Shown here one piece after another: positions 1 through 64,000 of a DNA stretch of 64,000 nucleotides (its first letter is position 1; each line of letters begins with the position of its first letter). The stretch covers positions 627,462 to 691,461 of the forward strand of contig NC_023135.1 of the NCBI RefSeq assembly GCF_000511355.1, read 5' to 3'. Source of the stretch: Leisingera methylohalidivorans DSM 14336. Its GTDB lineage: Bacteria; Pseudomonadota; Alphaproteobacteria; Rhodobacterales; Rhodobacteraceae. The translations under genes were made by a program, and so were the position numbers. The notes below the pieces were generated by a model. The model made no database searches. It saw only the letters and a list, made by a program, of their open reading frames with translations, and was not told the origin of the DNA.

Positions 1-165
1 GCGCTGGGGCTGGCCGGGGACCTTCTGACCGGCTGAGGCTGGCCGGCGGGGTTTGCAATGCAGTTCCTGCATGACGCCCTTGCACAATCAACTGCTGCAG
101 CGGACTTGGCCAGCGCTTATCTTTCTGCGCAAGGGAGGCTCGTGCCAGACTATGGAGGCAACCCG

Positions 166-318
166 ATGGACCCCGTGAAACCGAAAAAGAGACAGGCTGC
201 ACAAGACGCGCTGGACGCATTGGAGCAAGCCTTTGCCTATTCCGCCCCGGAACCGCTGCCGGCGGGCAAGCAGGCTGATCCCGGCGCATGGCTGATCGAA
301 TACTACCAGGCGTCCTGA
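166..318 (+). CDS. small hypothetical protein, 50 aa
   Basis: A short open frame with no recognised family. I chose the ATG at 166 because GGAGG at 153-157 lies 8 nt upstream; an in-frame ATG at 58 would give 86 aa but has no comparable ribosome binding site. The product is soluble-looking: a basic lysine-rich N-terminus, an alanine-rich helical middle and a C-terminal stretch ending in GAWLIEYYQAS. No signal peptide or membrane segment is visible. It lies 47 nt upstream of another small gene on the same strand and could be co-transcribed with it. The function is unknown. Confidence 0.55.
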   Translation: MDPVKPKKRQAAQDALDALEQAFAYSAPEPLPAGKQADPGAWLIEYYQAS

Positions 319-365
319 GAACCCTGGCGGTTGAGGCTGCGGCTGCTGCAGCGTAGACAGGGGCC

Positions 366-563
366 ATGCCCCTGTTACTGCTGCTTCTCCTTGCCGCTGT
401 GTTCGGCTATTTCCTGTGGCGCCGCAGTGCCACCGGCCTGACTCGCAATTGCCGCTGGCGCCAGCAGCGCACCAAGGGGCAATGGCACTGCAGCCATTGC
501 GGCGCGGTTGCGCCGGGCGGTAAGGCGCCGCGCATCTGCCGCAATCCGCAACGCAAGCCCTGA
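366..563 (+). CDS. small membrane protein with CxxC motif, 65 aa
   Basis: The first 18 residues are a leucine-rich hydrophobic segment, followed at once by two arginines, so the product is probably a single-pass membrane protein with its C-terminus in the cytoplasm. The tail is basic and carries C29, C42, C45 and C58; the HCSHCG spacing resembles half of a zinc ribbon. Family unknown. A structured 3' element begins 7 nt after the stop codon, in the same relation seen for four other genes in this window, and this supports the frame as a real gene. Confidence 0.6.
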   Translation: MPLLLLLLLAAVFGYFLWRRSATGLTRNCRWRQQRTKGQWHCSHCGAVAPGGKAPRICRNPQRKP

Positions 564-570
564 CGGAACG

Positions 571-660
571 CTCCCGCGCCCGCAGGCGCACCGGCTCCGC
601 CGGAGCGCCTTCCGTGCGGCCTTGGGCCCGGCACCGCGCTTTGCGCGGTGCCGGGCCCAA
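571..660 (+). repeat. two-hairpin 3' element, copy A
   Basis: It starts 7 nt after the stop of the small membrane protein gene. In sense order there is a CTCCCG box (571-576), hairpin 2 (GGCGC at 585-589 with GCGCC at 605-609, inner CCGG/CCGG at 591-594 and 600-603), the TTGGGCCCGG linker (622-631), and hairpin 1. Here hairpin 1 extends through the linker into an 18-bp perfect stem (622-639 with 643-660) over a 3-nt loop. Past it, a mirror-image half element continues to about 696: CCGGGCCCAAC, a GGGGCTTTGCAAAGCCCC palindrome, then GGCGGGAG. It looks like two facing copies that share hairpin 1. Confidence 0.7.
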
Positions 661-897
661 CTGCGGCGGGGCTTTGCAAAGCCCCTGAAGCAGGCGGGAG
701 CGCACCAGCCTGCCGGTATGCTGCAGGCATGGCAAAAAAACACTTGAACGACTCAGGCACATGCCCGATACGGGCGCCCAAGACGCCAACGCACGCGCCT
801 CTGGCGAAAGGGGTTACGCCCCTACGGTTACGTAGCGACGGTAACGTCTCTGACAGAACTGAGCGGTCATATATGGCCGGGTCTTTTGGAGATGACC
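661..897 (+). other. gap and leader before the ornithine decarboxylase gene
   Basis: No gene is supported here. After the outer half of repeat copy A (to about 696), the stretch 811-845 has a small GGGG-TTAC-GCCCC hairpin, the heptamer GGTTACG twice (812-818 and 826-832), and the inverted pair GTTAC (827-831) and GTAAC (841-845). These may be a regulator site for the decarboxylase downstream. No convincing -35/-10 pair was picked out. Confidence 0.3.
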
Positions 898-2067
898 ATG
901 AACGCAAACGTGGCCGGGCTGACTGCCCGTAATTGCGAAACCGTATCCCGCACTCTGAGCTTCATTGCCGCCAACCGGTTTGAGCGGCCGACGCTGGTGG
1001 TGGACGCCGAAGCTGTTGCCGCCAAATACCAGGCGCTGGCCCGCGGGCTGGGCCGGGCCCGCATTCACTATGCGGTCAAGGCCAATCCGGCAGCGGCTAT
1101 TCTTGAGCGGCTGGTGCAGGAGGGATCCAATTTCGACGCTGCCAGCCGGACGGAGATCGAATTGTGCCTGGCGGCAGGGGCCGCGGCCAGCCGGATCACT
1201 TTTGGCAATACCATCAAACGCCCCTCGGACATTGCCTTTGCCCACAGCATCGGCATCACCCATTTCGCCGCCGATGCACGTGAGGAGCTGGACAAGCTGG
1301 CCGCGCATGCGCCGGGAGCCAGGATCTGTCTGCGGCTGATCGTCGAGGCCAGCGAAGCCGATTGGCCGCTCAGCCGTAAATTCGGCTGCACCCCGGAAAA
1401 AGCGCTGAAGCTGATGGATTATGCCGCCGCCCGCGGTTTGCTGGTCGAGGGGCTGTCTTTCCATGTCGGCTCGCAAACCCGCGAGCCGCAGATGTGGCAG
1501 AGCACGCTGCAGCAGGTGGCGCAGGTCTGGCGCCAGGCGCATGAGGCAGGCCATAAGCTGAACCTGCTGAACATTGGCGGCGGTTTCCCGGCCTCTTATG
1601 GCTCGGACATGATGCCGGCCGAAGATTACGCCCGCGCGGTGATGACGCAGGTCGGCGCGCATTTTGGCGATGTGGCGGAGATCATGGCCGAACCGGGCCG
1701 CGGCCTGGTGGCCGAGGCAGGCGCCATTGCCGCCGAGGTTCTGCTGGTTTCGCGCAAGCACGACGATGATCTGCACCGCTGGGCCTACCTCGATATCGGC
1801 ATGTTCTCGGGCCTGGCCGAAACCATGGGCGAGGCGATCCGCTACCGGATCACCACGGACCGCGACCATGAGACCACCGGCCCCTGCATTCTGGCGGGGC
1901 CCTCCTGCGACAGCGCGGATGTGCTGTACGAGCGCAAGCCCTACCAGCTGCCGCTGGGGCTGAAGGGCGGCGACCGCGTGGTGATCCATTCCTGCGGCGC
2001 TTATACCTCGACCTATGCGTCGGTCGGCTTCAACGGCTTCCCGCCGCTGGACGTGATTGTGATCTGA
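898..2067 (+). CDS. ornithine decarboxylase (group IV PLP enzyme)
   Basis: A PLP-dependent decarboxylase of the alanine-racemase-fold ODC/DAP decarboxylase family, probably converting ornithine to putrescine, the entry to polyamine synthesis in the cytoplasm. The 389-residue product shows YAVKAN with the PLP lysine K61, HVGSQ (189-193), the phosphate-binding loop GGGFP (227-231), EPGR (265-268) and the catalytic cysteine-aspartate pair C337-D338. Length and motifs match the eukaryote-like ODCs common in alphaproteobacteria. Start: GGAG at 888-891 is 6 nt before the ATG at 898; an ATG at 892 and a TTG at 886 are in frame but overlap that site. A lysine/ornithine dual specificity cannot be excluded. 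A DUF1989 gene follows 86 nt downstream. Confidence 0.88.
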   Translation: MNANVAGLTARNCETVSRTLSFIAANRFERPTLVVDAEAVAAKYQALARGLGRARIHYAVKANPAAAILERLVQEGSNFDAASRTEIELCLAAGAAASRITFGNTIKRPSDIAFAHSIGITHFAADAREELDKLAAHAPGARICLRLIVEASEADWPLSRKFGCTPEKALKLMDYAAARGLLVEGLSFHVGSQTREPQMWQSTLQQVAQVWRQAHEAGHKLNLLNIGGGFPASYGSDMMPAEDYARAVMTQVGAHFGDVAEIMAEPGRGLVAEAGAIAAEVLLVSRKHDDDLHRWAYLDIGMFSGLAETMGEAIRYRITTDRDHETTGPCILAGPSCDSADVLYERKPYQLPLGLKGGDRVVIHSCGAYTSTYASVGFNGFPPLDVIVI

Positions 2068-2153
2068 CAGCACAGTCCAGCCGCTGCTGCGGGGCTTGCA
2101 AGCCCGCGGCGATGCGGTCTTGATGGGGCAAACAAGACAGGAAGGTTTGCCCC

Positions 2154-3011
2154 ATGACCGACATTTTCGAAGCCCCCGCCGATGCGGAGGCCCGCCGCGC
2201 CGTCCGGCCAGTGGTCTGCTATCCCAACGAGACCCTGCCTGCGCCTGATCTGACGCTGTTTCAGCAGGCCCGGCTGGGCGCGGTGAAAACCGGCGAGGTG
2301 CTGGCGCAGCCCCGTGAAGCCGCCTGTTTCGAGGTGCCGGCCGGGCATTTCTTCCGGATCAGTTCAGTCGAGGGGCCGCAGGTCGGCGACCTCAACCTGT
2401 GGAACAGGAAAGACCTCAGCGAGCGGTTCTATTCCGGCAAGACCCGCGCCTTGCATGGCACCCACATCACCACGGGCGAGCGGATGTGGAGCAGTTTCCC
2501 GCATCTGCGCCCCATGGCGACGATTACCGCGGATACATTGGGCTGGTACGGGATCGACGATTTCGGCGGCTCGGTGCATGACGTGATCGGCACCCGCTGC
2601 GATCCCTACACCGGAAACCTGCTGGCCGGCAGCCAGTACCACCACTGCTGCCATTCAAACCTGACGCGCGCACTGGCGGAGCACCTGGGCATGTCCCGGG
2701 CGGAGGCGGAGCCGCATGTGCATGACGTGCTCAACGTCTTCATGTGCACTGGATTTACCCGTGACACCGGCCAGTATTTCATGAAGGCCAGTCCGGTGCG
2801 GCCCGGTGATTATCTGGAGTTCTTCGCCGAGATTGATATCCTGGGCGCTCTCAGTGCCTGTCCCGGCGGCGATTGCTCGGCTGAGCATTCCAGCGATACC
2901 GCCGCCTGCCATCCTCTGCTGATCGAGATTTTTGCGCCCGCTGCAGGCGCGCTGAAGGGCTGGCAAAGCCCGCAGCGCAATGGCTATGACGGCAGCCATG
3001 GCCAGCCGTGA
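2154..3011 (+). CDS. DUF1989 (urea carboxylase-associated) family protein
   Basis: A 285-residue DUF1989 protein. Some members of this family are now known as subunits of carboxyguanidine deiminase or act beside urea carboxylase, while others have no known role. The core block after residue 50 contains the family features, including the GDLNLWN segment, the HGTHITTGERMWSSFPHLRPM stretch, and a His/Cys-rich SQYHHCCHSN segment that may bind metal. The C-terminal half has the family CPGGDCS segment. No signal peptide is visible. It follows ornithine decarboxylase on the same strand, so a link with polyamine, guanidine or arginine-derived nitrogen is suggested by context only. No urea carboxylase or guanidine gene lies nearby. 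Confidence 0.75.
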   Translation: MTDIFEAPADAEARRAVRPVVCYPNETLPAPDLTLFQQARLGAVKTGEVLAQPREAACFEVPAGHFFRISSVEGPQVGDLNLWNRKDLSERFYSGKTRALHGTHITTGERMWSSFPHLRPMATITADTLGWYGIDDFGGSVHDVIGTRCDPYTGNLLAGSQYHHCCHSNLTRALAEHLGMSRAEAEPHVHDVLNVFMCTGFTRDTGQYFMKASPVRPGDYLEFFAEIDILGALSACPGGDCSAEHSSDTAACHPLLIEIFAPAAGALKGWQSPQRNGYDGSHGQP

Positions 3012-3195
3012 ACGTAAGAGAAAGGCATTAATTACAGCGTGGCCGCCAATTTTGGCGCGATATCTGAAAGGCCAGGGATACGAAGGAATGAATCGGCGCT
3101 AAACTGGCCCAGCCTTTAGGATGCATTGAATCAGTGCGGCCAGAAAATGAAATCAAAGCGCCTTATGACCGCATTGATCATACCTCAGGCTGGCA

Positions 3196-3232
3196 AGAAA
3201 AAAGGGCAGGGGAAACCGCTGCCCTTACTTTT
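3196..3232 (-). terminator. intrinsic terminator after deoD
   Basis: An 8-bp stem (AAGGGCAG at 3202-3209 with CTGCCCTT at 3219-3226) is followed on the minus strand by TTTTTTCTT, just past the deoD stop. On the plus strand it is followed by ACTTTTTA, so it may act in both directions. The rest of the 239-nt gap (3012-3250) holds nothing else recognisable. Confidence 0.8.
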
Positions 3233-3250
3233 TATAAAATTGGCACTGTG

Positions 3251-3955
3251 TCAGGAAAATGCGGCTTCCAGCGCAATTTCCACCATGTCTCCGAAGCTGC
3301 GCTCGCGCTGATCGGACGGCAAGGCTTCGCCGGTGCCCAAATGGTCGGAAACCGTCAGCACCGCCAGGGCCCGGCAGCCGTGCCGGGCTGCAAGCGTGTA
3401 AAGCTCTGCGGCTTCCATCTCCACGCCGAGAATGCCATGGCGCACCATCTGTTCATTCAGATCGGGCCGCTCGTCATAGAACACATCCGAAGAGTAGATG
3501 CCGCCGATATGTGTTGCAGCATTGCGTTTTGCTGCGGCTTGCGCCGCTGCCTGCAGCAGGCCCCAGTCGGCGCAGGGGGCAAAGTTCAGCTCCCGGAAGA
3601 TGCCGCTGGAGGGGCTGTTCAGAGTGCTGGCAGTCATCGCCAGGATCACGTCGCGGACCTTGACCCTGTCCTGCATGCCGCCGCAGGAGCCGATGCGGAT
3701 CAGCGTTTTGGCGCCGAAATCGCGGATCAGCTCATTGGCGTAGATCGACAGCGAAGGCATCCCCATGCCGCTGCCTTGAATTGTCACCGGATGCCCGTTC
3801 CAGCTGCCGGTGTAGCCCAGCATCCCGCGCACCTCGTTGACCAGTTTGGCGTCTTTCAAAAATGTCTCTGCGGCCCATTTCGCCCGGTAGGGGTCGCCAG
3901 GCATCAAAACGGTTTCCGCAATGTCGTCTTTTGCGGCACCAATATGAATGGTCAT
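3251..3955 (-). CDS. deoD: purine nucleoside phosphorylase, DeoD type
   Basis: Cytoplasmic purine salvage enzyme that splits purine ribo- and deoxyribonucleosides with phosphate to give the free base and (deoxy)ribose-1-phosphate. The 234-aa product is the usual DeoD (hexameric PNP) length. It shows the N-terminal TIHIGA...LMPGDPYRA phosphate-binding segment, [16 protein letters not shown], the GVEMEAAEL substrate loop and the TVSDH segment carrying the catalytic aspartate. A GGAG sits 9 nt upstream of the ATG. The hvrA gene lies just upstream on the same strand, 21 nt away, so the two may share a transcript; an intrinsic terminator follows. Confidence 0.93.
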
Positions 3956-3976
3956 CGCGTTGCTCCGCCGTCAGGA

Positions 3977-4294
3977 TCAGATTTCCAGGTCGGAAATATC
4001 CATGCCCGCCGTCAGCGCAGCATGCACCCAATGCGGTTTGCGGCCGCGGCCGGTCCAGGTTTCTTCGTGGTTGTGGGGATTGCGGTATTTCGGGGCCGCT
4101 TTGTTTTTCTTTGTGCCCTGGCGCGACGCATTGGCGATTTCTTCCAGGGAAAAGCCGTATTTTGCAGCTGCTTCTTCAGCCGCTTTCAAAGCTTCCTGGC
4201 GTTCGCGCACTTCCGCTGCGCGCAGCGCTTCTTCCACATCGCCTTGCAGCTGAAGAAGTTCTTTTCTGGTCATTGCCGAAAGATCGAGGGTCAT
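3977..4294 (-). CDS. H-NS-like nucleoid protein, HvrA type
   Basis: A small DNA-binding protein of the H-NS family as found in Rhodobacterales (HvrA/Spb type), probably a chromatin-level regulator. With the start at 4294 it has 105 residues: an N-terminal oligomerisation helix with a charged, coiled-coil-like stretch (about 10-50), a linker, and the C-terminal DNA-binding core with the hallmark WTGRGRKPHWV. I chose the ATG at 4294 because GGAG is placed correctly upstream and homologues begin M-x-(L/I)-DL-x-xM-(S/T)RKEL. An upstream in-frame ATG at 4318 falls inside a perfect inverted repeat and is unlikely. It sits between ecm and deoD on the same strand. Confidence 0.85.
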   Translation of the reverse strand: MTLDLSAMTRKELLQLQGDVEEALRAAEVRERQEALKAAEEAAAKYGFSLEEIANASRQGTKKNKAAPKYRNPHNHEETWTGRGRKPHWVHAALTAGMDISDLEI

Positions 4295-4310
4295 TCTGTA
4301 CTCCACATTA

Positions 4311-4341
4311 AATGACATACCGGAGGTTCCGGTATGTCATT
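4311..4341 (-). terminator. perfect 14-bp inverted repeat between ecm and hvrA
   Basis: AATGACATACCGGA at 4311-4324 pairs exactly with 4328-4341 over a 3-nt loop. On the minus strand it follows the ecm stop by about 70 nt and is followed by a short TTTAA, so it may be an intrinsic terminator. Its position 17-47 nt upstream of the hvrA start also fits an operator or leader hairpin. The sequence is unusually AT-balanced for this genome. Confidence 0.6.
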
Positions 4342-4411
4342 CTTTATGGCGCAAATGCCAGACGCGTTTCAGCATCTTTTTCCTAATTCGCGGAAAAATG
4401 CCGAAGAAAGG

Positions 4412-6379
4412 TCAATTCACTGCAATTTCCGGTGGCCTTGCCAAGTTCACAATGTCGCTCATAATTGAATTGAGCTCGAAGTCTTTGGGGGTGTAAACGC
4501 GCGCCACGCCCATGGATTTCAGCCTTTCCGCGTCGTCATCCGGGATGATCCCGCCGACGATCACCGGGATATGGCCAAGGCCGGCCTCCTGCATGCGGCC
4601 CATCATCTCCTCGACCAAGGGCAGGTGGCTGCCGGACAGGATCGACAGGCCGACCACATGGGCGTCGTCCTTTTGCGCCGCCTCCACCAGCTCTGCCGGG
4701 GTCATGCGGATGCCGTCATAGGTGATGTCCATGCCGCAGTCGCGGGCGCGGAAGGCGATCTGCTCGGCGCCATTGGAATGGCCGTCGAGGCCCGGCTTGC
4801 CGACCACGAATTTTATCCGGCGGCCCAGCACGTCGCTGACTGCATTAACCGCATCGCGCAGGTCGTCCAGCCCCTCGGTCTTGTTCGAGACGGAGGCCGA
4901 CACGCCGGTCGGGCCGCGGTAGGTGCCGTAAACCTTGCGCATCTCCTCGGCCCATTCGCCGGTGGTGACGCCGGCCTTGGCGGCGGCAATCGAGGGCTCC
5001 ATGATATTGGCGCCGCTTTGCGCCGCGGCGCGCAGGGCGGCGAGTGCCGTTTCCACCGCCGCATTGTCCCGCTCGCTGCGCCAGGCGTTCAGGCGGCTGA
5101 TCTGCTCCTGCTCCACCGCCGGGTCGACCACCATGATGCCGCCATCCTCGGTCTGCAGCGGCGACGGTTCGCCTTCGGTCCATTTGTTGACGCCGACCAC
5201 GACGGTTTCGTTCTTCTCGATCCGGTTCAGGCGCTCGGCATTGGAATCGACCAGACGGCCTTTCATGTATTCGATCGAGGCCACAGCGCCGCCCATCGAT
5301 TCCAGGTTGGCCAGCTCGGCCCGGGCACCGTCCTTCAGCTCTTCCACCTTGGCGTCCACTGCCGGGTTGCCGTCGAACAGGTCGCCGTATTCCAAGAGGT
5401 CGGTCTCATAGGCCAGGATCTGCTGCATCCGCATCGACCACTGCTGGTCCCAGGGGCGGGGCAGGCCAAGGGCCTCGTTCCAGGCGGGCAGCTGCACCGC
5501 ACGGGCGCGCGCCTTTTTCGACAGGGTCACCGCCAGCATTTCGATCAGGATGCGGTAGACGTTGTTTTCCGGCTGCTGCTCGGTCAGCCCCAGCGAGTTC
5601 ACCTGCACGCCATAGCGGAAGCGGCGGAACTTGGGGTCGCCCACGCCGTAGCGCTTCTCGCAGATCTCGTCCCACAGGTCGACAAAGGCACGCATCTTGC
5701 ACATCTCGGTGACAAAGCGGATGCCCGCATTCACAAAGAAGGAGATCCGCCCGACCATCGCCGGGAAGTCTTCTGGCGCGATGCGCGGCTTCAGCTCGTC
5801 CAGCACCGCCTGCGCGGTGGCCAGCGCAAAGGCCAGCTCCTGCTCCGGCGTGGCTCCAGCCTCCTGCAGGTGGTAGGAACACACGTTCATCGGGTTCCAC
5901 TTGGGCACGTTTGTATAGCAGTACTCGGCCACATCGGCGATCATCTTGAGGCTGGGTTTGGGCGGGCAGACATAGGTGCCGCGGCTGAGGTATTCCTTGA
6001 TCAGATCGTTCTGAACCGTGCCCTGCAGCTTCGAGATATCCGCGCCCTGTTCTTCGGCTACCGCGATATAGAGAGACAGCAGCCAGGGCGCCGTCGCATT
6101 GATGGTCATCGAGGTGTTCATCTGTTCCAGCGGGATCTCGTCGAACAGCGTCCGCATGTCGCCAAGATGGCCGATCGGCACACCAACCTTGCCCACTTCG
6201 CCGCGCGCCAGCACGTGGTCGCTGTCGTACCCGGTCTGGGTCGGCAGGTCGAAGGCGACCGACAGGCCGGTCTGCCCTTTGGCCAGATTGGAGCGGTACA
6301 GCGCATTGGACGCCGATGCCGTGGAATGGCCGGCATAGGTGCGGATCAGCCAGGGGCGGTCTTTTTGCATCTGCGGCAT
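4412..6379 (-). CDS. ecm: ethylmalonyl-CoA mutase
   Basis: Coenzyme B12-dependent mutase that converts (2R)-ethylmalonyl-CoA to (2S)-methylsuccinyl-CoA in the ethylmalonyl-CoA pathway for acetyl-CoA assimilation. The 655-aa product joins an N-terminal mutase TIM barrel (about 1-510, beginning RPWLIRTYAGHSTAS and containing the SVAFDLPTQTGYDSD substrate segment) to a C-terminal B12-binding domain with DGHSNG at 532-537, where H534 is the expected cobalt ligand, plus GLSILSGSH and GGIIP. This single-chain MeaA-like layout separates it from methylmalonyl-CoA mutase large subunits. It diverges from the PlsB-like gene, and ccrA, the other signature gene of the pathway, is 1.7 kb away. GAGG lies 6 nt before the ATG. 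Confidence 0.93.
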   Translation of the reverse strand: MPQMQKDRPWLIRTYAGHSTASASNALYRSNLAKGQTGLSVAFDLPTQTGYDSDHVLARGEVGKVGVPIGHLGDMRTLFDEIPLEQMNTSMTINATAPWLLSLYIAVAEEQGADISKLQGTVQNDLIKEYLSRGTYVCPPKPSLKMIADVAEYCYTNVPKWNPMNVCSYHLQEAGATPEQELAFALATAQAVLDELKPRIAPEDFPAMVGRISFFVNAGIRFVTEMCKMRAFVDLWDEICEKRYGVGDPKFRRFRYGVQVNSLGLTEQQPENNVYRILIEMLAVTLSKKARARAVQLPAWNEALGLPRPWDQQWSMRMQQILAYETDLLEYGDLFDGNPAVDAKVEELKDGARAELANLESMGGAVASIEYMKGRLVDSNAERLNRIEKNETVVVGVNKWTEGEPSPLQTEDGGIMVVDPAVEQEQISRLNAWRSERDNAAVETALAALRAAAQSGANIMEPSIAAAKAGVTTGEWAEEMRKVYGTYRGPTGVSASVSNKTEGLDDLRDAVNAVSDVLGRRIKFVVGKPGLDGHSNGAEQIAFRARDCGMDITYDGIRMTPAELVEAAQKDDAHVVGLSILSGSHLPLVEEMMGRMQEAGLGHIPVIVGGIIPDDDAERLKSMGVARVYTPKDFELNSIMSDIVNLARPPEIAVN

Positions 6380-6548
6380 GTCGGGCCTCGCGAGTCAGTG
6401 TGTCGGTAATTTTATTTCGTCATGCAGATGTAAACTGCAATTTTCAACCCATGTCAATTCGCTGCGTTGCGGCAATTCCGCTGCCAGGGCGCGGCGCCCT
6501 GGCGGCATGGCGCTTGTAAAGGGCGTGGGCCTGCGCAACTGTCTCTTT

Positions 6549-7979
6549 ATGACGCAGACCGTGGAACTTCCGCTCTGGCTCTTTGTGCTGATCGTGGGCT
6601 TTGCCGCGGTGACCCTTGCCTCGCATTTTCTGTTCCCCTCGGTGCGCTGGTTTTTCCGGCGGCGGCTGGAACGCGCGGTGGCGCGGCTGAATCAGCGGCT
6701 GGAGCGCCCGATTGAGCCGTTCAAGCTGACCCGCCGCTATGACATGATTCAACGATTGATCCATGATCCGCAGGTGGCCAAGGCGGCGGTGGATCATGCG
6801 GCGGCAGAAGGCATCCCGGAAAACGTGGCGTTCGAGCAGGTGCGCCGTTATGCCCGCGAAATTGTCCCCGGATTTTCCGCCTTTGCCTATTTCGGCCTCG
6901 CCATCCGCGCGGCGCGGCGGCTGTCCAACGCGGTCTACAGGGTGCGGCTGGGCCATCAGGACGAGGCGGCGCTGCGGGCCATCGACCCCGATGCGACGGT
7001 GGTCTTTGTGATGAATCACCGCTCCAATATGGACTATGTGCTGGTCACCTACCTGGCGGCGGAACGCTCGGCGCTGTCTTATGCGGTGGGGGAATGGGCG
7101 CGGGTCTGGCCGCTCAGCCGCTTGATCCGGGCGATGGGGGCCTATTTCATCCGCCGCCGTTCGCGCAATGATCTCTACCGCAAAGTGCTGGCGGCCTACG
7201 TGCGGCTGGCCACGCGGGGCGGTTCCACCCAGGCGATGTTCCCCGAAGGGGGCCTCAGCCTGGATGGCGCCATCGCTGCCCCCAGGCTGGGCCTGTTGAA
7301 ATACATCGTCGAAGGCTGTGACCCGGAAGGGCGTGATGTGGTCTTTGTGCCGGTGGCGCTGAATTACGACCGGGTGCTGGAAGACAGGATTCTGACATCT
7401 GCCGCCAAGGATAAAGAACGGAGATTCCGCGCCCGCATCGGCCTGGTCGCGCTGCGGCTGCTGCGGCTGCTGTGGCTGTGGATGACCGGGCGTTACCGCC
7501 GTTCGGGCTATGCCGGGGTGAACTTTGGCCGGCCCCTCAGCCTGGCCGCGTTCAAAGCCGGGCGGGACGGCGATTTGACCAGGCCGCTGGGACGGGAACT
7601 GATGGCGCGGATCAGCGCCATTGTTCCGGTGCTGCCGGTGCCGCTGATCGCCGCCATCCTGCAGCAGCACGGCCCCCTCAGCCGCGCCGCCGTGGAGCAT
7701 CGGCTGGCGGAACTGATTGCGGCGATGCCGCTGGCCCATGTCCACATGCCGCGGGAAAACCTGGGCTATTCTGCGGAAGCAGGGCTGCGGCAGCTGGCGC
7801 GGCGCGGACTTATCGCCGAGGATAACGGCCGGTTCAGCCCGGTTGCGGCGCGGCGCGACCTGCTGGCCTTCTATGCCAATTCCATCCGCCACCTGTTGCC
7901 CCGGAACGGTGCGCATCCGGACCGCGGGGATGGTTTTTCTGCACCTGCCAAGAGTAATGCTGCACCTGCAGGGTCATAA
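6549..7979 (+). CDS. PlsB-like glycerol-3-phosphate acyltransferase family protein
   Basis: Membrane-associated acyltransferase of the glycerol-3-phosphate/DHAP acyltransferase superfamily, likely acting in the first step of phospholipid synthesis. With the ATG at 6549 it has 476 residues: an N-terminal membrane anchor (about 8-30), the catalytic HX4D motif NHRSNMD (H157, D162), the substrate motif FPEGG (231-235) and the FVPVALNYDRVLE block typical of PlsB. It is much shorter than E. coli PlsB (about 800 aa). No clear Shine-Dalgarno is seen; an in-frame ATG at 6507 is the main alternative start. It lies between divergent ecm and downstream ccrA, but why it sits with ethylmalonyl-CoA genes is not clear from the sequence. 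Confidence 0.78.
   Translation: MTQTVELPLWLFVLIVGFAAVTLASHFLFPSVRWFFRRRLERAVARLNQRLERPIEPFKLTRRYDMIQRLIHDPQVAKAAVDHAAAEGIPENVAFEQVRRYAREIVPGFSAFAYFGLAIRAARRLSNAVYRVRLGHQDEAALRAIDPDATVVFVMNHRSNMDYVLVTYLAAERSALSYAVGEWARVWPLSRLIRAMGAYFIRRRSRNDLYRKVLAAYVRLATRGGSTQAMFPEGGLSLDGAIAAPRLGLLKYIVEGCDPEGRDVVFVPVALNYDRVLEDRILTSAAKDKERRFRARIGLVALRLLRLLWLWMTGRYRRSGYAGVNFGRPLSLAAFKAGRDGDLTRPLGRELMARISAIVPVLPVPLIAAILQQHGPLSRAAVEHRLAELIAAMPLAHVHMPRENLGYSAEAGLRQLARRGLIAEDNGRFSPVAARRDLLAFYANSIRHLLPRNGAHPDRGDGFSAPAKSNAAPAGS
7939..7969 (+). promoter_or_regulatory. 10-bp direct repeat upstream of ccrA, 21-bp period
   Basis: CTGCACCTGC occurs at 7939-7948 and again at 7960-7969, so the copies are 21 bp (two helical turns) apart on the same DNA face. 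They overlap the end of the upstream gene and lie about 125-150 bp before the ccrA start. The spacing suggests a site for a regulator or an activator dimer pair; identity unknown. Confidence 0.35.
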
Positions 7980-8023
7980 AATTACCCATACAGGCCAAAA
8001 GGGGTTGCATTATTATCTTGTCG

Positions 8024-8076
8024 ATCCTATCCCTCAAGTAACCGCTGCGATTCTGCACCGCGGCAATTGATAGGAT
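8024..8076 (+). promoter_or_regulatory. leader inverted repeat next to the ccrA ribosome binding site
   Basis: ATCCTATC (8024-8031) pairs perfectly with GATAGGAT (8069-8076) across a 37-nt loop that itself holds CCGCTG/CACCGCGG pieces. The right arm ends 2 nt before the strong AAAGGAGG ribosome binding site (8079-8086). This could be a leader hairpin or an operator pair for ccrA. Confidence 0.35.
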
Positions 8077-8091
8077 GCAAAGGAGGCCATC

Positions 8092-9378
<1,287 letters not shown>

Positions 9379-9411
9379 TCCTCTGTCTGATCCAAACCGG
9401 ACTTAAGGCTT

Positions 9412-9446
9412 CCCGCGAATCACCTAGGTGGTTCGCGGGTTTTTTT
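9412..9446 (+). terminator. intrinsic terminator after ccrA
   Basis: CCCGCGAA at 9412-9419 pairs with TTCGCGGG at 9432-9439; the inner CACC/GGTG extends the stem, and a run of seven T residues follows at 9440-9446. It is a textbook rho-independent terminator 33 nt past the ccrA stop. Confidence 0.92.
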
Positions 9447-9733
9447 ACTATATTTCATTATTTCAGCAGGTTACCCGTTGATCACTCGTTATGTCCGGGG
9501 AGGCGCGGTGTGGAGGCAGCGCAATCAGGCTGTTGCCGCTCCGCTTCCGGCGCAACACCCGCGCAACCGGGTGCCGGGCAGCAGGAAATTGCCTTTATCC
9601 CGGAGGTTGCCATTGACCGCGCAGAGTGCTGCACTGCAAAAGACCAGAAATTATTTGTAATGAAGCCTGAGGCAATCTTGCTGGTTGTGAAACGCCGGAT
9701 CGGGCAGGCTCTGGACTGAACGGGTATACGGCA
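9447..9733 (+). promoter_or_regulatory. region upstream of luxR
   Basis: No convincing gene is present in these 287 bases. A TTGACC at 9613-9618 could be a -35 element. The small perfect inverted repeat AGTGC-T-GCACT at 9625-9635 lies where a -10 or operator would be, about 100 bp before luxR. An AT-rich stretch (9637-9660) follows. The repeat does not match a lux box that I can recognise. Confidence 0.3.
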
Positions 9734-10453
9734 ATGGGACATAAGGCGGAATTGAACCGGATTCTGGAGGCGCTCGACGCCACCGGAACCCTAGATGGGC
9801 TGCAATCGATCATTGATCAGGTTTGCGGCGTGTTCGGGGTCGATCATGCCATGTATCATTGGGTCGACAGCGCCGGCGACCACTACTATTTCGGCACCTA
9901 TCCGCCGGCCTGGATCGAGCGCTACCAGGAGATGGCCTATGTGCGGGTCGATCCGGTGGTGGCCGGCTGTTATCAGCGTTTCCACCCGGTTGACTGGAAG
10001 CGGCTGGACTGGTCGCCGAAACCGGCGCGCGAGTTCCTGAAAGACGCGCTGGAGCATGGGGTCGGCAATCAGGGCTATTCCATTCCGATCCGCGGGCCGA
10101 ACGGGCAATTTGCGGTGTTTACCGTCAGCCATAATTGCGACGACGAGGCCTGGGAGAAACTCACGGAGCGCTACAGCCGCGATATGATCCTGATGGCGCA
10201 TTATTTCAACCGCAAGGCGCTTGAATTTGAACCCAGCCGCAGCCCTGAGCAGGCCCAGCCGCTGTCGCCGCGTGAAGTGGACGCGCTGACACTGCTGGCC
10301 ATCGGCTACAGCCGTGCGCAGGTGGCCAAGACCCTGGCAATCTCCGAGCATACGCTGCGTGTCTATATTGAAAGCGCCCGGTTCAAGCTTGGGGCGATCA
10401 ATACGACCCACGCCATAACCCGGGCCGTGACACTCGGTTTTATTGTAGTTTAA
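9734..10453 (+). CDS. LuxR-family acyl-homoserine lactone receptor/regulator
   Basis: Quorum-sensing transcription factor that binds an acyl-homoserine lactone (AHL) and DNA. The 239-residue product has an N-terminal AHL-binding domain in which the conserved pocket residues are present (W60, Y64, D73, P74, W88, G114), and a C-terminal LuxR-type helix-turn-helix (about 176-229, starting LSPREVDALTLLAIGYS, with E181 and G191). All the expected residues are there, so it should respond to an AHL rather than be an orphan of changed specificity. The AHL synthase gene follows on the same strand 92 nt later, a standard LuxR-LuxI pair. The ribosome binding site before the ATG is weak. Confidence 0.93.
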   Translation: MGHKAELNRILEALDATGTLDGLQSIIDQVCGVFGVDHAMYHWVDSAGDHYYFGTYPPAWIERYQEMAYVRVDPVVAGCYQRFHPVDWKRLDWSPKPAREFLKDALEHGVGNQGYSIPIRGPNGQFAVFTVSHNCDDEAWEKLTERYSRDMILMAHYFNRKALEFEPSRSPEQAQPLSPREVDALTLLAIGYSRAQVAKTLAISEHTLRVYIESARFKLGAINTTHAITRAVTLGFIVV

Positions 10454-10457
10454 CGGC

Positions 10458-10487
10458 AGAGTGTGAAGGTCGTGGAAAGTACACTCT
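10458..10487 (+). promoter_or_regulatory. inverted repeat AGAGTGT/ACACTCT between luxR and luxI
   Basis: Perfect 7-bp arms at 10458-10464 and 10481-10487 flank a 16-nt spacer. It starts 5 nt after the luxR stop. It could be an operator for luxI (a lux-box-like site with a wide spacer) or a weak terminator hairpin; no T-run follows, which favours the first. Confidence 0.4.
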
Positions 10488-10513
10488 AGAATTGAATAAC
10501 TCAAGCGTAACCT

Positions 10514-10539
10514 GTCCCCACTTTTAACCAAAAGGGGAC
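10514..10539 (+). promoter_or_regulatory. hairpin sequestering the luxI Shine-Dalgarno
   Basis: GTCCCC (10514-10519) pairs with GGGGAC (10534-10539), and TTTT (10522-10525) with AAAA (10530-10533), leaving a 2-nt bulge (AC) and an AACC loop. The right arm contains the whole AAAAGGGG ribosome binding site, 8 nt before the luxI ATG. In RNA this would hide the site, as in RNA thermometers or translational switches. Confidence 0.55.
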
Positions 10540-10545
10540 TATTCA

Positions 10546-11187
10546 ATGCTTCGTTATATCTACGGCCATGATCTTCACAACCACGCCTGCCTTGCGCACT
10601 CGATGTTCCGCGACCGGGCGGATCAATTCCGGACCCGGCTGGGCTGGGAGGTGCAAGTGGACCGCAAGGGGGAGGAGCGCGACCAGTATGATCAGCTGGA
10701 TCCGCTCTATGTGATCTGGGAAATGCCGGATGGCAGCCATGGCGGCTCCATGCGGTTTCTTCCGACCACTGGCCCGGTGATGGTCAATGACGTCTTTCTT
10801 GACCTGGCCGGCGGGGTGCCGATCTGCAGCCCGCTGATCTGGGAATGCACCCGCTTCTGCCTGTCACGCAACGCGGACGGCAATGCGGCGGGGGCGCTGA
10901 CCCTGGGCGGGGTCGAGATCATGCGCAATTTTTCCATCGCCCATTTCGCCGGTGTCTTCGACCGGCGCATGGTGCGGATCTACCGCAGCCTCGGCTTCAG
11001 CCCGGAGATCATCGGCACCCAGGGCGAAGGCCGTGAACGGGTCTGCCTTGGCCTGTGGGAATACACGCCCGAAGTTTATCAGGCTGTAGCGTCCAAGGCC
11101 GGGATCGCCCCCGAATTGTCGCAGCTCTGGTTCGACCGTTCCTTCGGGGCCGCGGGTGCGGCAGCGCCCATGGCTCTTACCGGCTGA
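10546..11187 (+). CDS. LuxI-family acyl-homoserine lactone synthase
   Basis: Makes an acyl-homoserine lactone signal from S-adenosylmethionine and an acyl donor. In the 213-residue product the invariant LuxI residues can be matched: R24, F28, W34, D46, D49, R70, F84, E100 and R103. The sequence ends with a less conserved region that usually governs acyl choice, so chain length cannot be predicted. It is paired with the luxR gene just upstream. The ribosome binding site lies inside a predicted hairpin, suggesting translational control. The next gene (helicase) starts 63 nt downstream and looks unrelated in function. Confidence 0.93.
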   Translation: MLRYIYGHDLHNHACLAHSMFRDRADQFRTRLGWEVQVDRKGEERDQYDQLDPLYVIWEMPDGSHGGSMRFLPTTGPVMVNDVFLDLAGGVPICSPLIWECTRFCLSRNADGNAAGALTLGGVEIMRNFSIAHFAGVFDRRMVRIYRSLGFSPEIIGTQGEGRERVCLGLWEYTPEVYQAVASKAGIAPELSQLWFDRSFGAAGAAAPMALTG

Positions 11188-11250
11188 TTGAAGCGGAATC
11201 CGGGGCCGGATCCTCTGGCGGACCCGGTCCCGCGGCTGTAGGGTCGCGCA

Positions 11251-12789
11251 ATGACAGCTCTGCCCGTACAGTTTTCCGACGACCAGGCCACCGCTTTTGA
11301 CAGCGTGACCGAACTCCTGCGCAAGGCGGGGGTGGATCTTGATGACGGGCTGTTGCAGCCGCCCCGCGGCGACGCCGGGGTGATGGCCGTGATCGGCAAG
11401 GCCGGATCAGGCAAGACGCTGCTGCTGGCCGAGCTTTACAAGGCGCTGGAGCAGGCCGGGGTTGAGGTCGTCTCGGGCGATTATGAAAGCCGCAAGAAAG
11501 GCGACGACCGCCGCACCCTGGCGATCCTGGCACCGACCAACAAGGCGGCCAGCGTCCTGCGCCTGCGCGGCGTCCCTGCGACAACCATCCACCGCATTCT
11601 TTACACGCCGGTCTATGACCCGGAATATGAACGGATCGCCGAATGGCTGGCAGGGCAGGGCGACAAGCCCGCAATCGAAGGGCTGACCGAAGAAGCCCTG
11701 GCCCGCGCGGCTGCGTTCTACGAGAAAAACAAGTCGATTCCCGGCGCCCTGGCTGCGGCAGGCCTGCGCGGCTCTGACTTCATCACCGGCTGGAAGCGGC
11801 GGGAGGAGCCGCTTGATATCGGTTTTGTCGACGAAGCCTCGATGCTGGACGACCGCCAGTTCGAAGACCTGAAAGAGATCTTTCCAAATCTGGTGCTGTT
11901 TGGCGACCCGGCGCAGCTGGCCCCGGTCAACCAGTCGGGGTCAATGGTGTTCGACACCCTGCCGGAGCCGCAGCGCCTGATCCTGAACCGCATTCACCGG
12001 CAGGAGGCCGGCAATCCGATCCTGGATCTCGCCCACGCTCTGGCCGATCCGCAGCTGGGGTTTGAGGATTTCGAACGGATGGTCGAAGACACCGCACGGC
12101 GCGACGACCGCGTTGTCTGGGGCCAGCGGGTGGAGGTCGATCTGATGGCACGCTCGCCGGTGCTTGTCTGGCGCAACAATACACGGATCCGGCTGATCAA
12201 CGCCTTCCGCGCCGTGCATGGCGCGCCGGAGGATGAGCTGATCGCCGGCGAGCCGCTGATCTGCGACGGGATCGAACTGCCGATGAAACACCGCAAGAAA
12301 CGCCTGGATCTCGAGGCCCGCGGGCTGATCAAGGGCGCCCAGGTGATTTTTCTCGGCTCCGGCCGCAAACCCGGATTCTCCCGTCTGCATGTGATGGGGG
12401 CGGAAGACCCGCAGGTCTCTGCCGCTTCCATCGTCAAAATCGAAAAGCCGGATGAGGAGGAGCCCTTCATCCCCTACGCCGCCCGCATGGGCGCCACCTT
12501 CCTGCACGGTGCGGCGGTGACCATACACAAGGCGCAAGGCTCGCAATGGGACACCACCCAGGTGTTTGCCCCGGATATTTACGCCGCCGCCCGCATGGGC
12601 CGGGTCGAGGCGGGCCAGCCGCTGTGGAAGCGGCTGGCCTATGTGGCGATCACCCGGGCGCAGGAGCGGCTGATCTGGGTGGTGCGCAACCGCCTGGCCA
12701 AGCCCTCAGGCCCGCTGCAGGTCGATGACCTGAAGGCTGTGCCAGCCGCGGCACTGACACTGGAAGTGCAAGAGGAGACCCCGGCATGA
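11251..12789 (+). CDS. RecD-like ATP-dependent DNA helicase
   Basis: Superfamily 1B helicase of the RecD/Pif1-like AAA_30 type with a UvrD_C_2 domain, likely acting in DNA repair or recombination. The 512-residue product has Walker A GKAGSGKT at 49-56, LAPTNKAA (motif Ia), GFVDEASMLDD (Walker B, about 191-201), GDPAQLAPV (motif III), the VTIHKAQGSQWD motif V (about 425-436) and YVAITRAQERL motif VI. It lacks the long N-terminal region of E. coli RecD, and no recB or recC is nearby. The stop overlaps the start of the next gene (ATGA), so the two are translationally coupled. Confidence 0.85.
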   Translation: MTALPVQFSDDQATAFDSVTELLRKAGVDLDDGLLQPPRGDAGVMAVIGKAGSGKTLLLAELYKALEQAGVEVVSGDYESRKKGDDRRTLAILAPTNKAASVLRLRGVPATTIHRILYTPVYDPEYERIAEWLAGQGDKPAIEGLTEEALARAAAFYEKNKSIPGALAAAGLRGSDFITGWKRREEPLDIGFVDEASMLDDRQFEDLKEIFPNLVLFGDPAQLAPVNQSGSMVFDTLPEPQRLILNRIHRQEAGNPILDLAHALADPQLGFEDFERMVEDTARRDDRVVWGQRVEVDLMARSPVLVWRNNTRIRLINAFRAVHGAPEDELIAGEPLICDGIELPMKHRKKRLDLEARGLIKGAQVIFLGSGRKPGFSRLHVMGAEDPQVSAASIVKIEKPDEEEPFIPYAARMGATFLHGAAVTIHKAQGSQWDTTQVFAPDIYAAARMGRVEAGQPLWKRLAYVAITRAQERLIWVVRNRLAKPSGPLQVDDLKAVPAAALTLEVQEETPA

Positions 12790-13523
12790 GCAAATCCATT
12801 CTGATCACCGGCGCCAGCTCCGGCATCGGCCGCGCTGCGGCGCAGGTATTCCTGGCCGAAGGCTGGCAGGTGGGGCTGCTGGCCCGCCGCGCGGACAGGC
12901 TGACCGAGACGGCGCAGGGCCACGCCAATGCGCATGTGCTGCCCGCGGATGTGACCGACCCGGCAGCGGTGGATCACGCGGTGAACCGTTTTGCCATGGC
13001 CGCGGGGCGGCTGGACGTGCTGTTCAACAACGCTGGCATCTTCACACCGCCCGGCACCATTGATGAAATCCCGCTGGAAGACTGGTTTGCATCCGTCAAC
13101 GTGAACCTCACCGGCATGTATCTGTCCGCCCGCGCCGCCTTCCGGCAGATGCGCCAGCAGACGCCGCAGGGCGGGCGGATCATCAACAACGGCTCCATCG
13201 CTGCCCATGTGCCGCGTCCGCAGTCGGCGCCTTACGCGGCGACCAAGGCGGCCATCACCGGTCTCACCAAAAGCCTGTCGCTGGACGGACGGCCCTTTGA
13301 TATCGCCTGCGGCCAGATCGACATCGGCAACACCCGCACGCCGATGGTCGAAGACTTGAGCCAGCGTCACGCCGACGCCAGCCCCGGTGCCGAGCCGATG
13401 CATACATTTGCGGTGGAAGACGCTGCCAAATCAGTGCTGCACATGGCCAATCTGCCGCTGGAAGCAAATGTGCAGTTCATGACAGTGATGGCCACCAAGA
13501 TGCCCTATATCGGCCGCGGCTGA
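12786..13523 (+). CDS. short-chain dehydrogenase/reductase
   Basis: Classical SDR oxidoreductase of 245 residues with NAD(P)-binding ITGASSGIG (G9-G15), NNAG at 81-84, catalytic S137, and the Y150-x3-K154 motif (APYAATK). An arginine pair after the cofactor strand (A-R-R) suggests NADPH preference. The substrate is unknown. The ATG overlaps the stop of the helicase gene by 4 nt and is preceded by GAGGAG. A two-hairpin 3' element begins 3 nt after its stop codon. Confidence 0.87.
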   Translation: MSKSILITGASSGIGRAAAQVFLAEGWQVGLLARRADRLTETAQGHANAHVLPADVTDPAAVDHAVNRFAMAAGRLDVLFNNAGIFTPPGTIDEIPLEDWFASVNVNLTGMYLSARAAFRQMRQQTPQGGRIINNGSIAAHVPRPQSAPYAATKAAITGLTKSLSLDGRPFDIACGQIDIGNTRTPMVEDLSQRHADASPGAEPMHTFAVEDAAKSVLHMANLPLEANVQFMTVMATKMPYIGRG

Positions 13524-13526
13524 CCT

Positions 13527-13598
13527 CTCCCGCCCGTCGCCGGCGCCTTAAGGATGCGCCGCTCCCGTTGGGCCTGGCGCTGCGCTGGCACGCAGCGC
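13527..13598 (+). repeat. two-hairpin 3' element, copy B
   Basis: It starts 3 nt after the SDR stop. The order is the CTCCCGCCCGTCG box (13527-13539), hairpin 2 (GGCGC 13542-13546 with GCGCC 13556-13560, CCTTAAGG inside), the linker CTCCCGTTGGGCCTGG (13562-13577), and hairpin 1 (GCGCTGCG 13577-13584 with CGCAGCGC 13591-13598). Compared with copies C and D, the hairpin 1 stem differs by paired changes (C-G to T-A). Confidence 0.75.
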
Positions 13599-13663
13599 GC
13601 CTCCGGCAGTATTTTCACCAAGCAGAAACGGGGGGGGCATCTTTCCCGAATGCTCCGGGGTGC
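13599..13663. repeat. GGAGTATT-type 3' motif, two facing copies
   Basis: On the plus strand, CGCCTCCGGCAGTATTTT followed by ACCAAGCAGAAACG (to 13630) directly follows repeat copy B. On the minus strand, 13663 down to 13638 reads GCACCCCGGAGCATTCGGG then AAAGATG, which lies past the stop of the TIGR02186 gene. Both match the motif family also found at 34971, 45601 and 61378. Confidence 0.5.
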
Positions 13664-13678
13664 ATTGGCCGCGCGGCC

Positions 13679-13696
13679 AAAAGGGGCAGCGCCCCT
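13679..13696 (-). terminator. terminator after the TIGR02186 gene
   Basis: GGGGC and GCCCC (13683-13687 and 13691-13695) form a short stem that on the minus strand is followed by TTTT. It starts 3 nt past the stop codon of the TIGR02186 gene. Confidence 0.6.
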
Positions 13697-13698
13697 CT

Positions 13699-14484
13699 CT
13701 ACCGGTTCCTGAGCAGGCTGAAGGCGGCAGAGGCGCCCCAGCCGGAGGCAATAGCAATCGCCAGCGCCATCAAACCATACAAAAACGGCTGCTCGCGGGA
13801 CATTGAATACAGAAACCGTTCCAGCCCCACTTTGCGCACGTGGATCGTGGTCTCGTAGTTGGAGACAACCTCGCCGCCGCGGGTCAGGAAAATGCGGGTC
13901 TGATACTCGCCTTCGGTCAGATCGGCCGGCATTTTGATGGCAGTGCGGAACAGGGTCTGTTCATCCACGGCAACTGTATTCTCCCGCAGCGAATAAAGCC
14001 CGTTGCCTTCCCGGATGCGCACCACCGCGTCGGCAAAGGACTGGGCGCCGCGGATATGCATTGCCGCGCCGACCGAACGGATGGCCCGTTCGATGGAGAC
14101 CCGGAACCGAAGGTCCTCGGTATCTGTCAGCACCTGGCGGAACGGTGCACTGGTGGCCACGGCGTAAAATGCCGGAGCCGAGTCCACCAGGACACTGTCC
14201 ACATTGACCCAGATGCCCAGTTTCTTTTCCTTGCGGCGGACCGTCACCGCCGGCGCCGGGCCGGAGACGGTGACAATCACCTCCAGCGGGTTGTCTGACG
14301 GAATCGGGGTTTCGCGTTTCACCGCGCCGAAAACCAGGATCTCCGAACCGTCGAAGGTGGCGGTGATTGCCACCCGGTCCTGGCTGAGGCCCAGAACGAC
14401 CTCTTCCTCGGCTGCCTGGGCCGCGGAATGCGGCAGCAGCGCCAGCGCGGCAGCGGTAAGGGCGGGCATAAGCAGTTTGCGCAT
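13699..14484 (-). CDS. TIGR02186 family membrane-anchored protein
   Basis: A 261-residue protein of the alphaproteobacterial TIGR02186 family (putative transmembrane protein, function unknown). It has a cleavable-looking signal peptide (residues 1-25, ending AAQA), a periplasmic beta-rich body (about 26-230) and one C-terminal membrane helix (about 235-257). The gene begins 2 nt after the stop of a TauE/SafE exporter gene on the same strand, and the pairing of this family with TauE-like exporters suggests a shared role in anion or sulfite export; this is inference from context. A compact terminator follows the stop. Confidence 0.82.
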   Translation of the reverse strand: MRKLLMPALTAAALALLPHSAAQAAEEEVVLGLSQDRVAITATFDGSEILVFGAVKRETPIPSDNPLEVIVTVSGPAPAVTVRRKEKKLGIWVNVDSVLVDSAPAFYAVATSAPFRQVLTDTEDLRFRVSIERAIRSVGAAMHIRGAQSFADAVVRIREGNGLYSLRENTVAVDEQTLFRTAIKMPADLTEGEYQTRIFLTRGGEVVSNYETTIHVRKVGLERFLYSMSREQPFLYGLMALAIAIASGWGASAAFSLLRNR

Positions 14485-14486
14485 AA

Positions 14487-15410
14487 TCAGTGGCCTCCCG
14501 CGGCGCCGAGCGAGTACAGCTCAGCCGGTTGCAGCAGCAGCTCAAGCCCCAGTTTGACGCAGACGATGATCACCATCAGCGCCAGCAGGATCCGCAGCTG
14601 TTCGGCCTTCAGGTAGACACCGATGCGGGTGCCGATCTGGGCGCCGATCACGCCGCCGACCAGCAGCAGCACTGCCAGAACGATGTCTACGGTATAGTTG
14701 GTGGTGGCATGCAGCATGGTGGTGAAGGCGGTGACCAGGATGATCTGGAACAGCGAGGTGCCGACAACCACTTTGGTCGGCATGCCGAGGATGTAAATCA
14801 TCGCCGGAACCATGATAAAACCGCCGCCGACCCCCATGATGGCGGCCAGAATGCCGACGCAGATGCCGACCAGGACCGGCGGGATCACCGAGATATAAAG
14901 GCCCGAGGTCCGGAACCGCATCTTGAACGGCAGCGCATGCACCCAGCTGCGCTGGCGCCGCGGCGCCGGGGCCGTGCCGCCTGCTTTCTTGGATTTGCGG
15001 ATGGCGTTCAGGCTTTCGATGAACATCAGCGCGCCAACCACGCCAAGGAAAATGACATAGCAGAGCTTGACCAGCAGATCGACCTGGCCAAGCGCCTTGA
15101 GGTAGTTGAACACCACCACCCCCAGCGCGGCCCCCATCAGGCCGCCGGCCTGCAGTACTAGTCCCATCTTGATGTCGACCGTGCGCCTTCGGAAATGCGC
15201 CAGCACGCCGGAAAAGGATGAGGCGACAATCTGGTTTGCTTCCGTGGCCACAGCCACGGCGGGCGGGATGCCGATGAAAAACAATAGCGGCGTCATCAGG
15301 AAGCCGCCGCCGACTCCGAACATGCCCGAGAGAACCCCGACCATTCCCCCGAGGCCCAGGAGAAGGAAGGCATTGACCGAGACCTCAGCTATGGGAAGGT
15401 ATATCTGCAT
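14487..15410 (-). CDS. TauE/SafE family sulfite exporter-like permease (1)
   Basis: An inner-membrane permease of the TauE/SafE (DUF81) family, 307 residues, with about eight hydrophobic helices in two repeats; the two FGVGGGF/MGVGGGF segments (about residues 31 and 180) mark the repeat halves. Family members export sulfite, sulfoacetate or related organosulfonates, but the substrate here is not shown. It lies between a close paralogue upstream and the TIGR02186 gene downstream, all on the minus strand. Confidence 0.85.
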   Translation of the reverse strand: MQIYLPIAEVSVNAFLLLGLGGMVGVLSGMFGVGGGFLMTPLLFFIGIPPAVAVATEANQIVASSFSGVLAHFRRRTVDIKMGLVLQAGGLMGAALGVVVFNYLKALGQVDLLVKLCYVIFLGVVGALMFIESLNAIRKSKKAGGTAPAPRRQRSWVHALPFKMRFRTSGLYISVIPPVLVGICVGILAAIMGVGGGFIMVPAMIYILGMPTKVVVGTSLFQIILVTAFTTMLHATTNYTVDIVLAVLLLVGGVIGAQIGTRIGVYLKAEQLRILLALMVIIVCVKLGLELLLQPAELYSLGAAGGH

Positions 15411-15540
15411 GGTCCTTGTTAAACCGCAGTTCGTTCAAAAATCAATGATCTATGCCGCTCTGCAGCGTGCAGGACTGACTTGACGCGGCAAACTGGACTT
15501 ATCATCACGGTGCAGCATGTGCCGCCGCCGTTTGCGCTGT

Positions 15541-16464
15541 TCAGCCGCCGCTCAGCTCTGTCAGCGAAAACAGGTCGGCGGGTTCCAGCAGCAGCTCGAA
15601 CGCGATCTTGACCGAGACAGACAGCACCAGCAGGGCAAGCAGCACCCGCAGCTGCTCTGCCTTCAGACGGGCGCCGATGCGGGTGCCGACCTGGGCCCCG
15701 GCGACTCCGCCCGCCAGCAGCAGCAGCGCCAGCATCACATCGACGGTGTAATTTGTGGTGGCATGCATGAGCGTGGTGAAACCGGCGACAAAGATGATCT
15801 GAAACAGCGATGTTCCGATCACCACCTTGGTCGGCATCCCCAGGATGTAGATCATCGCGGGCACCATGATGAAGCCGCCGCCAACCCCCATGATGGCCGA
15901 CAGCATGCCGACCCCGAAGCCGACCAGCACCGGCGGGATGGCCGAGATATAAAGACCGGACGCGCGGAACCGCATCTTGTAGGGCATGGTCTGCACCCAC
16001 GAGCGCTGGCGGCGCTTGTAGGCGGGCGCCGGGCCGGCCAGGCGTGCCTTGCGGATCGCGTTCACGCTTTCGACCAGCATCAGCCCGCCGATCACTCCCA
16101 GGAACAGCACGTAGCAAAGCTGCACGGCCAGATCGACCTGGCCAAGCTGCTTGAGGAAGTTGAAGATCACCATGCCGATCGCGGCGCCGATCAGCCCGCC
16201 GCCGAGCAGCACGTATCCCATCTTCAGATCAACGGTGCGCCGCCGCAGATGCGCCATGAGGCCGGAAACGGAAGAGGCGACCACCTGATTGGCGGAGGTG
16301 GCAACTGCCACCGAAGGCGGAATGCCGATCAGGAACAGCAGCGGCGTGATCAGGAAACCGCCGCCGACGCCGAACATGCCGGACAGCACCCCGACGGCGC
16401 CGCCGATGCCCAGCAGCACCAGAAAGTTGACCGAGACTTCGGCAATGGGAAGGAAGACATGCAT
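15541..16464 (-). CDS. TauE/SafE family sulfite exporter-like permease (2)
   Basis: The tandem paralogue of the previous gene, also 307 residues and alignable end to end without gaps of note; by eye roughly three quarters of residues agree, including VGVLSGMFGVGGGF, GIPP-VAVAT, the HFRRRTVD-type loop and MGVGGGFIMVPAMIYILGMPTKVV. A 130-bp gap separates the two copies. The equal lengths and shared order suggest a local duplication. Substrate unknown; sulfite or another small sulfonate is the family-based guess. Confidence 0.85.
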   Translation of the reverse strand: MHVFLPIAEVSVNFLVLLGIGGAVGVLSGMFGVGGGFLITPLLFLIGIPPSVAVATSANQVVASSVSGLMAHLRRRTVDLKMGYVLLGGGLIGAAIGMVIFNFLKQLGQVDLAVQLCYVLFLGVIGGLMLVESVNAIRKARLAGPAPAYKRRQRSWVQTMPYKMRFRASGLYISAIPPVLVGFGVGMLSAIMGVGGGFIMVPAMIYILGMPTKVVIGTSLFQIIFVAGFTTLMHATTNYTVDVMLALLLLAGGVAGAQVGTRIGARLKAEQLRVLLALLVLSVSVKIAFELLLEPADLFSLTELSGG

Positions 16465-16585
16465 GTCGGCTATACTGCAAGCGCGGCCCGCGGGGTCAAC
16501 CTTGCATGCGGCTCTGCGGCCGACAGGACCGACGCGCGGCCGCAGAAGATGGCGGGTCCCAGCCGAGACAGGCGGCGGAAACGGG

Positions 16586-16610
16586 AACGCCCGGTGCGGA
16601 GCCGGGCGTT
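16586..16610 (-). terminator. terminator after the BMP transporter operon
   Basis: A perfect 9-bp stem, AACGCCCGG (16586-16594) with CCGGGCGTT (16602-16610), over a 7-nt loop. It lies 20 nt past the stop of the last permease gene (minus strand). The downstream T-run is weak (CCCGTTTCC), so termination strength is uncertain. Confidence 0.55.
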
Positions 16611-16630
16611 TCTGGCAGCTGGAAGCAGTA

Positions 16631-17596
16631 TCAGCGCTCCTTGACGTAAGGCTGCCCGCCGGCCCGCGGCGGGATCGCTTTGCCGACGAACCCGGCCAGA
16701 ATCACCACCGTCAGCACATAGGGCAGCGCATCCATGGCCTGCACCGGAATGGTGATGCCGCCCAGCTCGATGTTCTGGAACCGCAGCGCGACGGCCTGCA
16801 GCAGGCCGAACAACAGGCAGGCGCCCATCGCGTGCCAGGGCCGCCACTTGGCAAAGATCAGCGCTGCCAGGGCGATGAAGCCGCGGCCTGCGGTCATGTC
16901 CTTGACAAAGCCTGCCTGCAGCGCGGTGGCCAGATAGGCGCCGGCGATGCCGCACAGCAGGCCGCAGATCATCACCGCCGCGTAGCGCAGGCCGACAACC
17001 GAAACGCCGGCCGTATCCACCGCCGCCGGGTTTTCGCCCACTGCGCGCAGGCGCAGGCCGAACCGGGTGCGGGACAGGATCCACCAGGTGGCAGGCACCG
17101 CCAGGAAGGCGATGTAGACCAGGATCGAATGGCCTGACAGCAGCTCGGCATAGATCGGACCCAGTACCGGCACTCCGGCCAGGCTGTCGGCAAAGGGCAG
17201 GGTGATCGGCCCGAACCGCCCGCCGCTGAACAGCGACGGGGTGCGGCCGCCCTGCTGGAACCAGTCCTGGGCGATCAGCACGGTCATGCCTGCAGCCAGA
17301 AAGTTGATGGCCACGCCGGAAATCAGCTGATTGCCCCGGAAGGTGATCGACGCCACCCCGTGCAGGCCGGCCAGCACCAGCGAAGAGCCGATACCCGCCA
17401 GAAGACCCAGCCAGACATTGCCGGTAACGGCCGCGACAGCAGCCGAGAAGAAGGCGGCCATCAGCATCTTGCCTTCCAGGCCGATGTCAAAGATGCCCGC
17501 GCGCTCGGAGTAGAGGCCTGCGAGGCAGGCCAGCAGCAGGGGTGTCGCCAGGCGGACAGTGGAATCCAAAAGCTGGATGATCGTCAGGAAATCCAT
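16631..17596 (-). CDS. ABC transporter permease (nucleoside/BMP type, second subunit)
   Basis: A 321-residue inner-membrane permease of the BPD_transp_2 (RbsC/LivH-like) family, with 8-10 hydrophobic helices and the GLEGKMLM and GENPAAVDTAGVSV segments typical of the second permease of BMP-family (purine nucleoside or simple lipoprotein) importers. Its ATG overlaps the stop of the upstream permease by one base (TGATG), so the two are coupled. The operon order is binding protein, NTF2-like protein, ATPase, permease, permease. Confidence 0.85.
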   Translation of the reverse strand: MDFLTIIQLLDSTVRLATPLLLACLAGLYSERAGIFDIGLEGKMLMAAFFSAAVAAVTGNVWLGLLAGIGSSLVLAGLHGVASITFRGNQLISGVAINFLAAGMTVLIAQDWFQQGGRTPSLFSGGRFGPITLPFADSLAGVPVLGPIYAELLSGHSILVYIAFLAVPATWWILSRTRFGLRLRAVGENPAAVDTAGVSVVGLRYAAVMICGLLCGIAGAYLATALQAGFVKDMTAGRGFIALAALIFAKWRPWHAMGACLLFGLLQAVALRFQNIELGGITIPVQAMDALPYVLTVVILAGFVGKAIPPRAGGQPYVKER

Positions 17597-18690
17597 CAGT
17601 TCGGCCCCTTCCGCACCGCGAGGAAGATCTTTTCAAGCGGCATCCGCACCATGTTGTCCAGCGCGCCGGTGAACAGGATCACCAAGGCCTGGATCACCAC
17701 GATCAGCTCGCGCGGGATCGAGGTCCAGAGCGCCAGTTCGGCGCCGCCCTGATAGAGGAAGCCGAACAGGATCGCCGCCAGAAACACGCCGAACGGATGA
17801 TTGCGGCCCATCAACGCCACCGCAATGCCGATGAAACCGGCGCCTTCGGTGGCGTTCAGCACCAGCCGCTCGGCCTCACCCATGACGTTGTTGACCGCCA
17901 TCATGCCTGCCAGCGCGCCGGAAATCAGCATCGCGATCATGACGGTCCGGACCGGGGAAATCCCGGCATAGCGTGCGCCCGGTTCCGATTTCCCCAAGCT
18001 GCGGATTTCATAGCCCAGCGGCGTGCGCCAGATCACCAGCCAGACAAACAGGCAGGCGCCGACGGCAACCAGCAGGCTGACATTGGCCGGGGCGGACTTG
18101 GAAAAGCTGATGCCGATCGGGGCCAGCAGTTCGTGCAGGGATGGCAGGTGCACCGCCCCGGGGAAGCGCGCGGTGGCCGGATCCATCGAGCCTTCGGGGC
18201 GCAGCACGTTGACCAGCACATAGTTCAGCACCGCCGCGGCGATGAAATTGAACATGATGGTGGTGATCACGATATGGCTGCCGCGCCTGGCCTGCAGATA
18301 GGCAGGGATCGCGGCCCAGGCAGCGCCGAAAATACCGGCGCCGAGCGCGGCAAAGACCAGCGCCAGCGACCAGTGCGGCCAAGGGATCAGCAGGCAGACC
18401 AGCGCCACGCCAAGCCCCCCCAGCATCGCCTGGCCTTCGCCGCCTATGTTGAACAGGCCCGCATGGGCAGCAACGGCCACCGCAAGGCCGGTGAACATGA
18501 AGTTGGTGGCGTAATAGAGCGTGTAGCCCCAGCCATAGGTCGAACCCAGGGCGCCATCGACCATCAGTTTGACCGCGGCCACCGGATCTTCACCGATCCC
18601 GAGGATCACCAGGGCCGACAGGAGCGCGGCCAGCAGCAGGCTGATCAGCGGGATCAGGACCACATCGGCCCATTTTGGCATCTTTTCCAT
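17596..18690 (-). CDS. ABC transporter permease (nucleoside/BMP type, first subunit)
   Basis: A 364-residue permease of the BPD_transp_2 family and the usual longer partner of the preceding entry. It shows GGEGQAMLGGLG and the LGKSEPGARYAGISPVRT loop that contacts the ATPase. Its ATG overlaps the ATPase stop by one base (TAATG). Together with the other subunits it should import a nucleoside or similar ligand; the exact substrate is not shown by sequence. Confidence 0.85.
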   Translation of the reverse strand: MEKMPKWADVVLIPLISLLLAALLSALVILGIGEDPVAAVKLMVDGALGSTYGWGYTLYYATNFMFTGLAVAVAAHAGLFNIGGEGQAMLGGLGVALVCLLIPWPHWSLALVFAALGAGIFGAAWAAIPAYLQARRGSHIVITTIMFNFIAAAVLNYVLVNVLRPEGSMDPATARFPGAVHLPSLHELLAPIGISFSKSAPANVSLLVAVGACLFVWLVIWRTPLGYEIRSLGKSEPGARYAGISPVRTVMIAMLISGALAGMMAVNNVMGEAERLVLNATEGAGFIGIAVALMGRNHPFGVFLAAILFGFLYQGGAELALWTSIPRELIVVIQALVILFTGALDNMVRMPLEKIFLAVRKGPN

Positions 18691-20219
18691 TACGCGGCCT
18701 CCCCCGCGACACCGGCCATCAGCAGGCCAAGCTCTTTCTCGTCGGTCTGACCGGCAGGGCGTTCTCCCATGATCATGCCGTCGAACATCACCGCAACACG
18801 GTCCGCCAGAGACAGGATTTCCTCCAGCTCGACCGAGACCAGCAGGATCGCCTTGCCCTGATCGCGCAAGGCCACGATCTGTTTGTGAATGAACTCAATG
18901 GCGCCGATATCGACACCGCGGGTCGGCTGGCCGATCAGCAAAAGCTCCGGGTTGCGCTCAATCTCACGCGCCACGACGATCTTCTGCTGGTTGCCGCCGG
19001 AAAAGCTTTTTGCGGCCAGCCAGGGATCCGGCGGGCGCACGTCGAACTTCTCCATCTTGGCTGCGGTATCGGCCTGCAGGGCGGCATTGTTCATCAGGAG
19101 GCCGCTCTGATAAGCCGGATCGCGGTGGTAGCCGAAGGCCACATTCTCCCAGGCGTGGAAGTCCATGATAAGGCCCTCGCGCTGGCGGTCCTCCGGCACA
19201 TGGCCGATATGGGCATGCCGCCGCGCGCTGGCGTCCGCGCCCGGGCCCTTAAGCGGCAAAGGGGTGCCATGCAGATTGATGCTGCCGCTGCCTGCGCGCA
19301 TGCCGCCCAGAACTTCCAGCAGTTCAGACTGGCCATTGCCGGCCACGCCCGCGATGCCGACAATCTCGCCCGCGCGCACCGTCAGGTCGATGCCTTTAAG
19401 GCGTTCAACGCCGGCCTCATCCACCACCCGCAGGTTTTCAATCTCCAGGATCGGCGCGCCAGGCCGGGCCGGCAGCTTGTCCACCCGCAACAGCACTTTG
19501 CGGCCCACCATCAGCTCGGCCAGGTGTTCGGGGCTGGTTTCCGCAGTCTTGACGGTGGCGGTCATCTCCCCGCGCCGCATCACGGAAACCGTATCGGTGT
19601 ATTCCATGATCTCCCGCAGCTTGTGGGTGATCAGAATGATGGTCTTTCCCTCGGCCCGCAACCGGTCGAGGATGCGGAACAGCTGGTCGGCCTCGGACGG
19701 CGTCAGCACGCCGGTCGGCTCGTCCAGGATCAGGATCTCGGCCTTGCGGTAGAGCGCCTTCAGGATCTCAACCCGCTGCTGCGCGCCGACGCCGATCTCG
19801 TCGATGCGCTTGTCGGGGTCGACGAACAGCTCGTATTCCGCTTCCAGCGCCTTCAGCTCCTTGCGGGCACGGCGCAGCGAGGGCATCAGCATGCCGCTGT
19901 CCTCGGCGCCCAGCACGATGTTTTCCAGCACGGTGAAGTTTTCCACCAGTTTGAAATGCTGGAACACCATGCCGATGCCCGCGGCGATCGCCGCCTGGCT
20001 GTCGGGGATCGCGGTCCGCTTGCCCTTGATCCAGACCTCGCCCTTGTCGGCTTTGTAAAAGCCGTAGAGGATCGACATCAGCGTCGACTTGCCGGCACCG
20101 TTTTCCCCGATGATCCCGTGAATGGTGCCGGGGGCGACGCTGATGGAAATGTCCTTGTTTGCCTGGACCGGGCCAAAAGCCTTGGAAATGCCTTTGAGTT
20201 CAATGGCGGGGGCGGTCAA
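18690..20219 (-). CDS. ABC transporter ATP-binding protein, duplicated (nucleoside/BMP type)
   Basis: A 509-residue protein with two ATPase domains, as in RbsA/MglA/NupO. The first has Walker A GENGAGKST (about 36-44), a degenerate signature (GVGAQQRVEI) and LDEPTGVL. The second has a degenerate Walker A (GVAGNGQSE), an intact signature SGGNQQKIVVARE and GQPTRGVD. The start appears to be TTG at 20219, because no ATG precedes the conserved first strand; it overlaps the stop of the NTF2-like gene (TTGA), a sign of translational coupling. Confidence 0.88.
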   Translation of the reverse strand: MTAPAIELKGISKAFGPVQANKDISISVAPGTIHGIIGENGAGKSTLMSILYGFYKADKGEVWIKGKRTAIPDSQAAIAAGIGMVFQHFKLVENFTVLENIVLGAEDSGMLMPSLRRARKELKALEAEYELFVDPDKRIDEIGVGAQQRVEILKALYRKAEILILDEPTGVLTPSEADQLFRILDRLRAEGKTIILITHKLREIMEYTDTVSVMRRGEMTATVKTAETSPEHLAELMVGRKVLLRVDKLPARPGAPILEIENLRVVDEAGVERLKGIDLTVRAGEIVGIAGVAGNGQSELLEVLGGMRAGSGSINLHGTPLPLKGPGADASARRHAHIGHVPEDRQREGLIMDFHAWENVAFGYHRDPAYQSGLLMNNAALQADTAAKMEKFDVRPPDPWLAAKSFSGGNQQKIVVAREIERNPELLLIGQPTRGVDIGAIEFIHKQIVALRDQGKAILLVSVELEEILSLADRVAVMFDGMIMGERPAGQTDEKELGLLMAGVAGEAA

Positions 20220-20569
20220 TCGGGCTCTCCCATGCCTGTAAAGCCGATCAGCCGCACCACCTTGCCGTCTTCAAGATCGGCAAAATACTGGCCGCGCACC
20301 ATCCGCTTGCCGTCTTTTTCGAAATCCACCGTGGCACGGGCATGGCCATGGTGCGCCGAGACGGCAACCACCGTGGCTGCAGCTCCGGGCATCATCGCGC
20401 TGAACTGCGCGACATACTCAAGATAGGCGCCGCGGCTTTCGATCGGGGCAGGGCAGTTGGGATCGGAGTAGTAGAAACGAGGCCCGATGGCCGCGTCCGT
20501 TTTTGCGGCGCGGGTTTCGGGCGATGGGTCGCCCCAGGCCGCAAACAGAGTGTGAATGGAATCCGTCAT
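20216..20569 (-). CDS. NTF2/SnoaL-like protein
   Basis: A 117-residue protein that reads as an NTF2-like (SnoaL) alpha+beta fold: an N-terminal helix, a segment IGPRFYYSDPN, and paired strands near the C-terminus (MVRGQYFADLEDGKVVRLIGFTG). Such proteins are enzymes or binding modules; no catalytic set can be assigned here. It is located inside a nucleoside-type ABC importer operon, between the binding protein and the ATPase, and overlaps the ATPase start by 4 nt. The operon position suggests it acts on, or binds, the imported compound. Confidence 0.7.
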   Translation of the reverse strand: MTDSIHTLFAAWGDPSPETRAAKTDAAIGPRFYYSDPNCPAPIESRGAYLEYVAQFSAMMPGAAATVVAVSAHHGHARATVDFEKDGKRMVRGQYFADLEDGKVVRLIGFTGMGEPD

Positions 20570-20586
20570 GGCCTGGGGCTTTCTCT

Positions 20587-21582
20587 TCAGAAGCTCAGCG
20601 CCGGGCAGCTGTCATCCGACATGTAGTCATGCACCTTGATCTCGCCCGAGGCGATCTTGGCCGCGGCATCATCCACCGCGGCCTGCATCTCAGCGGACAC
20701 CAGCGGCGCGTTGTGCTCGTCCATGGCATAGCCGACACCGCCATTGGCCAAGCCCATGACCGAAAAGCCGGTTTCCATGTCAGCGCCATCGGAGAACGCT
20801 TCGAATACCGCGTTGCCGACCTTTTTGGTCATCGAGGTCAGTACCTTGCCGGGATGCAGGTGGTTCTGGTTGCTGTCGACACCGATCGACAGAATGCCTT
20901 CGTCGGCGGCGGTCTGCAGCACGCCGACGCCGGTGCCGCCGGCCGCGGCGTAAACCACGTCAGCGCCCTGGCTGATCTGCGCCTTGGTCAGCTCAGATCC
21001 CTTCACCGGGTCGTTCCAGGCCGCCGGGGTGGTGCCGGTCATGTTGGAAATCACCTTGGCGTCCGGGTTGGCGGCCTTCACGCCCTCGGCATAGCCGCAG
21101 GCAAACTTGCGGATCAGCGGGATGTCCATGCCGCCGATGAAGCCGACAGTGTTCGATTTCGACGCCATCGCCGCCATCATGCCAACCAGATAGGAGCCTT
21201 CGTGCTCGTTGAAGACAACCGAGCGCACGTTGTCGCCTTCAACCACCATGTCGATGATGGTGAATTTGGTGTCCGGGTAATCGGCAGCCACCTGGCCCAG
21301 GGCATCGGCAAAGGCAAAGCCGACCATCACAATCGGGTTGGCGCCGGCCTCGGCAAAGCGCCGCAGCGCCTGCTCGCGCTGGGCTTCGGATTGCAGCTCG
21401 ATCTCGCGGTAGCTTTCGCCGGTTTCTTCGGCCCAGCGCTGGGCGCCGCCATGCGCCGCCTCGTTGAAGCTCTTGTCGAATTTGCCGCCCAGGTCGAAGA
21501 TCAGCGCGGGTTCGGCCAGCGCGGCGCCTGCGGTCAGGGCCAGCGACGCGGCCGCGCCCATCAGCGATTTCATCAGGGTCAT
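20587..21582 (-). CDS. BMP-family ABC transporter substrate-binding protein
   Basis: Periplasmic binding protein of the BMP/PnrA (Med) family, which binds purine nucleosides in characterised members. From the ATG at 21582 it has 331 residues: a signal peptide (about 1-24, ending AALA), then the family blocks LIFDLGGKFDKSFNEAA, GFAFADALGQVA and GFIGGMDIPLIRKFACGY. I prefer 21582 because GGGAG lies 8 nt upstream; an ATG at 21603 is in frame but poorly placed. It is the first gene of the importer operon, with a promoter-like region and an inverted repeat upstream. Confidence 0.88.
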   Translation of the reverse strand: MTLMKSLMGAAASLALTAGAALAEPALIFDLGGKFDKSFNEAAHGGAQRWAEETGESYREIELQSEAQREQALRRFAEAGANPIVMVGFAFADALGQVAADYPDTKFTIIDMVVEGDNVRSVVFNEHEGSYLVGMMAAMASKSNTVGFIGGMDIPLIRKFACGYAEGVKAANPDAKVISNMTGTTPAAWNDPVKGSELTKAQISQGADVVYAAAGGTGVGVLQTAADEGILSIGVDSNQNHLHPGKVLTSMTKKVGNAVFEAFSDGADMETGFSVMGLANGGVGYAMDEHNAPLVSAEMQAAVDDAAAKIASGEIKVHDYMSDDSCPALSF

Positions 21583-21659
21583 CAGGTTAACTCCCACTGT
21601 CATTATTGTTGGGTGCAGCGGGATTTTCCGCTGCCCGGCCCCGTTCAGGCCTTAAAGGG

Positions 21660-21709
21660 TGCGGCAATTTAGCCTGCACGGCAGGCTGGGGGTCAACTGC
21701 TTTTTGACC
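21660..21709 (-). promoter_or_regulatory. promoter and operator of the BMP importer operon
   Basis: On the minus strand TTGACC is followed 18 nt later by CTAAAT, a plausible sigma-70 promoter. The -35 hexamer is one arm of the perfect inverted repeat GGTCAA-N7-TTGACC (21691-21709), so a regulator bound there would block the promoter. A GCAGCGG/CCGCTGC leader hairpin (about 21616-21634) lies between promoter and gene. Confidence 0.45.
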
Positions 21710-21736
21710 ATTTGGTGCGAAATCCGCGCAACTGGC

Positions 21737-22162
21737 CTAGCGTAAGGCTTTTCTCATCAGCAGCGCATCTGCGGCTTCTGCGCCATCCCGGCGGTAATAG
21801 CCGGCCCGGCGCCCGCATTCCGCGAATCCGCAGGCGTCGTACAAGGCCTTCGCCGGGGCGTTGTCCGCGGCCACTTCCAGGAAGACCTCTGCCGCCCCGC
21901 GTTTCCGGACGGCTGTTTCCCAGCCCGCCATGCAGCCCTGTGCCAATCCCTGGCGCTGATGCGCGGGATGGGTGGCAATGGTCAGCAGTTCCGCCTCATC
22001 CGCGATCACCCGCCCCAGGGCAAAGCAGCGTGCATCACCGGCGGCTAAAACCAGCGGGCTGTCCAGCAGCGAGGCAAACTCCGCGGCGGTCCAGGGGCGG
22101 GATCGGGTAAAGGCCGCGGCATGGGTCGCGGCCATCTTTTCCGGTGTCAGCGGATCACTCAT
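21737..22162 (-). CDS. rimI: ribosomal-protein-alanine N-acetyltransferase RimI-like
   Basis: A GNAT acetyltransferase of 141 residues. It shows the acetyl-CoA loop ATHPAHQRQGLAQGC (motif A, Q/RxxGxG/A type) and the EVAADNAPAKALYDACGF segment typical of RimI. Characterised RimI acetylates the N-terminus of ribosomal protein S18. The ATG at 22162 overlaps the end of tsaB by 8 nt, the classic tsaB-rimI arrangement. A TTG codon one position upstream is not needed. Confidence 0.85.
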   Translation of the reverse strand: MSDPLTPEKMAATHAAAFTRSRPWTAAEFASLLDSPLVLAAGDARCFALGRVIADEAELLTIATHPAHQRQGLAQGCMAGWETAVRKRGAAEVFLEVAADNAPAKALYDACGFAECGRRAGYYRRDGAEAADALLMRKALR

Positions 22163-22751
22163 CAATCAGAGCGGGCGGAACGTCACTGGAAGGCGCCGCA
22201 TCAGCAGCGCGCAGATACATCGGCGCAGGCGGCTCGGCCGCGCTGCGGAACCGGGACGCGGCAAGCCGCGCAATGGCCTCGGCCATCCCTGCCGGGCTTG
22301 CCTCGGGCGTAAAGGCCAGCCCGGCACCGCGAGCGGCGTCTTCAGCCTCCTGGCGCGGCATCAGACGCGGTGCTTCGCCGGGCAAGGCAGCATAGACCTG
22401 ATCGCGCGGCGCCGGCACTGCGGGCAGGGTGCCTTCGGCGGCGCGGGCCTCAAAACCGTCAACACCCACAGCCGGAACCTCCAGCCCCAGCGCCAGCCCG
22501 CGGGCGGCGGAGACGGCGATGCGGATGCCGGTGAAATTACCGGGGCCGATGCCAACACCAATCGCATCCAGATCCTGCCAGGCGGCACCGCCCTCGGACA
22601 GCACCTCCTCCAGCAGAACCATCAGCCGCTCGGCCTGGCCGCGGGTCATTTCCTCCAGCCGGGAGGCCAGCAGCCGGTCTCCGCGCAGCAAAGCGGCCGC
22701 GCAATGCGCGGCCGATGTGTCAAAACCCAGAACCAGCGGTTCAGCAGTCAT
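22155..22751 (-). CDS. tsaB: tRNA threonylcarbamoyladenosine biosynthesis protein TsaB
   Basis: Partner of TsaD/TsaE in making the t6A modification at position 37 of ANN-decoding tRNAs. The 198-residue product starts with the ASKHA fold signature VLGFDTSAAHCAAALL and contains GIGPGNFTGIRIAVSAARGLALGL, the TsaB hallmark. Length is slightly short of E. coli TsaB (231 aa) but normal for this lineage. It overlaps rimI and lies 21 nt after the NifU-like gene on the same strand. Confidence 0.9.
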   Translation of the reverse strand: MTAEPLVLGFDTSAAHCAAALLRGDRLLASRLEEMTRGQAERLMVLLEEVLSEGGAAWQDLDAIGVGIGPGNFTGIRIAVSAARGLALGLEVPAVGVDGFEARAAEGTLPAVPAPRDQVYAALPGEAPRLMPRQEAEDAARGAGLAFTPEASPAGMAEAIARLAASRFRSAAEPPAPMYLRAADAAPSSDVPPALIDE

Positions 22752-22772
22752 CAGATGTCCTTTCGAAGCCGC

Positions 22773-23339
22773 TCAGACGGCAACCGGGCGCACCTCGGTG
22801 ACTTCCGGGATGTAATGGCGCAGCAGGTTTTCGATGCCCATTTTCAGTGTCAGGGTCGAGGACGGGCAGCCCGCGCAGGCGCCCTGCATATGCAGATAGA
22901 CCACACCGCGGTCAAAGCCGTGGAAGGTGATGTCGCCGCCGTCCTGCGCCACCGCCGGGCGCACCCGGCTGTCCAGCAGTTCCTTGATCTGGTTGACGAT
23001 CTCGGCGTCCTCGCCGGAATGTTCGGCATGGCCAGAGGCCGGATCGGCAGACCCGTCCGCCATCACCGGCTGGCCGGACTGGTAATGCTCCATCACCGCG
23101 CCCAGAATGGCGGGCTTGATGTGGTCCCACTCAACGCTGTCCGCCTTGGTGACGGTCACAAAGTCATTGCCGAAGAACACGCCGCTCACGCCCTCAACCG
23201 CAAAGATGCGGGAGGCCAGCGGCGAATTGCCCGCGGCCTCGGCGCTGGGGAAGTCGGCGGTGCCTGCTTCCAGAACGGTCTGGCCCGGCAGGAATTTCAG
23301 CGTCGCCGGGTTGGGCGTGGATTCAGTCTGAATGAACAT
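22773..23339 (-). CDS. NifU family Fe-S scaffold protein (Nfu type)
   Basis: Iron-sulfur cluster carrier with an N-terminal Nfu_N domain (begins MFIQTESTPNPATLKFLPG) and a C-terminal NifU-like domain with the cluster-binding pair C155-AGC158. It has 188 residues, the usual size for mitochondrial/alphaproteobacterial Nfu1 proteins. It probably delivers [4Fe-4S] clusters to apo-enzymes. It is likely transcribed with tsaB and rimI, with about 20 nt between it and tsaB. Confidence 0.9.
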   Translation of the reverse strand: MFIQTESTPNPATLKFLPGQTVLEAGTADFPSAEAAGNSPLASRIFAVEGVSGVFFGNDFVTVTKADSVEWDHIKPAILGAVMEHYQSGQPVMADGSADPASGHAEHSGEDAEIVNQIKELLDSRVRPAVAQDGGDITFHGFDRGVVYLHMQGACAGCPSSTLTLKMGIENLLRHYIPEVTEVRPVAV

Positions 23340-23408
23340 GTCGGGTCTCCGTTAAGCGTGCCCCCGATATGCGCTCTGCGCGGCTTTAAGTCAAGATTTG
23401 GAACTATT

Positions 23409-24008
23409 CTAAATTGTGCGGGCTGCGGCGTGGTCCAAGGCCTGCTCCAGCCGGTCGTCGCCCCAGAACAACTCTGTCCCGATCGTAAAGCTGGGCGCGC
23501 CGAAAATGCCTGCGGCGCGGGCCGCATCCGTCTGCCCACGCAGTGCCGATTTGATGCCGGGCGATTGCGCGCGGTCGATCAGGGCTGCATCAAGCCCGGC
23601 CTTGTGCAGGCAATCCAGCAGAACGGGTTCAGCGGAGATATCGGCTCCGTCGCCGAACTGGGCCTGAAACACGGCCTGTGCAAAGGCTTCAATCCGGTCC
23701 TGCTCCGCTGCGGCCAGCGCCAGCCGTGCGGCCGCCAGCCCGTTTTGCGGAAACCGATCGGGGCGGCGGAACGGCAACCCGCGCGCCGCGCAGATCCGCT
23801 GCATGTCGCGCCACATATAACGGCCCTTGGCCGGATAGATGTTGAAGAGGGAGGTGTCCCAGCTCTGGGCGGCAAAGATGGGACCCAGCAAAAACGGCTT
23901 CCAGGCAACATCGACGCCGCGCGCCTGGGCGGCGCTGCTGATCCGCATCACGCTGAGATAGGAGTAGGTGGAGGCAAACTCGAACCAGAAGGTGACACTG
24001 CGCTCCAT
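23409..24008 (-). CDS. 2-hydroxychromene-2-carboxylate isomerase family protein (DsbA-like)
   Basis: A 199-residue thioredoxin-fold protein of the DsbA/HCCA isomerase (kappa-class GST) family. It begins FWFEFASTYSYLSVMR, matching the family active-site segment D/E-x-x-S-P/T-Y-(A/S)YL, and ends with GAPSFTIGTELFWGDDRLE, the conserved glutathione-side segment with the cis-proline. No CxxC is present, so it is not a disulfide oxidase. No naphthalene genes are nearby; the natural substrate here is unknown. Confidence 0.82.
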   Translation of the reverse strand: MERSVTFWFEFASTYSYLSVMRISSAAQARGVDVAWKPFLLGPIFAAQSWDTSLFNIYPAKGRYMWRDMQRICAARGLPFRRPDRFPQNGLAAARLALAAAEQDRIEAFAQAVFQAQFGDGADISAEPVLLDCLHKAGLDAALIDRAQSPGIKSALRGQTDAARAAGIFGAPSFTIGTELFWGDDRLEQALDHAAARTI

Positions 24009-24044
24009 AGCCTCGGCCTCCTGATTGCCTCTGCCTCCTGCCGG

Positions 24045-24500
24045 TCAGGTAATGGCTTCCAGCTTTTCCTTCGACAGGTCGCCCGGCACGATGGTGATCG
24101 GCACCGGCAGGGTGCCCGAATTCTTGGTCAGCTGGGTGACCAGCGGTCCCGGCCCTTTGCGCCCGATGCCGGCACCCAGCACCAGCACGCCGATTTCCGC
24201 GTCGTCCTCGATGTATTGCAGGATTTCCGGCACCGGTTCGCCTTCGCGGATCACCAGTTCCGGGTCGACGTTCTGGCGGTCGCGCATCCATTTGGCGAAG
24301 ACTTCGAAATGGGCGTGGATCCGTTCGCGCGCTTCCTCCCGCATCACTTCGCCGACACCGATCCAGTGGTTGAACTCATCCGGCGGGATGACCGACAGAA
24401 TTGTCACGCCCGCACCGGTGTGCGCCGCCCGCATCGCGGCAAAGCGCATCGCGTTCAGGCATTCGCGGCTGTCATCCAGGACCACTAGGAATTTGCGCAT
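24045..24500 (-). CDS. universal stress protein (UspA family)
   Basis: A 151-residue cytoplasmic UspA-domain protein: an N-terminal strand MRKFLVVLDDS, a middle helix, and a C-terminal nucleotide-binding region VLGAGIGRKGPG...PVPITIVPG that resembles the G2xG9x(S/T) ATP-binding pattern. I chose the ATG at 24500, with GAGAG upstream; an ATG at 24539 would add 13 residues not typical of the family. Exact role unknown; stress survival by family. Confidence 0.85.
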   Translation of the reverse strand: MRKFLVVLDDSRECLNAMRFAAMRAAHTGAGVTILSVIPPDEFNHWIGVGEVMREEARERIHAHFEVFAKWMRDRQNVDPELVIREGEPVPEILQYIEDDAEIGVLVLGAGIGRKGPGPLVTQLTKNSGTLPVPITIVPGDLSKEKLEAIT

Positions 24501-24690
24501 CTTCGCTCTCTCGTTGTTCCACCGCGGATCATGGCGCAAGCGGGCGCATCAGGCAATAGAGCCAAAGCTGCCAAGCCGTTGCGTTAAACTGGCTCTAGAC
24601 CAGGGGCGGTCCGCGGCAAGCGAATGCTCCCGCTGCCGCAGGGCGCCGCGCATCATCGCGGCGCGGCACCGCGCAGATGCGCGCAGAGCG

Positions 24691-25554
24691 TCACTGCTGG
24701 CCGGAGGCCCAATCCCAGTACATCTCGCGCACCCGCTTGGCGACAGGACCCGCCTGATATTTGCAATCGTCAAAGGCGGTGACCGGGGTCACCTTGCTCA
24801 TATTGCCGGACAGGAAGATCTCGTCGGCCTCTTCAAAGTCCTGATAGCCCAGCACGCATTCATTCACGGTGATGCCATCGGCCCGCAGGTTGGCGATGTG
24901 GCGGGCGCGGGTGATGCCGGCCAGGAAGGTGCCGTTGGGGATCGGAGTGAACACCTCGCCGCCGCGCACCATGAAGACATTGGAAGTCGCAGTCTCCGCC
25001 ACATTGCCCATCGCATCCAGCACCAGCGCATTGGAGAACCCCTTGCCGCGGGCCTCCCGCAGCATCCGGGCATTGTTTGGGTACAGGCAGCCGGCCTTGG
25101 CGTTCACCACCGTGTTTTCCAGCACCGGCCGGCGGAAGCGGGTGCGGGTGAGCGTTGCAGCGGCGGTTTCCGGCGCCATCGGGATTTCCTCCAGGCTGAC
25201 CGCAAAGCACGTGCTGTCAGCCTTGGGGACAATCAGGGTCTCATCGCCGTCGGCGGCCCAGTACATGGGGCGGATATAGACCGCGGCGCCGGGTGCAAAC
25301 CCCTCCAGCCCCTCGCGGACCACCTCCGCCATCTGTTCTGCCGAAAGCGCAGGCGTCATCATCAGCGCCTCGGCCGAGGCATTGGTGCGGGCGCAGTGCC
25401 GGTCCAGATCCGGGATCACCCCGTCAAAGAACCGGGCGCCGTCGAACACCGAGGATCCCAGCCACATAGCATGATCCGCGGCCCGCATCACCGCCAGGTT
25501 GCCGTCATGCCATTTGCCGTCGAAATAGGTCCGGATGCTGCTGCCCGCTGCCAT
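24691..25554 (-). CDS. ilvE: branched-chain amino acid aminotransferase
   Basis: A class IV PLP aminotransferase, 287 residues, transaminating branched-chain 2-oxo acids with glutamate. It shows GSSVFDGAR, YIRPMYWA, the PLP lysine K153 in VNAKAGCLYPN and the E-T-A-T-SNVF and LxGITR segments of BCATs. Length is a little shorter than E. coli IlvE (309). A D-amino-acid transaminase or ADC lyase of the same fold is the main alternative, but the YIRPM motif favours BCAT. It is monocistronic by position. A 150-nt hairpin-rich stretch without genes follows its stop. Confidence 0.85.
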   Translation of the reverse strand: MAAGSSIRTYFDGKWHDGNLAVMRAADHAMWLGSSVFDGARFFDGVIPDLDRHCARTNASAEALMMTPALSAEQMAEVVREGLEGFAPGAAVYIRPMYWAADGDETLIVPKADSTCFAVSLEEIPMAPETAAATLTRTRFRRPVLENTVVNAKAGCLYPNNARMLREARGKGFSNALVLDAMGNVAETATSNVFMVRGGEVFTPIPNGTFLAGITRARHIANLRADGITVNECVLGYQDFEEADEIFLSGNMSKVTPVTAFDDCKYQAGPVAKRVREMYWDWASGQQ

Positions 25555-25768
25555 TGCACTGCCCTCGCTTTACGAGGCGGAAACTAGGCAGAGTCGGCAC
25601 GGCCGTCCAGACATGCTTGTTTGACAGACCGATGGAATAGCTGCCTAGATGCTATTATCTTATATGTTTTCAGCGACTTAGTTGCCGTGAAGGGCAGGAA
25701 GTGACGCGGCGTCTTATAGGTCAGCATTGCTGCCCAATCAGCTTATGCGTGTTCTGGCGGCAGGGTCC

Positions 25769-25825
25769 GGCGCGCCCGGCCCAACCGGGCCCGTGCATCC
25801 TGATGCGCGCAGGCCCGGGCGGGAG
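25769..25825 (-). repeat. two-hairpin 3' element, copy E
   Basis: In the sense orientation of the PaaA/PaaC-like gene (minus strand) it starts 17 nt after the stop. The order is the CTCCCGCCC box (25825-25817), hairpin 2 (CGGGCC/GGCCCG at 25812-25817 and 25786-25791, with inner GCATC/GATGC), the linker GGTTGGGCCGGG, and a shortened hairpin 1 (GGCGCGCC at 25769-25776). The rest of the 288-nt gap upstream of ilvE holds an AT-rich promoter-like stretch near 25650-25680. Confidence 0.6.
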
Positions 25826-25842
25826 TGCCCGGTCCCGGTTTC

Positions 25843-26604
25843 TTACGCAGCCGGTTTCAGCCCGCTTTTGCCCAGAACGGCCCCGGCGTCCTGCTCCCAT
25901 TGAGCTTTCAACTCGGCATTCGGGGTGCGGCGCAGGCCGATGGCCTTCAGCCCTTCAAACTTCTCCGAGGCTTCCTGGCCGAAGCTTGCCGCCACCCGCG
26001 GCCACCAGTAATCCGCCAGCTCTTGCAGCGCCGGCGCGCCTTGCCCCTCAACCAGCTGCATCAAGCCTTCTTCGGCCAGTTCCGCATGGTGCGCCTCGAC
26101 CGGCAGAATGGCGCGGAACGCCTCGGCCAGCGGCTGGTAGGAGACATGCGACAGCTCCTCCAGCTGCAGCGTCACAGCGCGGCCCATCAAGAGGTTCATC
26201 ATCACCGCATCCGCCCAGCCTTCCAGCGGGTAGTTGAACACCGCCAGCCGCATGTCGTGCTTGGTCCGGCTCTGGCCGATATCGGCATCGCGCTCCAGCC
26301 TTGCGGTCCAGGGGTGGTGGTCGGCATAGCGTTCAATATCCGCGCCGAACTCCCCCATGATGCGCAGCACTTTTTCGGCGCTGTCGCTTTTCTCCAGCAC
26401 GATCCTGGCAGCGGCGATGCGCGCCTTGATGCCCGGACCTTCGTTGATGATATCGGCAAAGCCGGCGGCGCCCGCCAGCTCGCTGTCGACAAAGGTCGCC
26501 ATCATCTTCAGCAGCTCGGCGCGGTAGCGCGGCGGCACGTTGGACGGATTGCTCAGCACGCCGCCCTGCGCCAGATAGCTTTCGATGCTCATTTCTTCTG
26601 TCAT
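25843..26604 (-). CDS. PaaA/PaaC-family protein of the phenylacetate operon
   Basis: A 253-residue ferritin-like protein of the phenylacetic acid catabolic family (PF05138-like): EADIERYADHHPWTARLERD-type helices, LLMGRAVTLQLEELSHVSYQPLAE, and VEAHHAELAEEG near the position of a metal ligand E-x2-H. It resembles PaaA/PaaC but is a separate, extra member, the last gene of the paa operon and 24 nt after paaE. It may be a further oxygenase component or a helper; function unknown. GAGGGAG precedes the ATG at a normal distance. Confidence 0.75.
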   Translation of the reverse strand: MTEEMSIESYLAQGGVLSNPSNVPPRYRAELLKMMATFVDSELAGAAGFADIINEGPGIKARIAAARIVLEKSDSAEKVLRIMGEFGADIERYADHHPWTARLERDADIGQSRTKHDMRLAVFNYPLEGWADAVMMNLLMGRAVTLQLEELSHVSYQPLAEAFRAILPVEAHHAELAEEGLMQLVEGQGAPALQELADYWWPRVAASFGQEASEKFEGLKAIGLRRTPNAELKAQWEQDAGAVLGKSGLKPAA

Positions 26605-26628
26605 GGTCTTGCTCCCTCGCTGTTGCCG

Positions 26629-27702
26629 TTACTGGTCGTAGTCGACCACGACATTGTCCGTCACCGGATAGGCCTGGCAGGACAGCACATAGCCCTTTTC
26701 GACCTCGTAATCCTCCAGCGCGTGATTGGCGACCATTTCGACTTCGCCTTCCAGCACCTTGCAGCGGCAGGTGGAGCAGACGCCGGCCTTGCAGGCGTAT
26801 GGCGCGTCCATGGCGTTTTCCAGCGCGGCATCGAGCAGGGTCATGTCTTTGCCCATTTCAACGGTCTGGGTGGCACCGTCCAGGGTAATGGCGGCCTTGG
26901 TCTGATTGGCGCCGGTCCCTGCATCCGCTGACTGAACCTTGCGTTTGGCGCGGCCCGGCTGGGCAGAGGCGAACAGCTCGAACTTGATCTGGCTGTCGTC
27001 CAATCCTGCGGTGCGCAGCGCCGCGGCGATGCCCAGCATCATCGGTTCCGGACCGCAGATGAAGGCGGTGTCGACCGATTTGATGTCGATCCAATGCTCG
27101 AACAGCTGGGCGCATTTGTCTTCGGTCACCAGGCCGGTGAACAGGTCGATTTCCTGCGCATCCGTTTCCAGCACATGGATCACGTTGAAGCGGCCCATGT
27201 AGATGTTCTTCAGATCCTCCAGCTCCTCGCGGAACATGATCGTGTTGACGCCCTTGTTGGCGTAGACCAGCGTGAAGGAGGCTTTCGGCTCGGCCGCCAG
27301 TGTGGTCTTGAGGATCGACAGCACCGGGGTGACGCCGGAACCGCCTGCAAAACCCAGGTAATGCTTCTCGGCGCCGGTATCGAGGGGCGTGAAGAAGCTG
27401 CCCATCGGCGGCATTGCCTGGATGGTGTCGCCGGCCTTCAGTTCGGTGTTGGCCCAGGTCGAAAAGGCGCCGCCGTCGACACGTTTGATGCCGACTTGCA
27501 GGATGCCCTCATCGCGGCCTGCACAGATCGAATAGCTGCGGCGCAGCTCCTCGCCGTCAAAGTCGCGGCGGAAGGTCAGATACTGGCCTTGGGTGAAATT
27601 GAACTCTTCAGCTGCGCCGCCCGCGGGCTTCAGGGTGACAACCACCGCATCGCGGATGGTCTTGCGGACGTCGGTGACTTCAAGGTCGTGAAAGCGCGCC
27701 AT
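26629..27702 (-). CDS. paaE: phenylacetyl-CoA epoxidase reductase subunit PaaE
   Basis: NADPH:ferredoxin-type reductase that passes electrons to the PaaABC(E) epoxidase. The 357-residue product has an N-terminal FAD-binding domain (RRSYSICAG at about 58-66), an NAD(P)-binding domain (GGSGVTPVLSILK, then CGPEPMM), and a C-terminal plant-type [2Fe-2S] domain with C304, C309, C312 and C342. I chose the ATG at 27702, preceded by GAGGAG; the longer reading frame upstream overlaps paaD and is not used. It lies 10 nt after paaD. Confidence 0.92.
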   Translation of the reverse strand: MARFHDLEVTDVRKTIRDAVVVTLKPAGGAAEEFNFTQGQYLTFRRDFDGEELRRSYSICAGRDEGILQVGIKRVDGGAFSTWANTELKAGDTIQAMPPMGSFFTPLDTGAEKHYLGFAGGSGVTPVLSILKTTLAAEPKASFTLVYANKGVNTIMFREELEDLKNIYMGRFNVIHVLETDAQEIDLFTGLVTEDKCAQLFEHWIDIKSVDTAFICGPEPMMLGIAAALRTAGLDDSQIKFELFASAQPGRAKRKVQSADAGTGANQTKAAITLDGATQTVEMGKDMTLLDAALENAMDAPYACKAGVCSTCRCKVLEGEVEMVANHALEDYEVEKGYVLSCQAYPVTDNVVVDYDQ

Positions 27703-27712
27703 CAGGGTCTCC

Positions 27713-28186
27713 TCAGATGCACTTGAAATAATCAAAGGGTTCGAGGCAGTCCTGGCAGCGCCAGTGGGCCTTGCAGGGGGTCGAGCCGAACTGGCTGACC
27801 TTGGTGACATGTGTGCTGCCGCAGTTCGGGCATTTCTCGGGGCCGCCGGCGGCCTGGGGCGGGGCGATACCGTAAGCCTCCAGCATGGCGCGGCCTTTCT
27901 CTGACAGCCAGTCGGTGGTCCAGGCCGGGGAAATCCGGGTTTTCAGTTTCAGATCCGTAATGCCGCGGTCGCGGAGCGCGGTTTCGATATCCAAGGCGAT
28001 CACCGCAGTTGCCGGGCAGCCGGAATAGGTCGGGGTGACGCTGACAACCAGAGTTTCGCCTTCCCAGGCCACATCGCGGATGATGCCCAGATCCACCAGC
28101 GAGATCACCGGGATTTCCGGGTCCGGCACGGCGTCGAGCCACTCCCAGATCCGGGTGGTGCTTGGCTGAGTTGTCACTTGGCTCAT
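27713..28186 (-). CDS. paaD: phenylacetate oxygenase assembly protein PaaD
   Basis: A 157-residue MIP18/DUF59-type protein needed for the epoxidase, thought to help Fe-S assembly. It has the DUF59 block VPDPEIPVISLVDLGIIRDV, then TPTYSGCPATAVI, and a C-terminal zinc-ribbon-like part CPNCGS...CKAHWRCQDCLEPFDYFKCI, as in PaaD. The ATG at 28186 has AAGGGG upstream. A 127-nt gap to paaC, rich in GC hairpins with the direct repeat ACGGGCGTTG, is unusual in this otherwise tight operon. Confidence 0.9.
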   Translation of the reverse strand: MSQVTTQPSTTRIWEWLDAVPDPEIPVISLVDLGIIRDVAWEGETLVVSVTPTYSGCPATAVIALDIETALRDRGITDLKLKTRISPAWTTDWLSEKGRAMLEAYGIAPPQAAGGPEKCPNCGSTHVTKVSQFGSTPCKAHWRCQDCLEPFDYFKCI

Positions 28187-28313
28187 GCGGTTACCCCTTT
28201 TGGCTGTTCCGCCCGGCGGAACGCCGGGCAACGCCCGTCCGGCCCCCAGGGGAGGCAGGCGTTCAACGCCCGTCCCCGGGACAGGCGCTGCCCTCATTCC
28301 GTCATCAATCCCG

Positions 28314-29087
28314 TTACCACTTGGCGCCGGGATAGGCGCGCTGCAGCCATTGCATCTGGGTCAGCAGATGACCCAAATGCTCGGTGTGCATCGCACCGTT
28401 CCGGCCGCCCTTATGGGCGAAGCGGCTCTCCGGGATGGTCAGCGTCGCGTCGGTCAGGATGCGGGTGACCAGCGCGTCGTATTCCTCGCGCAAGGCCGCC
28501 GGATCGGGGGCGATACCCGCCATGACCATTGCGGCGTCGACGTCATCAGACTGGAACATCTCACCCGCGTAGGGCCAGAGATAGTCCAGCGCCTCCTGCA
28601 TCCGGCGGTGGCTTTCCTCGGTGCCGTCGCCCAGGCTCACCACGGTATCGGCGGAGCGTTCCAGGTGATAGGCCGCCTCTTTGCTGGCTTTTCCGGCAAT
28701 CGCCGCGACCCGTTCGTCGGAGGATTTCATCAGCCGCCCCAGCTGGATCGAATGCCAGGCGTCAAACAGGAACTGGCGCATCAGGGTGCGGCCGAAATCG
28801 TGGTTCGGCACCTCTACCAGCAGCACATTGCGGAAATCCCAGGCGTCGCGCAGAAAGGCGAGGTCGTCGGCGGATTTGCCCTCACCCTGCACCTCGGCCG
28901 CGAGGCCAAGCCACATCTGGGTCTGGCCGATCATGTCCAGCGCGGTGTTGGCCAGCGCGATGTCTTCCTCCAGCGCCGGCGCGTGGCCGCACCATTCGCT
29001 GACCCGATGGCCCAGGATCAGGGTGTTGTCGCCCATCCGCAGCAGGAACTGCAGAAAGGCCTCATCCTTGGAAACAGGGGTGCTCAT
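28314..29087 (-). CDS. paaC: phenylacetyl-CoA epoxidase structural subunit PaaC
   Basis: Ferritin-like subunit that forms the complex with PaaA but lacks a working di-iron site in characterised systems. The 257-residue sequence is a typical PaaC (LGHRVSEWCGHAPALEEDIALANTALD, then VPNHDFGRTLMRQFLFDAWH). The ATG at 29087 overlaps the paaB stop by one base (TGATG). Confidence 0.92.
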   Translation of the reverse strand: MSTPVSKDEAFLQFLLRMGDNTLILGHRVSEWCGHAPALEEDIALANTALDMIGQTQMWLGLAAEVQGEGKSADDLAFLRDAWDFRNVLLVEVPNHDFGRTLMRQFLFDAWHSIQLGRLMKSSDERVAAIAGKASKEAAYHLERSADTVVSLGDGTEESHRRMQEALDYLWPYAGEMFQSDDVDAAMVMAGIAPDPAALREEYDALVTRILTDATLTIPESRFAHKGGRNGAMHTEHLGHLLTQMQWLQRAYPGAKW

Positions 29088-29371
29088 CACATTGCCCCCA
29101 CGTCTTCGGGAATGTCGAAGAAGGTCGGATGGCGGTAGACCTTGGACTCGGCCGGTTCATAGAGCGGGCCTTTGTCGCTGGGCGATGAGGCGGCGATGCG
29201 GTTGGCCTCGACCACCCAGATCGACACGCCTTCGTTGCGGCGGGTATAGACGTCGCGGGCGTTCTTGATCGCCATTTCGGCGTCCGGCGCATGCAGGGAA
29301 CCGACGTGGCGGTGGCTCATCCCGTGCTGGCCGCGGATGAAGACTTCCCAGAGGGGCCATTCGTTTTTCAT
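29087..29371 (-). CDS. paaB: phenylacetyl-CoA epoxidase subunit PaaB
   Basis: Small subunit of the epoxidase, 94 residues, with the standard WPLWEVFIRGQHGMSHRHVGSLHA start and IWVVEANRIAAS segment. It probably bridges the PaaAC dimers. GGAGG lies 9 nt before the ATG. The gene follows paaA by 63 nt and overlaps paaC. Confidence 0.94.
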   Translation of the reverse strand: MKNEWPLWEVFIRGQHGMSHRHVGSLHAPDAEMAIKNARDVYTRRNEGVSIWVVEANRIAASSPSDKGPLYEPAESKVYRHPTFFDIPEDVGAM

Positions 29372-29434
29372 GTCTCAAATCCTCCTGGCTGAGGGGGCGC
29401 TGCGCGGCTGGCCGGAGCGCCGGAATGCTTGGGG

Positions 29435-30412
29435 TTATTCGGCGGCGTGCTTGCGGGCGGCTTTCTTTCTGGCATAGGCCAGCATCCCGTCGCGCACCCA
29501 GGCGCCGTGGTCCCAGGCCTTGTTGCGGGCGGCGAGCCGGTCGGTGTTGCACGGGCCGTTGCCCTGGATCACCTCAAAGAACTCATCCCAGTCCGGGTCG
29601 GTGTAATCGTAATGGCCGCGTTCCTCGTTCCATTTCAGGTCCGGGTCGGGGACAGTCAGGCCAAGGAACTCAGCCTGCGGCACGGTCTGGTCGACGAACT
29701 TCTGGCGCAGCTCGTCATTGGTGTTCATCTTGATCTTCCAGGCCATCGACTGCGCCGAATGGACCGAATCCTTGTCGGAGGGGCCGAACATCATCAGCGA
29801 CGGATACCAAAGGCGGTTCAGCGCATCCTGGGCCATCTTTTTTTGCTCGGGCGTGCCCTCGGCCATCTTGCGGATGGCGTCATAGCCCTGGCGCTGGTGA
29901 AAGCTTTCCTCTTTGCAGACCCGGATCATCGCGCGGGAGTAGGGGCCGAAGGAAGTCCGCTGCAGCGGCACCTGGTTCATGATCGCGGCCCCGTCGACCA
30001 GCCAGCCGACTGCGCCGATATCGGCCCAGTTCAGCGTCGGGTAGTTGAAGATCGACGAATACTTCATGCGCCCGTCCAGCAGCATTTCCGTCATCTCGTC
30101 ACGGGACACGCCCAGCGTTTCCGCCGCACAGTACAGGTACAGGCCGTGACCGGCCTCATCCTGCACCTTGGCGAGCAGGATCGCCTTGCGCTCCAGCGTC
30201 GGCGCGCGGGTGATCCAGTTGCCCTCGGGCAGCTGACCGACGATTTCGGAATGGGCGTGCTGACCGATCTGGCGGATCAGCGTCTTGCGGTAGCCTTCGG
30301 GCATCCAGTCCTTGGGCTCGATCTTCTCACCCGCGTCGATGCGCGCCTGAAAGGCCGCCAGCTGTTCGGGATCGTCCTGGGTCGCCTCGGATTTGACCAT
30401 CTGAGCATACAT
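29435..30412 (-). CDS. paaA: phenylacetyl-CoA epoxidase catalytic subunit PaaA
   Basis: Di-iron oxygenase that converts phenylacetyl-CoA to the ring 1,2-epoxide using O2 and electrons from PaaE. The 325-residue sequence has the PaaA blocks [29 protein letters not shown] (with E and H ligands) and [14 protein letters not shown] (second E-x2-H). GGAGG is 8 nt before the ATG. The gene is the second in the operon, 24 nt after the thiolase. Confidence 0.95.
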
Positions 30413-30436
30413 GTCTGGGACCTCCTGCGGGTTAGG

Positions 30437-31639
30437 TTACACGCGTTCCAGGATCAGGGCTGTCCCCTGTCCGACACCAACGCACATGGTACACAGCGCA
30501 TAACGGCCACCGCTGCGCTGCAACTGATAGGCGGCGGTCAGCACCAGCCGCGCGCCGGACATGCCCAGCGGGTGGCCGATCGCAATCGCACCGCCATTGG
30601 GGTTAACATGGGGCGCGTCATCCGCGATGCCAAGTTCGCGCAGCGTGGCAAGGCCCTGGCTGGCAAAAGCCTCGTTCAGTTCGATCACGTCCATCTGCTC
30701 GATGGTCAGGCCGGTGCGCGCCAGCACCTTGCGGGTGGCGGGCACCGGGCCGATGCCCATGATGCGCGGCTCCACACCTGCGGCAGCCATGCCGACGATG
30801 CGGGCCATAGGTTTCAGGCCGTTCTTTGCGGCAGCAGCCTCACTCGCCATCAGGATCGCGGCGGCGCCGTCATTGACGCCGGAGGCATTGCCCGCGGTCA
30901 CCGTCTTGTCCGGGCCATTGACTCCCTTGAGGCCCGCCAGCTTTTCAGCCGAAGTGCCGGGGCGGGGGTGTTCGTCGGTGTCTACCACCAGCGGATCGCC
31001 CTTGCGCTGGGGGATCGTCACAGGGGTGATCTCGTCCTTGAAAATACCCGCCCCGTGCGCTGCGGCCCAGCGGGCCTGGCTGCGGGCGGCAAAGGCGTCC
31101 TGATCCTCGCGGGAGATGCCGTAATCCGCAGCGACGTTGTCGGCGGTCTGCGGCATGGAATCGGTGCCGTACATCTTCTCCATCTGCGGGTTCACGAAGC
31201 GCCAGCCGATGGTGGTGTCATAAACCGCATTGGCGCGGGTGAAGGCGGCAGTTGCCTTGGGCATCACAAAGGGCGCGCGGCTCATGCTCTCAACCCCGCC
31301 GGCGATGGCCATGTCATAATCGCCTGCCTTGATGCCGCGCGACGCCATGCCGACCGCATCCATGCCGGACGCGCAAAGCCGGTTGATGGTGGTGCCGGGA
31401 ACGGTGGCGGGCAGGCCCGCCAGCAGCGCCGCCATGCGGGCGACGTTGCGGTTGCTTTCACCGGCCTGATTGGCGTCCCCCAGGATCACGTCATCCAGCG
31501 AACCCCAATCTGCATCCGGGTTGCGCGCGGCCAAGGCCGCAATCGGCAAGGCGGCCAGGTCATCGGTGCGCAGCTGGCTTAGCGCGCCGCCGTAGCGGCC
31601 GATCGGGGTGCGGGTGGCATCGCAGATGAAAGCATCCAT
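30437..31639 (-). CDS. paaJ: 3-oxoadipyl-CoA thiolase
   Basis: Acetyl-CoA C-acyltransferase family, 400 residues. It starts [19 protein letters not shown], as in PaaJ/PcaF, with nucleophile C89 ([11 protein letters not shown]), H356 ([11 protein letters not shown]) and C386 (TMCVGVGQG). In phenylacetate breakdown it would split 3-oxoadipyl-CoA to acetyl-CoA and succinyl-CoA, and dehydroadipyl-CoA intermediates. Being first in the paa operon supports PaaJ over PcaF, though it may serve both routes. The ATG at 31639 matches the family start. Confidence 0.88.
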
Positions 31640-31676
31640 GGGTGTTCGCGTCTCCTGTGGCGGCGGCAGGGATAAG

Positions 31677-31766
31677 CCGACCGTTGGGTCGGTGATACGC
31701 CGGAAGATGATTCGCGGCAAGTTAAATGTAACGAGAAATGACTGACCTCTAAAATAATGTAACGAG
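31677..31766 (-). promoter_or_regulatory. operator candidates upstream of the paa operon
   Basis: The palindrome CCGACC-GTTG-GGTCGG (31677-31692) lies 38 nt before the thiolase start and looks like a site for a TetR-type regulator such as PaaR. Further upstream, the 11-mer AATGTAACGAG occurs at 31725-31735 and 31756-31766, exactly 31 bp (three turns) apart. No paaR gene is in the window. Confidence 0.45.
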
Positions 31767-31813
31767 TCCTGCGGGTTTCAAGCCTCCGCCGGTTTCTGCG
31801 CCGTGCTCCGGTT

Positions 31814-32344
31814 CTAAAAATCAATGCAGCGCAGGACGTCATTGGGGTAGAGTCTGTCTTGAACCTGAAAATGGGTTTGGCCTGCCCTTTCAAAACCATG
31901 GCTGAGATAGAAGGCGATGGCCCCCTTGTTTTCGGAATTGGTGGCAAGCCACGGGGCGTTCCAGCCGTTGCTGCGGCAGGCCTCAATCCCCGCAGCGAGC
32001 AGGGCTTGTCCCAGGCCCCGACCCTGGTGCCGGGGCTGAACGTAAAGCGTCGAGATTTCAGTTGCAGAACTGCTGCGGCCCGGGCACGGGTTGCCGTGTG
32101 ATACCCGGATGTAGCCGTCAATTCCCTCGCGGTTTTCTGAAACCAGCAGCGTTTCTGCAGAGCGGTTCAGGAGGTCGAGGAAGTGGCCGCGGGTAAACTG
32201 GCCAAGCGCGTAATCCGCAAAGATACTGCTGATGCCTTGGCGCAAATATGTGCCGATCCACACTTCGATGGAGAGGACCGCAAGACAGGAGGCGTCTTCG
32301 GGTCTGGCTGCGCGGATTGATCCGGGGTTGGGTATATCGCTCAT
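31814..32344 (-). CDS. GNAT family N-acetyltransferase
   Basis: A 176-residue acetyltransferase: ATG at 32344, then IRAARPEDASCLAVLSIEVW, the strand STLYVQPRHQ, the CoA loop RGLGQALLAAGIE (motif A), and NSENKGAIAFYLSHGFE (motif B). Target unknown. A longer reading frame starting at 32428 adds a proline-rich stretch that is not typical. It is divergent from the sulfatase-like gene. Confidence 0.8.
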   Translation of the reverse strand: MSDIPNPGSIRAARPEDASCLAVLSIEVWIGTYLRQGISSIFADYALGQFTRGHFLDLLNRSAETLLVSENREGIDGYIRVSHGNPCPGRSSSATEISTLYVQPRHQGRGLGQALLAAGIEACRSNGWNAPWLATNSENKGAIAFYLSHGFERAGQTHFQVQDRLYPNDVLRCIDF

Positions 32345-32474
32345 AATATGCTTTGCCTTTGGAGGACTTGCGGGCGGGGCGTGCGCCGGGGGAAATGCAT
32401 GGCTGTTAAGGAAATTCATTCTCGCCATTTTGCTTCACCTGTTCAATAATCCCGGCACTTACCGGGAGGCGCCG

Positions 32475-34100
32475 ATGAACATTCTCTACATCATGTTCGA
32501 CCAACTGCGGTTCGATTACCTCAGTTGTGCGGGCCATCCGCATCTGCAGACGCCGCATATCGACGCGCTGGCGGCCAGGGGTGTGCGGTTCACCCGCGCT
32601 TATGTGCAGTCGCCTACCTGCGGCTCGTCGCGGATGTCGAGCTATACGGGGCGTTACCCGTCCAGCCATGGGGTGCAGTTCAACGGCTACCCTTTGCGGG
32701 TGGGGGAGTGGACCATGGGCGACCACCTGCGCAAGGCGGGGATGGGCTGCCACCTGATCGGCAAGACCCATATGGTGGCGGATGCCGACGGGATGCAGCG
32801 GCTGGGGCTGGCGCCGGACAGCGTGATCGGCGTGCGGCAGTCGGAATGCGGCTTTGACCCCTATGTGCGCGATGACGGGCTGTGGGCGGAAGGGCCGGAT
32901 GGGTTCTATGACGCAAAGCGCAGCCCCTATAACGAGTACCTGAAAGAAAAGGGGTATCCGGGCGGCAACCCCTGGAACGACTTTGCCAATGCAGGCGTCG
33001 AGGGCGGCGATGTGGCCTCTGGCTGGTTCATGGTCAATGCGGACAAGCCCGCCAATATCGCCGAGGAAGACAGCGAAACGCCCTGGCTGACCACCCGGGC
33101 GATGGAGTTTATCGATCAGGCCGAAGCCCCTTGGTGCGCGCATCTGAGCTACATCAAACCGCATTGGCCCTATATCGTTCCCGCGCCCTATCACGGCATG
33201 TACGGGCCGGAGCATGTGCTGCCGGTGGTGCGCTCAGACGCTGAGCGCGAGGACGCGCATCCGGTGTTTCAAGGCATGATGAACAACCAGATCGGCAAAA
33301 CCTTCAGCCGGGACGAGGTGCGCGAGAAGGTGATCCCCGCCTATATGGGGCTGATCAAACAGGCGGACGACCAGATGGGCCGCCTGTTCGGCTGGCTGGA
33401 GGACACCGGCCGGATGCAGGACACGATGATCGTGGTGACTTCGGACCATGGCGATTATCTGGGCGATCACTGGCTGGGGGAGAAGAACCTGTTCCATGAC
33501 CCCTCGATCAAGGTGCCGCTGATCATTTACGATCCGCGCGCGGATGCGGATGCTGCACGTGGAACAACCTGTGATGAACTGGTCGAGGCGATCGACCTGT
33601 TGCCGACGTTCCTGGAAGCGGCGGGCGGCGATCCGGCGCCGCATATTTTGGAGGGGCGCTCGCTGATGCCGTTCTTGCGCGGGGAAAGCCCGGACTGGCG
33701 GGAGTATGCGGTGGCCGAGTTCGACTATTCCACCATGCCGCTGTGCGGGAAGTTGGAACTGGAGCCCAAGGATGCGCGGCTGTTCATGGTGACGGACAAA
33801 CGCTGGAAGTTCATGCATGCCGAGGGCGGGCTGCGGCCGATGCTGTTCGATATGGAAAACGACCCGGATGAACTGGTGGATCTGGCCAAGGGAGAAGCCC
33901 ATCAGGAGGTCATCGACCTGATGTATGACCGGCTGCTGGAATGGGGCCTCAGGATGTCGCAGCGGATCACTTTGTCGGATGCGCAGATCAAGGCGCGGCG
34001 CGGCACATCCGGCCGCAAGGGTATCCTGCTGGGGGTCTATGAGGCCGATGAGCTGGCCCCTGAGCTGACAGAGAAATACCGCAGGCCGGTGCCGCAGTAA
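32475..34100 (+). CDS. sulfatase/phosphonate monoester hydrolase-like enzyme
   Basis: Alkaline-phosphatase-superfamily hydrolase, 541 residues, that resembles Rhizobium phosphonate monoester hydrolase more than aryl sulfatases: D9-Q10 metal ligands, nucleophile segment PTCGSSR (C49, where a formylglycine would form), APYHGMYGPEHV loop, D324-H325 (SDHGDYLGDH) and the C-terminal EFDYS and LFDMENDPDELVDL parts. It has no signal peptide, so it acts in the cytoplasm. The site reads C-x-S-x-R rather than C-x-P/A-x-R; the enzyme may depend less on the usual maturation. GGGAGG lies 5 nt before the ATG. A GntR gene follows on the same strand. Confidence 0.78.
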   Translation: MNILYIMFDQLRFDYLSCAGHPHLQTPHIDALAARGVRFTRAYVQSPTCGSSRMSSYTGRYPSSHGVQFNGYPLRVGEWTMGDHLRKAGMGCHLIGKTHMVADADGMQRLGLAPDSVIGVRQSECGFDPYVRDDGLWAEGPDGFYDAKRSPYNEYLKEKGYPGGNPWNDFANAGVEGGDVASGWFMVNADKPANIAEEDSETPWLTTRAMEFIDQAEAPWCAHLSYIKPHWPYIVPAPYHGMYGPEHVLPVVRSDAEREDAHPVFQGMMNNQIGKTFSRDEVREKVIPAYMGLIKQADDQMGRLFGWLEDTGRMQDTMIVVTSDHGDYLGDHWLGEKNLFHDPSIKVPLIIYDPRADADAARGTTCDELVEAIDLLPTFLEAAGGDPAPHILEGRSLMPFLRGESPDWREYAVAEFDYSTMPLCGKLELEPKDARLFMVTDKRWKFMHAEGGLRPMLFDMENDPDELVDLAKGEAHQEVIDLMYDRLLEWGLRMSQRITLSDAQIKARRGTSGRKGILLGVYEADELAPELTEKYRRPVPQ

Positions 34101-34287
34101 CGGCTCTGCATATTCACCTTTGCACAAATGCACCGGGGGTGAAGCCCGTCTTGGAAGCCGTCCGGGGGACGGTTTCAGGGCTGAACGGGGCAGGGCCCCA
34201 ATCCGCAGGGCGGGGGCAGCGCCCCGATCCGCGTTGCCAGCCGATCATAGCCGGCCTAAATTGGCGCAAACGCAGCAAGGGTGCGAT

Positions 34288-34938
34288 ATGGCAGGGCAGA
34301 CGGAACAGGTTCTGAACGCAATTCTTCAGGACATCGAGTCCGGCCGGCTGGTGCCCGGCGCGCCGCTGGAGGAGGGCGAGCTGGTGGACCGCCACGGTGT
34401 CTCCCGCACGCCGGTGCGCGAGGCCTTCATCCAGCTGGAGGCCATCGGGCTGATCAAGCGGCTGCCGCGCAAAGGCGCGGTGCTGTTCAAGCCGACGCTG
34501 GAGGAATTCCTGGCGATTCTGGAAGTGCATGCCCAGCTGGAAGGGCAGGCCGCGGCACTGGCGGCACGGCGGCTGTCTCCGGCACAGGCCAGCGAGCTGG
34601 ACGCAGCGGTTGCCGCTTGCGAGCGGCATGCAGCGGAGCAGGGCGATGGTGATCCGGCGGGCTATTACCAGCTGAACCTGCGGTTTCATGCCTGTGTAGC
34701 CGAAGGGTCGGGCAATCCGTTTCTGGTCGAGATGATCAAAACCAACGCCCGCAAGCTGATGGCCTATTACCGGGCGCGATACCGCTATCCCGGCGCCATT
34801 GCGCAGTCGGCCAAGGAGCACCGGGAGATTGCCGCGCTGATCTTTGCCCATGACCGTGAGGGGGCGGAGACGGCGATGATCTCCCATGTTCAGTTCGATC
34901 AGGTGACGGTGATGGATCTGCTGGCAGCGCTGGGCTGA
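34288..34938 (+). CDS. GntR family transcriptional regulator (FCD type)
   Basis: A 216-residue regulator with an N-terminal winged helix-turn-helix (LEEGELVDRHGVSRTPVREAF...LPRKGAVLF, about 25-75) and a C-terminal FCD ligand domain (LNLRFHACVAEGSGNPFL, then KEHREIAALIFAHDREGAETAMISH with the metal-binding histidines). It probably controls neighbouring catabolic genes in response to a carboxylate ligand. The ATG at 34288 is preceded by AAGGG. About 190 nt of GC-hairpin-rich sequence without a gene separates it from the sulfatase-like gene. Confidence 0.85.
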   Translation: MAGQTEQVLNAILQDIESGRLVPGAPLEEGELVDRHGVSRTPVREAFIQLEAIGLIKRLPRKGAVLFKPTLEEFLAILEVHAQLEGQAAALAARRLSPAQASELDAAVAACERHAAEQGDGDPAGYYQLNLRFHACVAEGSGNPFLVEMIKTNARKLMAYYRARYRYPGAIAQSAKEHREIAALIFAHDREGAETAMISHVQFDQVTVMDLLAALG

Positions 34939-34952
34939 GCCTTTGGTAAAAC

Positions 34953-35006
34953 GGGGCCGTTGCGGCCCCCGTGCCTCCGGCAGGAGTGTTTTTAACCAGA
35001 AACAAG
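34953..35006 (+). repeat. GGAGTATT-type 3' motif after gntR
   Basis: A hairpin GGGGCCG-TTG-CGGCCCC (34953-34969) is followed by GTGCCTCCGGCAGGAGTGTT and then TTTAACCAGAAACAAG. It starts 14 nt past the gntR stop, in the sense orientation. The same motif occurs at 13599, 45584 and 61378. Confidence 0.55.
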
Positions 35007-35013
35007 CGGTGGA

Positions 35014-35724
35014 TCAGCTCTGCCGGGCCTGTTCGAAGAAGCGGGCGAGGCATTCGGCAAAGGTTTTCTGGTCGGCGCGTCCGGCAAGGCTGTTCAGCGC
35101 ACGGGCGTAGACTTTGGAACCAAGGGTTTCGCGCAGCTCTTCGGTCAGGGCAGTGATGAAATCGTGGCTCATCTCCGGGTGGTGCTGGGTGGTGAAGATA
35201 TGGCGCCCAAGGGTGAAGCCGCTATTGATTCCGCAAGAGGTGCTGAAGGGGGCGGCCCCCTCGGGCAGGGTGGCGACGCATTCACAGTGCGCGCCGTAGA
35301 GATTTACCTCATCCGGCAGGCCGCCGGCCCAGCCGGGGCGGTTCACCAGCTGGTTGCGGGTCAGCCCGTGCACCCAGCCGTCCGGGTTGTGATCGAGCGT
35401 GCCGCCAAGCGCCAGCGCGATGGCCTGATGGCCGAAACAGGCGCCGAACAGCGGAAAGCGGCGGGTGCGGGCCGTGCGGATCAGCTCCAGCAGCTGCGTG
35501 ACCCAGGGCGCGCCGGAGCGGACCGAGGCCGGGCTGCCGGTGATCATTGCGCCGTCAAAGGCAAACAGGTCCTGCGGGAACGCGCCGTCCTTCACGGAAA
35601 ACACAGAGGTGCGCCAATCCGGCCGCGCCATCTGTATGAGGCCGGTGAATTTCTCTCCGTCCTTCGGGCGGGCCCGGGCAAACTCGCTTTCGTCGGTGTT
35701 GGTCATCAGGATGGCCAGATGCAT
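35014..35724 (-). CDS. type 1 glutamine amidotransferase
   Basis: A class I GATase of 236 residues related to GMP synthase glutaminase and YfeJ-like proteins, with oxyanion segment ITGSPASV, catalytic C96 (GACFGHQ), and H182-x-E184 (HHPEM). In PuuD-type pathways GATase-fold proteins hydrolyse gamma-glutamyl amides, and this one lies between a GntR gene and a P450-glutamine synthetase pair, so gamma-glutamyl amide hydrolysis is a reasonable inference. It is not a close PuuD. The ATG at 35724 is preferred over 35778, which precedes a Lys/Asn-rich AT-rich leader. Confidence 0.75.
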   Translation of the reverse strand: MHLAILMTNTDESEFARARPKDGEKFTGLIQMARPDWRTSVFSVKDGAFPQDLFAFDGAMITGSPASVRSGAPWVTQLLELIRTARTRRFPLFGACFGHQAIALALGGTLDHNPDGWVHGLTRNQLVNRPGWAGGLPDEVNLYGAHCECVATLPEGAAPFSTSCGINSGFTLGRHIFTTQHHPEMSHDFITALTEELRETLGSKVYARALNSLAGRADQKTFAECLARFFEQARQS

Positions 35725-35805
35725 CAGGATACTCGCAAGGTTTTCATTTACATATTTATAGTGTTTATTAATATACATTGAGCAAGCAAGTCAGGGAAGC
35801 CCGCA
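35725..35805. promoter_or_regulatory. AT-rich divergent promoter region (GATase / P450)
   Basis: This short intergenic piece is strikingly AT-rich for the genome (TATTTATAGTGTTTATTAAT, ATATACATTG), as expected for a divergent promoter with -10-like TATTTA/TATAAA hexamers on both strands. It probably drives the glutamine amidotransferase and the P450 genes in opposite directions, and would be a natural GntR target. Confidence 0.45.
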
Positions 35806-37065
35806 ATGACAGTCTGGACCCCCGCGGATGACGGCCATGCGGATCTGAGCAGCCATGATGCCTTTGTCCATGGCCCGCCGCACAACACCTTTGCCCGGCT
35901 GCGCCGCGAGGATCCGCTGCATTGGACCGAATATGCAGGCGGTGAAAACTTCTGGTCGGTCACCCGCTATGAAGACATCACGGTGATGAACAAAAATACC
36001 GAGGTGTTTTCTTCGGCCCGGGGGATCCGGATGGAGGATCAGTCTTACGAGGAATACCTGGCGCGGCGGACCTTTCAGGAAACCGACCCGCCGGAACATT
36101 CCAAGGTGCGGATGAAGCTGCTGAAAGCGTTCTCAAAAACCACAATGGCGCAGTATGAGCAGGATATCCGGGATTTGTGCGCGGATATTCTGGATCAGGC
36201 GCTGGCCAAGGGGGAGTTTGACGCCACCAGGGAGATCGCCCGGCAGCTGCCGATGCGGATGCTGGGCCGGGTGGTGGGCCTGCCGGAGGCGGACCTGCCT
36301 TGGCTGGTGGAGAAGGGCGATGCGCTGATTGCCAATACCGACCCGGATTTCACCTCCCATGTGCTGGACAGGATGCAGACGGATGAGTTCCGGATGATGC
36401 CGTTCAATTCGCCTGCCGGTGCGGAGCTTTATGTCTATGCCAAAGAACTGATGGAGGCGAAGGCGAAGACGGGCGACACTGCGGGGGTGCTGAACCTGAT
36501 CCTGGCGCCAGCCAAGGATGGGTCTGTCATCACCGAGACCGAGTTCCGCAACTTCTTCTGCCTGCTGGTGGCGGCGGGCAATGACACCACGCGTTATTCG
36601 ATTGCGGCGGGCATTCAGGCGATGTGCCGCCAGCCGGAACTGCTGGCGCAGATGCAGGCGGGCGGCGCGGTCTGGGACACCGCCGCGGATGAGATCATCC
36701 GCTGGGCGACGCCTGCGCTCTATTTCCGCCGCACTGCGACGCGGGATGTGGAGATGCATGGCAAGACCATCGGGGCAGGCGACAAGGTGCTGTACTGGTT
36801 TGCCTCGGCCAACAGGGATGACGGGTATTTTGAAGATCCATTTCACGTGAATCTGCACCGCAGCCCGAACCGGCATCTGTCGTTCGGCCAGTTCGGCCCG
36901 CATGTCTGCCTGGGCATGTGGCTGGCGCGGCTGGAGGTGACGGTGCTGTTTCAGGAACTGGCTAAGCGCATCCGGCATATCGAATCCGCCGGGCCGCACA
37001 AGTTTCTGCGGTCGAATTTCGTGGGCGGCATCAAGGCGCTGCCGGTGCGGGTGGAAGCCGCGTGA
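35806..37065 (+). CDS. cytochrome P450
   Basis: A soluble bacterial P450 of 419 residues. It has the I-helix LLVAAGNDTTR (oxygen activation), the ExxR pair in DEIIRWATPALYFRR, and a heme loop FGQFGPHVCLG with proximal ligand C368. That loop has one residue more than the consensus FxxGx(R/H)xCxG between Phe and Cys, which is unusual. The N-terminus has no membrane anchor. Substrate unknown; neighbours (glutamine synthetase-like ligase, amidotransferase, aminotransferase) suggest an amine-derived substrate. No dedicated ferredoxin or reductase gene is in the window. Confidence 0.87.
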   Translation: MTVWTPADDGHADLSSHDAFVHGPPHNTFARLRREDPLHWTEYAGGENFWSVTRYEDITVMNKNTEVFSSARGIRMEDQSYEEYLARRTFQETDPPEHSKVRMKLLKAFSKTTMAQYEQDIRDLCADILDQALAKGEFDATREIARQLPMRMLGRVVGLPEADLPWLVEKGDALIANTDPDFTSHVLDRMQTDEFRMMPFNSPAGAELYVYAKELMEAKAKTGDTAGVLNLILAPAKDGSVITETEFRNFFCLLVAAGNDTTRYSIAAGIQAMCRQPELLAQMQAGGAVWDTAADEIIRWATPALYFRRTATRDVEMHGKTIGAGDKVLYWFASANRDDGYFEDPFHVNLHRSPNRHLSFGQFGPHVCLGMWLARLEVTVLFQELAKRIRHIESAGPHKFLRSNFVGGIKALPVRVEAA

Positions 37066-37174
37066 AACCCAGACCCTTCCTAGGGAAAGATTCTGCAAAA
37101 ACCGCAATATATGTTATGAAACAAGGCACGGGAAACGATGCCGAAGACAGTCCAACAGGGAAGGACCTTGTGTC

Positions 37175-38464
37175 ATGAAGACCCGCCTGCGCGCGATGTT
37201 TTGCGATCACCTCAGCATCATGCGGGGGAAGTACCTGCCCAATTCTAAGATCGGCGATGACTCGACCCGGTTCTGCCGCTCGGTCTTTGGCACCCACTAC
37301 GACAGGGACCTGCTGGATGCGCCGGGTGCGATGGTCAAGCAGGGCCTGCCGGATATGGAGCTGAAGTGGCTGCATGACGATATCCGCGACAGCTGGCATG
37401 CTTCGACCAAGGTGGTGCTGGGGGATTTGTATGACGATGCAGGCCAGCCGCTGGCGCTGTGCCCGCGCGGCACGCTGAAGCGGGCGGTGGCGGACTGGCG
37501 GAAACACGGGCTGACGCCGAAAGTCGGGATTGAACTGGAGGCCTTTGCGCTGCAGGCGGATGATCGCGGGCGGCTGATGCCCTATGACGCGCCGGGCGGG
37601 GTGGTTTACGGCACCGGGCCCTTTGCCGATCCGTTGCGCTTCAATGACCGGATCTGGGCGATGGCGGATGACATGGGGTTTTCGCTCGACATGATCACGG
37701 CGGAATTCGACAGCCCGCAGTTTGAATACACGCTGACCTTTGACGACGCGGTCAAGGCGGTGGATGACATCGTGCTGTTCCGCCTGATGGCGCGCGAGGT
37801 GGCGCTGGAATACGGCATTGTCCTGACCTTCATGCCGAAACCGGTGGCCGAGGCAGGCGGTTCCGGCATGCATATCAACTTCTCCTTTGCGGATGAGGCG
37901 GGCGGCAATGCGCTGTCCGCGGGGCCGCGGGGCGGGCCGGAGCATATGAACGATCTGGCGCGCGGCTGCCTGGCGGGCTTGCTGCATCACCACAAGGGGC
38001 TGGCGGGGCTGATTGCACCCACCGCCAACAGTTACCTGCGGCTGCAGCCGGGGTCGCTGTCGGGGTATTGGCAGAACTGGGGCGGCGATCATCGCAATGT
38101 GACCACGCGGATCAGTTCCGAGGGCGGCGCCAAGGCGCGGCTGGAGCACCGGATGGCGGATGCGTCGGCCAATCCCTACACGGCAGTGGCGGCGGTGCTG
38201 CAGGCGGCGCGGCTGGGGGTGGAGAACGGCCACCAGCTGCCGCCGATGGAAACCGGTGATGGCTTTGACCGGACTGACGCAGGCGAGGGCACGGCGGTGG
38301 ATCTGAAGGGCGCGGTTGGCGATCTGGAGCGGGATACTGTGCTGGCAGAGGCCGTTGGGCCGGAGCTGGTTGCCAGCCACGTCTTCATGAAGCGCAAGGA
38401 AGTGCGCAAGACCCGGGATCTGGAAGGCGACGGGATGCGCGATTTCTACGTGAATTTTATCTGA
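37175..38464 (+). CDS. glutamine synthetase-like amide ligase (locus 1)
   Basis: GS-fold ligase of 429 residues. It keeps the ATP-grasp-like motifs of type GlnA: GIELEAFAL, AEFDSPQFEYT, GGSGMHINFSF (catalytic H), PTANSYLRLQPGSLSGYW and RLEHRMADASANPY. These proteins join glutamate to amines (as PuuA, GmaS or IpuC do) rather than to ammonia. The N-terminus is short and carries no beta-grasp region of normal length. It follows the P450 by 109 nt on the same strand, and the pair may work on the same substrate. Alternatives include a regular glutamine synthetase paralogue. Confidence 0.78.
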   Translation: MKTRLRAMFCDHLSIMRGKYLPNSKIGDDSTRFCRSVFGTHYDRDLLDAPGAMVKQGLPDMELKWLHDDIRDSWHASTKVVLGDLYDDAGQPLALCPRGTLKRAVADWRKHGLTPKVGIELEAFALQADDRGRLMPYDAPGGVVYGTGPFADPLRFNDRIWAMADDMGFSLDMITAEFDSPQFEYTLTFDDAVKAVDDIVLFRLMAREVALEYGIVLTFMPKPVAEAGGSGMHINFSFADEAGGNALSAGPRGGPEHMNDLARGCLAGLLHHHKGLAGLIAPTANSYLRLQPGSLSGYWQNWGGDHRNVTTRISSEGGAKARLEHRMADASANPYTAVAAVLQAARLGVENGHQLPPMETGDGFDRTDAGEGTAVDLKGAVGDLERDTVLAEAVGPELVASHVFMKRKEVRKTRDLEGDGMRDFYVNFI

Positions 38465-38489
38465 GTATCCGCAGGCGGTTCCCGGCAAG

Positions 38490-38526
38490 GGGATTGGCAA
38501 CGGGATTGGCAACGGGGATTGGCAAC
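38490..38526 (+). repeat. 12-bp tandem repeat, three units
   Basis: GGGATTGGCAAC occurs three times in a row (38490-38501, 38502-38513, 38514-38526, the last with one extra G). It lies just past the glutamine synthetase-like gene. Confidence 0.85.
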
Positions 38527-38628
38527 GGGCGCAGATGCGGCAGCGGCGCCCGTTGCCGTATGCCGCAACCGCGCCGCGCCAGCGGCGCCGACGAAGGCGC
38601 GGGCCCGAAGCATTTGCTTCGGGCCCGC
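38521..38628 (+). repeat. two strong hairpins between the GS-like and aminotransferase genes
   Basis: A 12-bp stem (38521-38532 with 38546-38557) begins inside the last tandem repeat unit. A second perfect 14-bp stem GCGGGCCCGAAGCA (38599-38612 with 38615-38628) follows. They separate two convergent genes and probably end both transcripts, though neither is followed by a T-run. Confidence 0.6.
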
Positions 38629-38689
38629 CATGGCACCTCGCGGCGCCCGGACCTTGCGGCCCGGGCGCGGGCGGCGTCTGGTGCGGGTG

Positions 38690-40045
38690 TCAGCCCGCCG
38701 CTGCCAGGCCTGCGTCCAGGGCGGAAAGGATGGTCGCGGCTTCGGCCTCGCTCAGCACCAGCGGCGGTGACAGGATGATATTGGGGCCGGAGACCCGCAC
38801 CATCGCGCCGGCCTTATAGGCCGCTTCCTGCAGCCTGCCGGTGGACGCCTTGTCCGCCGCTGCCTTGGTGGTGCGGTCGGACACCAGTTCCACTGCGCTC
38901 ATCAGGCCGTGGCCGCCGCGGACATCGCCGATCAGCTCGTATTTCTGCTGCAGCGCCAGCAGACCCTCATGGATCTGGGTGCCGCGGGCGGCGGCATTTT
39001 CGGGCACGTTCAGGCGCAGGGTCTCTTCCAGGCAAGCCAGGGCGGCAGCCGCCCCGACCGGATGGCCGGAGTAGGTGTAGCCATGGCCGATGGCGGCCTT
39101 GCCGGTGGTATCCTTCTCGAAGACTTCGGTCATGCGATCCGCGATCATCACCGCGCCGAAGGGGAAGTAGCCGTTGGTGATCGCTTTCGCGGTGCACATC
39201 ATGTCCGGCTGCACGCCCCAGTGGCGCGAACCGGTCCAGGAGCCGGTGCGCCCGAAGGCGGTGATCACCTCATCGGCGATCAGCAGGATGCCATGTTTCG
39301 TGCAGATCTCGCGCACGCCGGGCATGAAGCTGGAATGCGGCGGGATCACCCCGCCGGCGCCGAGGACCGGCTCCATAATGAAGGCGGCGATGGTGCCTGC
39401 GCCCTGGAAGGCAATTTCATCTTCCAGTGCCTGCAGGCAGAACTGGGCGAGGCGTGCGGGGTCTGTCTCGTTGAACGGGTTGCGGTAGGCATAGGGCGCC
39501 GGGATGTGATGGCAGCCGGGCAGCAGCGGTTCGTACTGGGTGCGGAAATTGGCATTGCCGTTGACTGAGGCGCCGCCCATGTGGGTGCCGTGATAGCCCT
39601 TTTTCAGGCTCAGGAATTTGGTGCGGCCGGCCTCGCCGCGGATCTTGTGGTACTGGCGGGCCAGCCGCAGGGCGGTTTCCACCGAATCCGAGCCGCCGGA
39701 GGTGAAAAACGCGCGGGTGAGCCCGTCGGGTGCAAAGAATTTGCGCAGCTCCTCGGCCAGCTGGATCACCTGGTCGTTGGTGGTGCCGCGGAAGGTGGAG
39801 TAGTAGGGCAGCACATCCAGCTGCGCGGCAATCGCGTCCTTTACCGGCTGGCAGGAAAAGCCGAGGTTCACGTTCCACAGACCGCCGACCGCATCCACTA
39901 CCTCATGCCCGTCGACATCTGTGATCTTCACCCCCTGGGCCGAGGTGATGATGGCGGGCGGGTTGGCGAGGCTGTCGCCGGGATGCGCCATCGGGTGCCA
40001 GAGCGACTTGGCGTTGTGTTCTTTCAGGAAGTTGGAGTCTTTCAT
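38690..40045 (-). CDS. class III aminotransferase
   Basis: PLP-dependent aminotransferase, 451 residues, of the omega-amino acid:pyruvate / aspartate aminotransferase family. It has TSGGSDSVETALRLAR, the YHGTHMGGASVNG segment, LIADEVITAFGRTG and the PLP lysine K287 in TAKAITNGYFPFGAV. Length and the WHPMAHP start fit beta-alanine or taurine:pyruvate transaminase-like proteins. Which substrate it uses is unclear; in this setting it could deaminate an omega-amino acid. It is opposite in strand to the GS-like gene, and the IclR gene starts upstream of it on the same strand with 48 nt between. Confidence 0.85.
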   Translation of the reverse strand: MKDSNFLKEHNAKSLWHPMAHPGDSLANPPAIITSAQGVKITDVDGHEVVDAVGGLWNVNLGFSCQPVKDAIAAQLDVLPYYSTFRGTTNDQVIQLAEELRKFFAPDGLTRAFFTSGGSDSVETALRLARQYHKIRGEAGRTKFLSLKKGYHGTHMGGASVNGNANFRTQYEPLLPGCHHIPAPYAYRNPFNETDPARLAQFCLQALEDEIAFQGAGTIAAFIMEPVLGAGGVIPPHSSFMPGVREICTKHGILLIADEVITAFGRTGSWTGSRHWGVQPDMMCTAKAITNGYFPFGAVMIADRMTEVFEKDTTGKAAIGHGYTYSGHPVGAAAALACLEETLRLNVPENAAARGTQIHEGLLALQQKYELIGDVRGGHGLMSAVELVSDRTTKAAADKASTGRLQEAAYKAGAMVRVSGPNIILSPPLVLSEAEAATILSALDAGLAAAG

Positions 40046-40093
40046 GAGGTCAGCTCCTGGATGCGGCCCCGGGCGGGACCTGAGATGGGGAAG

Positions 40094-40885
40094 TCAGGCG
40101 GCGCTGTCCTGCGGATAGTCCGCAGGCGCCGAGCCGCCGATGCGATGGGTGAGGGTGGCGCCCGCGCGGCGCAGGGCCGCGGGGATCCCTTGTGTTTGTT
40201 CCGGGGTCATGCGGGAAACCGGCGCGGCCACGGCGAGCGCCCCGATCACCTGGCGGTCGGGGCCGAAGACCGGCACTGCGTGGGAATGCACATCCGCCTC
40301 GAAGCCGCCGATGGATTGCGCCATGCCGGCGCGGCGGACATCTGCCAGCTGGGCGCGGATTTCCTGCGGGTCGGTAAGCGTTGCAGGTGTGTGGGCCTGC
40401 AATGGCTGCGCCAGCGCCGCGTCAACAAAGCCGGGGTCGGCATAGGCCAGCACCGCCATGCCGGAACTGGTGCCGTGAAAGGTCAGAACCTCGGCGTCCT
40501 CCATCATCACCTTGGTGGCATGGCGCGGCGAATAGGCGTGCGACAGGGAGTTCAGCTGGCTGCCTTGCAGGAGCGAGAGGTGGGTTGTTTCACCGGTCTC
40601 GTCGCTCAGATCGCGCAGCACCCGGCGGGAAACGGAGAGAATCGGAACCGCCGCCTCGCGCAGGGCGGCCAGACGCAGAACCTGCGGTCCGAGCCTGTAC
40701 ATGCGATCGCCGTCTGTCTGTTCGACAAAGCCTGAGTCCTGCAGCTCGCTCATCATCCGGTAGACCGTGGCCTTGTTCATGCCGGACAGGCGGGTGAGGT
40801 CGCTGAGCCCGATCCCGGTCCGGCCGTGGTTGAAATATGTCAGTAATGACAAGGCTTTGGATACCGTTCCCATGCGCCTGTCCAT
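40094..40885 (-). CDS. IclR family transcriptional regulator
   Basis: A 263-residue IclR protein: N-terminal winged helix-turn-helix (GTVSKALSLLTYFNHGRTGIGLSDLTRLSGMNKATVYRMMSEL) and a C-terminal effector domain (RHATKVMMEDAEVLTFHGTSSGMAVLAY...). The start at 40885 or the ATG at 40873 are both possible; GGGAG lies either too near or too far. It lies between the aminotransferase (same strand) and a divergent TTT transporter, and probably controls one or both. Confidence 0.83.
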   Translation of the reverse strand: MDRRMGTVSKALSLLTYFNHGRTGIGLSDLTRLSGMNKATVYRMMSELQDSGFVEQTDGDRMYRLGPQVLRLAALREAAVPILSVSRRVLRDLSDETGETTHLSLLQGSQLNSLSHAYSPRHATKVMMEDAEVLTFHGTSSGMAVLAYADPGFVDAALAQPLQAHTPATLTDPQEIRAQLADVRRAGMAQSIGGFEADVHSHAVPVFGPDRQVIGALAVAAPVSRMTPEQTQGIPAALRRAGATLTHRIGGSAPADYPQDSAA

Positions 40886-40948
40886 TCTCCCTGTTTGATC
40901 TTGGCAGGTGGCGCCTTCGGAAAACGACGCACCTTGGATGCAATTTTC

Positions 40949-41009
40949 TTGACAGATAACGGAGTGGGCTGTCAATCTAAATTCAAACCATGGGTTCGAA
41001 TAATGAACC
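40949..41009. promoter_or_regulatory. operator/promoter region between iclR and the TTT transporter
   Basis: TTGACAG (40949-40955) and CTGTCAA (40969-40975) form a perfect 7-bp inverted repeat with a 13-nt spacer, and the left arm is a good -35 for the plus strand. Nearby GGTTC-N7-GAACC (40993-41009) is another inverted repeat, in ATGGGTTC...GAACCAT context. Both are fair candidates for IclR-type binding. Confidence 0.45.
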
Positions 41010-41046
41010 ATCGGCAAAAGCCGGAATGAAAACTGGGAGGAAAGTC

Positions 41047-41994
41047 ATGAAACTCAAAATCCTCATGAAAGGGGCCGCCGCTGCGGCGGCACTGGGGCTG
41101 AGCGCGGTTGCGGCGCAGGCCGACTATCCGGAAAAGCCGGTGAATTTCATCGTGCCGTGGCCGCCGGGTGATCTGGAGGACGTGCTGACGCGGATGATCG
41201 CCGAGGATTTCCAGAACGAATACGGTGTTGCGGCAGCTGTCGTGAACAAGCCGGGCGGCGGCGGCGGGCCGTTCCCCGGCGCCATTGAAGTCGCCAACGC
41301 GCCGAGCGATGGCTACACCGTCGGCTCTTTTGTGATCGGCGTGCCGGTGATGGGCCACCAGATCGACATCCCGCCGCTGACGCCTGAGAAATTCGACCCT
41401 CTGGGGATCTTCCTGACCTATCCCTTTGTAATCGCGACCTCGGGTGATGCGCCCTACAGCTCGATGGAAGAGCTGGCGGCCTATGCCAAGGAAAACGACG
41501 TGGCGCTGGGCCATTTCGGCGATGTGCTGACCCCGACCCAGGTGACCAAGGCCTATGCCAAGAACGCCGGTTTCGAATGGGGCTCGGACGCGGCCTTTGA
41601 TGCCTTGGATTGCAACACGCTGGCCTCGGGAGATGCGGATGTGATCAACACCACATTGCAGCTGGTGCTGCCTTGTCTTGATGACATCAAGGTGCTGGTC
41701 TCGATCACCGACGAGCGTATCCCGCTGGCGCCCGATGCGCCGACCATCGGCGAGCTGGACAAGAGCCTGGACATCGCCCTGTGGAACGGGCTGTTCGTGA
41801 CCAAGGACACCCCGCAGGATGTGCGCGACAAGATCATCGCCGTGGCCGAAAAGACGGTGATGAGCGAACGCGCGCAGAACGTTGCCAAGGAAACCGGCGC
41901 GCTGGTCTACTGGCAAAACGCCGGGGACAGCGCCGCCCGGGTTGCCAATGATATCGGCACCATGGCCCGTATCAGCGGCCTGCTGTCGGAGTAA
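41047..41994 (+). CDS. TTT transporter substrate-binding protein (TctC family)
   Basis: Periplasmic binding protein of the tripartite tricarboxylate transporter family, 315 residues: signal peptide (about 1-25, ending AAQA), then YPEKPVNFIVPWPPGDLEDVLTR as in TctC, VVNKPGGGGG, and KLSK-like ligand-binding loops. It may bind a carboxylate; the exact ligand is unknown. GGGAGG lies 6 nt before the ATG. A strong hairpin separates it from tctB, probably keeping the level of this protein high relative to the membrane subunits. Confidence 0.86.
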   Translation: MKLKILMKGAAAAAALGLSAVAAQADYPEKPVNFIVPWPPGDLEDVLTRMIAEDFQNEYGVAAAVVNKPGGGGGPFPGAIEVANAPSDGYTVGSFVIGVPVMGHQIDIPPLTPEKFDPLGIFLTYPFVIATSGDAPYSSMEELAAYAKENDVALGHFGDVLTPTQVTKAYAKNAGFEWGSDAAFDALDCNTLASGDADVINTTLQLVLPCLDDIKVLVSITDERIPLAPDAPTIGELDKSLDIALWNGLFVTKDTPQDVRDKIIAVAEKTVMSERAQNVAKETGALVYWQNAGDSAARVANDIGTMARISGLLSE

Positions 41995-42003
41995 TCCCCC
42001 CCG

Positions 42004-42034
42004 CGGCACCGGGGTCTGATTGGACCCGGTGCCG
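42004..42034 (+). terminator. hairpin between tctC- and tctB-like genes
   Basis: A 10-bp perfect stem (CGGCACCGGG 42004-42013 with CCCGGTGCCG 42025-42034) followed by TTT lies 10 nt after the binding-protein stop. It could be a partial terminator or a barrier to RNA decay. Confidence 0.55.
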
Positions 42035-42064
42035 TTTAACTCGCGCGGACAAAGAACGTCACAC

Positions 42065-42595
42065 ATGCCTTCGGAACGTGAACACCGTTTTGCCGGACCG
42101 CGGCGCGGACAGCTGGTTTTTGCCCTCTTCCTGGTGGGCGCGGCGCTGCTGCTGCTGGTTCTGATCACAGAGCAGACCGCCTGGGTCGAGAAGGCCAAGC
42201 TTTTTGCCCAGCCCCGGTTCTGGCCCGCTGTCGCCATTGGCGGCATGGTGCTGCTGGGGGGGCTGCATCTGTACAGGCTGCCGTGGCGGCGGGTCAGCCG
42301 TTACGACCTGCAGGAAGTCAGGCGCTGGGCGCAGGTTTTCGAATTTGCCGGCTGGTTCATGGGTTATGTCCTCTTGGTGCCGATCATTGGCTATCTGCCC
42401 GTGACACTGGCCTTCATGCCGCTGCTCAGCTGGCGGATGGGCTACCGCAGCCGCTTCATGCTGGGCATCAGCCTAGCCTTCGCGGTGGCAGTGGTGGTGC
42501 TGTTCAAAGCCGTCCTGTCGGTCAAGATCCCGGGCGCGATGCTGTACGAGTATCTGCCGGGGCCGCTGCGCAGTTTCTTCATTCTTTATCTCTGA
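42065..42595 (+). CDS. TTT transporter small membrane subunit (TctB family)
   Basis: A 176-residue membrane protein with about four transmembrane helices (near 15-33, 50-65, 88-110, 115-140), the size and layout of TctB. The start at 42065 has only a weak ribosome binding site. It runs directly into the TctA-like gene (9 nt to the ATG I chose). Confidence 0.82.
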   Translation: MPSEREHRFAGPRRGQLVFALFLVGAALLLLVLITEQTAWVEKAKLFAQPRFWPAVAIGGMVLLGGLHLYRLPWRRVSRYDLQEVRRWAQVFEFAGWFMGYVLLVPIIGYLPVTLAFMPLLSWRMGYRSRFMLGISLAFAVAVVVLFKAVLSVKIPGAMLYEYLPGPLRSFFILYL

Positions 42596-42604
42596 GTGCC
42601 CGCC

Positions 42605-44224
42605 ATGGACCTTATCCTGTCTGCCATAGATATCCTGATGCGCTGGGACGTGGCGCTGGCGCTGCTGGCGGGCTCGGTCGGCGGCGTGCTGATCGGCGCG
42701 ATCCCCGGAGTCGGTCCGGCGGTGGCGATTGCCATCCTGCTGCCCGCGACGTTTTCGATGGACCCGATTGTGGGCCTGACGGTGCTGCTGGGGATCTACG
42801 GCTCCTCTATGTACGGCGGCGCCATTCCGGCGATCCTGATCAATACGCCCGGCACCGCGGTCAATGCGCTCACCACCTATGACGGCTACCCGATGACCGC
42901 GCGGGGGGAGCCGCGAAGGGCGTTGAGCCTGGCCTATTCCGCCAGCTTTTTCGGCGGCATCTTTTCGGTCATCTGTTTGATCCTGTTTGCGCCGGTGCTG
43001 GCAAAGATCGCGCCGATGTTCGGCTCGCGCGAGATTTTCATGGCCGCACTTTTGGGCCTGATCCTGGTGGTGGTCGCCCACCGCGGCCAGGCGCTGATTG
43101 CGGGGGCGCTGGCCTGTTTCGGGATATTCCTGCAGACCATCGGGCTGGAGCCGGTGAAATACACCCAGCGCTACACTTTCGGGCAGGATTTTCTGGGCAG
43201 CGGCATCAACCTCATTGTGGTGGTGCTGGGGCTGTTTGCCATTTCCCAGGCTTTTGTGCTGCTGACGGATGAGGACGAGAAGGTCCGCATGACCCGCCTG
43301 CGCGGCGGCATGTTCCAGGGCCTGCGCGAGCTGGCACGCCATCCGCGGGTGGCTGGAGTCTCTGCTACCTTTGGCGTGCTGATGGGCATGGTGCCCGGTG
43401 TGGGGGAATTCACTGCGCAATTCATGTCCTACACCTATGCGCAAAAAACCTCGAAACGGCCGCAGGATTTCGGCCATGGCTCCTCGGAAGGGCTGATCGC
43501 GGCGGAGACCGCGAACAACGCTGTGCCTGCCGCCGCCATGGTGCCGCTCTTGGCGCTGGGCATCCCGGGCGAGGCGCTGACGGCCATGATGCTGTCGGTC
43601 TTTTACGTGCACAACGTGGTGCCGGGGCCGGGGCTGTTCCAGAACGACATGGACTTTGTGGTGGCGCTGTACCTCGCGCTGCTGATCCTGAACGTGCTGG
43701 TGCTGCTGTTCCTGCTGTTCGCCACCCGGTCGCTGATCCAGGTGGTGCGCATCCCCAACCGGTTCCTGGGGGTCTGCATCCTGACGCTCAGCTTTGTCGG
43801 CGTCTACAGTTTGCGCAATTCCGCCACCGATTGTGTGATGGCGGCGGCGTTTGGTATCCTTGGCTATGTGCTGAAACGCCTGTCGCTGCCCGCGGTGCCG
43901 ATCATCCTGGGCATGGTTCTGGGCGGCATCATGGAGGTGAAGCTGCGCGCGGCCATGGCAAGGGTGAAGGAACCCTTTGACTTCATTGACCGCCCGGTGG
44001 CGTTCATCCTGTTTCTACTCATCATCATCGTTCTGGCGGTCCATATCCTGCGGGTGCTGAAGGACCAGAAGGAACTGAAGGAGGCCGAATGGCAGACCAA
44101 ATCCTCATCGACAAGCTTCGGCAGCTTGATGTGGCGCCGCAGAAACTCTTTCTTGAAGGATCATGGCAAGCGGGTTCGGGCCAGACACTCGAAGTTGCTT
44201 CGCCGGTTGACGGATCTGTTCTGA
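42605..44224 (+). CDS. TTT transporter large membrane subunit (TctA family)
   Basis: An inner-membrane permease with 11-12 hydrophobic helices and the TctA hallmark segments GGVLIGAIPGVGPAVAIAILLP and LMGMVPGVGEFTAQFMSYTYA. Homologues are usually about 500 residues; this frame codes for 539, and the last 44 residues (a basic, hydrophilic tail) are read through the start of the aldehyde dehydrogenase gene in another frame. This looks like a lost stop codon or a tail that overlaps by 136 nt. A GTG at 42596 is an alternative start. Confidence 0.85.
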   Translation: MDLILSAIDILMRWDVALALLAGSVGGVLIGAIPGVGPAVAIAILLPATFSMDPIVGLTVLLGIYGSSMYGGAIPAILINTPGTAVNALTTYDGYPMTARGEPRRALSLAYSASFFGGIFSVICLILFAPVLAKIAPMFGSREIFMAALLGLILVVVAHRGQALIAGALACFGIFLQTIGLEPVKYTQRYTFGQDFLGSGINLIVVVLGLFAISQAFVLLTDEDEKVRMTRLRGGMFQGLRELARHPRVAGVSATFGVLMGMVPGVGEFTAQFMSYTYAQKTSKRPQDFGHGSSEGLIAAETANNAVPAAAMVPLLALGIPGEALTAMMLSVFYVHNVVPGPGLFQNDMDFVVALYLALLILNVLVLLFLLFATRSLIQVVRIPNRFLGVCILTLSFVGVYSLRNSATDCVMAAAFGILGYVLKRLSLPAVPIILGMVLGGIMEVKLRAAMARVKEPFDFIDRPVAFILFLLIIIVLAVHILRVLKDQKELKEAEWQTKSSSTSFGSLMWRRRNSFLKDHGKRVRARHSKLLRRLTDLF

Positions 44225-45573
44225 CCACGCTGCAGGGCGCCTCTGCCAGGGACGTCGACAACGCTGTCGCTTCGGCGCGGCGGGCGTTTGAGGACCGCCG
44301 CTGGGCGGGACAGAGCCCCGCCGCACGCAAACAGGTGCTGCACAGGATTGCGGACCGGATCGCAGCGGAGGCAATTGAACTGGCGGTGCTGGGCGTGCGC
44401 GACAACGGCACCGAGTTCAGCATGGCGCTGAAGGCAGAGCCGGGATCGGCAGCGGGCACATTCCGCTACTACGCCGAGGCGTTGGACAAGGTTGCCGGGG
44501 AGGTCGCGCCGACCGCGCCGGATGTGCTGGGGCTGGTGCAGCGGATGCCGGTGGGGGTGGTGGGCGCCATCGTGCCGTGGAACTTCCCGCTGATGATCGG
44601 CGCCTGGAAGCTGGCGCCGGCGCTGGCGATGGGCAATTCGGTGGTGCTGAAACCGGCGGAAACCGCCTCGCTGACGCTGCTCCGGCTTGCGGAGATCTGT
44701 TCCGAGTGCGGCCTGCCGGACGGGGTGCTGAATGTGGTGACCGGCTCCGGCGCCGAGGCGGGTGCCGCGCTGGCGGCGTCCAACGGCGTGGATGTGCTGG
44801 CGTTCACCGGCTCCGGCGCGACGGGGCGCAAGCTGCTGGAGGCCTCGGCGCGGTCCAACCTCAAGCGCTGCTATCTGGAGCTGGGCGGCAAGTCGCCCAA
44901 CATCGTCTTTGCCGACGCGCCGGATCTGGCCAAGGCGGCCAAGGTCTCTGCCGCGGGCATCTTCCGCAATTCCGGGCAGGTCTGTATTGCCGGTTCCCGC
45001 CTGCTGGTCGAGGCGTCGGTTCATGATGAGTTTGCTGAACTGCTGCAGGCCGAGGCCGAGGCGCTGCGAGTGGGCGATCCGCTGGACCTGAAGACGCATG
45101 TCGGCGCGGTGAATTCCGAGGAGCAGCTGCGCCGCAACCTCTCCTTCATGGATATGGCGCGGGCCGAGGGCGGGCAGGTCATCACCGGCGGCCATCGCAT
45201 TCTGGAAGACACCGGCGGCACCTATATGTCGCCCGCAATTGTCACCCATGTGGCGCAGGATCACGCATTGTTCCAGCGCGAGGTCTTCGGGCCGGTGCTG
45301 GCGGTTACCAGGTTCGAGACCGAGGCGGAGGCGCTGAACCTTGCCAATGCCACCGACTTTGGCCTGGCGGCAGGTGTTTGGACCGCGAACCTGTCCCGCG
45401 CGCACAGGATGGTGGCGGGCATCCGCGCCGGCGTGGTGCATGTGAACACTTATGGCGGTTCTGATAACACGGTGCCTCTGGGCGGTGTCGGCCAGTCCGG
45501 CAACGGCCATGACAAGTCGCTGCATGCGCTGGACAAATACACCGACCTGAAAACAGCTTGGATCCAGCTGTGA
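44089..45573 (+). CDS. aldehyde dehydrogenase (PuuC/betaine-aldehyde-like)
   Basis: NAD(P)-dependent aldehyde dehydrogenase, 494 residues: VPWNFPLMIGAWKLAPALAMGNSVVLKPAE, general base E264 (LELGGKSPN) and catalytic C299 (NSGQVCIAG). By family it could oxidise gamma-glutamyl-aminoaldehydes, betaine aldehyde or other small aldehydes. AAGGAGG is 4 nt before the ATG, so the start is firm even though it lies within the TctA reading frame. A 3' motif follows the stop. Confidence 0.88.
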   Translation: MADQILIDKLRQLDVAPQKLFLEGSWQAGSGQTLEVASPVDGSVLTTLQGASARDVDNAVASARRAFEDRRWAGQSPAARKQVLHRIADRIAAEAIELAVLGVRDNGTEFSMALKAEPGSAAGTFRYYAEALDKVAGEVAPTAPDVLGLVQRMPVGVVGAIVPWNFPLMIGAWKLAPALAMGNSVVLKPAETASLTLLRLAEICSECGLPDGVLNVVTGSGAEAGAALAASNGVDVLAFTGSGATGRKLLEASARSNLKRCYLELGGKSPNIVFADAPDLAKAAKVSAAGIFRNSGQVCIAGSRLLVEASVHDEFAELLQAEAEALRVGDPLDLKTHVGAVNSEEQLRRNLSFMDMARAEGGQVITGGHRILEDTGGTYMSPAIVTHVAQDHALFQREVFGPVLAVTRFETEAEALNLANATDFGLAAGVWTANLSRAHRMVAGIRAGVVHVNTYGGSDNTVPLGGVGQSGNGHDKSLHALDKYTDLKTAWIQL

Positions 45574-45583
45574 AGCAGGTCCT

Positions 45584-45636
45584 GCCGGAGCAAAACCAAC
45601 TGCCTCCGGCGGGAGTATTCGGGCAAAGATGAAGAG
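45584..45636 (+). repeat. GGAGTATT-type 3' motif after the aldehyde dehydrogenase gene
   Basis: GCCGGAG (45584-45590) pairs with CTCCGGC (45604-45610), and the sequence continues GGGAGTATTCGGGCAAAGAT then GAAGAG. It begins 10 nt past the stop codon, in the sense orientation. It matches the copies at 13599, 34953 and 61378 (here with GGGCAAAGATG as the tail). Confidence 0.55.
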
Positions 45637-45692
45637 CGCCGGGCGCGACGACAGCCGCCCTTGCGAAGCTGATCAGACGGGAGATTAAGCCT

Positions 45693-46925
45693 GTGGCAGA
45701 CAAGACCATACTGGTTGCCGGAACCTATGACACCAAAGACGAGGAGCTGGGCTATCTGGCGGAGGTGATCCGCGGGCAGGGCGGTTGTGTCCTGACGATG
45801 GACGTCAGCGTGCTGGGGGATCCCAGCCAGCCCGCGGATGTCAGCAAGCATGCGGTGGCAGAGGCGGGTGGCAGCTCGATCCGGGCGGCGATAGACTCGG
45901 GCGATGAAAACACCGCCATGCAGATCATGGGCGCAGGCGCTGCGGCCGTGGCGCAGGAGCTGTACCGGCAGGGGCGCATTGACGGGGTGATCGTATTGGG
46001 CGGCACCATGGGCACCGATCTGGCGCTGGATCTATGTGCGGCATTACCGGTGGGAGTGCCCAAATACATCGTCTCTACCGTGGCGTTTTCGCCGCTGATG
46101 CCGCCGGAGCGGATCCCGGCGGATGTGCAGATGATCCTCTGGGCCGGGGGGCTTTACGGGCTGAACACGATTTGCAAGGCATCGCTCAGCCAGGCTGCTG
46201 GCGCGGTGCTGGGCGCGGCCCGGGCGGTGGAGCCGCCCGAACGCGACCGGCCGCTGATCGGCATGACGTCATTCGGCAAGACTGTGCTGCGTTACATGGT
46301 GGCGCTGAAACCGGCGCTGGAGGCGCGCGGGTTCGAGGTGGCTGTCTTTCATGCCACCGGCATGGGCGGGCGGGCGTTTGAAAGCCTGGCCGCGCAGGGC
46401 GCCTTTGCTGCGGTGATGGATTTTGCCCCGCAGGAAGTGTCGAACCACCTGTTCGGCGGATTATCGGCCGGGGCGGACCGGATGACCAATGCCGGCCGCG
46501 CGGGCATACCGCAGCTGGTGGCGCCGGGCTGTTACGATCTGGTGGATTTCACCGGCTGGCAGGACACGCCCGCTGAATTGAAAGGGCGGGAAACCCATGC
46601 CCACAACCGTCTGCTTACTTCTGCCCTGCTGAATGCTGACGAGCGGCGGCAGGTGGCACAGGCGGTTTGCGGCAAACTGGCCGCTGCCAAGGCGCCGGTG
46701 GCCGTGCTGCTGCCCGCCGGGGGGTGCAACGAATGGGACCGTCCCGGTGCCCCGTTGCATGATGGCGAAGGGCTGGCGGCCTTTTGCGATGAAATGCGTG
46801 CCTTCTGCCCGGAGAATGCGGTGCTGCATGATCTGGACTGCCATATCAATGATGCAGCCTTTGCCGATAAGGCTCTGGAAATTCTGGACAGCTGGATTGC
46901 CAGCGGTGTGGTGAAGACCGGCTGA
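45693..46925 (+). CDS. Tm-1-like ATP-binding domain protein (UPF0261)
   Basis: A 410-residue protein of the UPF0261/Tm-1-like family: N-terminal nucleotide-binding domain (ILVAGTYDTKDEELGYL, then VIVLGGTMGTDLAL) and a C-terminal domain with TSFGKTV and VAPGCYDLVDFT. Known relatives include the plant virus resistance protein Tm-1 domain; bacterial function is unsettled. The start is a GTG with GGGAG 9 nt upstream. It is next to transport and aldehyde dehydrogenase genes on the same strand and may belong to the same catabolic unit. A 243-nt gap follows with nothing recognisable. Confidence 0.8.
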   Translation: MADKTILVAGTYDTKDEELGYLAEVIRGQGGCVLTMDVSVLGDPSQPADVSKHAVAEAGGSSIRAAIDSGDENTAMQIMGAGAAAVAQELYRQGRIDGVIVLGGTMGTDLALDLCAALPVGVPKYIVSTVAFSPLMPPERIPADVQMILWAGGLYGLNTICKASLSQAAGAVLGAARAVEPPERDRPLIGMTSFGKTVLRYMVALKPALEARGFEVAVFHATGMGGRAFESLAAQGAFAAVMDFAPQEVSNHLFGGLSAGADRMTNAGRAGIPQLVAPGCYDLVDFTGWQDTPAELKGRETHAHNRLLTSALLNADERRQVAQAVCGKLAAAKAPVAVLLPAGGCNEWDRPGAPLHDGEGLAAFCDEMRAFCPENAVLHDLDCHINDAAFADKALEILDSWIASGVVKTG

Positions 46926-47168
46926 ACAGCCAATCCCCTTTTCTATTGGTTGTGCCTCTTGATAATGCGTTTCAAGAAGTTCCAATGCTTCTATATTTCT
47001 GTTACGTAATGGCTGGAATGGCCGGCATTTGCAGCGCCCGGGCGTCTCTGGCGCGGGCTTTGCAGGCCTTTGGCTGCCTTTGGGGCTTGGCGCCGGTTCG
47101 GCTGCCGTGCCAAATCGGAGGAGAGCCGGGCGCAGCTGCCGCCGCCCTGGGAACAAGAGGATGACCGG

Positions 47169-49259
47169 ATGAGTGAAGCCATAGCATATGAGCGCGCGGG
47201 TGACGTTGCTGTTCTGAAGGCGCAGAACCCGCCTGTGAACGCACTGGGGGCTGAAGTGCGCAAAGGGTTGCTGGCGGGGATCGAACGCGCGGAACAGGAT
47301 GGCGCCAAAGCGGTGCTGATCTACGGCGAGGGCCGGACCTATTTTGCCGGCGCCGATATCCGCGAATTCGGCAGGCCGCCGAAGGACCCGCAACTGCCCG
47401 CCCTGTGCAGCCGGATCGAGGCGTCGCCGCTGATCGTGGTCTCGGCGATGCATGGCACGGCGTTGGGCGGCGGGTTGGAGGTGGCCTTGTCCTCGCACTA
47501 CCGGATTGCGGTGCCCTCCGCCAAGATGGGGCTGCCCGAGGTCAACCTCGGCATTCTGCCCGGTGCAGGGGGCACCCAGCGGCTGCCGCGTTTGGCCGGA
47601 ACCGAAGCGGCATTGGAGATGATTACCAGCGGCCGTCACTTCGGCGCCGCGGAAGCGCTGGAAAAGGGCATTATCGACAAGATCGAAGAGGGGGATCCGC
47701 GCGGGATCGGCCTGGCTTATGTGCAGGAACTGCTGGAGCAGGGCGCCCCGCGCCGGGCGGTGGGCGAAATGCCGGCGCCGGACGCGGTGGATTTTGATGC
47801 GGCCTATGCGGCCACGCTGAAAAAGGGGCGCGGCCAGCTGTCGCCGGCCACGGCCGTGCGGGCGGTGCAGGCAGCGGTCGAGGCCGAGAGTTTCGAGGCA
47901 GGGCTCCAACGTGAGCGCGCGCTGTTCATGGAGCTGATGGGCTCTGACCAGCGGCAGGGGCTGATCCATGCCTTCTTCTCGGAGCGCGCCGTCAGCAAGC
48001 TGCCGGAGCTGGAGGGTGTTGAACCGCGCGAGGTTGTCTCGATGGGGGTGATCGGCGGCGGCACCATGGGGGCGGGGATCGCCACCGCCGCATTGCTGGC
48101 GGATTTGCCGGTGGTGCTGATTGAAATGACCGATGACGCCGCGGCTGCGGCCCGCGGCCGGATTGAAGGCAACCTGAAAGGGGCCTTGAAGCGCGGTAAG
48201 ATCACTGAGGCGCAATATGACCGGCTGACCGGCGGGGCGCTGACTGTGGCGACCGATTATGCTGCGCTGTCGCAAGCGGATCTGGTGGTTGAAGCGGTGT
48301 TCGAGGACATGGGCGTTAAGCGCGACGTCTTCGGCAAGCTGGATGCCCATTGCAAGCCGGGCGCGGTGCTGGCGACCAATACCTCTTATCTGGATGTCGA
48401 CGAGATTGCTGCCTCCACCTCACGTCCTCAGGATGTGATCGGACTGCATTTCTTCTCCCCCGCGCATGTGATGAAACTGTTGGAAGTTGTTGTCGCCGAA
48501 AAGACTGCTCCGGAGGTGCTGGCCACCGGCTTTGCCCTGGGCAAGCGGCTGAAAAAGGTCGCGGTGCGCTCCGGCATCTGTGACGGGTTCATCGGCAACC
48601 GGATCATGAATGCCTACCGCAAGGCGGCGGAATATGTGGTGCTGGACGGCGCCTCGCCCTACCAGGTGGACCAGGCGGTGACCGGTTTCGGCTTCCCGAT
48701 GGGGCCGTTTGCGATGGGCGATCTGGCGGGGCTGGATATCAACTGGGCCGCCCGCAAGCGCCGCGCGCCCACCCGCGACCCGCGCGAGCGGGTGCCGCGC
48801 TTCTACGAGATGCTGTGCGAGAGCGGCGATTTCGGCCAGAAGACCGGCAAGGGATTCTATATCTACGAGGAAGGCCGGCGCGGCGGCGTGCCGAACCCGC
48901 AGGTGGCCGGGCTGATTGCGGAAGATCAGGAGCAGCAGGGCGTCACCCCGCGTGAGTTCAGTGACGCAGAAGTCCTGCGCCGTTACATGTGCGCCATGGT
49001 CAATGAGGCCGCCAAGGTGGTGGGCGAAGGCATCGCGCGGCGGCCGCTGGATGTGGATATGGTGATGCTGTTCGGCTACGGTTTTCCGCGCTTCTGGGGC
49101 GGACCTTTGAAATGGGCCGATCTGCAGGGTCTGGACGGGATCCTGGCCGATATCCGGGCCTATGCGGCAGAAGATGATTTTTTCTGGCAGCCGGCACCGT
49201 TGCTTGAACAGCTGGTGGCGGAGGGAAAACCCTTCGATGATCTGAATAAAGACGGCTGA
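47169..49259 (+). CDS. fatty-acid oxidation protein, FadJ type (enoyl-CoA hydratase/3-hydroxyacyl-CoA dehydrogenase)
   Basis: A 696-residue two-domain protein of beta-oxidation. N-terminal crotonase domain (about 1-190) with oxyanion loop FAGADI and catalytic glutamates E104 and E124 ([15 protein letters not shown]). The C-terminal part has the Rossmann fold [13 protein letters not shown] (about 294-306), [15 protein letters not shown] and [25 protein letters not shown]. It lacks an isomerase-thiolase arrangement of FadB-FadA here; no thiolase is next to it. The ATG at 47169 has AGAGG 8 nt upstream. It probably hydrates and oxidises acyl-CoAs, including dehydroadipyl-CoA-type intermediates. 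Confidence 0.9.
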
Positions 49260-49303
49260 GCCGGGGCGGGCGCCCTTCCGGCCCGGCTGTGCCGGGCTGG
49301 ACG

Positions 49304-49347
49304 CGCAAACGCTGGCCGTATCACGCAAACGCTGGCCGTATCACGCA
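49304..49347 (+). repeat. 20-bp tandem repeat
   Basis: The unit CGCAAACGCTGGCCGTATCA occurs twice without mismatch (49304-49323, 49324-49343) and a third copy begins with CGCA. It lies between the fadJ-type gene and repeat copy C, in a region with no gene. Confidence 0.9.
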
Positions 49348-49350
49348 CAA

Positions 49351-49424
49351 GCGCCGCGCGGAACGCGCGGCGCCTGGCCCAACAAGAGCGGCGCATTCTT
49401 GCATGCGCCTGGCGATTGACGGGA
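49351..49424 (-). repeat. two-hairpin 3' element, copy C
   Basis: Read on the minus strand it starts 12 nt after the rpe stop: CTCCCGTCAATCG box (49424-49412), hairpin 2 (GGCGCAT/ATGCGCC, 49403-49409 and 49390-49396), linker CTCTTGTTGGGCCAG, and hairpin 1 (GCGCCGCGCG 49351-49360 with CGCGCGGCGC 49364-49373, loop GAA). Confidence 0.75.
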
Positions 49425-49436
49425 GTTCCCCGCGGT

Positions 49437-50126
49437 TTAGGCCCAGGTGCCTTCGGTGGCTGCACGGATCTTGCGGATATTCTCGCCGTAGACTTCGGGG
49501 GCGTTGACCGAGCCGCCTTTGAACACGGCTGACCCGGCAACCAGCACGTCGGCGCCGGCCTCGGCCACCAGCGGCGCGGTGGCGGGATCAACGCCGCCGT
49601 CGATCTCGATATGCACCGGGCGGTCGCCGATCATCGAACGCAGGCTGCGGATCTTGGCGGTCATGTCGATGAACTTCTGGCCGCCGAAGCCAGGATTCAC
49701 AGTCATCACGCAGACCAGATCGGTCAGGTCCAGCAGGTGCGCCACCGCTTCCGCAGGGGTGCCGGGGTTCAGCGCCACGCCTGCCTTCATGCCGGCCGCG
49801 CGGATCGCCTGCAGGGTGCGGTGGATGTGCGGGCCGGCCTCGATATGGGCGGTCAGCACGTCGGCGCCGGCATCGGCATAGGCGTCGATATAGGGGTCGA
49901 CCGGGGCGATCATCAGATGCACGTCCATCACCGTCTTCACATGCGGGCGGAACGCCTTCACCGCCTGCGGGCCGAAGGTGAGATTGGGCACGAAATGCCC
50001 GTCCATCACATCCACATGCACCCAGTCGGCGCCCTGGGCTTCGATGGCCCGGATCTCCTGGCCGAAGTTGGCGAAATCGGCGGAGAGGATGGAGGGCGCG
50101 ATCTTGATCTTGCGGTCAAAGGACAT
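49437..50126 (-). CDS. rpe: ribulose-phosphate 3-epimerase
   Basis: A TIM-barrel enzyme that interconverts ribulose-5-phosphate and xylulose-5-phosphate in the pentose phosphate pathway. The 229-residue product has IAPSILSADFANFG, VHVDVMDGHFVPNLTFGP, MDVHLMI, VMTVNPGFGGQKFI and IEIDGGVD, with all metal- and phosphate-site motifs. AAGGAAG precedes the ATG at 50126; a longer frame from 50237 has no support. It is convergent with the fadJ-type gene. Confidence 0.95.
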   Translation of the reverse strand: MSFDRKIKIAPSILSADFANFGQEIRAIEAQGADWVHVDVMDGHFVPNLTFGPQAVKAFRPHVKTVMDVHLMIAPVDPYIDAYADAGADVLTAHIEAGPHIHRTLQAIRAAGMKAGVALNPGTPAEAVAHLLDLTDLVCVMTVNPGFGGQKFIDMTAKIRSLRSMIGDRPVHIEIDGGVDPATAPLVAEAGADVLVAGSAVFKGGSVNAPEVYGENIRKIRAATEGTWA

Positions 50127-50258
50127 CTGGCAGCTTCCTTTTGCAGAGGGAAATGAGGAGTCGAAGGCCGTATAGACCGTCCCGGCCCCTGTGGACAGGG
50201 GCAGAATGCGCAGCAGGCCCGTTACCCTGTGCCGCACGCCCGCAGGCTGCGCGGGGCG

Positions 50259-50276
50259 GCGTTACAAAACTTTCAC
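50259..50276 (+). promoter_or_regulatory. Pho box candidate upstream of phnC
   Basis: GCGTTACAAAACTTTCAC agrees at 14 of 18 positions with the direct-repeat form CTGTCACAAAACTGTCAC of the alphaproteobacterial Pho box. It lies about 65 nt before the phnC start, so PhoB control of this phosphonate operon under phosphate starvation is likely. Confidence 0.55.
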
Positions 50277-50341
50277 GGCAGTGACACATCAAGTTTGACC
50301 GGGCGGGCTAGGCAGGCCCCGAACGAAGAGGGAGCGCCCCG

Positions 50342-51160
50342 GTGTTGCGCATTGACAAACTGACGAAACGGTTCAGCGGAAAGATTGCGGTGGATACCGC
50401 GACGCTGGACATCGACAAACCCTGCATGATCGGCATCATCGGCCGCTCCGGAGCAGGCAAATCCACCCTGCTCCGGATGCTGAACCGGCTGGAGGACGCC
50501 AGCGGCGGCCGTATCTTGTTTGAAGGCCGCGAAATCACCGGGCTGAAGGGCCGGGAAAAACGCGCCTGGCAGTCCGACTGCGCGATGATCTTCCAGCAGT
50601 TCAACCTGGTGCCGCGGATGGATGTGGTTTCCAACGTGCTGCACGGCACGCTGAACCGGCGGTCGGCGATGGCGACGATGTTCAACCTGTATCCGATGGC
50701 GGACATACACAAGGCAATCAGCATCCTTGAGCGCCTCGGCATTGCCGAACATGCCGCCAAACGGGCCGAGGCGCTGTCGGGCGGCCAGCAGCAGCGGGTG
50801 GCGATTGCCCGGGCGCTGATGCAGGACCCGAAGCTCATCCTGGCGGATGAGCCGATTGCCTCGCTTGACCCGATGAACGCCCAGACCGTGATGGAGGCGC
50901 TGCGCCGCATCCATGAGGAAGACGGCCGCACGGTGATTGCCAACCTGCACACCCTGGACACCGCGCGGCGCTATTGCGACCGGGTTGTCGGCATGCGCGA
51001 CGGGCGCATCGTCTTTGACGGGCTGCCCGAACAGCTGACCACCGGCGTTGCCCGCGAGATTTACGGCGCCGGGGAGGACTTCTCCGAGGCGGCCACCTCA
51101 ACCGAGATCGAAACGCTGGCAAAGACGGATGCGCGGCGCGCTGCCATTCCGGCCGAATAA
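50342..51160 (+). CDS. phnC: phosphonate ABC transporter ATP-binding protein
   Basis: ATPase subunit of the phosphonate/phosphite importer, 272 residues: Walker [10 protein letters not shown] (34-42), Q-loop [12 protein letters not shown], signature [15 protein letters not shown], Walker [14 protein letters not shown]. The [10 protein letters not shown] region (after the Q-loop) is typical of PhnC. The start is GTG at 50342 with GGAG 7 nt upstream. It heads a phnC-phnD-phnE1-phnE2 set, and no C-P lyase genes lie in the window. Confidence 0.92.
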
Positions 51161-51180
51161 CCCCTGACTTTTTTCATCTT

Positions 51181-51200
51181 CCCGGGGAATGCTCCCCGGG
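51181..51200 (+). promoter_or_regulatory. hairpin between phnC and phnD
   Basis: CCCGGGGA (51181-51188) pairs perfectly with TCCCCGGG (51193-51200) over a 4-nt loop, between phnC and the phnD ribosome binding site. It may stabilise the phnD message or adjust relative expression. On the minus strand it reads into GGAGCATTC and GGGAAGATG pieces like the GGAGTATT motif. Confidence 0.45.
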
Positions 51201-51225
51201 GACTGAGCAACCGGAGAGACATGAG

Positions 51226-52128
51226 ATGAAGAAACTGATCGCTGCCGTTCTGGCAACCACGGCGCTGACCGCCCCCGTTGCGGCAGAGGGCATCAAAGAG
51301 TTCCGCATCGGCATCGTAGGCGGCGAGAATGCTCAGGACCGTCTCAGCATGCAGGAATGCCTGCGTGAGCAAACTGAAGCGCTGCTGGGTGTCGAAACCA
51401 AGCTGTTCGCCCCGGCCGATTATAACGGTGTGATACAAGGCCTTTTGGGCGGGACCATCGACATGGCCTGGCTGGGCGCATCGGGTTATGCCAAGACCTA
51501 CCTGTCCGACCCGGATGCGGTTGAGCCGGTTCTGGTCAAGGTGAACACCGATGGCGGCTATGGCTACTACTCGGTCGGCTTTGCCCGCAAGGACAGCGGC
51601 ATCGGCTCGCTGGAAGAAATGAAGGGCAAGACCTTCGGCTTCGGTGATCCGAATTCCACCTCCGGCTACCTGATCCCCTCGATCGAGATTCCGGCCAAGA
51701 TCGGCGCCACCATGAAATCCGGTGACTACTTCGGCGAGGTCAAATTCACCGGCGGCCACGAACAGACCATCGTCGCGGTTGCCAATGGCGACGTCGATGG
51801 CGGCGTGACCTGGGCTGATGGTCTGGGCGAATGGGAAGACGGCTATCAGTCGGGCGCGCTGCGCCGTGCGGTTGACGCTGGTCTTGTCGACATGAACGAC
51901 ATGGTCGAGATCTGGAAATCGGCGCCGATCCCGGAAGGCCCGTTTGTACTGCGCAGCGGACTGCCGGCCGATGTGAAGGTCAAGGTGACCGGCCTGCTGG
52001 CCTCGATGAACTCAATCGACCCGGATTGCATGTACAATGTGCTGGGCGGCGACTCGAACGGGCTGATGCCGATCACCCATGATGCCTATGAGCTGATCAT
52101 CGAAGCCCGCAAATTGAAATCCCAGTAA
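51226..52128 (+). CDS. phnD: phosphonate ABC transporter substrate-binding protein
   Basis: Periplasmic phosphonate-binding protein, 300 residues, with a signal peptide (1-20, ending VAA). The body has FRIGIVGGENAQDRL, TKLFAPADYNGVIQGLLGG, MAWLGASGY and FGDPNSTSGYLIP, which are PhnD hallmarks. It delivers phosphonates to PhnE. GGAGAG precedes the ATG. Confidence 0.93.
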   Translation: MKKLIAAVLATTALTAPVAAEGIKEFRIGIVGGENAQDRLSMQECLREQTEALLGVETKLFAPADYNGVIQGLLGGTIDMAWLGASGYAKTYLSDPDAVEPVLVKVNTDGGYGYYSVGFARKDSGIGSLEEMKGKTFGFGDPNSTSGYLIPSIEIPAKIGATMKSGDYFGEVKFTGGHEQTIVAVANGDVDGGVTWADGLGEWEDGYQSGALRRAVDAGLVDMNDMVEIWKSAPIPEGPFVLRSGLPADVKVKVTGLLASMNSIDPDCMYNVLGGDSNGLMPITHDAYELIIEARKLKSQ

Positions 52129-52145
52129 TTTCTGTACTGTGCCTG

Positions 52146-52175
52146 GCGGGGTTTCGGGCTTGCCCCAAGCCCCGC
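52146..52175 (+). promoter_or_regulatory. hairpin between phnD and phnE1
   Basis: GCGGGG (52146-52151) pairs with CCCCGC (52170-52175); an inner GGGC/GCCC can extend it. It lies 18 nt after the phnD stop and has no T-run, so it is more likely an mRNA-stability or partial-termination element. Confidence 0.45.
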
Positions 52176-52228
52176 AATTTCCCTGATGGCCGCCGCACCG
52201 GCCATCACTTCAAGACCAGGACCCATAG

Positions 52229-53098
52229 ATGGCAGATCTGACAGCCGCCCGGCCGGGCATCGATGACATCCGGCAGCAATACACCGCCCATACCCAGCGC
52301 AAGCGGCTGTACGGCGGAATTCTTCTGGCCCTCTTTGTCGCGCTGATGGCTGCGGGTTTCCGCACCGCCGATGCGCGCAATGCGGGCTCTTTCGCAGATG
52401 GGTTCACCCGGATCTTCGATTACCCCGCCGAGGTGCTGGCAGAAGCTGCCGACAAGGCAGCCCAGCTGCCCGGCCATCTGGTGCATTTCTTTCCAGCATT
52501 GGTGGAAACGCTGAACATCGCCGCGGCCTCGACCCTTGCGGGCGCGGTGTTCGGAACCCTGCTGTCACTCCTGGCAACCCGCGGCATGGCGCCCTGGCCT
52601 GTGCTGATCCCGCTGTTCCGGCGCATCAGCGACATCTGCCGGGCGGTTCCGGAGATTGTCATTGCGCTGGTGTTGATTTTTGTTCTGGGCGGCGGCCCGG
52701 TGCCTGCGATGATCGCCATTGCCATCCACACCGCCGGCGCGTTGGGCAAGCTGTTTTCCGAGGTGAATGAAAATGCCTCGCTGAAACCTGTGGAAGGCCT
52801 GTCATCAGTCGGCGCCGGCTGGGTGCAGCGGATGACGCTGGGGGTGATCCCGCAGGTCGGACCGAACTATGTGAGCTATGCGCTGCTGCGGTTTGAGATC
52901 AATATCCGTGCTTCGGCCATCCTTGGTTTTGTCGGCGCGGGCGGCATCGGTTACGAGCTGAAGAACGCCATGTCCTGGGGGCAGGGGAGCTACGATGAGG
53001 CCGCCGCAATTTTCCTCCTTCTTTTTGCCGCCATTGTGGCCGTCGACCAGCTGTCCGGCCTGCTGCGCGACCGTCTGACCCATGGAGCAGCAGCATGA
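52229..53098 (+). CDS. phnE: phosphonate ABC transporter permease (PhnE, first)
   Basis: Inner-membrane permease of the PhnE family, 289 residues, about six helices, with the ABC permease EAA-like loop AGALGKLFSEVNENASLKPVEGLSSVGAGWVQ. It pairs with the following larger permease. The stop overlaps the next start by 4 nt (ATGA). Confidence 0.9.
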   Translation: MADLTAARPGIDDIRQQYTAHTQRKRLYGGILLALFVALMAAGFRTADARNAGSFADGFTRIFDYPAEVLAEAADKAAQLPGHLVHFFPALVETLNIAAASTLAGAVFGTLLSLLATRGMAPWPVLIPLFRRISDICRAVPEIVIALVLIFVLGGGPVPAMIAIAIHTAGALGKLFSEVNENASLKPVEGLSSVGAGWVQRMTLGVIPQVGPNYVSYALLRFEINIRASAILGFVGAGGIGYELKNAMSWGQGSYDEAAAIFLLLFAAIVAVDQLSGLLRDRLTHGAAA

Positions 53099-54411
53099 CC
53101 ACTTTCGATACCACTCTCACCCCGGCCGAGCTGAAGCTGGATATCTCAAGGCTGTTTTTGAAGAAGCGGTTGCTGGGTTTTGCACTGCCCGCCGCGGTGC
53201 TGGCCTATCTGACCTATGTTTTTCTGGCCTTTGACGTCCCCGGGCTGTGGGAGAAAGCGAACCTGGAGAACGCCAGAACCCTGGTCAGCGACAGTTACAG
53301 CTACAAGACGCATGTGACCCGCGACAACCGCAACGGCGCGGTTTCTGTTTCGATTGAAGGGGAACGCAAGGGCACCTACCCCGATGGCACAGCGCCGGAT
53401 TGGGTTGCCCTGGGTGAGACCACTGTGATTGACTTGGAGGATGGCCATACCGTCACCTTTGGCCCGGAAACCATCGAATATGCGATCCCCGGATACGGCA
53501 CCGTCCGCGCCACCCCGATCCGCGGCGCAGGCGTTCAGGCTGAATTGCCGGCGGGCGATGTGCCGGAGTGGATCAGCGTTTCCAAAAACCGGCTGGCGGT
53601 CGAAACCGGGGCCGGGCGCCTGACTGTCACCCGGAACCGGGCTGAAGTGTTCCGCTATTTCGCAGGATGGGAGCTGTTCTTTTTCACCCTCGACAGCCCC
53701 TATTCCGGCATGGCGGCAGGGGAGCTGCTGCAGCGCGCGGCCACAGGCGAGGCCGGGGCGATCTTTCAGGAGTTCTGGAGCAACAAGATGTGGCGCCACC
53801 AGGACGTGGCCTGGGCGATTGCCGAAACTCTGCTGATGGCGTTTCTGGGCACCATTGGCGCAGCTGTCATCGCGCTGCCGCTGGCCTTTGCCGCCACCCG
53901 CAATTTCATGCCCTTGCGTGCCTTGCGTTTTGCCATGCGCCGTCTGTTCGATTTTTTCCGCGGGGTGGACTCGCTGATCTGGACCGTGGTTCTGGCCCGC
54001 GCTTTTGGCCCCGGTCCGTTGACCGGTGCGCTGGCGATCCTGGTGACGGATACCGGCACGTTCGGCAAGATCTTCTCGGAAGCGCTGGAAAACATTGATC
54101 GTAAGCAGATCGAGGGCGTTGCCTCCACCGGTGCGAAACCGCTGCAGCGCTACCGGTTCGGAGTGCTCCCGCAGATCACCCCGGTGCTGCTGAGCCAGCT
54201 GCTGTATTTTCTGGAATCCAACACCCGCTCGGCCACCATCATCGGTGCAATCACCGGCGGCGGCATCGGCTTGCTGCTGACCCAGGCGATCATCACCCGA
54301 AAGGACTGGGAGGAGGTGGCATATTACATCACCCTGATCATTCTGATGGTGATGCTGATGGACTGGTTCTCGGGCTGGCTGCGGCGGAAGCTGATCACAG
54401 GCGGCAGGTGA
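53095..54411 (+). CDS. phnE: phosphonate ABC transporter permease with periplasmic insert (PhnE, second)
   Basis: A 438-residue permease. After an N-terminal helix (about 24-44) comes a periplasmic insert (about 55-195; LVSDSYSYKTHVTRDNRNGAV and following), then the PhnE core with GTFGKIFSEALENIDRKQIEGVASTGAKPLQRYRFGVLPQ. Paired short and long PhnE genes are common in Roseobacter phn operons. The end of the gene carries part of a 17-bp tandem duplication that includes the stop codon. Confidence 0.88.
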   Translation: MTTFDTTLTPAELKLDISRLFLKKRLLGFALPAAVLAYLTYVFLAFDVPGLWEKANLENARTLVSDSYSYKTHVTRDNRNGAVSVSIEGERKGTYPDGTAPDWVALGETTVIDLEDGHTVTFGPETIEYAIPGYGTVRATPIRGAGVQAELPAGDVPEWISVSKNRLAVETGAGRLTVTRNRAEVFRYFAGWELFFFTLDSPYSGMAAGELLQRAATGEAGAIFQEFWSNKMWRHQDVAWAIAETLLMAFLGTIGAAVIALPLAFAATRNFMPLRALRFAMRRLFDFFRGVDSLIWTVVLARAFGPGPLTGALAILVTDTGTFGKIFSEALENIDRKQIEGVASTGAKPLQRYRFGVLPQITPVLLSQLLYFLESNTRSATIIGAITGGGIGLLLTQAIITRKDWEEVAYYITLIILMVMLMDWFSGWLRRKLITGGR

Positions 54412-54424
54412 TCACAGGCGGCAG
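54392..54424 (+). repeat. 17-bp tandem duplication across the phnE stop
   Basis: TGATCACAGGCGGCAG occurs at 54392-54407 and 54409-54424 (period 17). The stop TGA (54409-54411) is the start of the second copy. Confidence 0.85.
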
Positions 54425-54820
54425 CGGGCCGGCCGAACGCAAGACGGCCAAGGCGCAGGAGGACGGAGCCCTGCCGCTCCCCTGATCCCGGACGTTTCAG
54501 AGAAAAGGCCATGGCCCGTTTGCAGGCAGCATTGCCGGTTTCCCGGGCGCTGACGGTGGCAGCGATCCTGGAATAATATGGCAGACCCGGCAGTCCGGCA
54601 GACAGCGGAAGGCTCCCGCCTGTTTCGGCGCATCCGCAGAATGCACGTTACAGTTGGGCGTGGCGCCGCTGCGCGGCGCAGGAAGGGCTGCTGAGGAAGC
54701 GCTTGATGGGCAATTCTGCCCTTCAAGCGCCTTGCCGGTTGTATAACCAGCCATCTCCGCCTCAAGGGTGAACGGCGCTGCGCGCCGCCGCTTTGCGGCC
54801 CTTGACCGGGGGGCGCAGGA
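54425..54820. other. intergenic region with a long hairpin, no gene seen
   Basis: I see no supported gene in this stretch. It contains a GC-rich start (GCGGGCCGGCCG), then a strong hairpin at 54699-54730: GCGCTTGA with TCAAGCGC, inner GGGCA with TGCCC, one T-T mismatch, loop ATTC. It lies between convergent phnE and mrp, and may end transcription of one or both. Short open frames inside it show no family likeness. Confidence 0.5.
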
Positions 54821-55894
54821 TTATGCAGCGCCTGCGTCCACCAGCTGCGTGGCGATATCCAGGAAAACCTTGGCCTGGGCGCTGTCGGGCTGTGCTGCCA
54901 CAATCGGCGTGCCGTTGTCCCCGGCCAGGCGCACATCCAGATGCAGCGGCACCTCTCCCAGCAGCGGGACATTCAGTTTCTTCGCCTCCTGCGCCACGCC
55001 GCCATGGCCGAAGACATGCTCCTCGTGGCCGCAGTTCGAGCAGATGTGGGTCGACATATTCTCGATCATGCCCAGCACTGGCACGTTCATCTTGCGGAAC
55101 ATGTCGATGCCTTTGCGGGCATCGATCAGGGCCACATCCTGGGGAGTGGAGACCACGATGGAGCCGTCCACATGGGTTTTCTGCGCCAGGGTCATCTGCA
55201 CATCGCCGGTGCCGGGCGGCAGGTCGACGATCAGCACGTCCAGCTCACCCCATTGCACCTGCAGCAGCATTTGCTGCAGCGCGCCCATCAGCATCGGGCC
55301 GCGCCAGATCACCGCCTGGTCCTCGCCGGTCATCAGACCCATCGACATCATCGTGACACCATGGTTGCGCAGGGGCAGGATGGTCTTGCCATCCGGGCTG
55401 GCCGGCCGCCCGCTCACCCCCAGCATTTTCGGCTGCGAGGGACCGTAAACGTCAGCATCCAGCAGCCCCACTTTGCGCCCCTGCATCGCCAGCGCGCAGG
55501 CAATATTGGCCGAGACGGTGGACTTTCCGACCCCGCCCTTGCCGGAGGCCACCGCGAGGATCCGCGCCACGCCCGGAACCTTCTGCGGTGCTGCCTGCTG
55601 TTGCGCCTGGGCGGGCTGCTTGGGCTTCAGATCCGGCGGCGCCTTCTGCGAATGAGCGGTCAGCATGGCCGAGACCTTTTCCACCCCCGGCAGCGCCGCC
55701 ACCGCAGCGTCAGCCCTGTCGCGGACCGGGCCATAGGCCTCGGATTTGCCGGGATCGATCTCCAGCACAAAACGGACGGTGCTGCCTTCGACTGTCACTG
55801 CGCGCGCGATGCCCGCGCTGACGATATCATTGCCGCTGACGGGGTCGGCGATGGATTTGAGCGCCTCAAGGACGGTTTCACGGGAGATGGTCAC
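54821..55894 (-). CDS. Mrp/ApbC-family Fe-S carrier ATPase
   Basis: P-loop ATPase of the Mrp/NBP35/Ind1 family, 357 residues, thought to bind and transfer Fe-S clusters. N-terminal DUF59-like domain (1-85), a Gln/Pro-rich linker (86-108), then the ATPase with SGKGGVGKST (117-126), LDADVYGPSQP, VDLPPGTGDV and the cluster-binding pair CSNCGHEEHVFG. The start is a GTG (55894) with CAGGAG upstream; no ATG is close. Divergent partners are separated by about 170 nt. Confidence 0.9.
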   Translation of the reverse strand: MTISRETVLEALKSIADPVSGNDIVSAGIARAVTVEGSTVRFVLEIDPGKSEAYGPVRDRADAAVAALPGVEKVSAMLTAHSQKAPPDLKPKQPAQAQQQAAPQKVPGVARILAVASGKGGVGKSTVSANIACALAMQGRKVGLLDADVYGPSQPKMLGVSGRPASPDGKTILPLRNHGVTMMSMGLMTGEDQAVIWRGPMLMGALQQMLLQVQWGELDVLIVDLPPGTGDVQMTLAQKTHVDGSIVVSTPQDVALIDARKGIDMFRKMNVPVLGMIENMSTHICSNCGHEEHVFGHGGVAQEAKKLNVPLLGEVPLHLDVRLAGDNGTPIVAAQPDSAQAKVFLDIATQLVDAGAA

Positions 55895-56066
55895 GCCGGT
55901 CTGGCTCCTGTAGCTGGTGATGTCTTGCGTCTGTTCTGGCGCAATTCACCACGGTATGCCAGCGGTTCGCGGCCCGGAGTTTGTTTCGGCGCATCCTGGA
56001 GTCAGCTTCTGTGCAGACTGGCCTTGTCCGGCTGCCGGTGCACCGGGGCGGCAGCAGAACGCAGCA

Positions 56067-56138
56067 GCGCCGCGCGTCAGCGCGGCGCCGGGCCCAACGG
56101 GAGGAGGGCACCCATGGGTGCCGGACGACGGGCGGGAG
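56067..56138 (-). repeat. two-hairpin 3' element, copy D
   Basis: On the minus strand it starts 7 nt after the gap stop: CTCCCGCCCGTCGTCC box (56138-56123), hairpin 2 (GGCACCCATGGGTGCC, 56107-56122, fully palindromic), linker CTCCTCCCGTTGGGCCCGG, and hairpin 1 (GCGCCGCGC 56067-56075 with GCGCGGCGC 56080-56088). The hairpin 2 stem is different in sequence from that of the other copies but equally perfect. Confidence 0.78.
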
Positions 56139-56145
56139 GCCCCCG

Positions 56146-57174
56146 TCAGCTTGCCAAGGCGACCTGAACGGAGTTCATCACCTCGCCGATGCGGCGTCCG
56201 GTGTCCACCATGCGGTTGGAAAACCCCCATTCGTTGTCATACCAGCTGACCACCCGCACCAGACCTTCGGCGGTGACAGCAGTCTGCGCTGCAGCAAAGC
56301 AGCTGGAATGGGGGTCGTGGTTGAAATCGACCGAGACCAGCGGGTCTTCTTCGTAGGACAGAATGCCTGCCAGCCCGCTCTCGGCCGCTGCTTTCACCGC
56401 GGCATTCACTGTCTCCACGGTGGCGGTGCGTTCCGGCATAAAGCTGAGGTCCACCACGGACACATTCGCGGTGGGCACCCGGATTGCCGAACCTTCCAGC
56501 CGCCCCTTCAGATGCGGCAGCACCTCGGAGATCGCCCGTGCGGCCCCGGTGGAGGTGGGGATCATCGACAGCGAAGCTGCGCGGGCGCGGTACAGATCCT
56601 TGTGGCTGGTGTCATGGGTCGGCTGGTCGCCGGTATAGGCGTGGATCGTGGTCATGTAGCCGGTCTTGATGCCAAAAGCGCTGTCCAGCACTTGCGCCAG
56701 CGGCGCCAGGCAGTTGGTGGTGCAGGAGGCGTTGGAGACAATCACGTCGTCCGCCGTCAGGTCCATATGGTTGACGCCGTATACCACGGTGCGGTCGGCA
56801 TCCTTGCCGGGGGCGGAGATCAGCACCCGTTTGGAGCCGTTCTTAAGATGCCGTGCTGCATCATCGCGGGCTGTGAATAGCCCGGTGCATTCATAGGCGA
56901 TATCCACATCCTGCCAAGGCAGCTCTTCCGGGTTGCGGATCGCGCTCAGCCGGATGCTGTGGCGCCCCACCCGGATCAGGTTATCGGCCAGCAGCACCGG
57001 CGTCTTCAGGCGGCCATGCACGCTGTCGTATTTCAGCAGATGCACCAGGGTCTCGGGCGGCGACAGGTCGTTGATGGCAACGACTTCGATGTCATTTCCG
57101 CCGCCTTCCAAAAGCGCCCGCAGCACCCCGCGGCCAATCCGTCCAAATCCGTTGATTGCGATTCTCAGTGTCAT
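56146..57174 (-). CDS. gap: glyceraldehyde-3-phosphate dehydrogenase
   Basis: NAD-dependent GAPDH, 342 residues: Rossmann INGFGRIGRGV (residues 7-17), catalytic C151 (SNASCTTNCLAPL), H-bearing MTTIHAYTGDQPTHDT, and RAAS plus SWYDNEWGFSNRM. The conserved D36 (AINDL) suggests NAD preference. An erythrose-4-phosphate dehydrogenase is the closest alternative. It is divergent from a LacI regulator, and operator-like repeats lie between them, suggesting sugar-responsive control. A two-hairpin 3' element follows. Confidence 0.9.
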   Translation of the reverse strand: MTLRIAINGFGRIGRGVLRALLEGGGNDIEVVAINDLSPPETLVHLLKYDSVHGRLKTPVLLADNLIRVGRHSIRLSAIRNPEELPWQDVDIAYECTGLFTARDDAARHLKNGSKRVLISAPGKDADRTVVYGVNHMDLTADDVIVSNASCTTNCLAPLAQVLDSAFGIKTGYMTTIHAYTGDQPTHDTSHKDLYRARAASLSMIPTSTGAARAISEVLPHLKGRLEGSAIRVPTANVSVVDLSFMPERTATVETVNAAVKAAAESGLAGILSYEEDPLVSVDFNHDPHSSCFAAAQTAVTAEGLVRVVSWYDNEWGFSNRMVDTGRRIGEVMNSVQVALAS

Positions 57175-57202
57175 GCCTCACCTCTGGCTGCTGGACCGGG
57201 CG

Positions 57203-57250
57203 ATTCCGGTAACGATAACGGTTGCGATACCGATATCGCTAACGAAAACA
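57203..57250. promoter_or_regulatory. operator cluster between gap and lacI-type gene
   Basis: The core GCGATA-CCGA-TATCGC (57224-57239) is a near palindrome with perfect arms, a good LacI-family operator. Related CGATAAC and GGTAACGATAAC pieces lie next to it. It overlaps the region from which gap transcription must start, 35-75 nt before the gap ATG. Confidence 0.6.
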
Positions 57251-57315
57251 AAAATCAACCCCTGAGGCGGCAGAGCGGCCCTTGCGGCTGCCAGCAAAGT
57301 GCAGGAGCATGGGGC

Positions 57316-58320
57316 ATGACCAAGAAACTGCTGCTGAAAGACGTGGCCCATCTGGCCGGCGTCAGCGAGATGACCGCTTCGCGTGCCCTGCGCGGTGCCC
57401 CGGACGTATCCGCCAAAACCAAGGCCAAGGTCGAGGAAATCGCCCGCAGCCACGGCTATGTGCCCAATCGGATTGCCGGCTCGCTGTCCTCGCAATCGGT
57501 TAATCTGGTGGCGGTGGTGGTGCCGTCGCTGAACAGCTTTGTCTTCCCCGAGGTGCTTTCGGGCATTTCCGCTGTACTGAAGGACAGCCAGCTGAAGCCG
57601 GTGGTCGGGGTGTCGGGGTATGATCTTGAGGAAGAGGAAGGCGTTATCCGCGAAATGCTCAGCTGGCGCCCCTCCGGGTTGATCGTCGCAGGGCTGGAAC
57701 ATACCGGAACGACGCGGCGCATGCTGCAGCAGGCCGACTGCCCGGTGGTTGAGGTGATGGATGTGGACGGCGATCCGGTCCGCCATTGCGTCGGCATTTC
57801 GCATCTGCAGGCAGGCCGCGACATGGCAGAGCAAATTCTGGCCTGCGGCTACCGCAAGATCGGCTTCATCGGCACCAAGATGCCGCAGGACTTCCGCGCC
57901 CGCAAACGGTTTGACGGCTTCACCGACGGTCTGGCTGCCCAGGGTGTAGCCCTCTGCGATATTGAGCATTATGCCGGCGAAAGCGCGATCCGGACCGGCC
58001 GCCAGCTGACTGCGCAGATGCTGGCGCGCACCCCGGATCTTGATTGCATCTACTATTCCAGTGACGTGATGAGCGTTGGCGGCTTGATGCATTGCCTGGC
58101 CGCAGGCTTGTCGGTGCCGGGCGACATTGCACTTGCCGGCTTCAACAATCTGCAGATCCTGCAGGGCATGCCGCAGCAGCTGGCCACGACGGACGCCTGC
58201 CGCCGTGAGATTGGCGAGCGGGCAGCACGGGTCATTCTGCAATCGCGCGAGGCCGGCGGCATGGACAGTCTGGTATTCGACCGGCTGTGCCCGGCGATCA
58301 GTCTTGGCGACACACTGTAG
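57316..58320 (+). CDS. LacI family transcriptional regulator
   Basis: A 334-residue LacI protein: N-terminal helix-turn-helix LKDVAHLAGVSEMTASRALRG (about 6-26), hinge AGSLSSQSVNLVAVVVPSLNSFVFPEV, then a periplasmic-binding-like effector domain with GFIGTKM and GDIALAGFNN. GntR/GguR-like regulators of gluconate use in this subfamily are similar. GGAG is 8 nt before the ATG at 57316. Divergent from gap, and probably controls gap and itself. Confidence 0.88.
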   Translation: MTKKLLLKDVAHLAGVSEMTASRALRGAPDVSAKTKAKVEEIARSHGYVPNRIAGSLSSQSVNLVAVVVPSLNSFVFPEVLSGISAVLKDSQLKPVVGVSGYDLEEEEGVIREMLSWRPSGLIVAGLEHTGTTRRMLQQADCPVVEVMDVDGDPVRHCVGISHLQAGRDMAEQILACGYRKIGFIGTKMPQDFRARKRFDGFTDGLAAQGVALCDIEHYAGESAIRTGRQLTAQMLARTPDLDCIYYSSDVMSVGGLMHCLAAGLSVPGDIALAGFNNLQILQGMPQQLATTDACRREIGERAARVILQSREAGGMDSLVFDRLCPAISLGDTL

Positions 58321-58461
58321 TCCTCACCATGAGCTTGAAAGAGCGGCAGCTGCAGTCCGGCGGCAATGGGGCGGGCAGCGGATTTTTGTAGCTTTGCGGC
58401 GCGCTCCGGTGCACCCTGAAACCCTGGTTCCAGTTCAGCACAACCCGGTGGAGGAATGCCG

Positions 58462-58677
58462 ATGCCCCAGTACAACGAGATGTTTGCGCTGTCCGTCGAG
58501 GATATGGATCTGATCGAGACAGCCTTGCAGCGCACCAGGGACGCGCTGTCCGAAGCCAAGCCCGCTTCGGGCAATGGCGACGAGATTACGTTGCGCCGTA
58601 TTCACGAACTTCTCGGCCGGCTGCACAATCAGAAAATCTTCTACCACCCCAAAGACAAGGTCTATCTCAGCGGCTAA
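58462..58677 (+). CDS. small conserved-looking hypothetical protein, 71 aa
   Basis: A small acidic-to-basic helical protein (LSVEDMDLIETALQRTRDAL, then RRIHELLGRLHNQKIFYHPKDKVYLSG). No recognised domain. I chose the ATG at 58462 because GGAGG is 8 nt upstream; the ATG at 58456 is too close to it. The clear ribosome binding site and codon use suggest it is real. The 140-nt gap after the lacI-type gene is otherwise plain. Confidence 0.68.
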   Translation: MPQYNEMFALSVEDMDLIETALQRTRDALSEAKPASGNGDEITLRRIHELLGRLHNQKIFYHPKDKVYLSG

Positions 58678-58749
58678 CGGGGCGTTCAGCCCCCAAAAGC
58701 GCCCCCCGCCGGACGGGGAGCGCTGAGTTCTGACGGATAAAAGCCGTTG

Positions 58750-59895
58750 CTAGATCGCGGCCTTGAACAGCTGGGTCAGGTTTGTCTCAGTCAGTTCAAC
58801 CGGGTTGCCGCCGCAGCTGGGATCGATGATCGCGCCTTTGACCAGATCGGGGATCGCAGCCTCGGTGACGCCCAGATCCGCCAGCCTGCGCGGGATGGCC
58901 AGGGAATCGTTCAGCTCCTGCACGAAGGCGCGGAAGCCGTCAAAGCCGCCCTCGATTCCCAGATAGGCCGCCGCCATGTTGAAACGGTCAGCAATCACCG
59001 GCGCGTTGAACTCCAGCACGGCCGGCATGCAAACGGCATTAGTGGTGCCGTGATGGGTGTTGAAATGCGCCCCGATCGGGTGGCTCATCGCATGGATGGC
59101 GCCGAGGCCCTTCATGAAGGCGGTGGCCCCCATTGCGGCCGCACTCATCATCTGCGCACGGGCCTCGATATCGGTGCCATCGGCATAGGCGCGCGGCAGG
59201 AAGTCCTTGACCAGCCGCATGCCTTCCAGCGCGATGCCCTGCGACATCGGGTGGTAATGCGGCGAGGAGAACGCCTCGACGCAATGGGCAAAGGCATCCA
59301 GACCGGTGCCGGCGGTGATGAACTTGGGCATGCCCACCGTCAGCTCGGGATCGCAGATCACCACCGCGGGCAGCACCTTGGGGTGGAAGATGATCTTTTT
59401 CTGGTGGCTGACACTGTCGGTGATTACGGACGCGCGGCCTACTTCGGATCCCGTGCCTGCGGTGGTCGGCACCGCGATGATAGGTGCGATGGCATCGGCG
59501 TCGGCGCGGGTCCACCAGTCGCCGATATCCTCGAAATCCCACACGGGGCGGGTCTGGCCGGCCATGAAGGCCACCATCTTGCCCAGATCCAGCCCGGAAC
59601 CGCCGCCAAAGGCGATCACCCCGTCATGGCCGCCCGCCTTATAGGCCTCGACACCGGCTTCCAGGTTTTTCTCATTCGGGTTGGGGTCGACGTCCGAGAA
59701 TATGCCCCGGCCCAGGGCGGCGGCCTCCATGATGTCCAGGGTAGACTGGGTGACCGGCAGATCCGCCAGCCCCTTGTCGGTGACCAGCAAGGGCTTCTTG
59801 ATGCCGGTTGCGGCGCAGGCATCGGCCAGTTCCTTGATCCGGCCGGCGCCGAATTTGATTGCGGTCGGGTAGGACCAGTTTCCAACGAGGCTCAT
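58750..59895 (-). CDS. iron-containing alcohol dehydrogenase
   Basis: Group III (Fe-ADH) alcohol dehydrogenase, 381 residues: nucleotide segment GGGSGLDLGKM, PTTAGTGSEVG, and metal ligands in TAGTGLDAFAHCVEAFSS and GLGAIHAMSHPIGAHFNTHHG. It probably oxidises a primary alcohol, or reduces an aldehyde, in the same pathway as the aldehyde dehydrogenase and glutamine synthetase-like genes upstream on this strand. AAAGGA precedes the ATG. Confidence 0.87.
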   Translation of the reverse strand: MSLVGNWSYPTAIKFGAGRIKELADACAATGIKKPLLVTDKGLADLPVTQSTLDIMEAAALGRGIFSDVDPNPNEKNLEAGVEAYKAGGHDGVIAFGGGSGLDLGKMVAFMAGQTRPVWDFEDIGDWWTRADADAIAPIIAVPTTAGTGSEVGRASVITDSVSHQKKIIFHPKVLPAVVICDPELTVGMPKFITAGTGLDAFAHCVEAFSSPHYHPMSQGIALEGMRLVKDFLPRAYADGTDIEARAQMMSAAAMGATAFMKGLGAIHAMSHPIGAHFNTHHGTTNAVCMPAVLEFNAPVIADRFNMAAAYLGIEGGFDGFRAFVQELNDSLAIPRRLADLGVTEAAIPDLVKGAIIDPSCGGNPVELTETNLTQLFKAAI

Positions 59896-59958
59896 GTCGT
59901 TTTCCTTTGATGCAAACAGCCCGCTCCGGGAGGAGACTTCGGAGCGGGCAGGGTGTCC

Positions 59959-61341
59959 TCAGCCTGCCACTTTTTTCAGGTGGTAGGACTTCGGACGGGT
60001 CAGATTGTGATAGCCGATGACGGACAGGCCGCCGCCGCGGCCGGTGTCCTTGCAGCCGGTCCAGCACAGGCCCGGATCCAGGTAGTCGGCGCGGTTCATG
60101 AACACGGTGCCGGTTTCGATCCGGTCACCGACGGCCTGTGCCCGCTCCAGGTCGCGGGTCCAGAGCGACGCGGTCAGGCCGAAGTCACTGTCGTTCATCA
60201 GTTCAATGGCTTCGGCGTCGGAGGAGACCTTCATGATGCCCACCACAGGACCAAAGCTTTCCTCGCGCATCAACCGCATGTCGTGGGTCACATCCGTCAG
60301 AATTTGGGGCGTGAGATAGGCGCCGCCGTCATCCCCGTCCATGGTTTCGATGTGGGCCACGGCACCGGCCTCGACCGCTTCGGCGATCTGGCTGCGCACC
60401 TCACCGGCAAAGCGCACATTGGCCATTGGCCCGATGGTGGTTTCCGCATCCAGCGGACTGCCCAGCTTGTAGCCTTTGACGATGGCAATCGCCTTCTCCA
60501 GGAAAGCGTCATAGAGGCTCTCATGCACATAGATCCGCTCAATGCCGCAGCAGCACTGACCGGAGTTGAACATCGCCCCGTCGATCAGCGTGTCGACCGC
60601 CGCATCGAGATCGGCGTCTTCCATGACATAGCCCGGATCCTTGCCGCCCAGCTCGGTGCCGACACCGGTGAAAGTGCCGGCTGCCGCACGTTCCATCGCC
60701 TTGCCGCCGCCGACCGAGCCGGTGAAGTTCACGAAGTTGAACGCCTTCCCTGCAATCAGCGCCGAGGTGGTGTCATGGTCCAAAAAGACATTCTGGAACA
60801 CATCTGCGGGAACCCCGGCAGATGCAAAGGCCTGCGCCATGCGCTCGCCTGCGAGCAGCGTCTGGGTGGCGTGCTTCAGCACCACCGCATTGCCTGCGAT
60901 CAGGGCAGGGGCCACAGTGTTGATCGCGGTCATATAGGGGTAGTTCCAGGGCGCCACGACCAGCACGACCCCATGCGGGACACGTTTGATGTAGCGTTTG
61001 AAGCCGGCGTCCTCGCCAACCTCGATATCGGCCAGCGACTCCACTGCGATCTTCGCCATATGCGAGGCACGCTCGTTGAAACCGCCGAATTCACCGCCAT
61101 AGCGGACCGGGCGGCCCATCATATGCGCAAGCTCAGGCACGATTTCGTCATTCATCGCGCCAACGGCAGCGACGCCTGCCATCACCAGGCCGATCCGTTC
61201 CTGCAGGGGGCGTGCGGCCCAGCCGGTCTGGGCGCTGCGGGCGCGCGCCACAGCGTCAAAAGCCGCCTCGCGCGACAGGGTTTCGCGTTCGGCAAAAACC
61301 GATCCGTCGATCGGCGAGATGCACTTCAGTGTCTGGCCCAT
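59959..61341 (-). CDS. aldehyde dehydrogenase (succinate-semialdehyde type)
   Basis: NAD(P)-dependent aldehyde dehydrogenase, 460 residues: APWNYPYMTAINTVAPALIAGNAVVLKHA, general base E230 (TELGGKDPG), and catalytic C264 in a run of three cysteines (GQCCCG). A lysine-histidine replacement at K-H-A-T (for KPAE) is seen in this SSADH-like subgroup. By position it oxidises the aldehyde formed by the Fe-ADH. The gene is 63 nt upstream of the Fe-ADH on the same strand. Confidence 0.87.
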   Translation of the reverse strand: MGQTLKCISPIDGSVFAERETLSREAAFDAVARARSAQTGWAARPLQERIGLVMAGVAAVGAMNDEIVPELAHMMGRPVRYGGEFGGFNERASHMAKIAVESLADIEVGEDAGFKRYIKRVPHGVVLVVAPWNYPYMTAINTVAPALIAGNAVVLKHATQTLLAGERMAQAFASAGVPADVFQNVFLDHDTTSALIAGKAFNFVNFTGSVGGGKAMERAAAGTFTGVGTELGGKDPGYVMEDADLDAAVDTLIDGAMFNSGQCCCGIERIYVHESLYDAFLEKAIAIVKGYKLGSPLDAETTIGPMANVRFAGEVRSQIAEAVEAGAVAHIETMDGDDGGAYLTPQILTDVTHDMRLMREESFGPVVGIMKVSSDAEAIELMNDSDFGLTASLWTRDLERAQAVGDRIETGTVFMNRADYLDPGLCWTGCKDTGRGGGLSVIGYHNLTRPKSYHLKKVAG

Positions 61342-61377
61342 GCCATCAACTCCATTCCAAGGGGCACTGGCGCCCCT

Positions 61378-61436
61378 GCTTCTTTCTGGTCAATAAATAC
61401 TCCGGTGGGCCGGGGGCTGCCCCCCGGTCCGCCGGG
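61378..61436 (-). repeat. GGAGTATT-type 3' motif after GS-like gene 2
   Basis: On the minus strand after the stop at 61443: a GGGGGCAGCCCCC hairpin (61412-61424), then CCCACCGGAGTATTTATTGA and CCAGAAAGAAGC. It starts 7 nt past the stop codon, in the sense orientation. It is the clearest copy of the ...GGAGTATTT...CCAGAAAGAAG form. Confidence 0.6.
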
Positions 61437-61442
61437 TCCGGA

Positions 61443-62795
61443 TCAGGCCCGCTCGAAGCCGCGCGCGATCTCGTAGTCGGTAACCACGCGTTCGAACTCC
61501 TCGATCTCCACCTCTGCCGCGCGGACATAGTGGTCGACCACTTCGTCGCCAAGGGCAGAGCGCAGCATTCCCGACCCCTTCAGCGCCGCCGCTGCATCGC
61601 GCAGCGTGCCGGGGATCAGGCCGCTGTCGCCCTGGTAGACATCCCCTTTGGCCGGCGGCTGCAGCTCCAGCCCTTCTTCGATCCCGGCAATGCCCGCCGC
61701 CAGCATGCCCGCCATCGCCAGATAGGGGTTCATGTCAGAGCCCGGAATCCGGCACTCCACCCGGATCGCCTTGGTTCCGTCACCGCACAGGCGGTAGCCG
61801 GCGGTGCGGTTGTCCACCGACCAAATGATCCGCGTCGGCGCAAAGGTGCCCTTCATGAACCGCTTGTAGCTGTTGATATAGGGCGCCATGAAGGCGGTGT
61901 AGTCGGGCGCGTATTTCAGCAGGCCGGCCATATAGGCCTTCATCAGCGGCGACATGCCCAGCTCATCCGACGGGTCATGGAACGCGGGCTTGCCGTCCTG
62001 CCACAGCGACTGATGCACATGGGAGGAAGAGCCGACCTTGTCGTGGCTCCATTTCGGCAGGAAAGTCACCGCATGGCCCTGCTGGTGGGCGATTTCCTTC
62101 ACCGCGTGTTTCGCGATGGTGTGGTACTCAGCGGTGTCCATCGCCATGGCGTATTTGATGTTCAGTTCTTCCTGGCCGGTCTCCGCCTCGCCCTTGGAGT
62201 TCTCGATCGGCAGGCCCGCGTCCCACAGATGATTGCGGATCGGGCGCATCACATGCTCCTCGCGGGAGGTCTGCAGGATACTGTAATCCTCGTTGTAGCC
62301 CGAGATCGGCGCCAGATCGCGGAAGCCTGCGCGGCGGATTTCATCAAAGCTTTTCTCGAACAGGAAAAACTCCAGCTCGGTGGCGCACATGGCATCATAG
62401 CCCATTTCTTTGAGCCGGTTCACCTGGCGTTTCAGGATCGCACGGGGGGAGTGCGGAACCTCCTCTTGGGTATGGTGGTCCAGCACGTCGCACAGCACCA
62501 TCACGGTGCCCTCCAGCCACGGCACCGGGCGCAGGGTCGCCAGATCCGGCTTCATCACGTAATCGCCATAGCCGTTTTCCCAGCTGGTCGAGGCATAGCC
62601 ATCCGGCGTTGCCATCTCCAGATCCGTCGCCAGCAGGTAGTTGCAGCAATGGGTCTCTTCCCAGGCGCCGGCGACAAAATGCTTGGCGTGGAAGCGTTTG
62701 CCCATCAGCCGCCCCTGCATGTCCACAAGACACACCAGAACCGTGTCGACCAGACCCGAAGAGACCTGGGATTTCAAATCATCGAAGGAGAGCAT
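61443..62795 (-). CDS. glutamine synthetase-like amide ligase (locus 2)
   Basis: A GS-fold ligase of 450 residues: MQGRLMGKRF near the start, ATELEFFLFEKS, EFFLF and ETGQEELN, KVGSSSHVHQSLW (catalytic H), FAPTRIIWSVDNRTAGYR, and RVECRIPGSDMNPYLA. It is closer to gamma-glutamylpolyamine/monoamine synthetases (PuuA, GlnT, IpuC type) than to GlnA. The ATG at 62795 has AAAGGG upstream. It stands at the head of a GS-ALDH-FeADH run, suggesting glutamylation of an amino alcohol or amine before oxidation. The two GS-like proteins of the window are clearly different in sequence. Confidence 0.82.
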   Translation of the reverse strand: MLSFDDLKSQVSSGLVDTVLVCLVDMQGRLMGKRFHAKHFVAGAWEETHCCNYLLATDLEMATPDGYASTSWENGYGDYVMKPDLATLRPVPWLEGTVMVLCDVLDHHTQEEVPHSPRAILKRQVNRLKEMGYDAMCATELEFFLFEKSFDEIRRAGFRDLAPISGYNEDYSILQTSREEHVMRPIRNHLWDAGLPIENSKGEAETGQEELNIKYAMAMDTAEYHTIAKHAVKEIAHQQGHAVTFLPKWSHDKVGSSSHVHQSLWQDGKPAFHDPSDELGMSPLMKAYMAGLLKYAPDYTAFMAPYINSYKRFMKGTFAPTRIIWSVDNRTAGYRLCGDGTKAIRVECRIPGSDMNPYLAMAGMLAAGIAGIEEGLELQPPAKGDVYQGDSGLIPGTLRDAAAALKGSGMLRSALGDEVVDHYVRAAEVEIEEFERVVTDYEIARGFERA

Positions 62796-62820
62796 GAGCA
62801 GCCCTTTGCGTGCTTGGGCC

Positions 62821-62894
62821 AAAACTTTTCCTCAAAAGTTTTGACAAATTTCTTGGGTAAGGAATTTGGCCCGCTGCGCGGCAGGCCAAATTCC
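62821..62894 (-). terminator. paired hairpins between the TRAP binding protein and GS-like genes
   Basis: An 11-bp perfect stem GGAATTTGGCC (62861-62871 with 62884-62894) over 12 nt follows the TRAP gene stop, and a second perfect 9-bp stem AAAACTTTT (62821-62829 with 62834-62842) lies just upstream of the GS-like gene. They fit a partial terminator that keeps the binding protein in excess. Confidence 0.55.
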
Positions 62895-62911
62895 GTGGCT
62901 CAACCGGTCCC

Positions 62912-63946
62912 TTAGCTGTAGCGGTAGGGGCGGCCTGCCTTCTGCATGTCGGCGTTGTACTTCTTGAAGATCTCGACAACCTTTGCCTTGGTTTCGGATT
63001 CTGCGGCGATCTCGTCCCAGAATTTCACTGCGGCGTCTTCGACCTGTGCCCATTCGTCGTCGGGGATGGTGGTCAGCTTCATGTCGCTGCCGTTGACGCG
63101 CAGGTTGGCCTCTCCGCCCCAATACCACCATTGGCGGTAGTAATGCGACTGGTCGCAGCAGACACGGAACAGGGTCTGCAGGTCTTCGGGCAGTTCATTC
63201 CAGCGGCCCTGGTTGGCAAAGAACGACCCGGCCCAGGCGCCGGAGATGTTGTTGGTCAGGAAGTAGTCGGTGACCTTGGACCAGCCGACGGTGTAATCCT
63301 CGGTGATGCCGGACCAGGCGATGCCGTCCAGTTCGCCGGTCTGCACCGCGACCTCGATGTCTTCCCAGGGCAGGGTGACCGGCACCACGCCGAACTGCGT
63401 CAGGAAGCGGCCCGCGGTCGGGAAGGTAAACACCCGCTTGCCCTTCAGATCGGCCAGCGAATTGATCGGATCCTTGGTGGCAAAGTGGCAGGGATCCCAG
63501 GCGCCGGCCGAGATGTGCTTGACGCCGACCTTGGAATACTCAGCGTCCCAGATCTCGTTCAGGCCGTACTGGTTGAACAGCACCGGCACGTCCAGCGAAT
63601 AGCGCGAGGCAAAGGGGAAGTAGCCGCCGAACACGGTGACTTCGGTGGGGGACGCCATCGAGTCGTCGTCCGACTGCACCGCATCGATGGTGCCGCGCTG
63701 CATGGCGCGGAACAGCTCGCCGGTGGGGACCAGCTGATCGGCGTAGTACAGCTCGATCTGCATCCGGTCGCCGGCGATCTTGTTGAACATATCGATGGCG
63801 GGTTTGATCACATGTTCACCCAGCGCGGCGCCGGCATAGGTCTGCATCCGCCATTTGATGGTGGACTGGGCCAGCGCCGGGGTGGCCAGCGGTGCCGCCA
63901 TGGCGCCAACGCCGGCGGTCTTAAGAAACTTGCGTCTTGTTGTCAT
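62912..63946 (-). CDS. TRAP transporter substrate-binding protein (DctP family)
   Basis: A periplasmic solute-binding protein of the DctP family, 344 residues. It has a twin-arginine signal (TTRRKFLKTAGVGAMAAPLA, then ATPALAQ), so it is exported folded by Tat. The mature part has WRMQTYAGAALGEH, the FPTAGRFLTQFGVVPVTLPWEDIEVAVQTGELDGI ligand segment and the R-x-F patterns of the family. The matching membrane subunits (DctQ, DctM) are not in the window and may lie further upstream. It probably imports a carboxylate or an amine-derived acid for the GS/ALDH/Fe-ADH genes downstream. Confidence 0.88.
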   Translation of the reverse strand: MTTRRKFLKTAGVGAMAAPLATPALAQSTIKWRMQTYAGAALGEHVIKPAIDMFNKIAGDRMQIELYYADQLVPTGELFRAMQRGTIDAVQSDDDSMASPTEVTVFGGYFPFASRYSLDVPVLFNQYGLNEIWDAEYSKVGVKHISAGAWDPCHFATKDPINSLADLKGKRVFTFPTAGRFLTQFGVVPVTLPWEDIEVAVQTGELDGIAWSGITEDYTVGWSKVTDYFLTNNISGAWAGSFFANQGRWNELPEDLQTLFRVCCDQSHYYRQWWYWGGEANLRVNGSDMKLTTIPDDEWAQVEDAAVKFWDEIAAESETKAKVVEIFKKYNADMQKAGRPYRYS

Positions 63947-64000
63947 AATTCTCACTCCTTGTTGAAACATCCGGCCCCTTGGCAGGACTCTTTCTTGGTT

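Follow-up and report, generated by a model that had tools for sequence, protein, structure and literature searches.

A repeated two-hairpin element at gene ends of Leisingera: probable fold of the strand opposite to that first proposed, and a possible role in marking transcript ends

Copies of the element in the window

The window, a stretch of 64,000 nt from the genome of Leisingera methylohalidivorans DSM 14336, contains six places with a full match (E 2e-15 to 1.5e-7; Table 1) to R1, a model built from genome copies of a two-hairpin element. The seed of R1 comprises 31 sequences, among them copies B, C, D and the minus-strand match at A, while copies E and F lie outside it. Boxes and hairpins are present at all five places named in the original prediction, with copies B, C, D and E starting 3, 11, 7 and 17 nt past the called stops of an SDR gene, rpe, gap and a PaaA_PaaC gene (Pfam), respectively. 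The sixth copy, F, had been missed; it lies between a BPD_transp_1 gene (stop at 54411) and a ParA/NUBPL-type gene, in a spacer on which the two genes converge, and begins 201 nt past the preceding called stop. In copy B, the CTCCCGCC box at 13527 is followed by a first hairpin, PA, up to GTTGGGCC (13567–13574) and by a second, PB, at about 13577–13598; folding of both strands identified the opposite of + as the better-folding one. The PA of copy E is very strong and its PB short and weak.

Copy A had been assigned to the + strand. R1 does match the palindrome there, but a full match is obtained only on the minus strand, where the box faces an Orn/Arg decarboxylase-family gene starting about 197 nt off; because this gene is transcribed away from the copy, copy A is antisense to its flanking genes. 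The + strand sequence follows a putative ORF of 65 aa (366–563) at a distance of 7 nt from its stop, and we read this sequence as a divergent, opposed copy that has hairpin PB in common with the full match.

Table 1. Element copies and related features in the window; strand refers to the CTCCCGCC box
Feature	Position	Strand	R1 E value	R1 seed	Remarks
Copy A as originally predicted	571..660	+			R1 on + matches PB half only (622–651)
Shared hairpin PB at A	622..660	.			Perfect 18-bp inverted repeat, TTGGGCCC...GGGCCCAA, arms 622–639/643–660
Copy A, full match	625..700	-	2e-15	member	
Copy B	13527..13604	+	4.2e-15	member	
Copy E	25749..25825	-	1.5e-7	not in seed	
Copy C	49345..49425	-	2.2e-14	member	PB ~49351–49373
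Copy F	54613..54685	+	2.8e-9	not in seed	PB 54663–54679
Copy D	56061..56138	-	1.9e-14	member	PB ~56067–56088

Architecture, covariation and folding strand

The element is approximately 75–80 nt long. In the following, S denotes the strand of the CTCCCGCC box, on which it was originally described, and R the reverse complement, which folds best. PA is one long hairpin filling the whole interval from CTCCCGCC to GTTGGGCC; there is indeed a hairpin where a separate "hairpin 2" had been proposed, but it represents the tip of PA. The two boxes are almost invariant among copies and are mostly paired to each other, forming the base of PA. On the R strand, the order is the palindromic PB, the linker CCNGGCCCAAC, PA with its G·A and G·U pairs, and the end GGCGGGAG.

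Covariation was assessed with 140 copies. Both sides had changed in 538 cells as compared to 229 in shuffles, and the covariation score of 0.285 was far above the shuffled (0.112) and slid (0.068–0.093) controls, bearing out the proposal that pairing is kept through two-sided changes. With 250 copies picked by sequence only, the pairing signal lay on one antidiagonal and PB was found in every copy (mean z −2.4 in 60 sampled; mean −21.2 kcal/mol on S). Removal of six records labelled Nocardioides (three), Streptomyces, Saccharothrix and Bacteroidetes MAG left 244 of these pattern copies. The element is a real repeated structured element. As anticipated, it corresponds to no named family: Rfam 15 returned no gathering match in the window, and at E up to 1 the 14 loci searched gave a single, unrelated match outside the element. 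A G-quadruplex on R was dropped by eye because many copies have no G tracts. The AAATACTCC module lies near only 2 of 97 copies from this genome and is therefore a separate repeat.

The structured strand had been taken to be the sense RNA. Isolated mismatches in the S stems are, however, A·C in 72 cases and G·U in 17, while canonical U-tract terminators of this DNA, used as a control, have 24 G·U and 8 A·C on the sense strand. Folding energy is better for R in 224 copies and for S in 19, and the shuffle z-score favours R in 104 out of 120 (z −2.90 vs. −1.83). Tandem U·C/C·U on S, equivalent to G·A/A·G on R, is in excess as well (88/244 vs. 45 expected, and 45 vs. 16). When only Leisingera copies are counted, the mismatches show a weak asymmetry (A·C 13, G·U 7) while that in energy holds (64 to 7); PB by itself has no energetic preference for R. 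The signature does not differ among the four gene contexts, even those in which that strand is not transcribed by any called gene. Mismatch types, energy and z-score thus do not favour the sense-strand RNA as the structured molecule and suggest that the opposite strand carries the fold; the element may hence mark transcript ends.

Distribution and placement at gene ends

The genome contains 91 matches at E<0.01, and the exact pattern CTCCCGCCN{26,36}GTTGGGCC occurs 39 times as compared to 0 for the pattern read backwards. The hosts are certain marine bacteria, and matches are confined to one family, with at least 55 of the 292 genomes of the order carrying the element and no further genome among 189 others in a class-wide sample. 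The Leisingera genomes searched hold at least 55–114 copies each, and several other genera possess the element too. Near-identical copies in one relative, presumed to be Seohaeicola saemankumensis DP4N-5, indicate recent multiplication. A 260 kb sample of the genome contained no full copy, which is below the expectation for an even spread, and the copies are therefore clustered. One copy used as query against a plasmid collection gave no match. No description of the element was found among the literature listings searched, which covered few subscription papers. By our reading of the bins, the copies are oriented with positive GC skew more often than against it (about 51 vs. 30, leaving out the 1.5–2.0 Mb bin), a lean no stronger than the usual gene bias.

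Genes were called with a simple codon-usage caller, the errors of which (e.g. at 3251–3955 of the window) are inherited by all context counts given here. None of the 97 own copies and one of 154 from other species lie inside a called gene. A sense gene is present on the box side of 77 of the 97 full-length genome copies, and the box starts at a median distance of 26 nt (own) or 22 nt (other species) from the sense stop. Stops within 60 nt were found on the box side in 128/171 cases and on the PB side in 46/167. The original prediction had named a lack of enrichment past stop codons across genomes and a lack of covariation as outcomes speaking against it; both were checked, and the enrichment, like the covariation, was seen, in this case in many species. 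Its claim that copies always lie in sense orientation did not hold. Among 220 copies from several species, 127 are in convergent spacers, which are uninformative on orientation because a copy there is sense to one of the two genes whichever way it points; 44 are co-directional sense (36 of them within 60 nt of the stop), 40 co-directional antisense and 9 divergent. With a balance of 44 to 40, the placement is not accounted for by the RNA of one strand alone. The PB side faces a convergent neighbour in 72/94 own copies and 110/151 from other species, while for gene ends in general the figures are 73/241 and 294/753. All 15 close pairs are arranged tail to tail, eight of them without overlap.

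Positions are well kept across Leisingera (22/23 SDR loci, 18/20 rpe loci). Among 17 element-bearing genomes from other genera, rpe is followed by the element in four; two other genomes have a U-tract hairpin in its place, as judged by eye. Upstream of copies with no sense gene, no tRNA was present in 20 loci and small ORFs were mostly poor; a few such copies follow a long ORF missed by the caller.

PB qualifies as the GC-rich hairpin of a canonical intrinsic terminator. A U-tract does not follow it: the share of T is 10–23% at every one of the 10 positions that come after PB, and only 8 of 242 copies have at least five T in 8 nt, in agreement with the T-run having been reported absent, although some rpe copies do show a short one. 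PB-facing genes have a U-tract hairpin before the element in 10/85 cases vs. 15/51 at element-free convergent ends (p 0.013, one of two tests and unadjusted); for box-facing genes the count is 16/85 (p 0.21). U-tract hairpins were not rarer at box-side ends (15/60) than at element-free convergent (15/73) or distant co-directional ends (22/74). With the depletion limited to the PB side, a coupling with canonical terminators was rejected.

Possible function and relation to known systems

We lean on balance towards an extragenic hairpin family that would form or protect transcript ends and insulate neighbouring, mostly convergent, transcription units. The best reading of the sequence data is a bidirectional transcript-end element, predicted to be best folded in transcripts that enter it at PB. 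We infer that selection acts on RNA rather than on single-stranded DNA and that transcripts end at the element, by a mechanism that may be as follows. PB would act in either direction, and PA would fold best in RNA that has already passed PB; the element would probably serve to end this RNA shortly before its antisense entry into the gene with its stop beside the box. The scarcity of U-tract hairpins on the PB side speaks for this reading; the lack of such a depletion at box-side ends and the even split of orientations in co-directional spacers speak against it. So do the tight lock to the box-side stop and the looser one to the PB-side stop, which would not be expected if the element simply terminated transcription of the PB-side gene. 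Lacking a U-tract, the element could rely on intrinsic stalling at the two hairpins or, alternatively, on Rho termination downstream and subsequent exonuclease trimming back to the hairpin. A more specific version can be put forward only tentatively, namely a guard of gene 3' ends specific to this lineage, whose U-tract-free hairpin, strong in far-side RNA (tandem G·A, G·U) but weak in the mRNA of the gene itself, would halt convergent or antisense transcription before it reaches coding sequence, probably via a dedicated factor reading the invariant CCCAAC/GGCGGG base.

Selection on single-stranded DNA, or a REP-kind DNA element, i.e. a dispersed gene-end repeat whose folded strand is bound or copied and whose effects on transcription are secondary, is an unlikely alternative. 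It would account for the location of the copies outside genes at 3' ends, for the recent multiplication in one relative and for a strand signature that is equal in the four gene contexts, including those in which the strand has no called transcribing gene. Yet Y1_Tnp matches were absent from 8 of the 13 Leisingera genomes examined, all bearing the element (a weak or divergent enzyme could escape), copies are diverged and their positions stable over the genus, and a double-stranded cruciform is not expected to give a strand bias. We consider less probable still the sense-strand 3'UTR structure originally envisaged, with PA followed by PB ending or stabilising the mRNA of the box-side gene. The short distances from sense stops, also in the co-directional sense copies, the strength of PB on S and the short T-runs at some rpe copies agree with it, but both the types of mismatch and the folding energy point to R, and a T-run is generally absent.

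It is quite improbable that the element serves as a regulatory RNA platform comparable to the CcsR/cuckoo sRNAs of alphaproteobacteria, its pyrimidine boxes (CUCCC, sometimes CUCCUCCC) being anti-Shine-Dalgarno or protein-binding sites. The boxes are nearly invariant, and Rhodobacterales CcsR sRNAs with an associated small protein are described in the accessible part of PMC10253847. Against this, the CcsR/cuckoo motif CUCCUCCC (CTCCTCCC) occurs in only 22/250 copies and 2/72 own ones, the boxes largely pair together as the base of PA, and placement follows gene ends and no single gene class. Orphan integron attC-like recombination sites are hardly credible. GTTGGGC at the far end fits the core GTTRRRY (copies having been selected by it), the bottom strand folds and the sites follow stop codons; on the other hand, the near box is CTCCCGCC in the position of RYYYAAC, none of 21 genomes exceeded the integron-integrase cut-off (TIGR02249; sub-threshold tyrosine recombinases are present), and copies are isolated, without arrays, and have a symmetric helix.

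If the transcript-end reading is true, Leisingera genomes would possess a sequence-conserved, U-tract-free means of ending or fencing off transcripts in dozens to ~100 copies each, and the element would be a defined substrate for studying how transcription ends in GC-rich alphaproteobacteria. The mismatch signature could serve as a marker for the selected strand of a palindromic element. Should the element act at the DNA level instead, it would constitute a new repeat family held at gene ends over long times.

Several known systems share features with the element. Y1_Tnp is the family that includes the REP/RAYT transposases. Like REP elements, our element is an imperfect palindrome, lies outside genes at their ends in ~100 copies per genome and forms opposed pairs; it differs from them in sequence, in its position being stable over the genus and in having no consistent RAYT-type gene. 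The attC sites have a core GTTRRRY and RYYYAAC at the other end, fold as bottom strands and follow genes. The element likewise follows stop codons, has a GTTRRRY-like end and a folding bottom strand; unlike attC, it has an extra hairpin, PB, no RYYYAAC box, no integrase above the cut-off and no arrays. CcsR/cuckoo sRNAs comprise two hairpins. They are also alphaproteobacterial and have a pyrimidine-rich motif, as far as the accessible part of PMC10253847 describes them, whereas in the element CTCCTCCC is rare, a U-tract is lacking and there are ~100 loci. HRC-8-4, according to the accessible part of PMC8632094, is associated with cco operons and has a U-run at its end; with it and other motifs from that source the element shares a hairpin motif limited to Rhodobacterales, but it follows unrelated genes and has no U-run. 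Hairpin-cluster terminators, for which U-tracts are argued to be unnecessary in the accessible part of PMC8355165, also have two adjoining hairpins near stop codons without a U-run; they are a structural class with no common sequence, whereas the element is one homologous family with conserved boxes. For bidirectional intrinsic terminators of convergent genes, compensatory evolution is described in the accessible part of PMC5381666. As in these, the hairpin is kept by compensatory changes, lies past stop codons and, being palindromic, is shared in opposed pairs; the element differs from them in being a dispersed family without a U-tract and with two near-invariant boxes and a long second hairpin that carries a strand signature.

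Copies of the element and their placement

The element is an extragenic stretch of about 75–80 nt in which a CTCCC box is followed by a hairpin, PA, reaching up to a GTTGGGC box, and then by a further hairpin, PB. The strand carrying the CTCCC box is called S and its reverse complement R, and the two ends are referred to as the box side and the PB side. The boxes and hairpins of the original prediction are present at all five of its sites. In the genome containing the window, GTTGGGCCNGGC occurs at 48 sites against 19 for the reversed pattern, and a CTCC(C/T)G box lies 30–50 nt upstream in 43 of the 46 sites in the window and 40 extracted loci (exceptions: L035, L036 and L044). When both boxes were demanded, 39 exact matches were obtained against none for the reversed pattern. 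A covariance model, R1, built from 31 copies and supplied with the two originally predicted hairpins only, gave 108 matches in this genome at E up to 1, 91 of them at E <0.01 (90 on contig C1, one on C2). In the window it returned six full copies, i.e. the five sites plus copy F; four of the six had belonged to the seed. Copies are unevenly spread, with none in 20 sampled 13-kb stretches of the genome and one on the 285-kb contig C2.

Features located in the window
Feature	Position	Strand	Remarks
Copy F of the element	54613-54685	+	Full copy missed by the original prediction
Putative 65-aa ORF	366-563	+	Just before copy A; hydrophobic start, CxxC pair
Two adjacent 307-aa ORFs	14487-16464	-	Common DNA repeats, 76-77% identity; local gene duplication
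Second extragenic motif	61395	+	AAATACT(C/G)C with G-rich/C-rich hairpin
Second extragenic motif	13614	-	As preceding row

Gene contexts were taken from our own gene caller, for this genome and for other species. None of 97 full copies in the own genome, and one of 154 in other species, lies inside a called gene. The gene on the box side is in sense in 77/97 and 120/153 copies, respectively, and the median distance from its stop codon to the box is 26 nt and 22 nt, so that the predicted enrichment just past stop codons is found across genomes. On the PB side the gene is convergent in 72/94 own copies and 110/151 of the others, against 73/241 and 294/753 for gene ends in general. Classified by both flanks, 220 copies comprise 127 convergent, 44 co-directional sense, 40 co-directional antisense and 9 divergent cases; with this near balance, and with the own-genome count on the box side, the claim that the element always stands in sense orientation does not hold. 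Of 171 copies with a box-side gene transcribed towards the box, 128 have the box no more than 60 nt from the stop codon; PB is equally close to a stop codon in 46 of 167. Fifteen pairs of full copies are less than 300 nt apart, all tail to tail; seven overlap, the common palindrome helping both matches, and eight do not.

Within Leisingera, the element follows the SDR gene in 22 of 23 loci (the one without it holds a paralogue of 58% identity) and rpe in 18 of 20. Among 17 element-bearing genomes of other genera, inspected by eye, a recognisable copy follows rpe in four (G109, G067, G380, G338), a U-tract hairpin takes its place in G266 and G308, and neither was obvious in the remainder; the element-free genomes showed, by eye, one clear U-tract hairpin after rpe (G112). 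Positions are therefore stable within the genus and turned over between genera. In G041, a relative taken as Seohaeicola saemankumensis DP4N-5, loci L340–L359 hold near-identical 85-nt copies with their left boundary at or near CTCCC, a likeness in sequence that suggests recent multiplication as a repeat. These copies continue into a second conserved stretch (TTTCATCTCTT..AAATACTCC..GGGGGC..GCCCCC), which is near only 2 of the 97 copies in the own genome. The AAATACT(C/G)C motif follows the element in the G041 copies, and 9 matches to its core were obtained from 260 kb sampled in the own genome.

Hairpin structure and the better-folding strand

In 250 copies gathered on sequence alone (box, 22–42 nt, GTTGGGC), pairing enrichment follows a single antidiagonal that starts at 9/-1 and extends to 22/-14, as at pairs 10/-2 (GC 196, CG 26, AT 7, TA 2) and 13/-5 (GC 101, CG 29, TA 25, AT 18). 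The stretch between the boxes is therefore one long hairpin, PA, at whose base the two boxes are paired (CCCG-C-C with G-U-UGGG). What had been described as hairpin 2 is indeed paired, but it is the tip of this longer PA and not a separate hairpin. A purine-rich, T-poor stretch lies 3–8 nt before the CTCCC box in the same 250 copies. In a MAFFT alignment of 140 copies, PA and PB together showed 75.5% paired cells (63.4 shuffled, 36–40 slid). Both sides had changed in 538 cells, against 229 after shuffling and no more than 280 after sliding, and the covariation score was 0.285, compared with 0.112 in shuffled and up to 0.093 in slid controls; the structure was drawn from two alignment rows, which gives it an advantage over the slid controls. 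By this score the covariation claimed from five copies persists beyond chance, while pairs changed on both sides numbered 21 in this alignment, not above shuffles (20.3).

An A.C mismatch on S is G.T (G.U) on R. Among isolated mismatches between Watson-Crick pairs on S, A.C outnumbers G.U both in PA (72 to 17; p 3e-9) and in PB (19 to 6; p 0.015); as positive control, canonical U-tract hairpins from this DNA (n = 99) gave G.U 24 and A.C 8 on their own sense strand (p 0.007). Upon within-column permutation, isolated A.C reached 67 against 26 expected (about 2.5-fold), and isolated G.U on S showed no excess (17 observed, 24 expected). When every stem position on S is counted, A.C and G.U are both below expectation (0.67 and 0.57), U.C/C.U, equivalent to G.A/A.G on R, are at or above it (1.00, 1.18), and G.A/A.G stand at 0.3–0.4. 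Tandem U.C + C.U, which is tandem G.A on R, was counted in 88 of 244 copies where 45.4 were expected; it recurs three pairs further on in 45 copies (16.2 expected), and 36 copies have both tandems.

With its boxes, PA has a mean folding energy of -19.4 kcal/mol for S against -23.4 kcal/mol for R; R is lower in 224 copies and S in 19. Because R is richer in G, dinucleotide shuffles were added; z was -1.83 for S and -2.90 for R, more negative for R in 104 of 120. R folds lower in all six window copies; PB alone shows no R preference in energy, S being slightly lower. In the own copies alone, energy favours R 64 to 7 and mismatches are A.C 13, G.U 7, against 59 to 10 in other genera, from which the mismatch signal thus mainly derives. 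The strand signature is alike in all gene contexts.

A probable role at transcript ends, and alternatives

The absence of a T-run, noted originally, is general: T makes up 10–23% at each of ten positions after PB, and five or more T in 8 nt follow PB in just 8 of 242 copies. Canonical U-tract hairpins are not rarer at box-side ends with the element (15/60) than at convergent ends without it (15/73); the frequency was 22/74 at distant and 11/94 at close co-directional ends without it, and 11/241 in shuffles. In convergent spacers, the PB-facing gene has such a hairpin in 10/85 cases against 15/51 baseline ends (p 0.013), and the box-facing gene in 16/85 (p 0.21 against baseline).

We consider it somewhat probable that the element acts in transcript-end formation or insulation. 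The U-tract hairpin counts, together with the strand signature, lead us to lean towards a structure serving RNA that enters from the PB side and ends beside the opposing gene's stop codon; the palindromic PB could serve both directions. Direction and mechanism of such a role are what we infer here. Its strongest rival is a role at the DNA level, since co-directional spacers hold both orientations in near-equal numbers, and the capacity to multiply as a repeat, indicated by the near-identical G041 copies, keeps this alternative in play beside the transcript-end reading.

Taxonomic range and known systems

R1 found 55 to at least 114 matches per genome in all 21 Leisingera genomes and, outside the genus, matches in at least 1 of 4 other genomes of the family; among the candidates scored, there was no match in 16 other genomes of the class. 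With one genome per genus of the family, at least 27 of 149 carry the element. A broader model, R2, built from 140 copies, matched at least 55 of 292 genomes and at least 21 of 112 genera across the order, every match falling within the same family; in a class-wide sample of 190 genomes the own genome was the sole match among the candidates scored. Few candidates per genome were scored in these scans, so that the counts are minimum values. A pattern scan of named genomes gave at least 118 stretches, 112 of those listed being titled Rhodobacterales or Rhodobacteraceae (titles read by eye). The six odd titles among the matches listed are Nocardioides marinus DP1N28-1 (three), a Bacteroidetes MAG, Streptomyces and Saccharothrix. 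Three contigs of the Nocardioides record (L129, L168, L172) bear the element, and this record is possibly a mislabelled or mixed assembly.

The original prediction knew of no named family for the element, and it has no Rfam match; a literature search, in a collection that does not cover all print, found no description of it. RAYT-type transposase genes (Y1_Tnp) were not found in 8 of 13 Leisingera genomes, and none of the 21 genomes passed the integron-integrase cut-off. The Rhodobacterales hairpin motifs in the available part of PMC8632094 are tied to cco operons or cysS and differ from the present element. PMC8355165 supports, as a general point, the view that clustered hairpins lacking a U-tract act as terminators.
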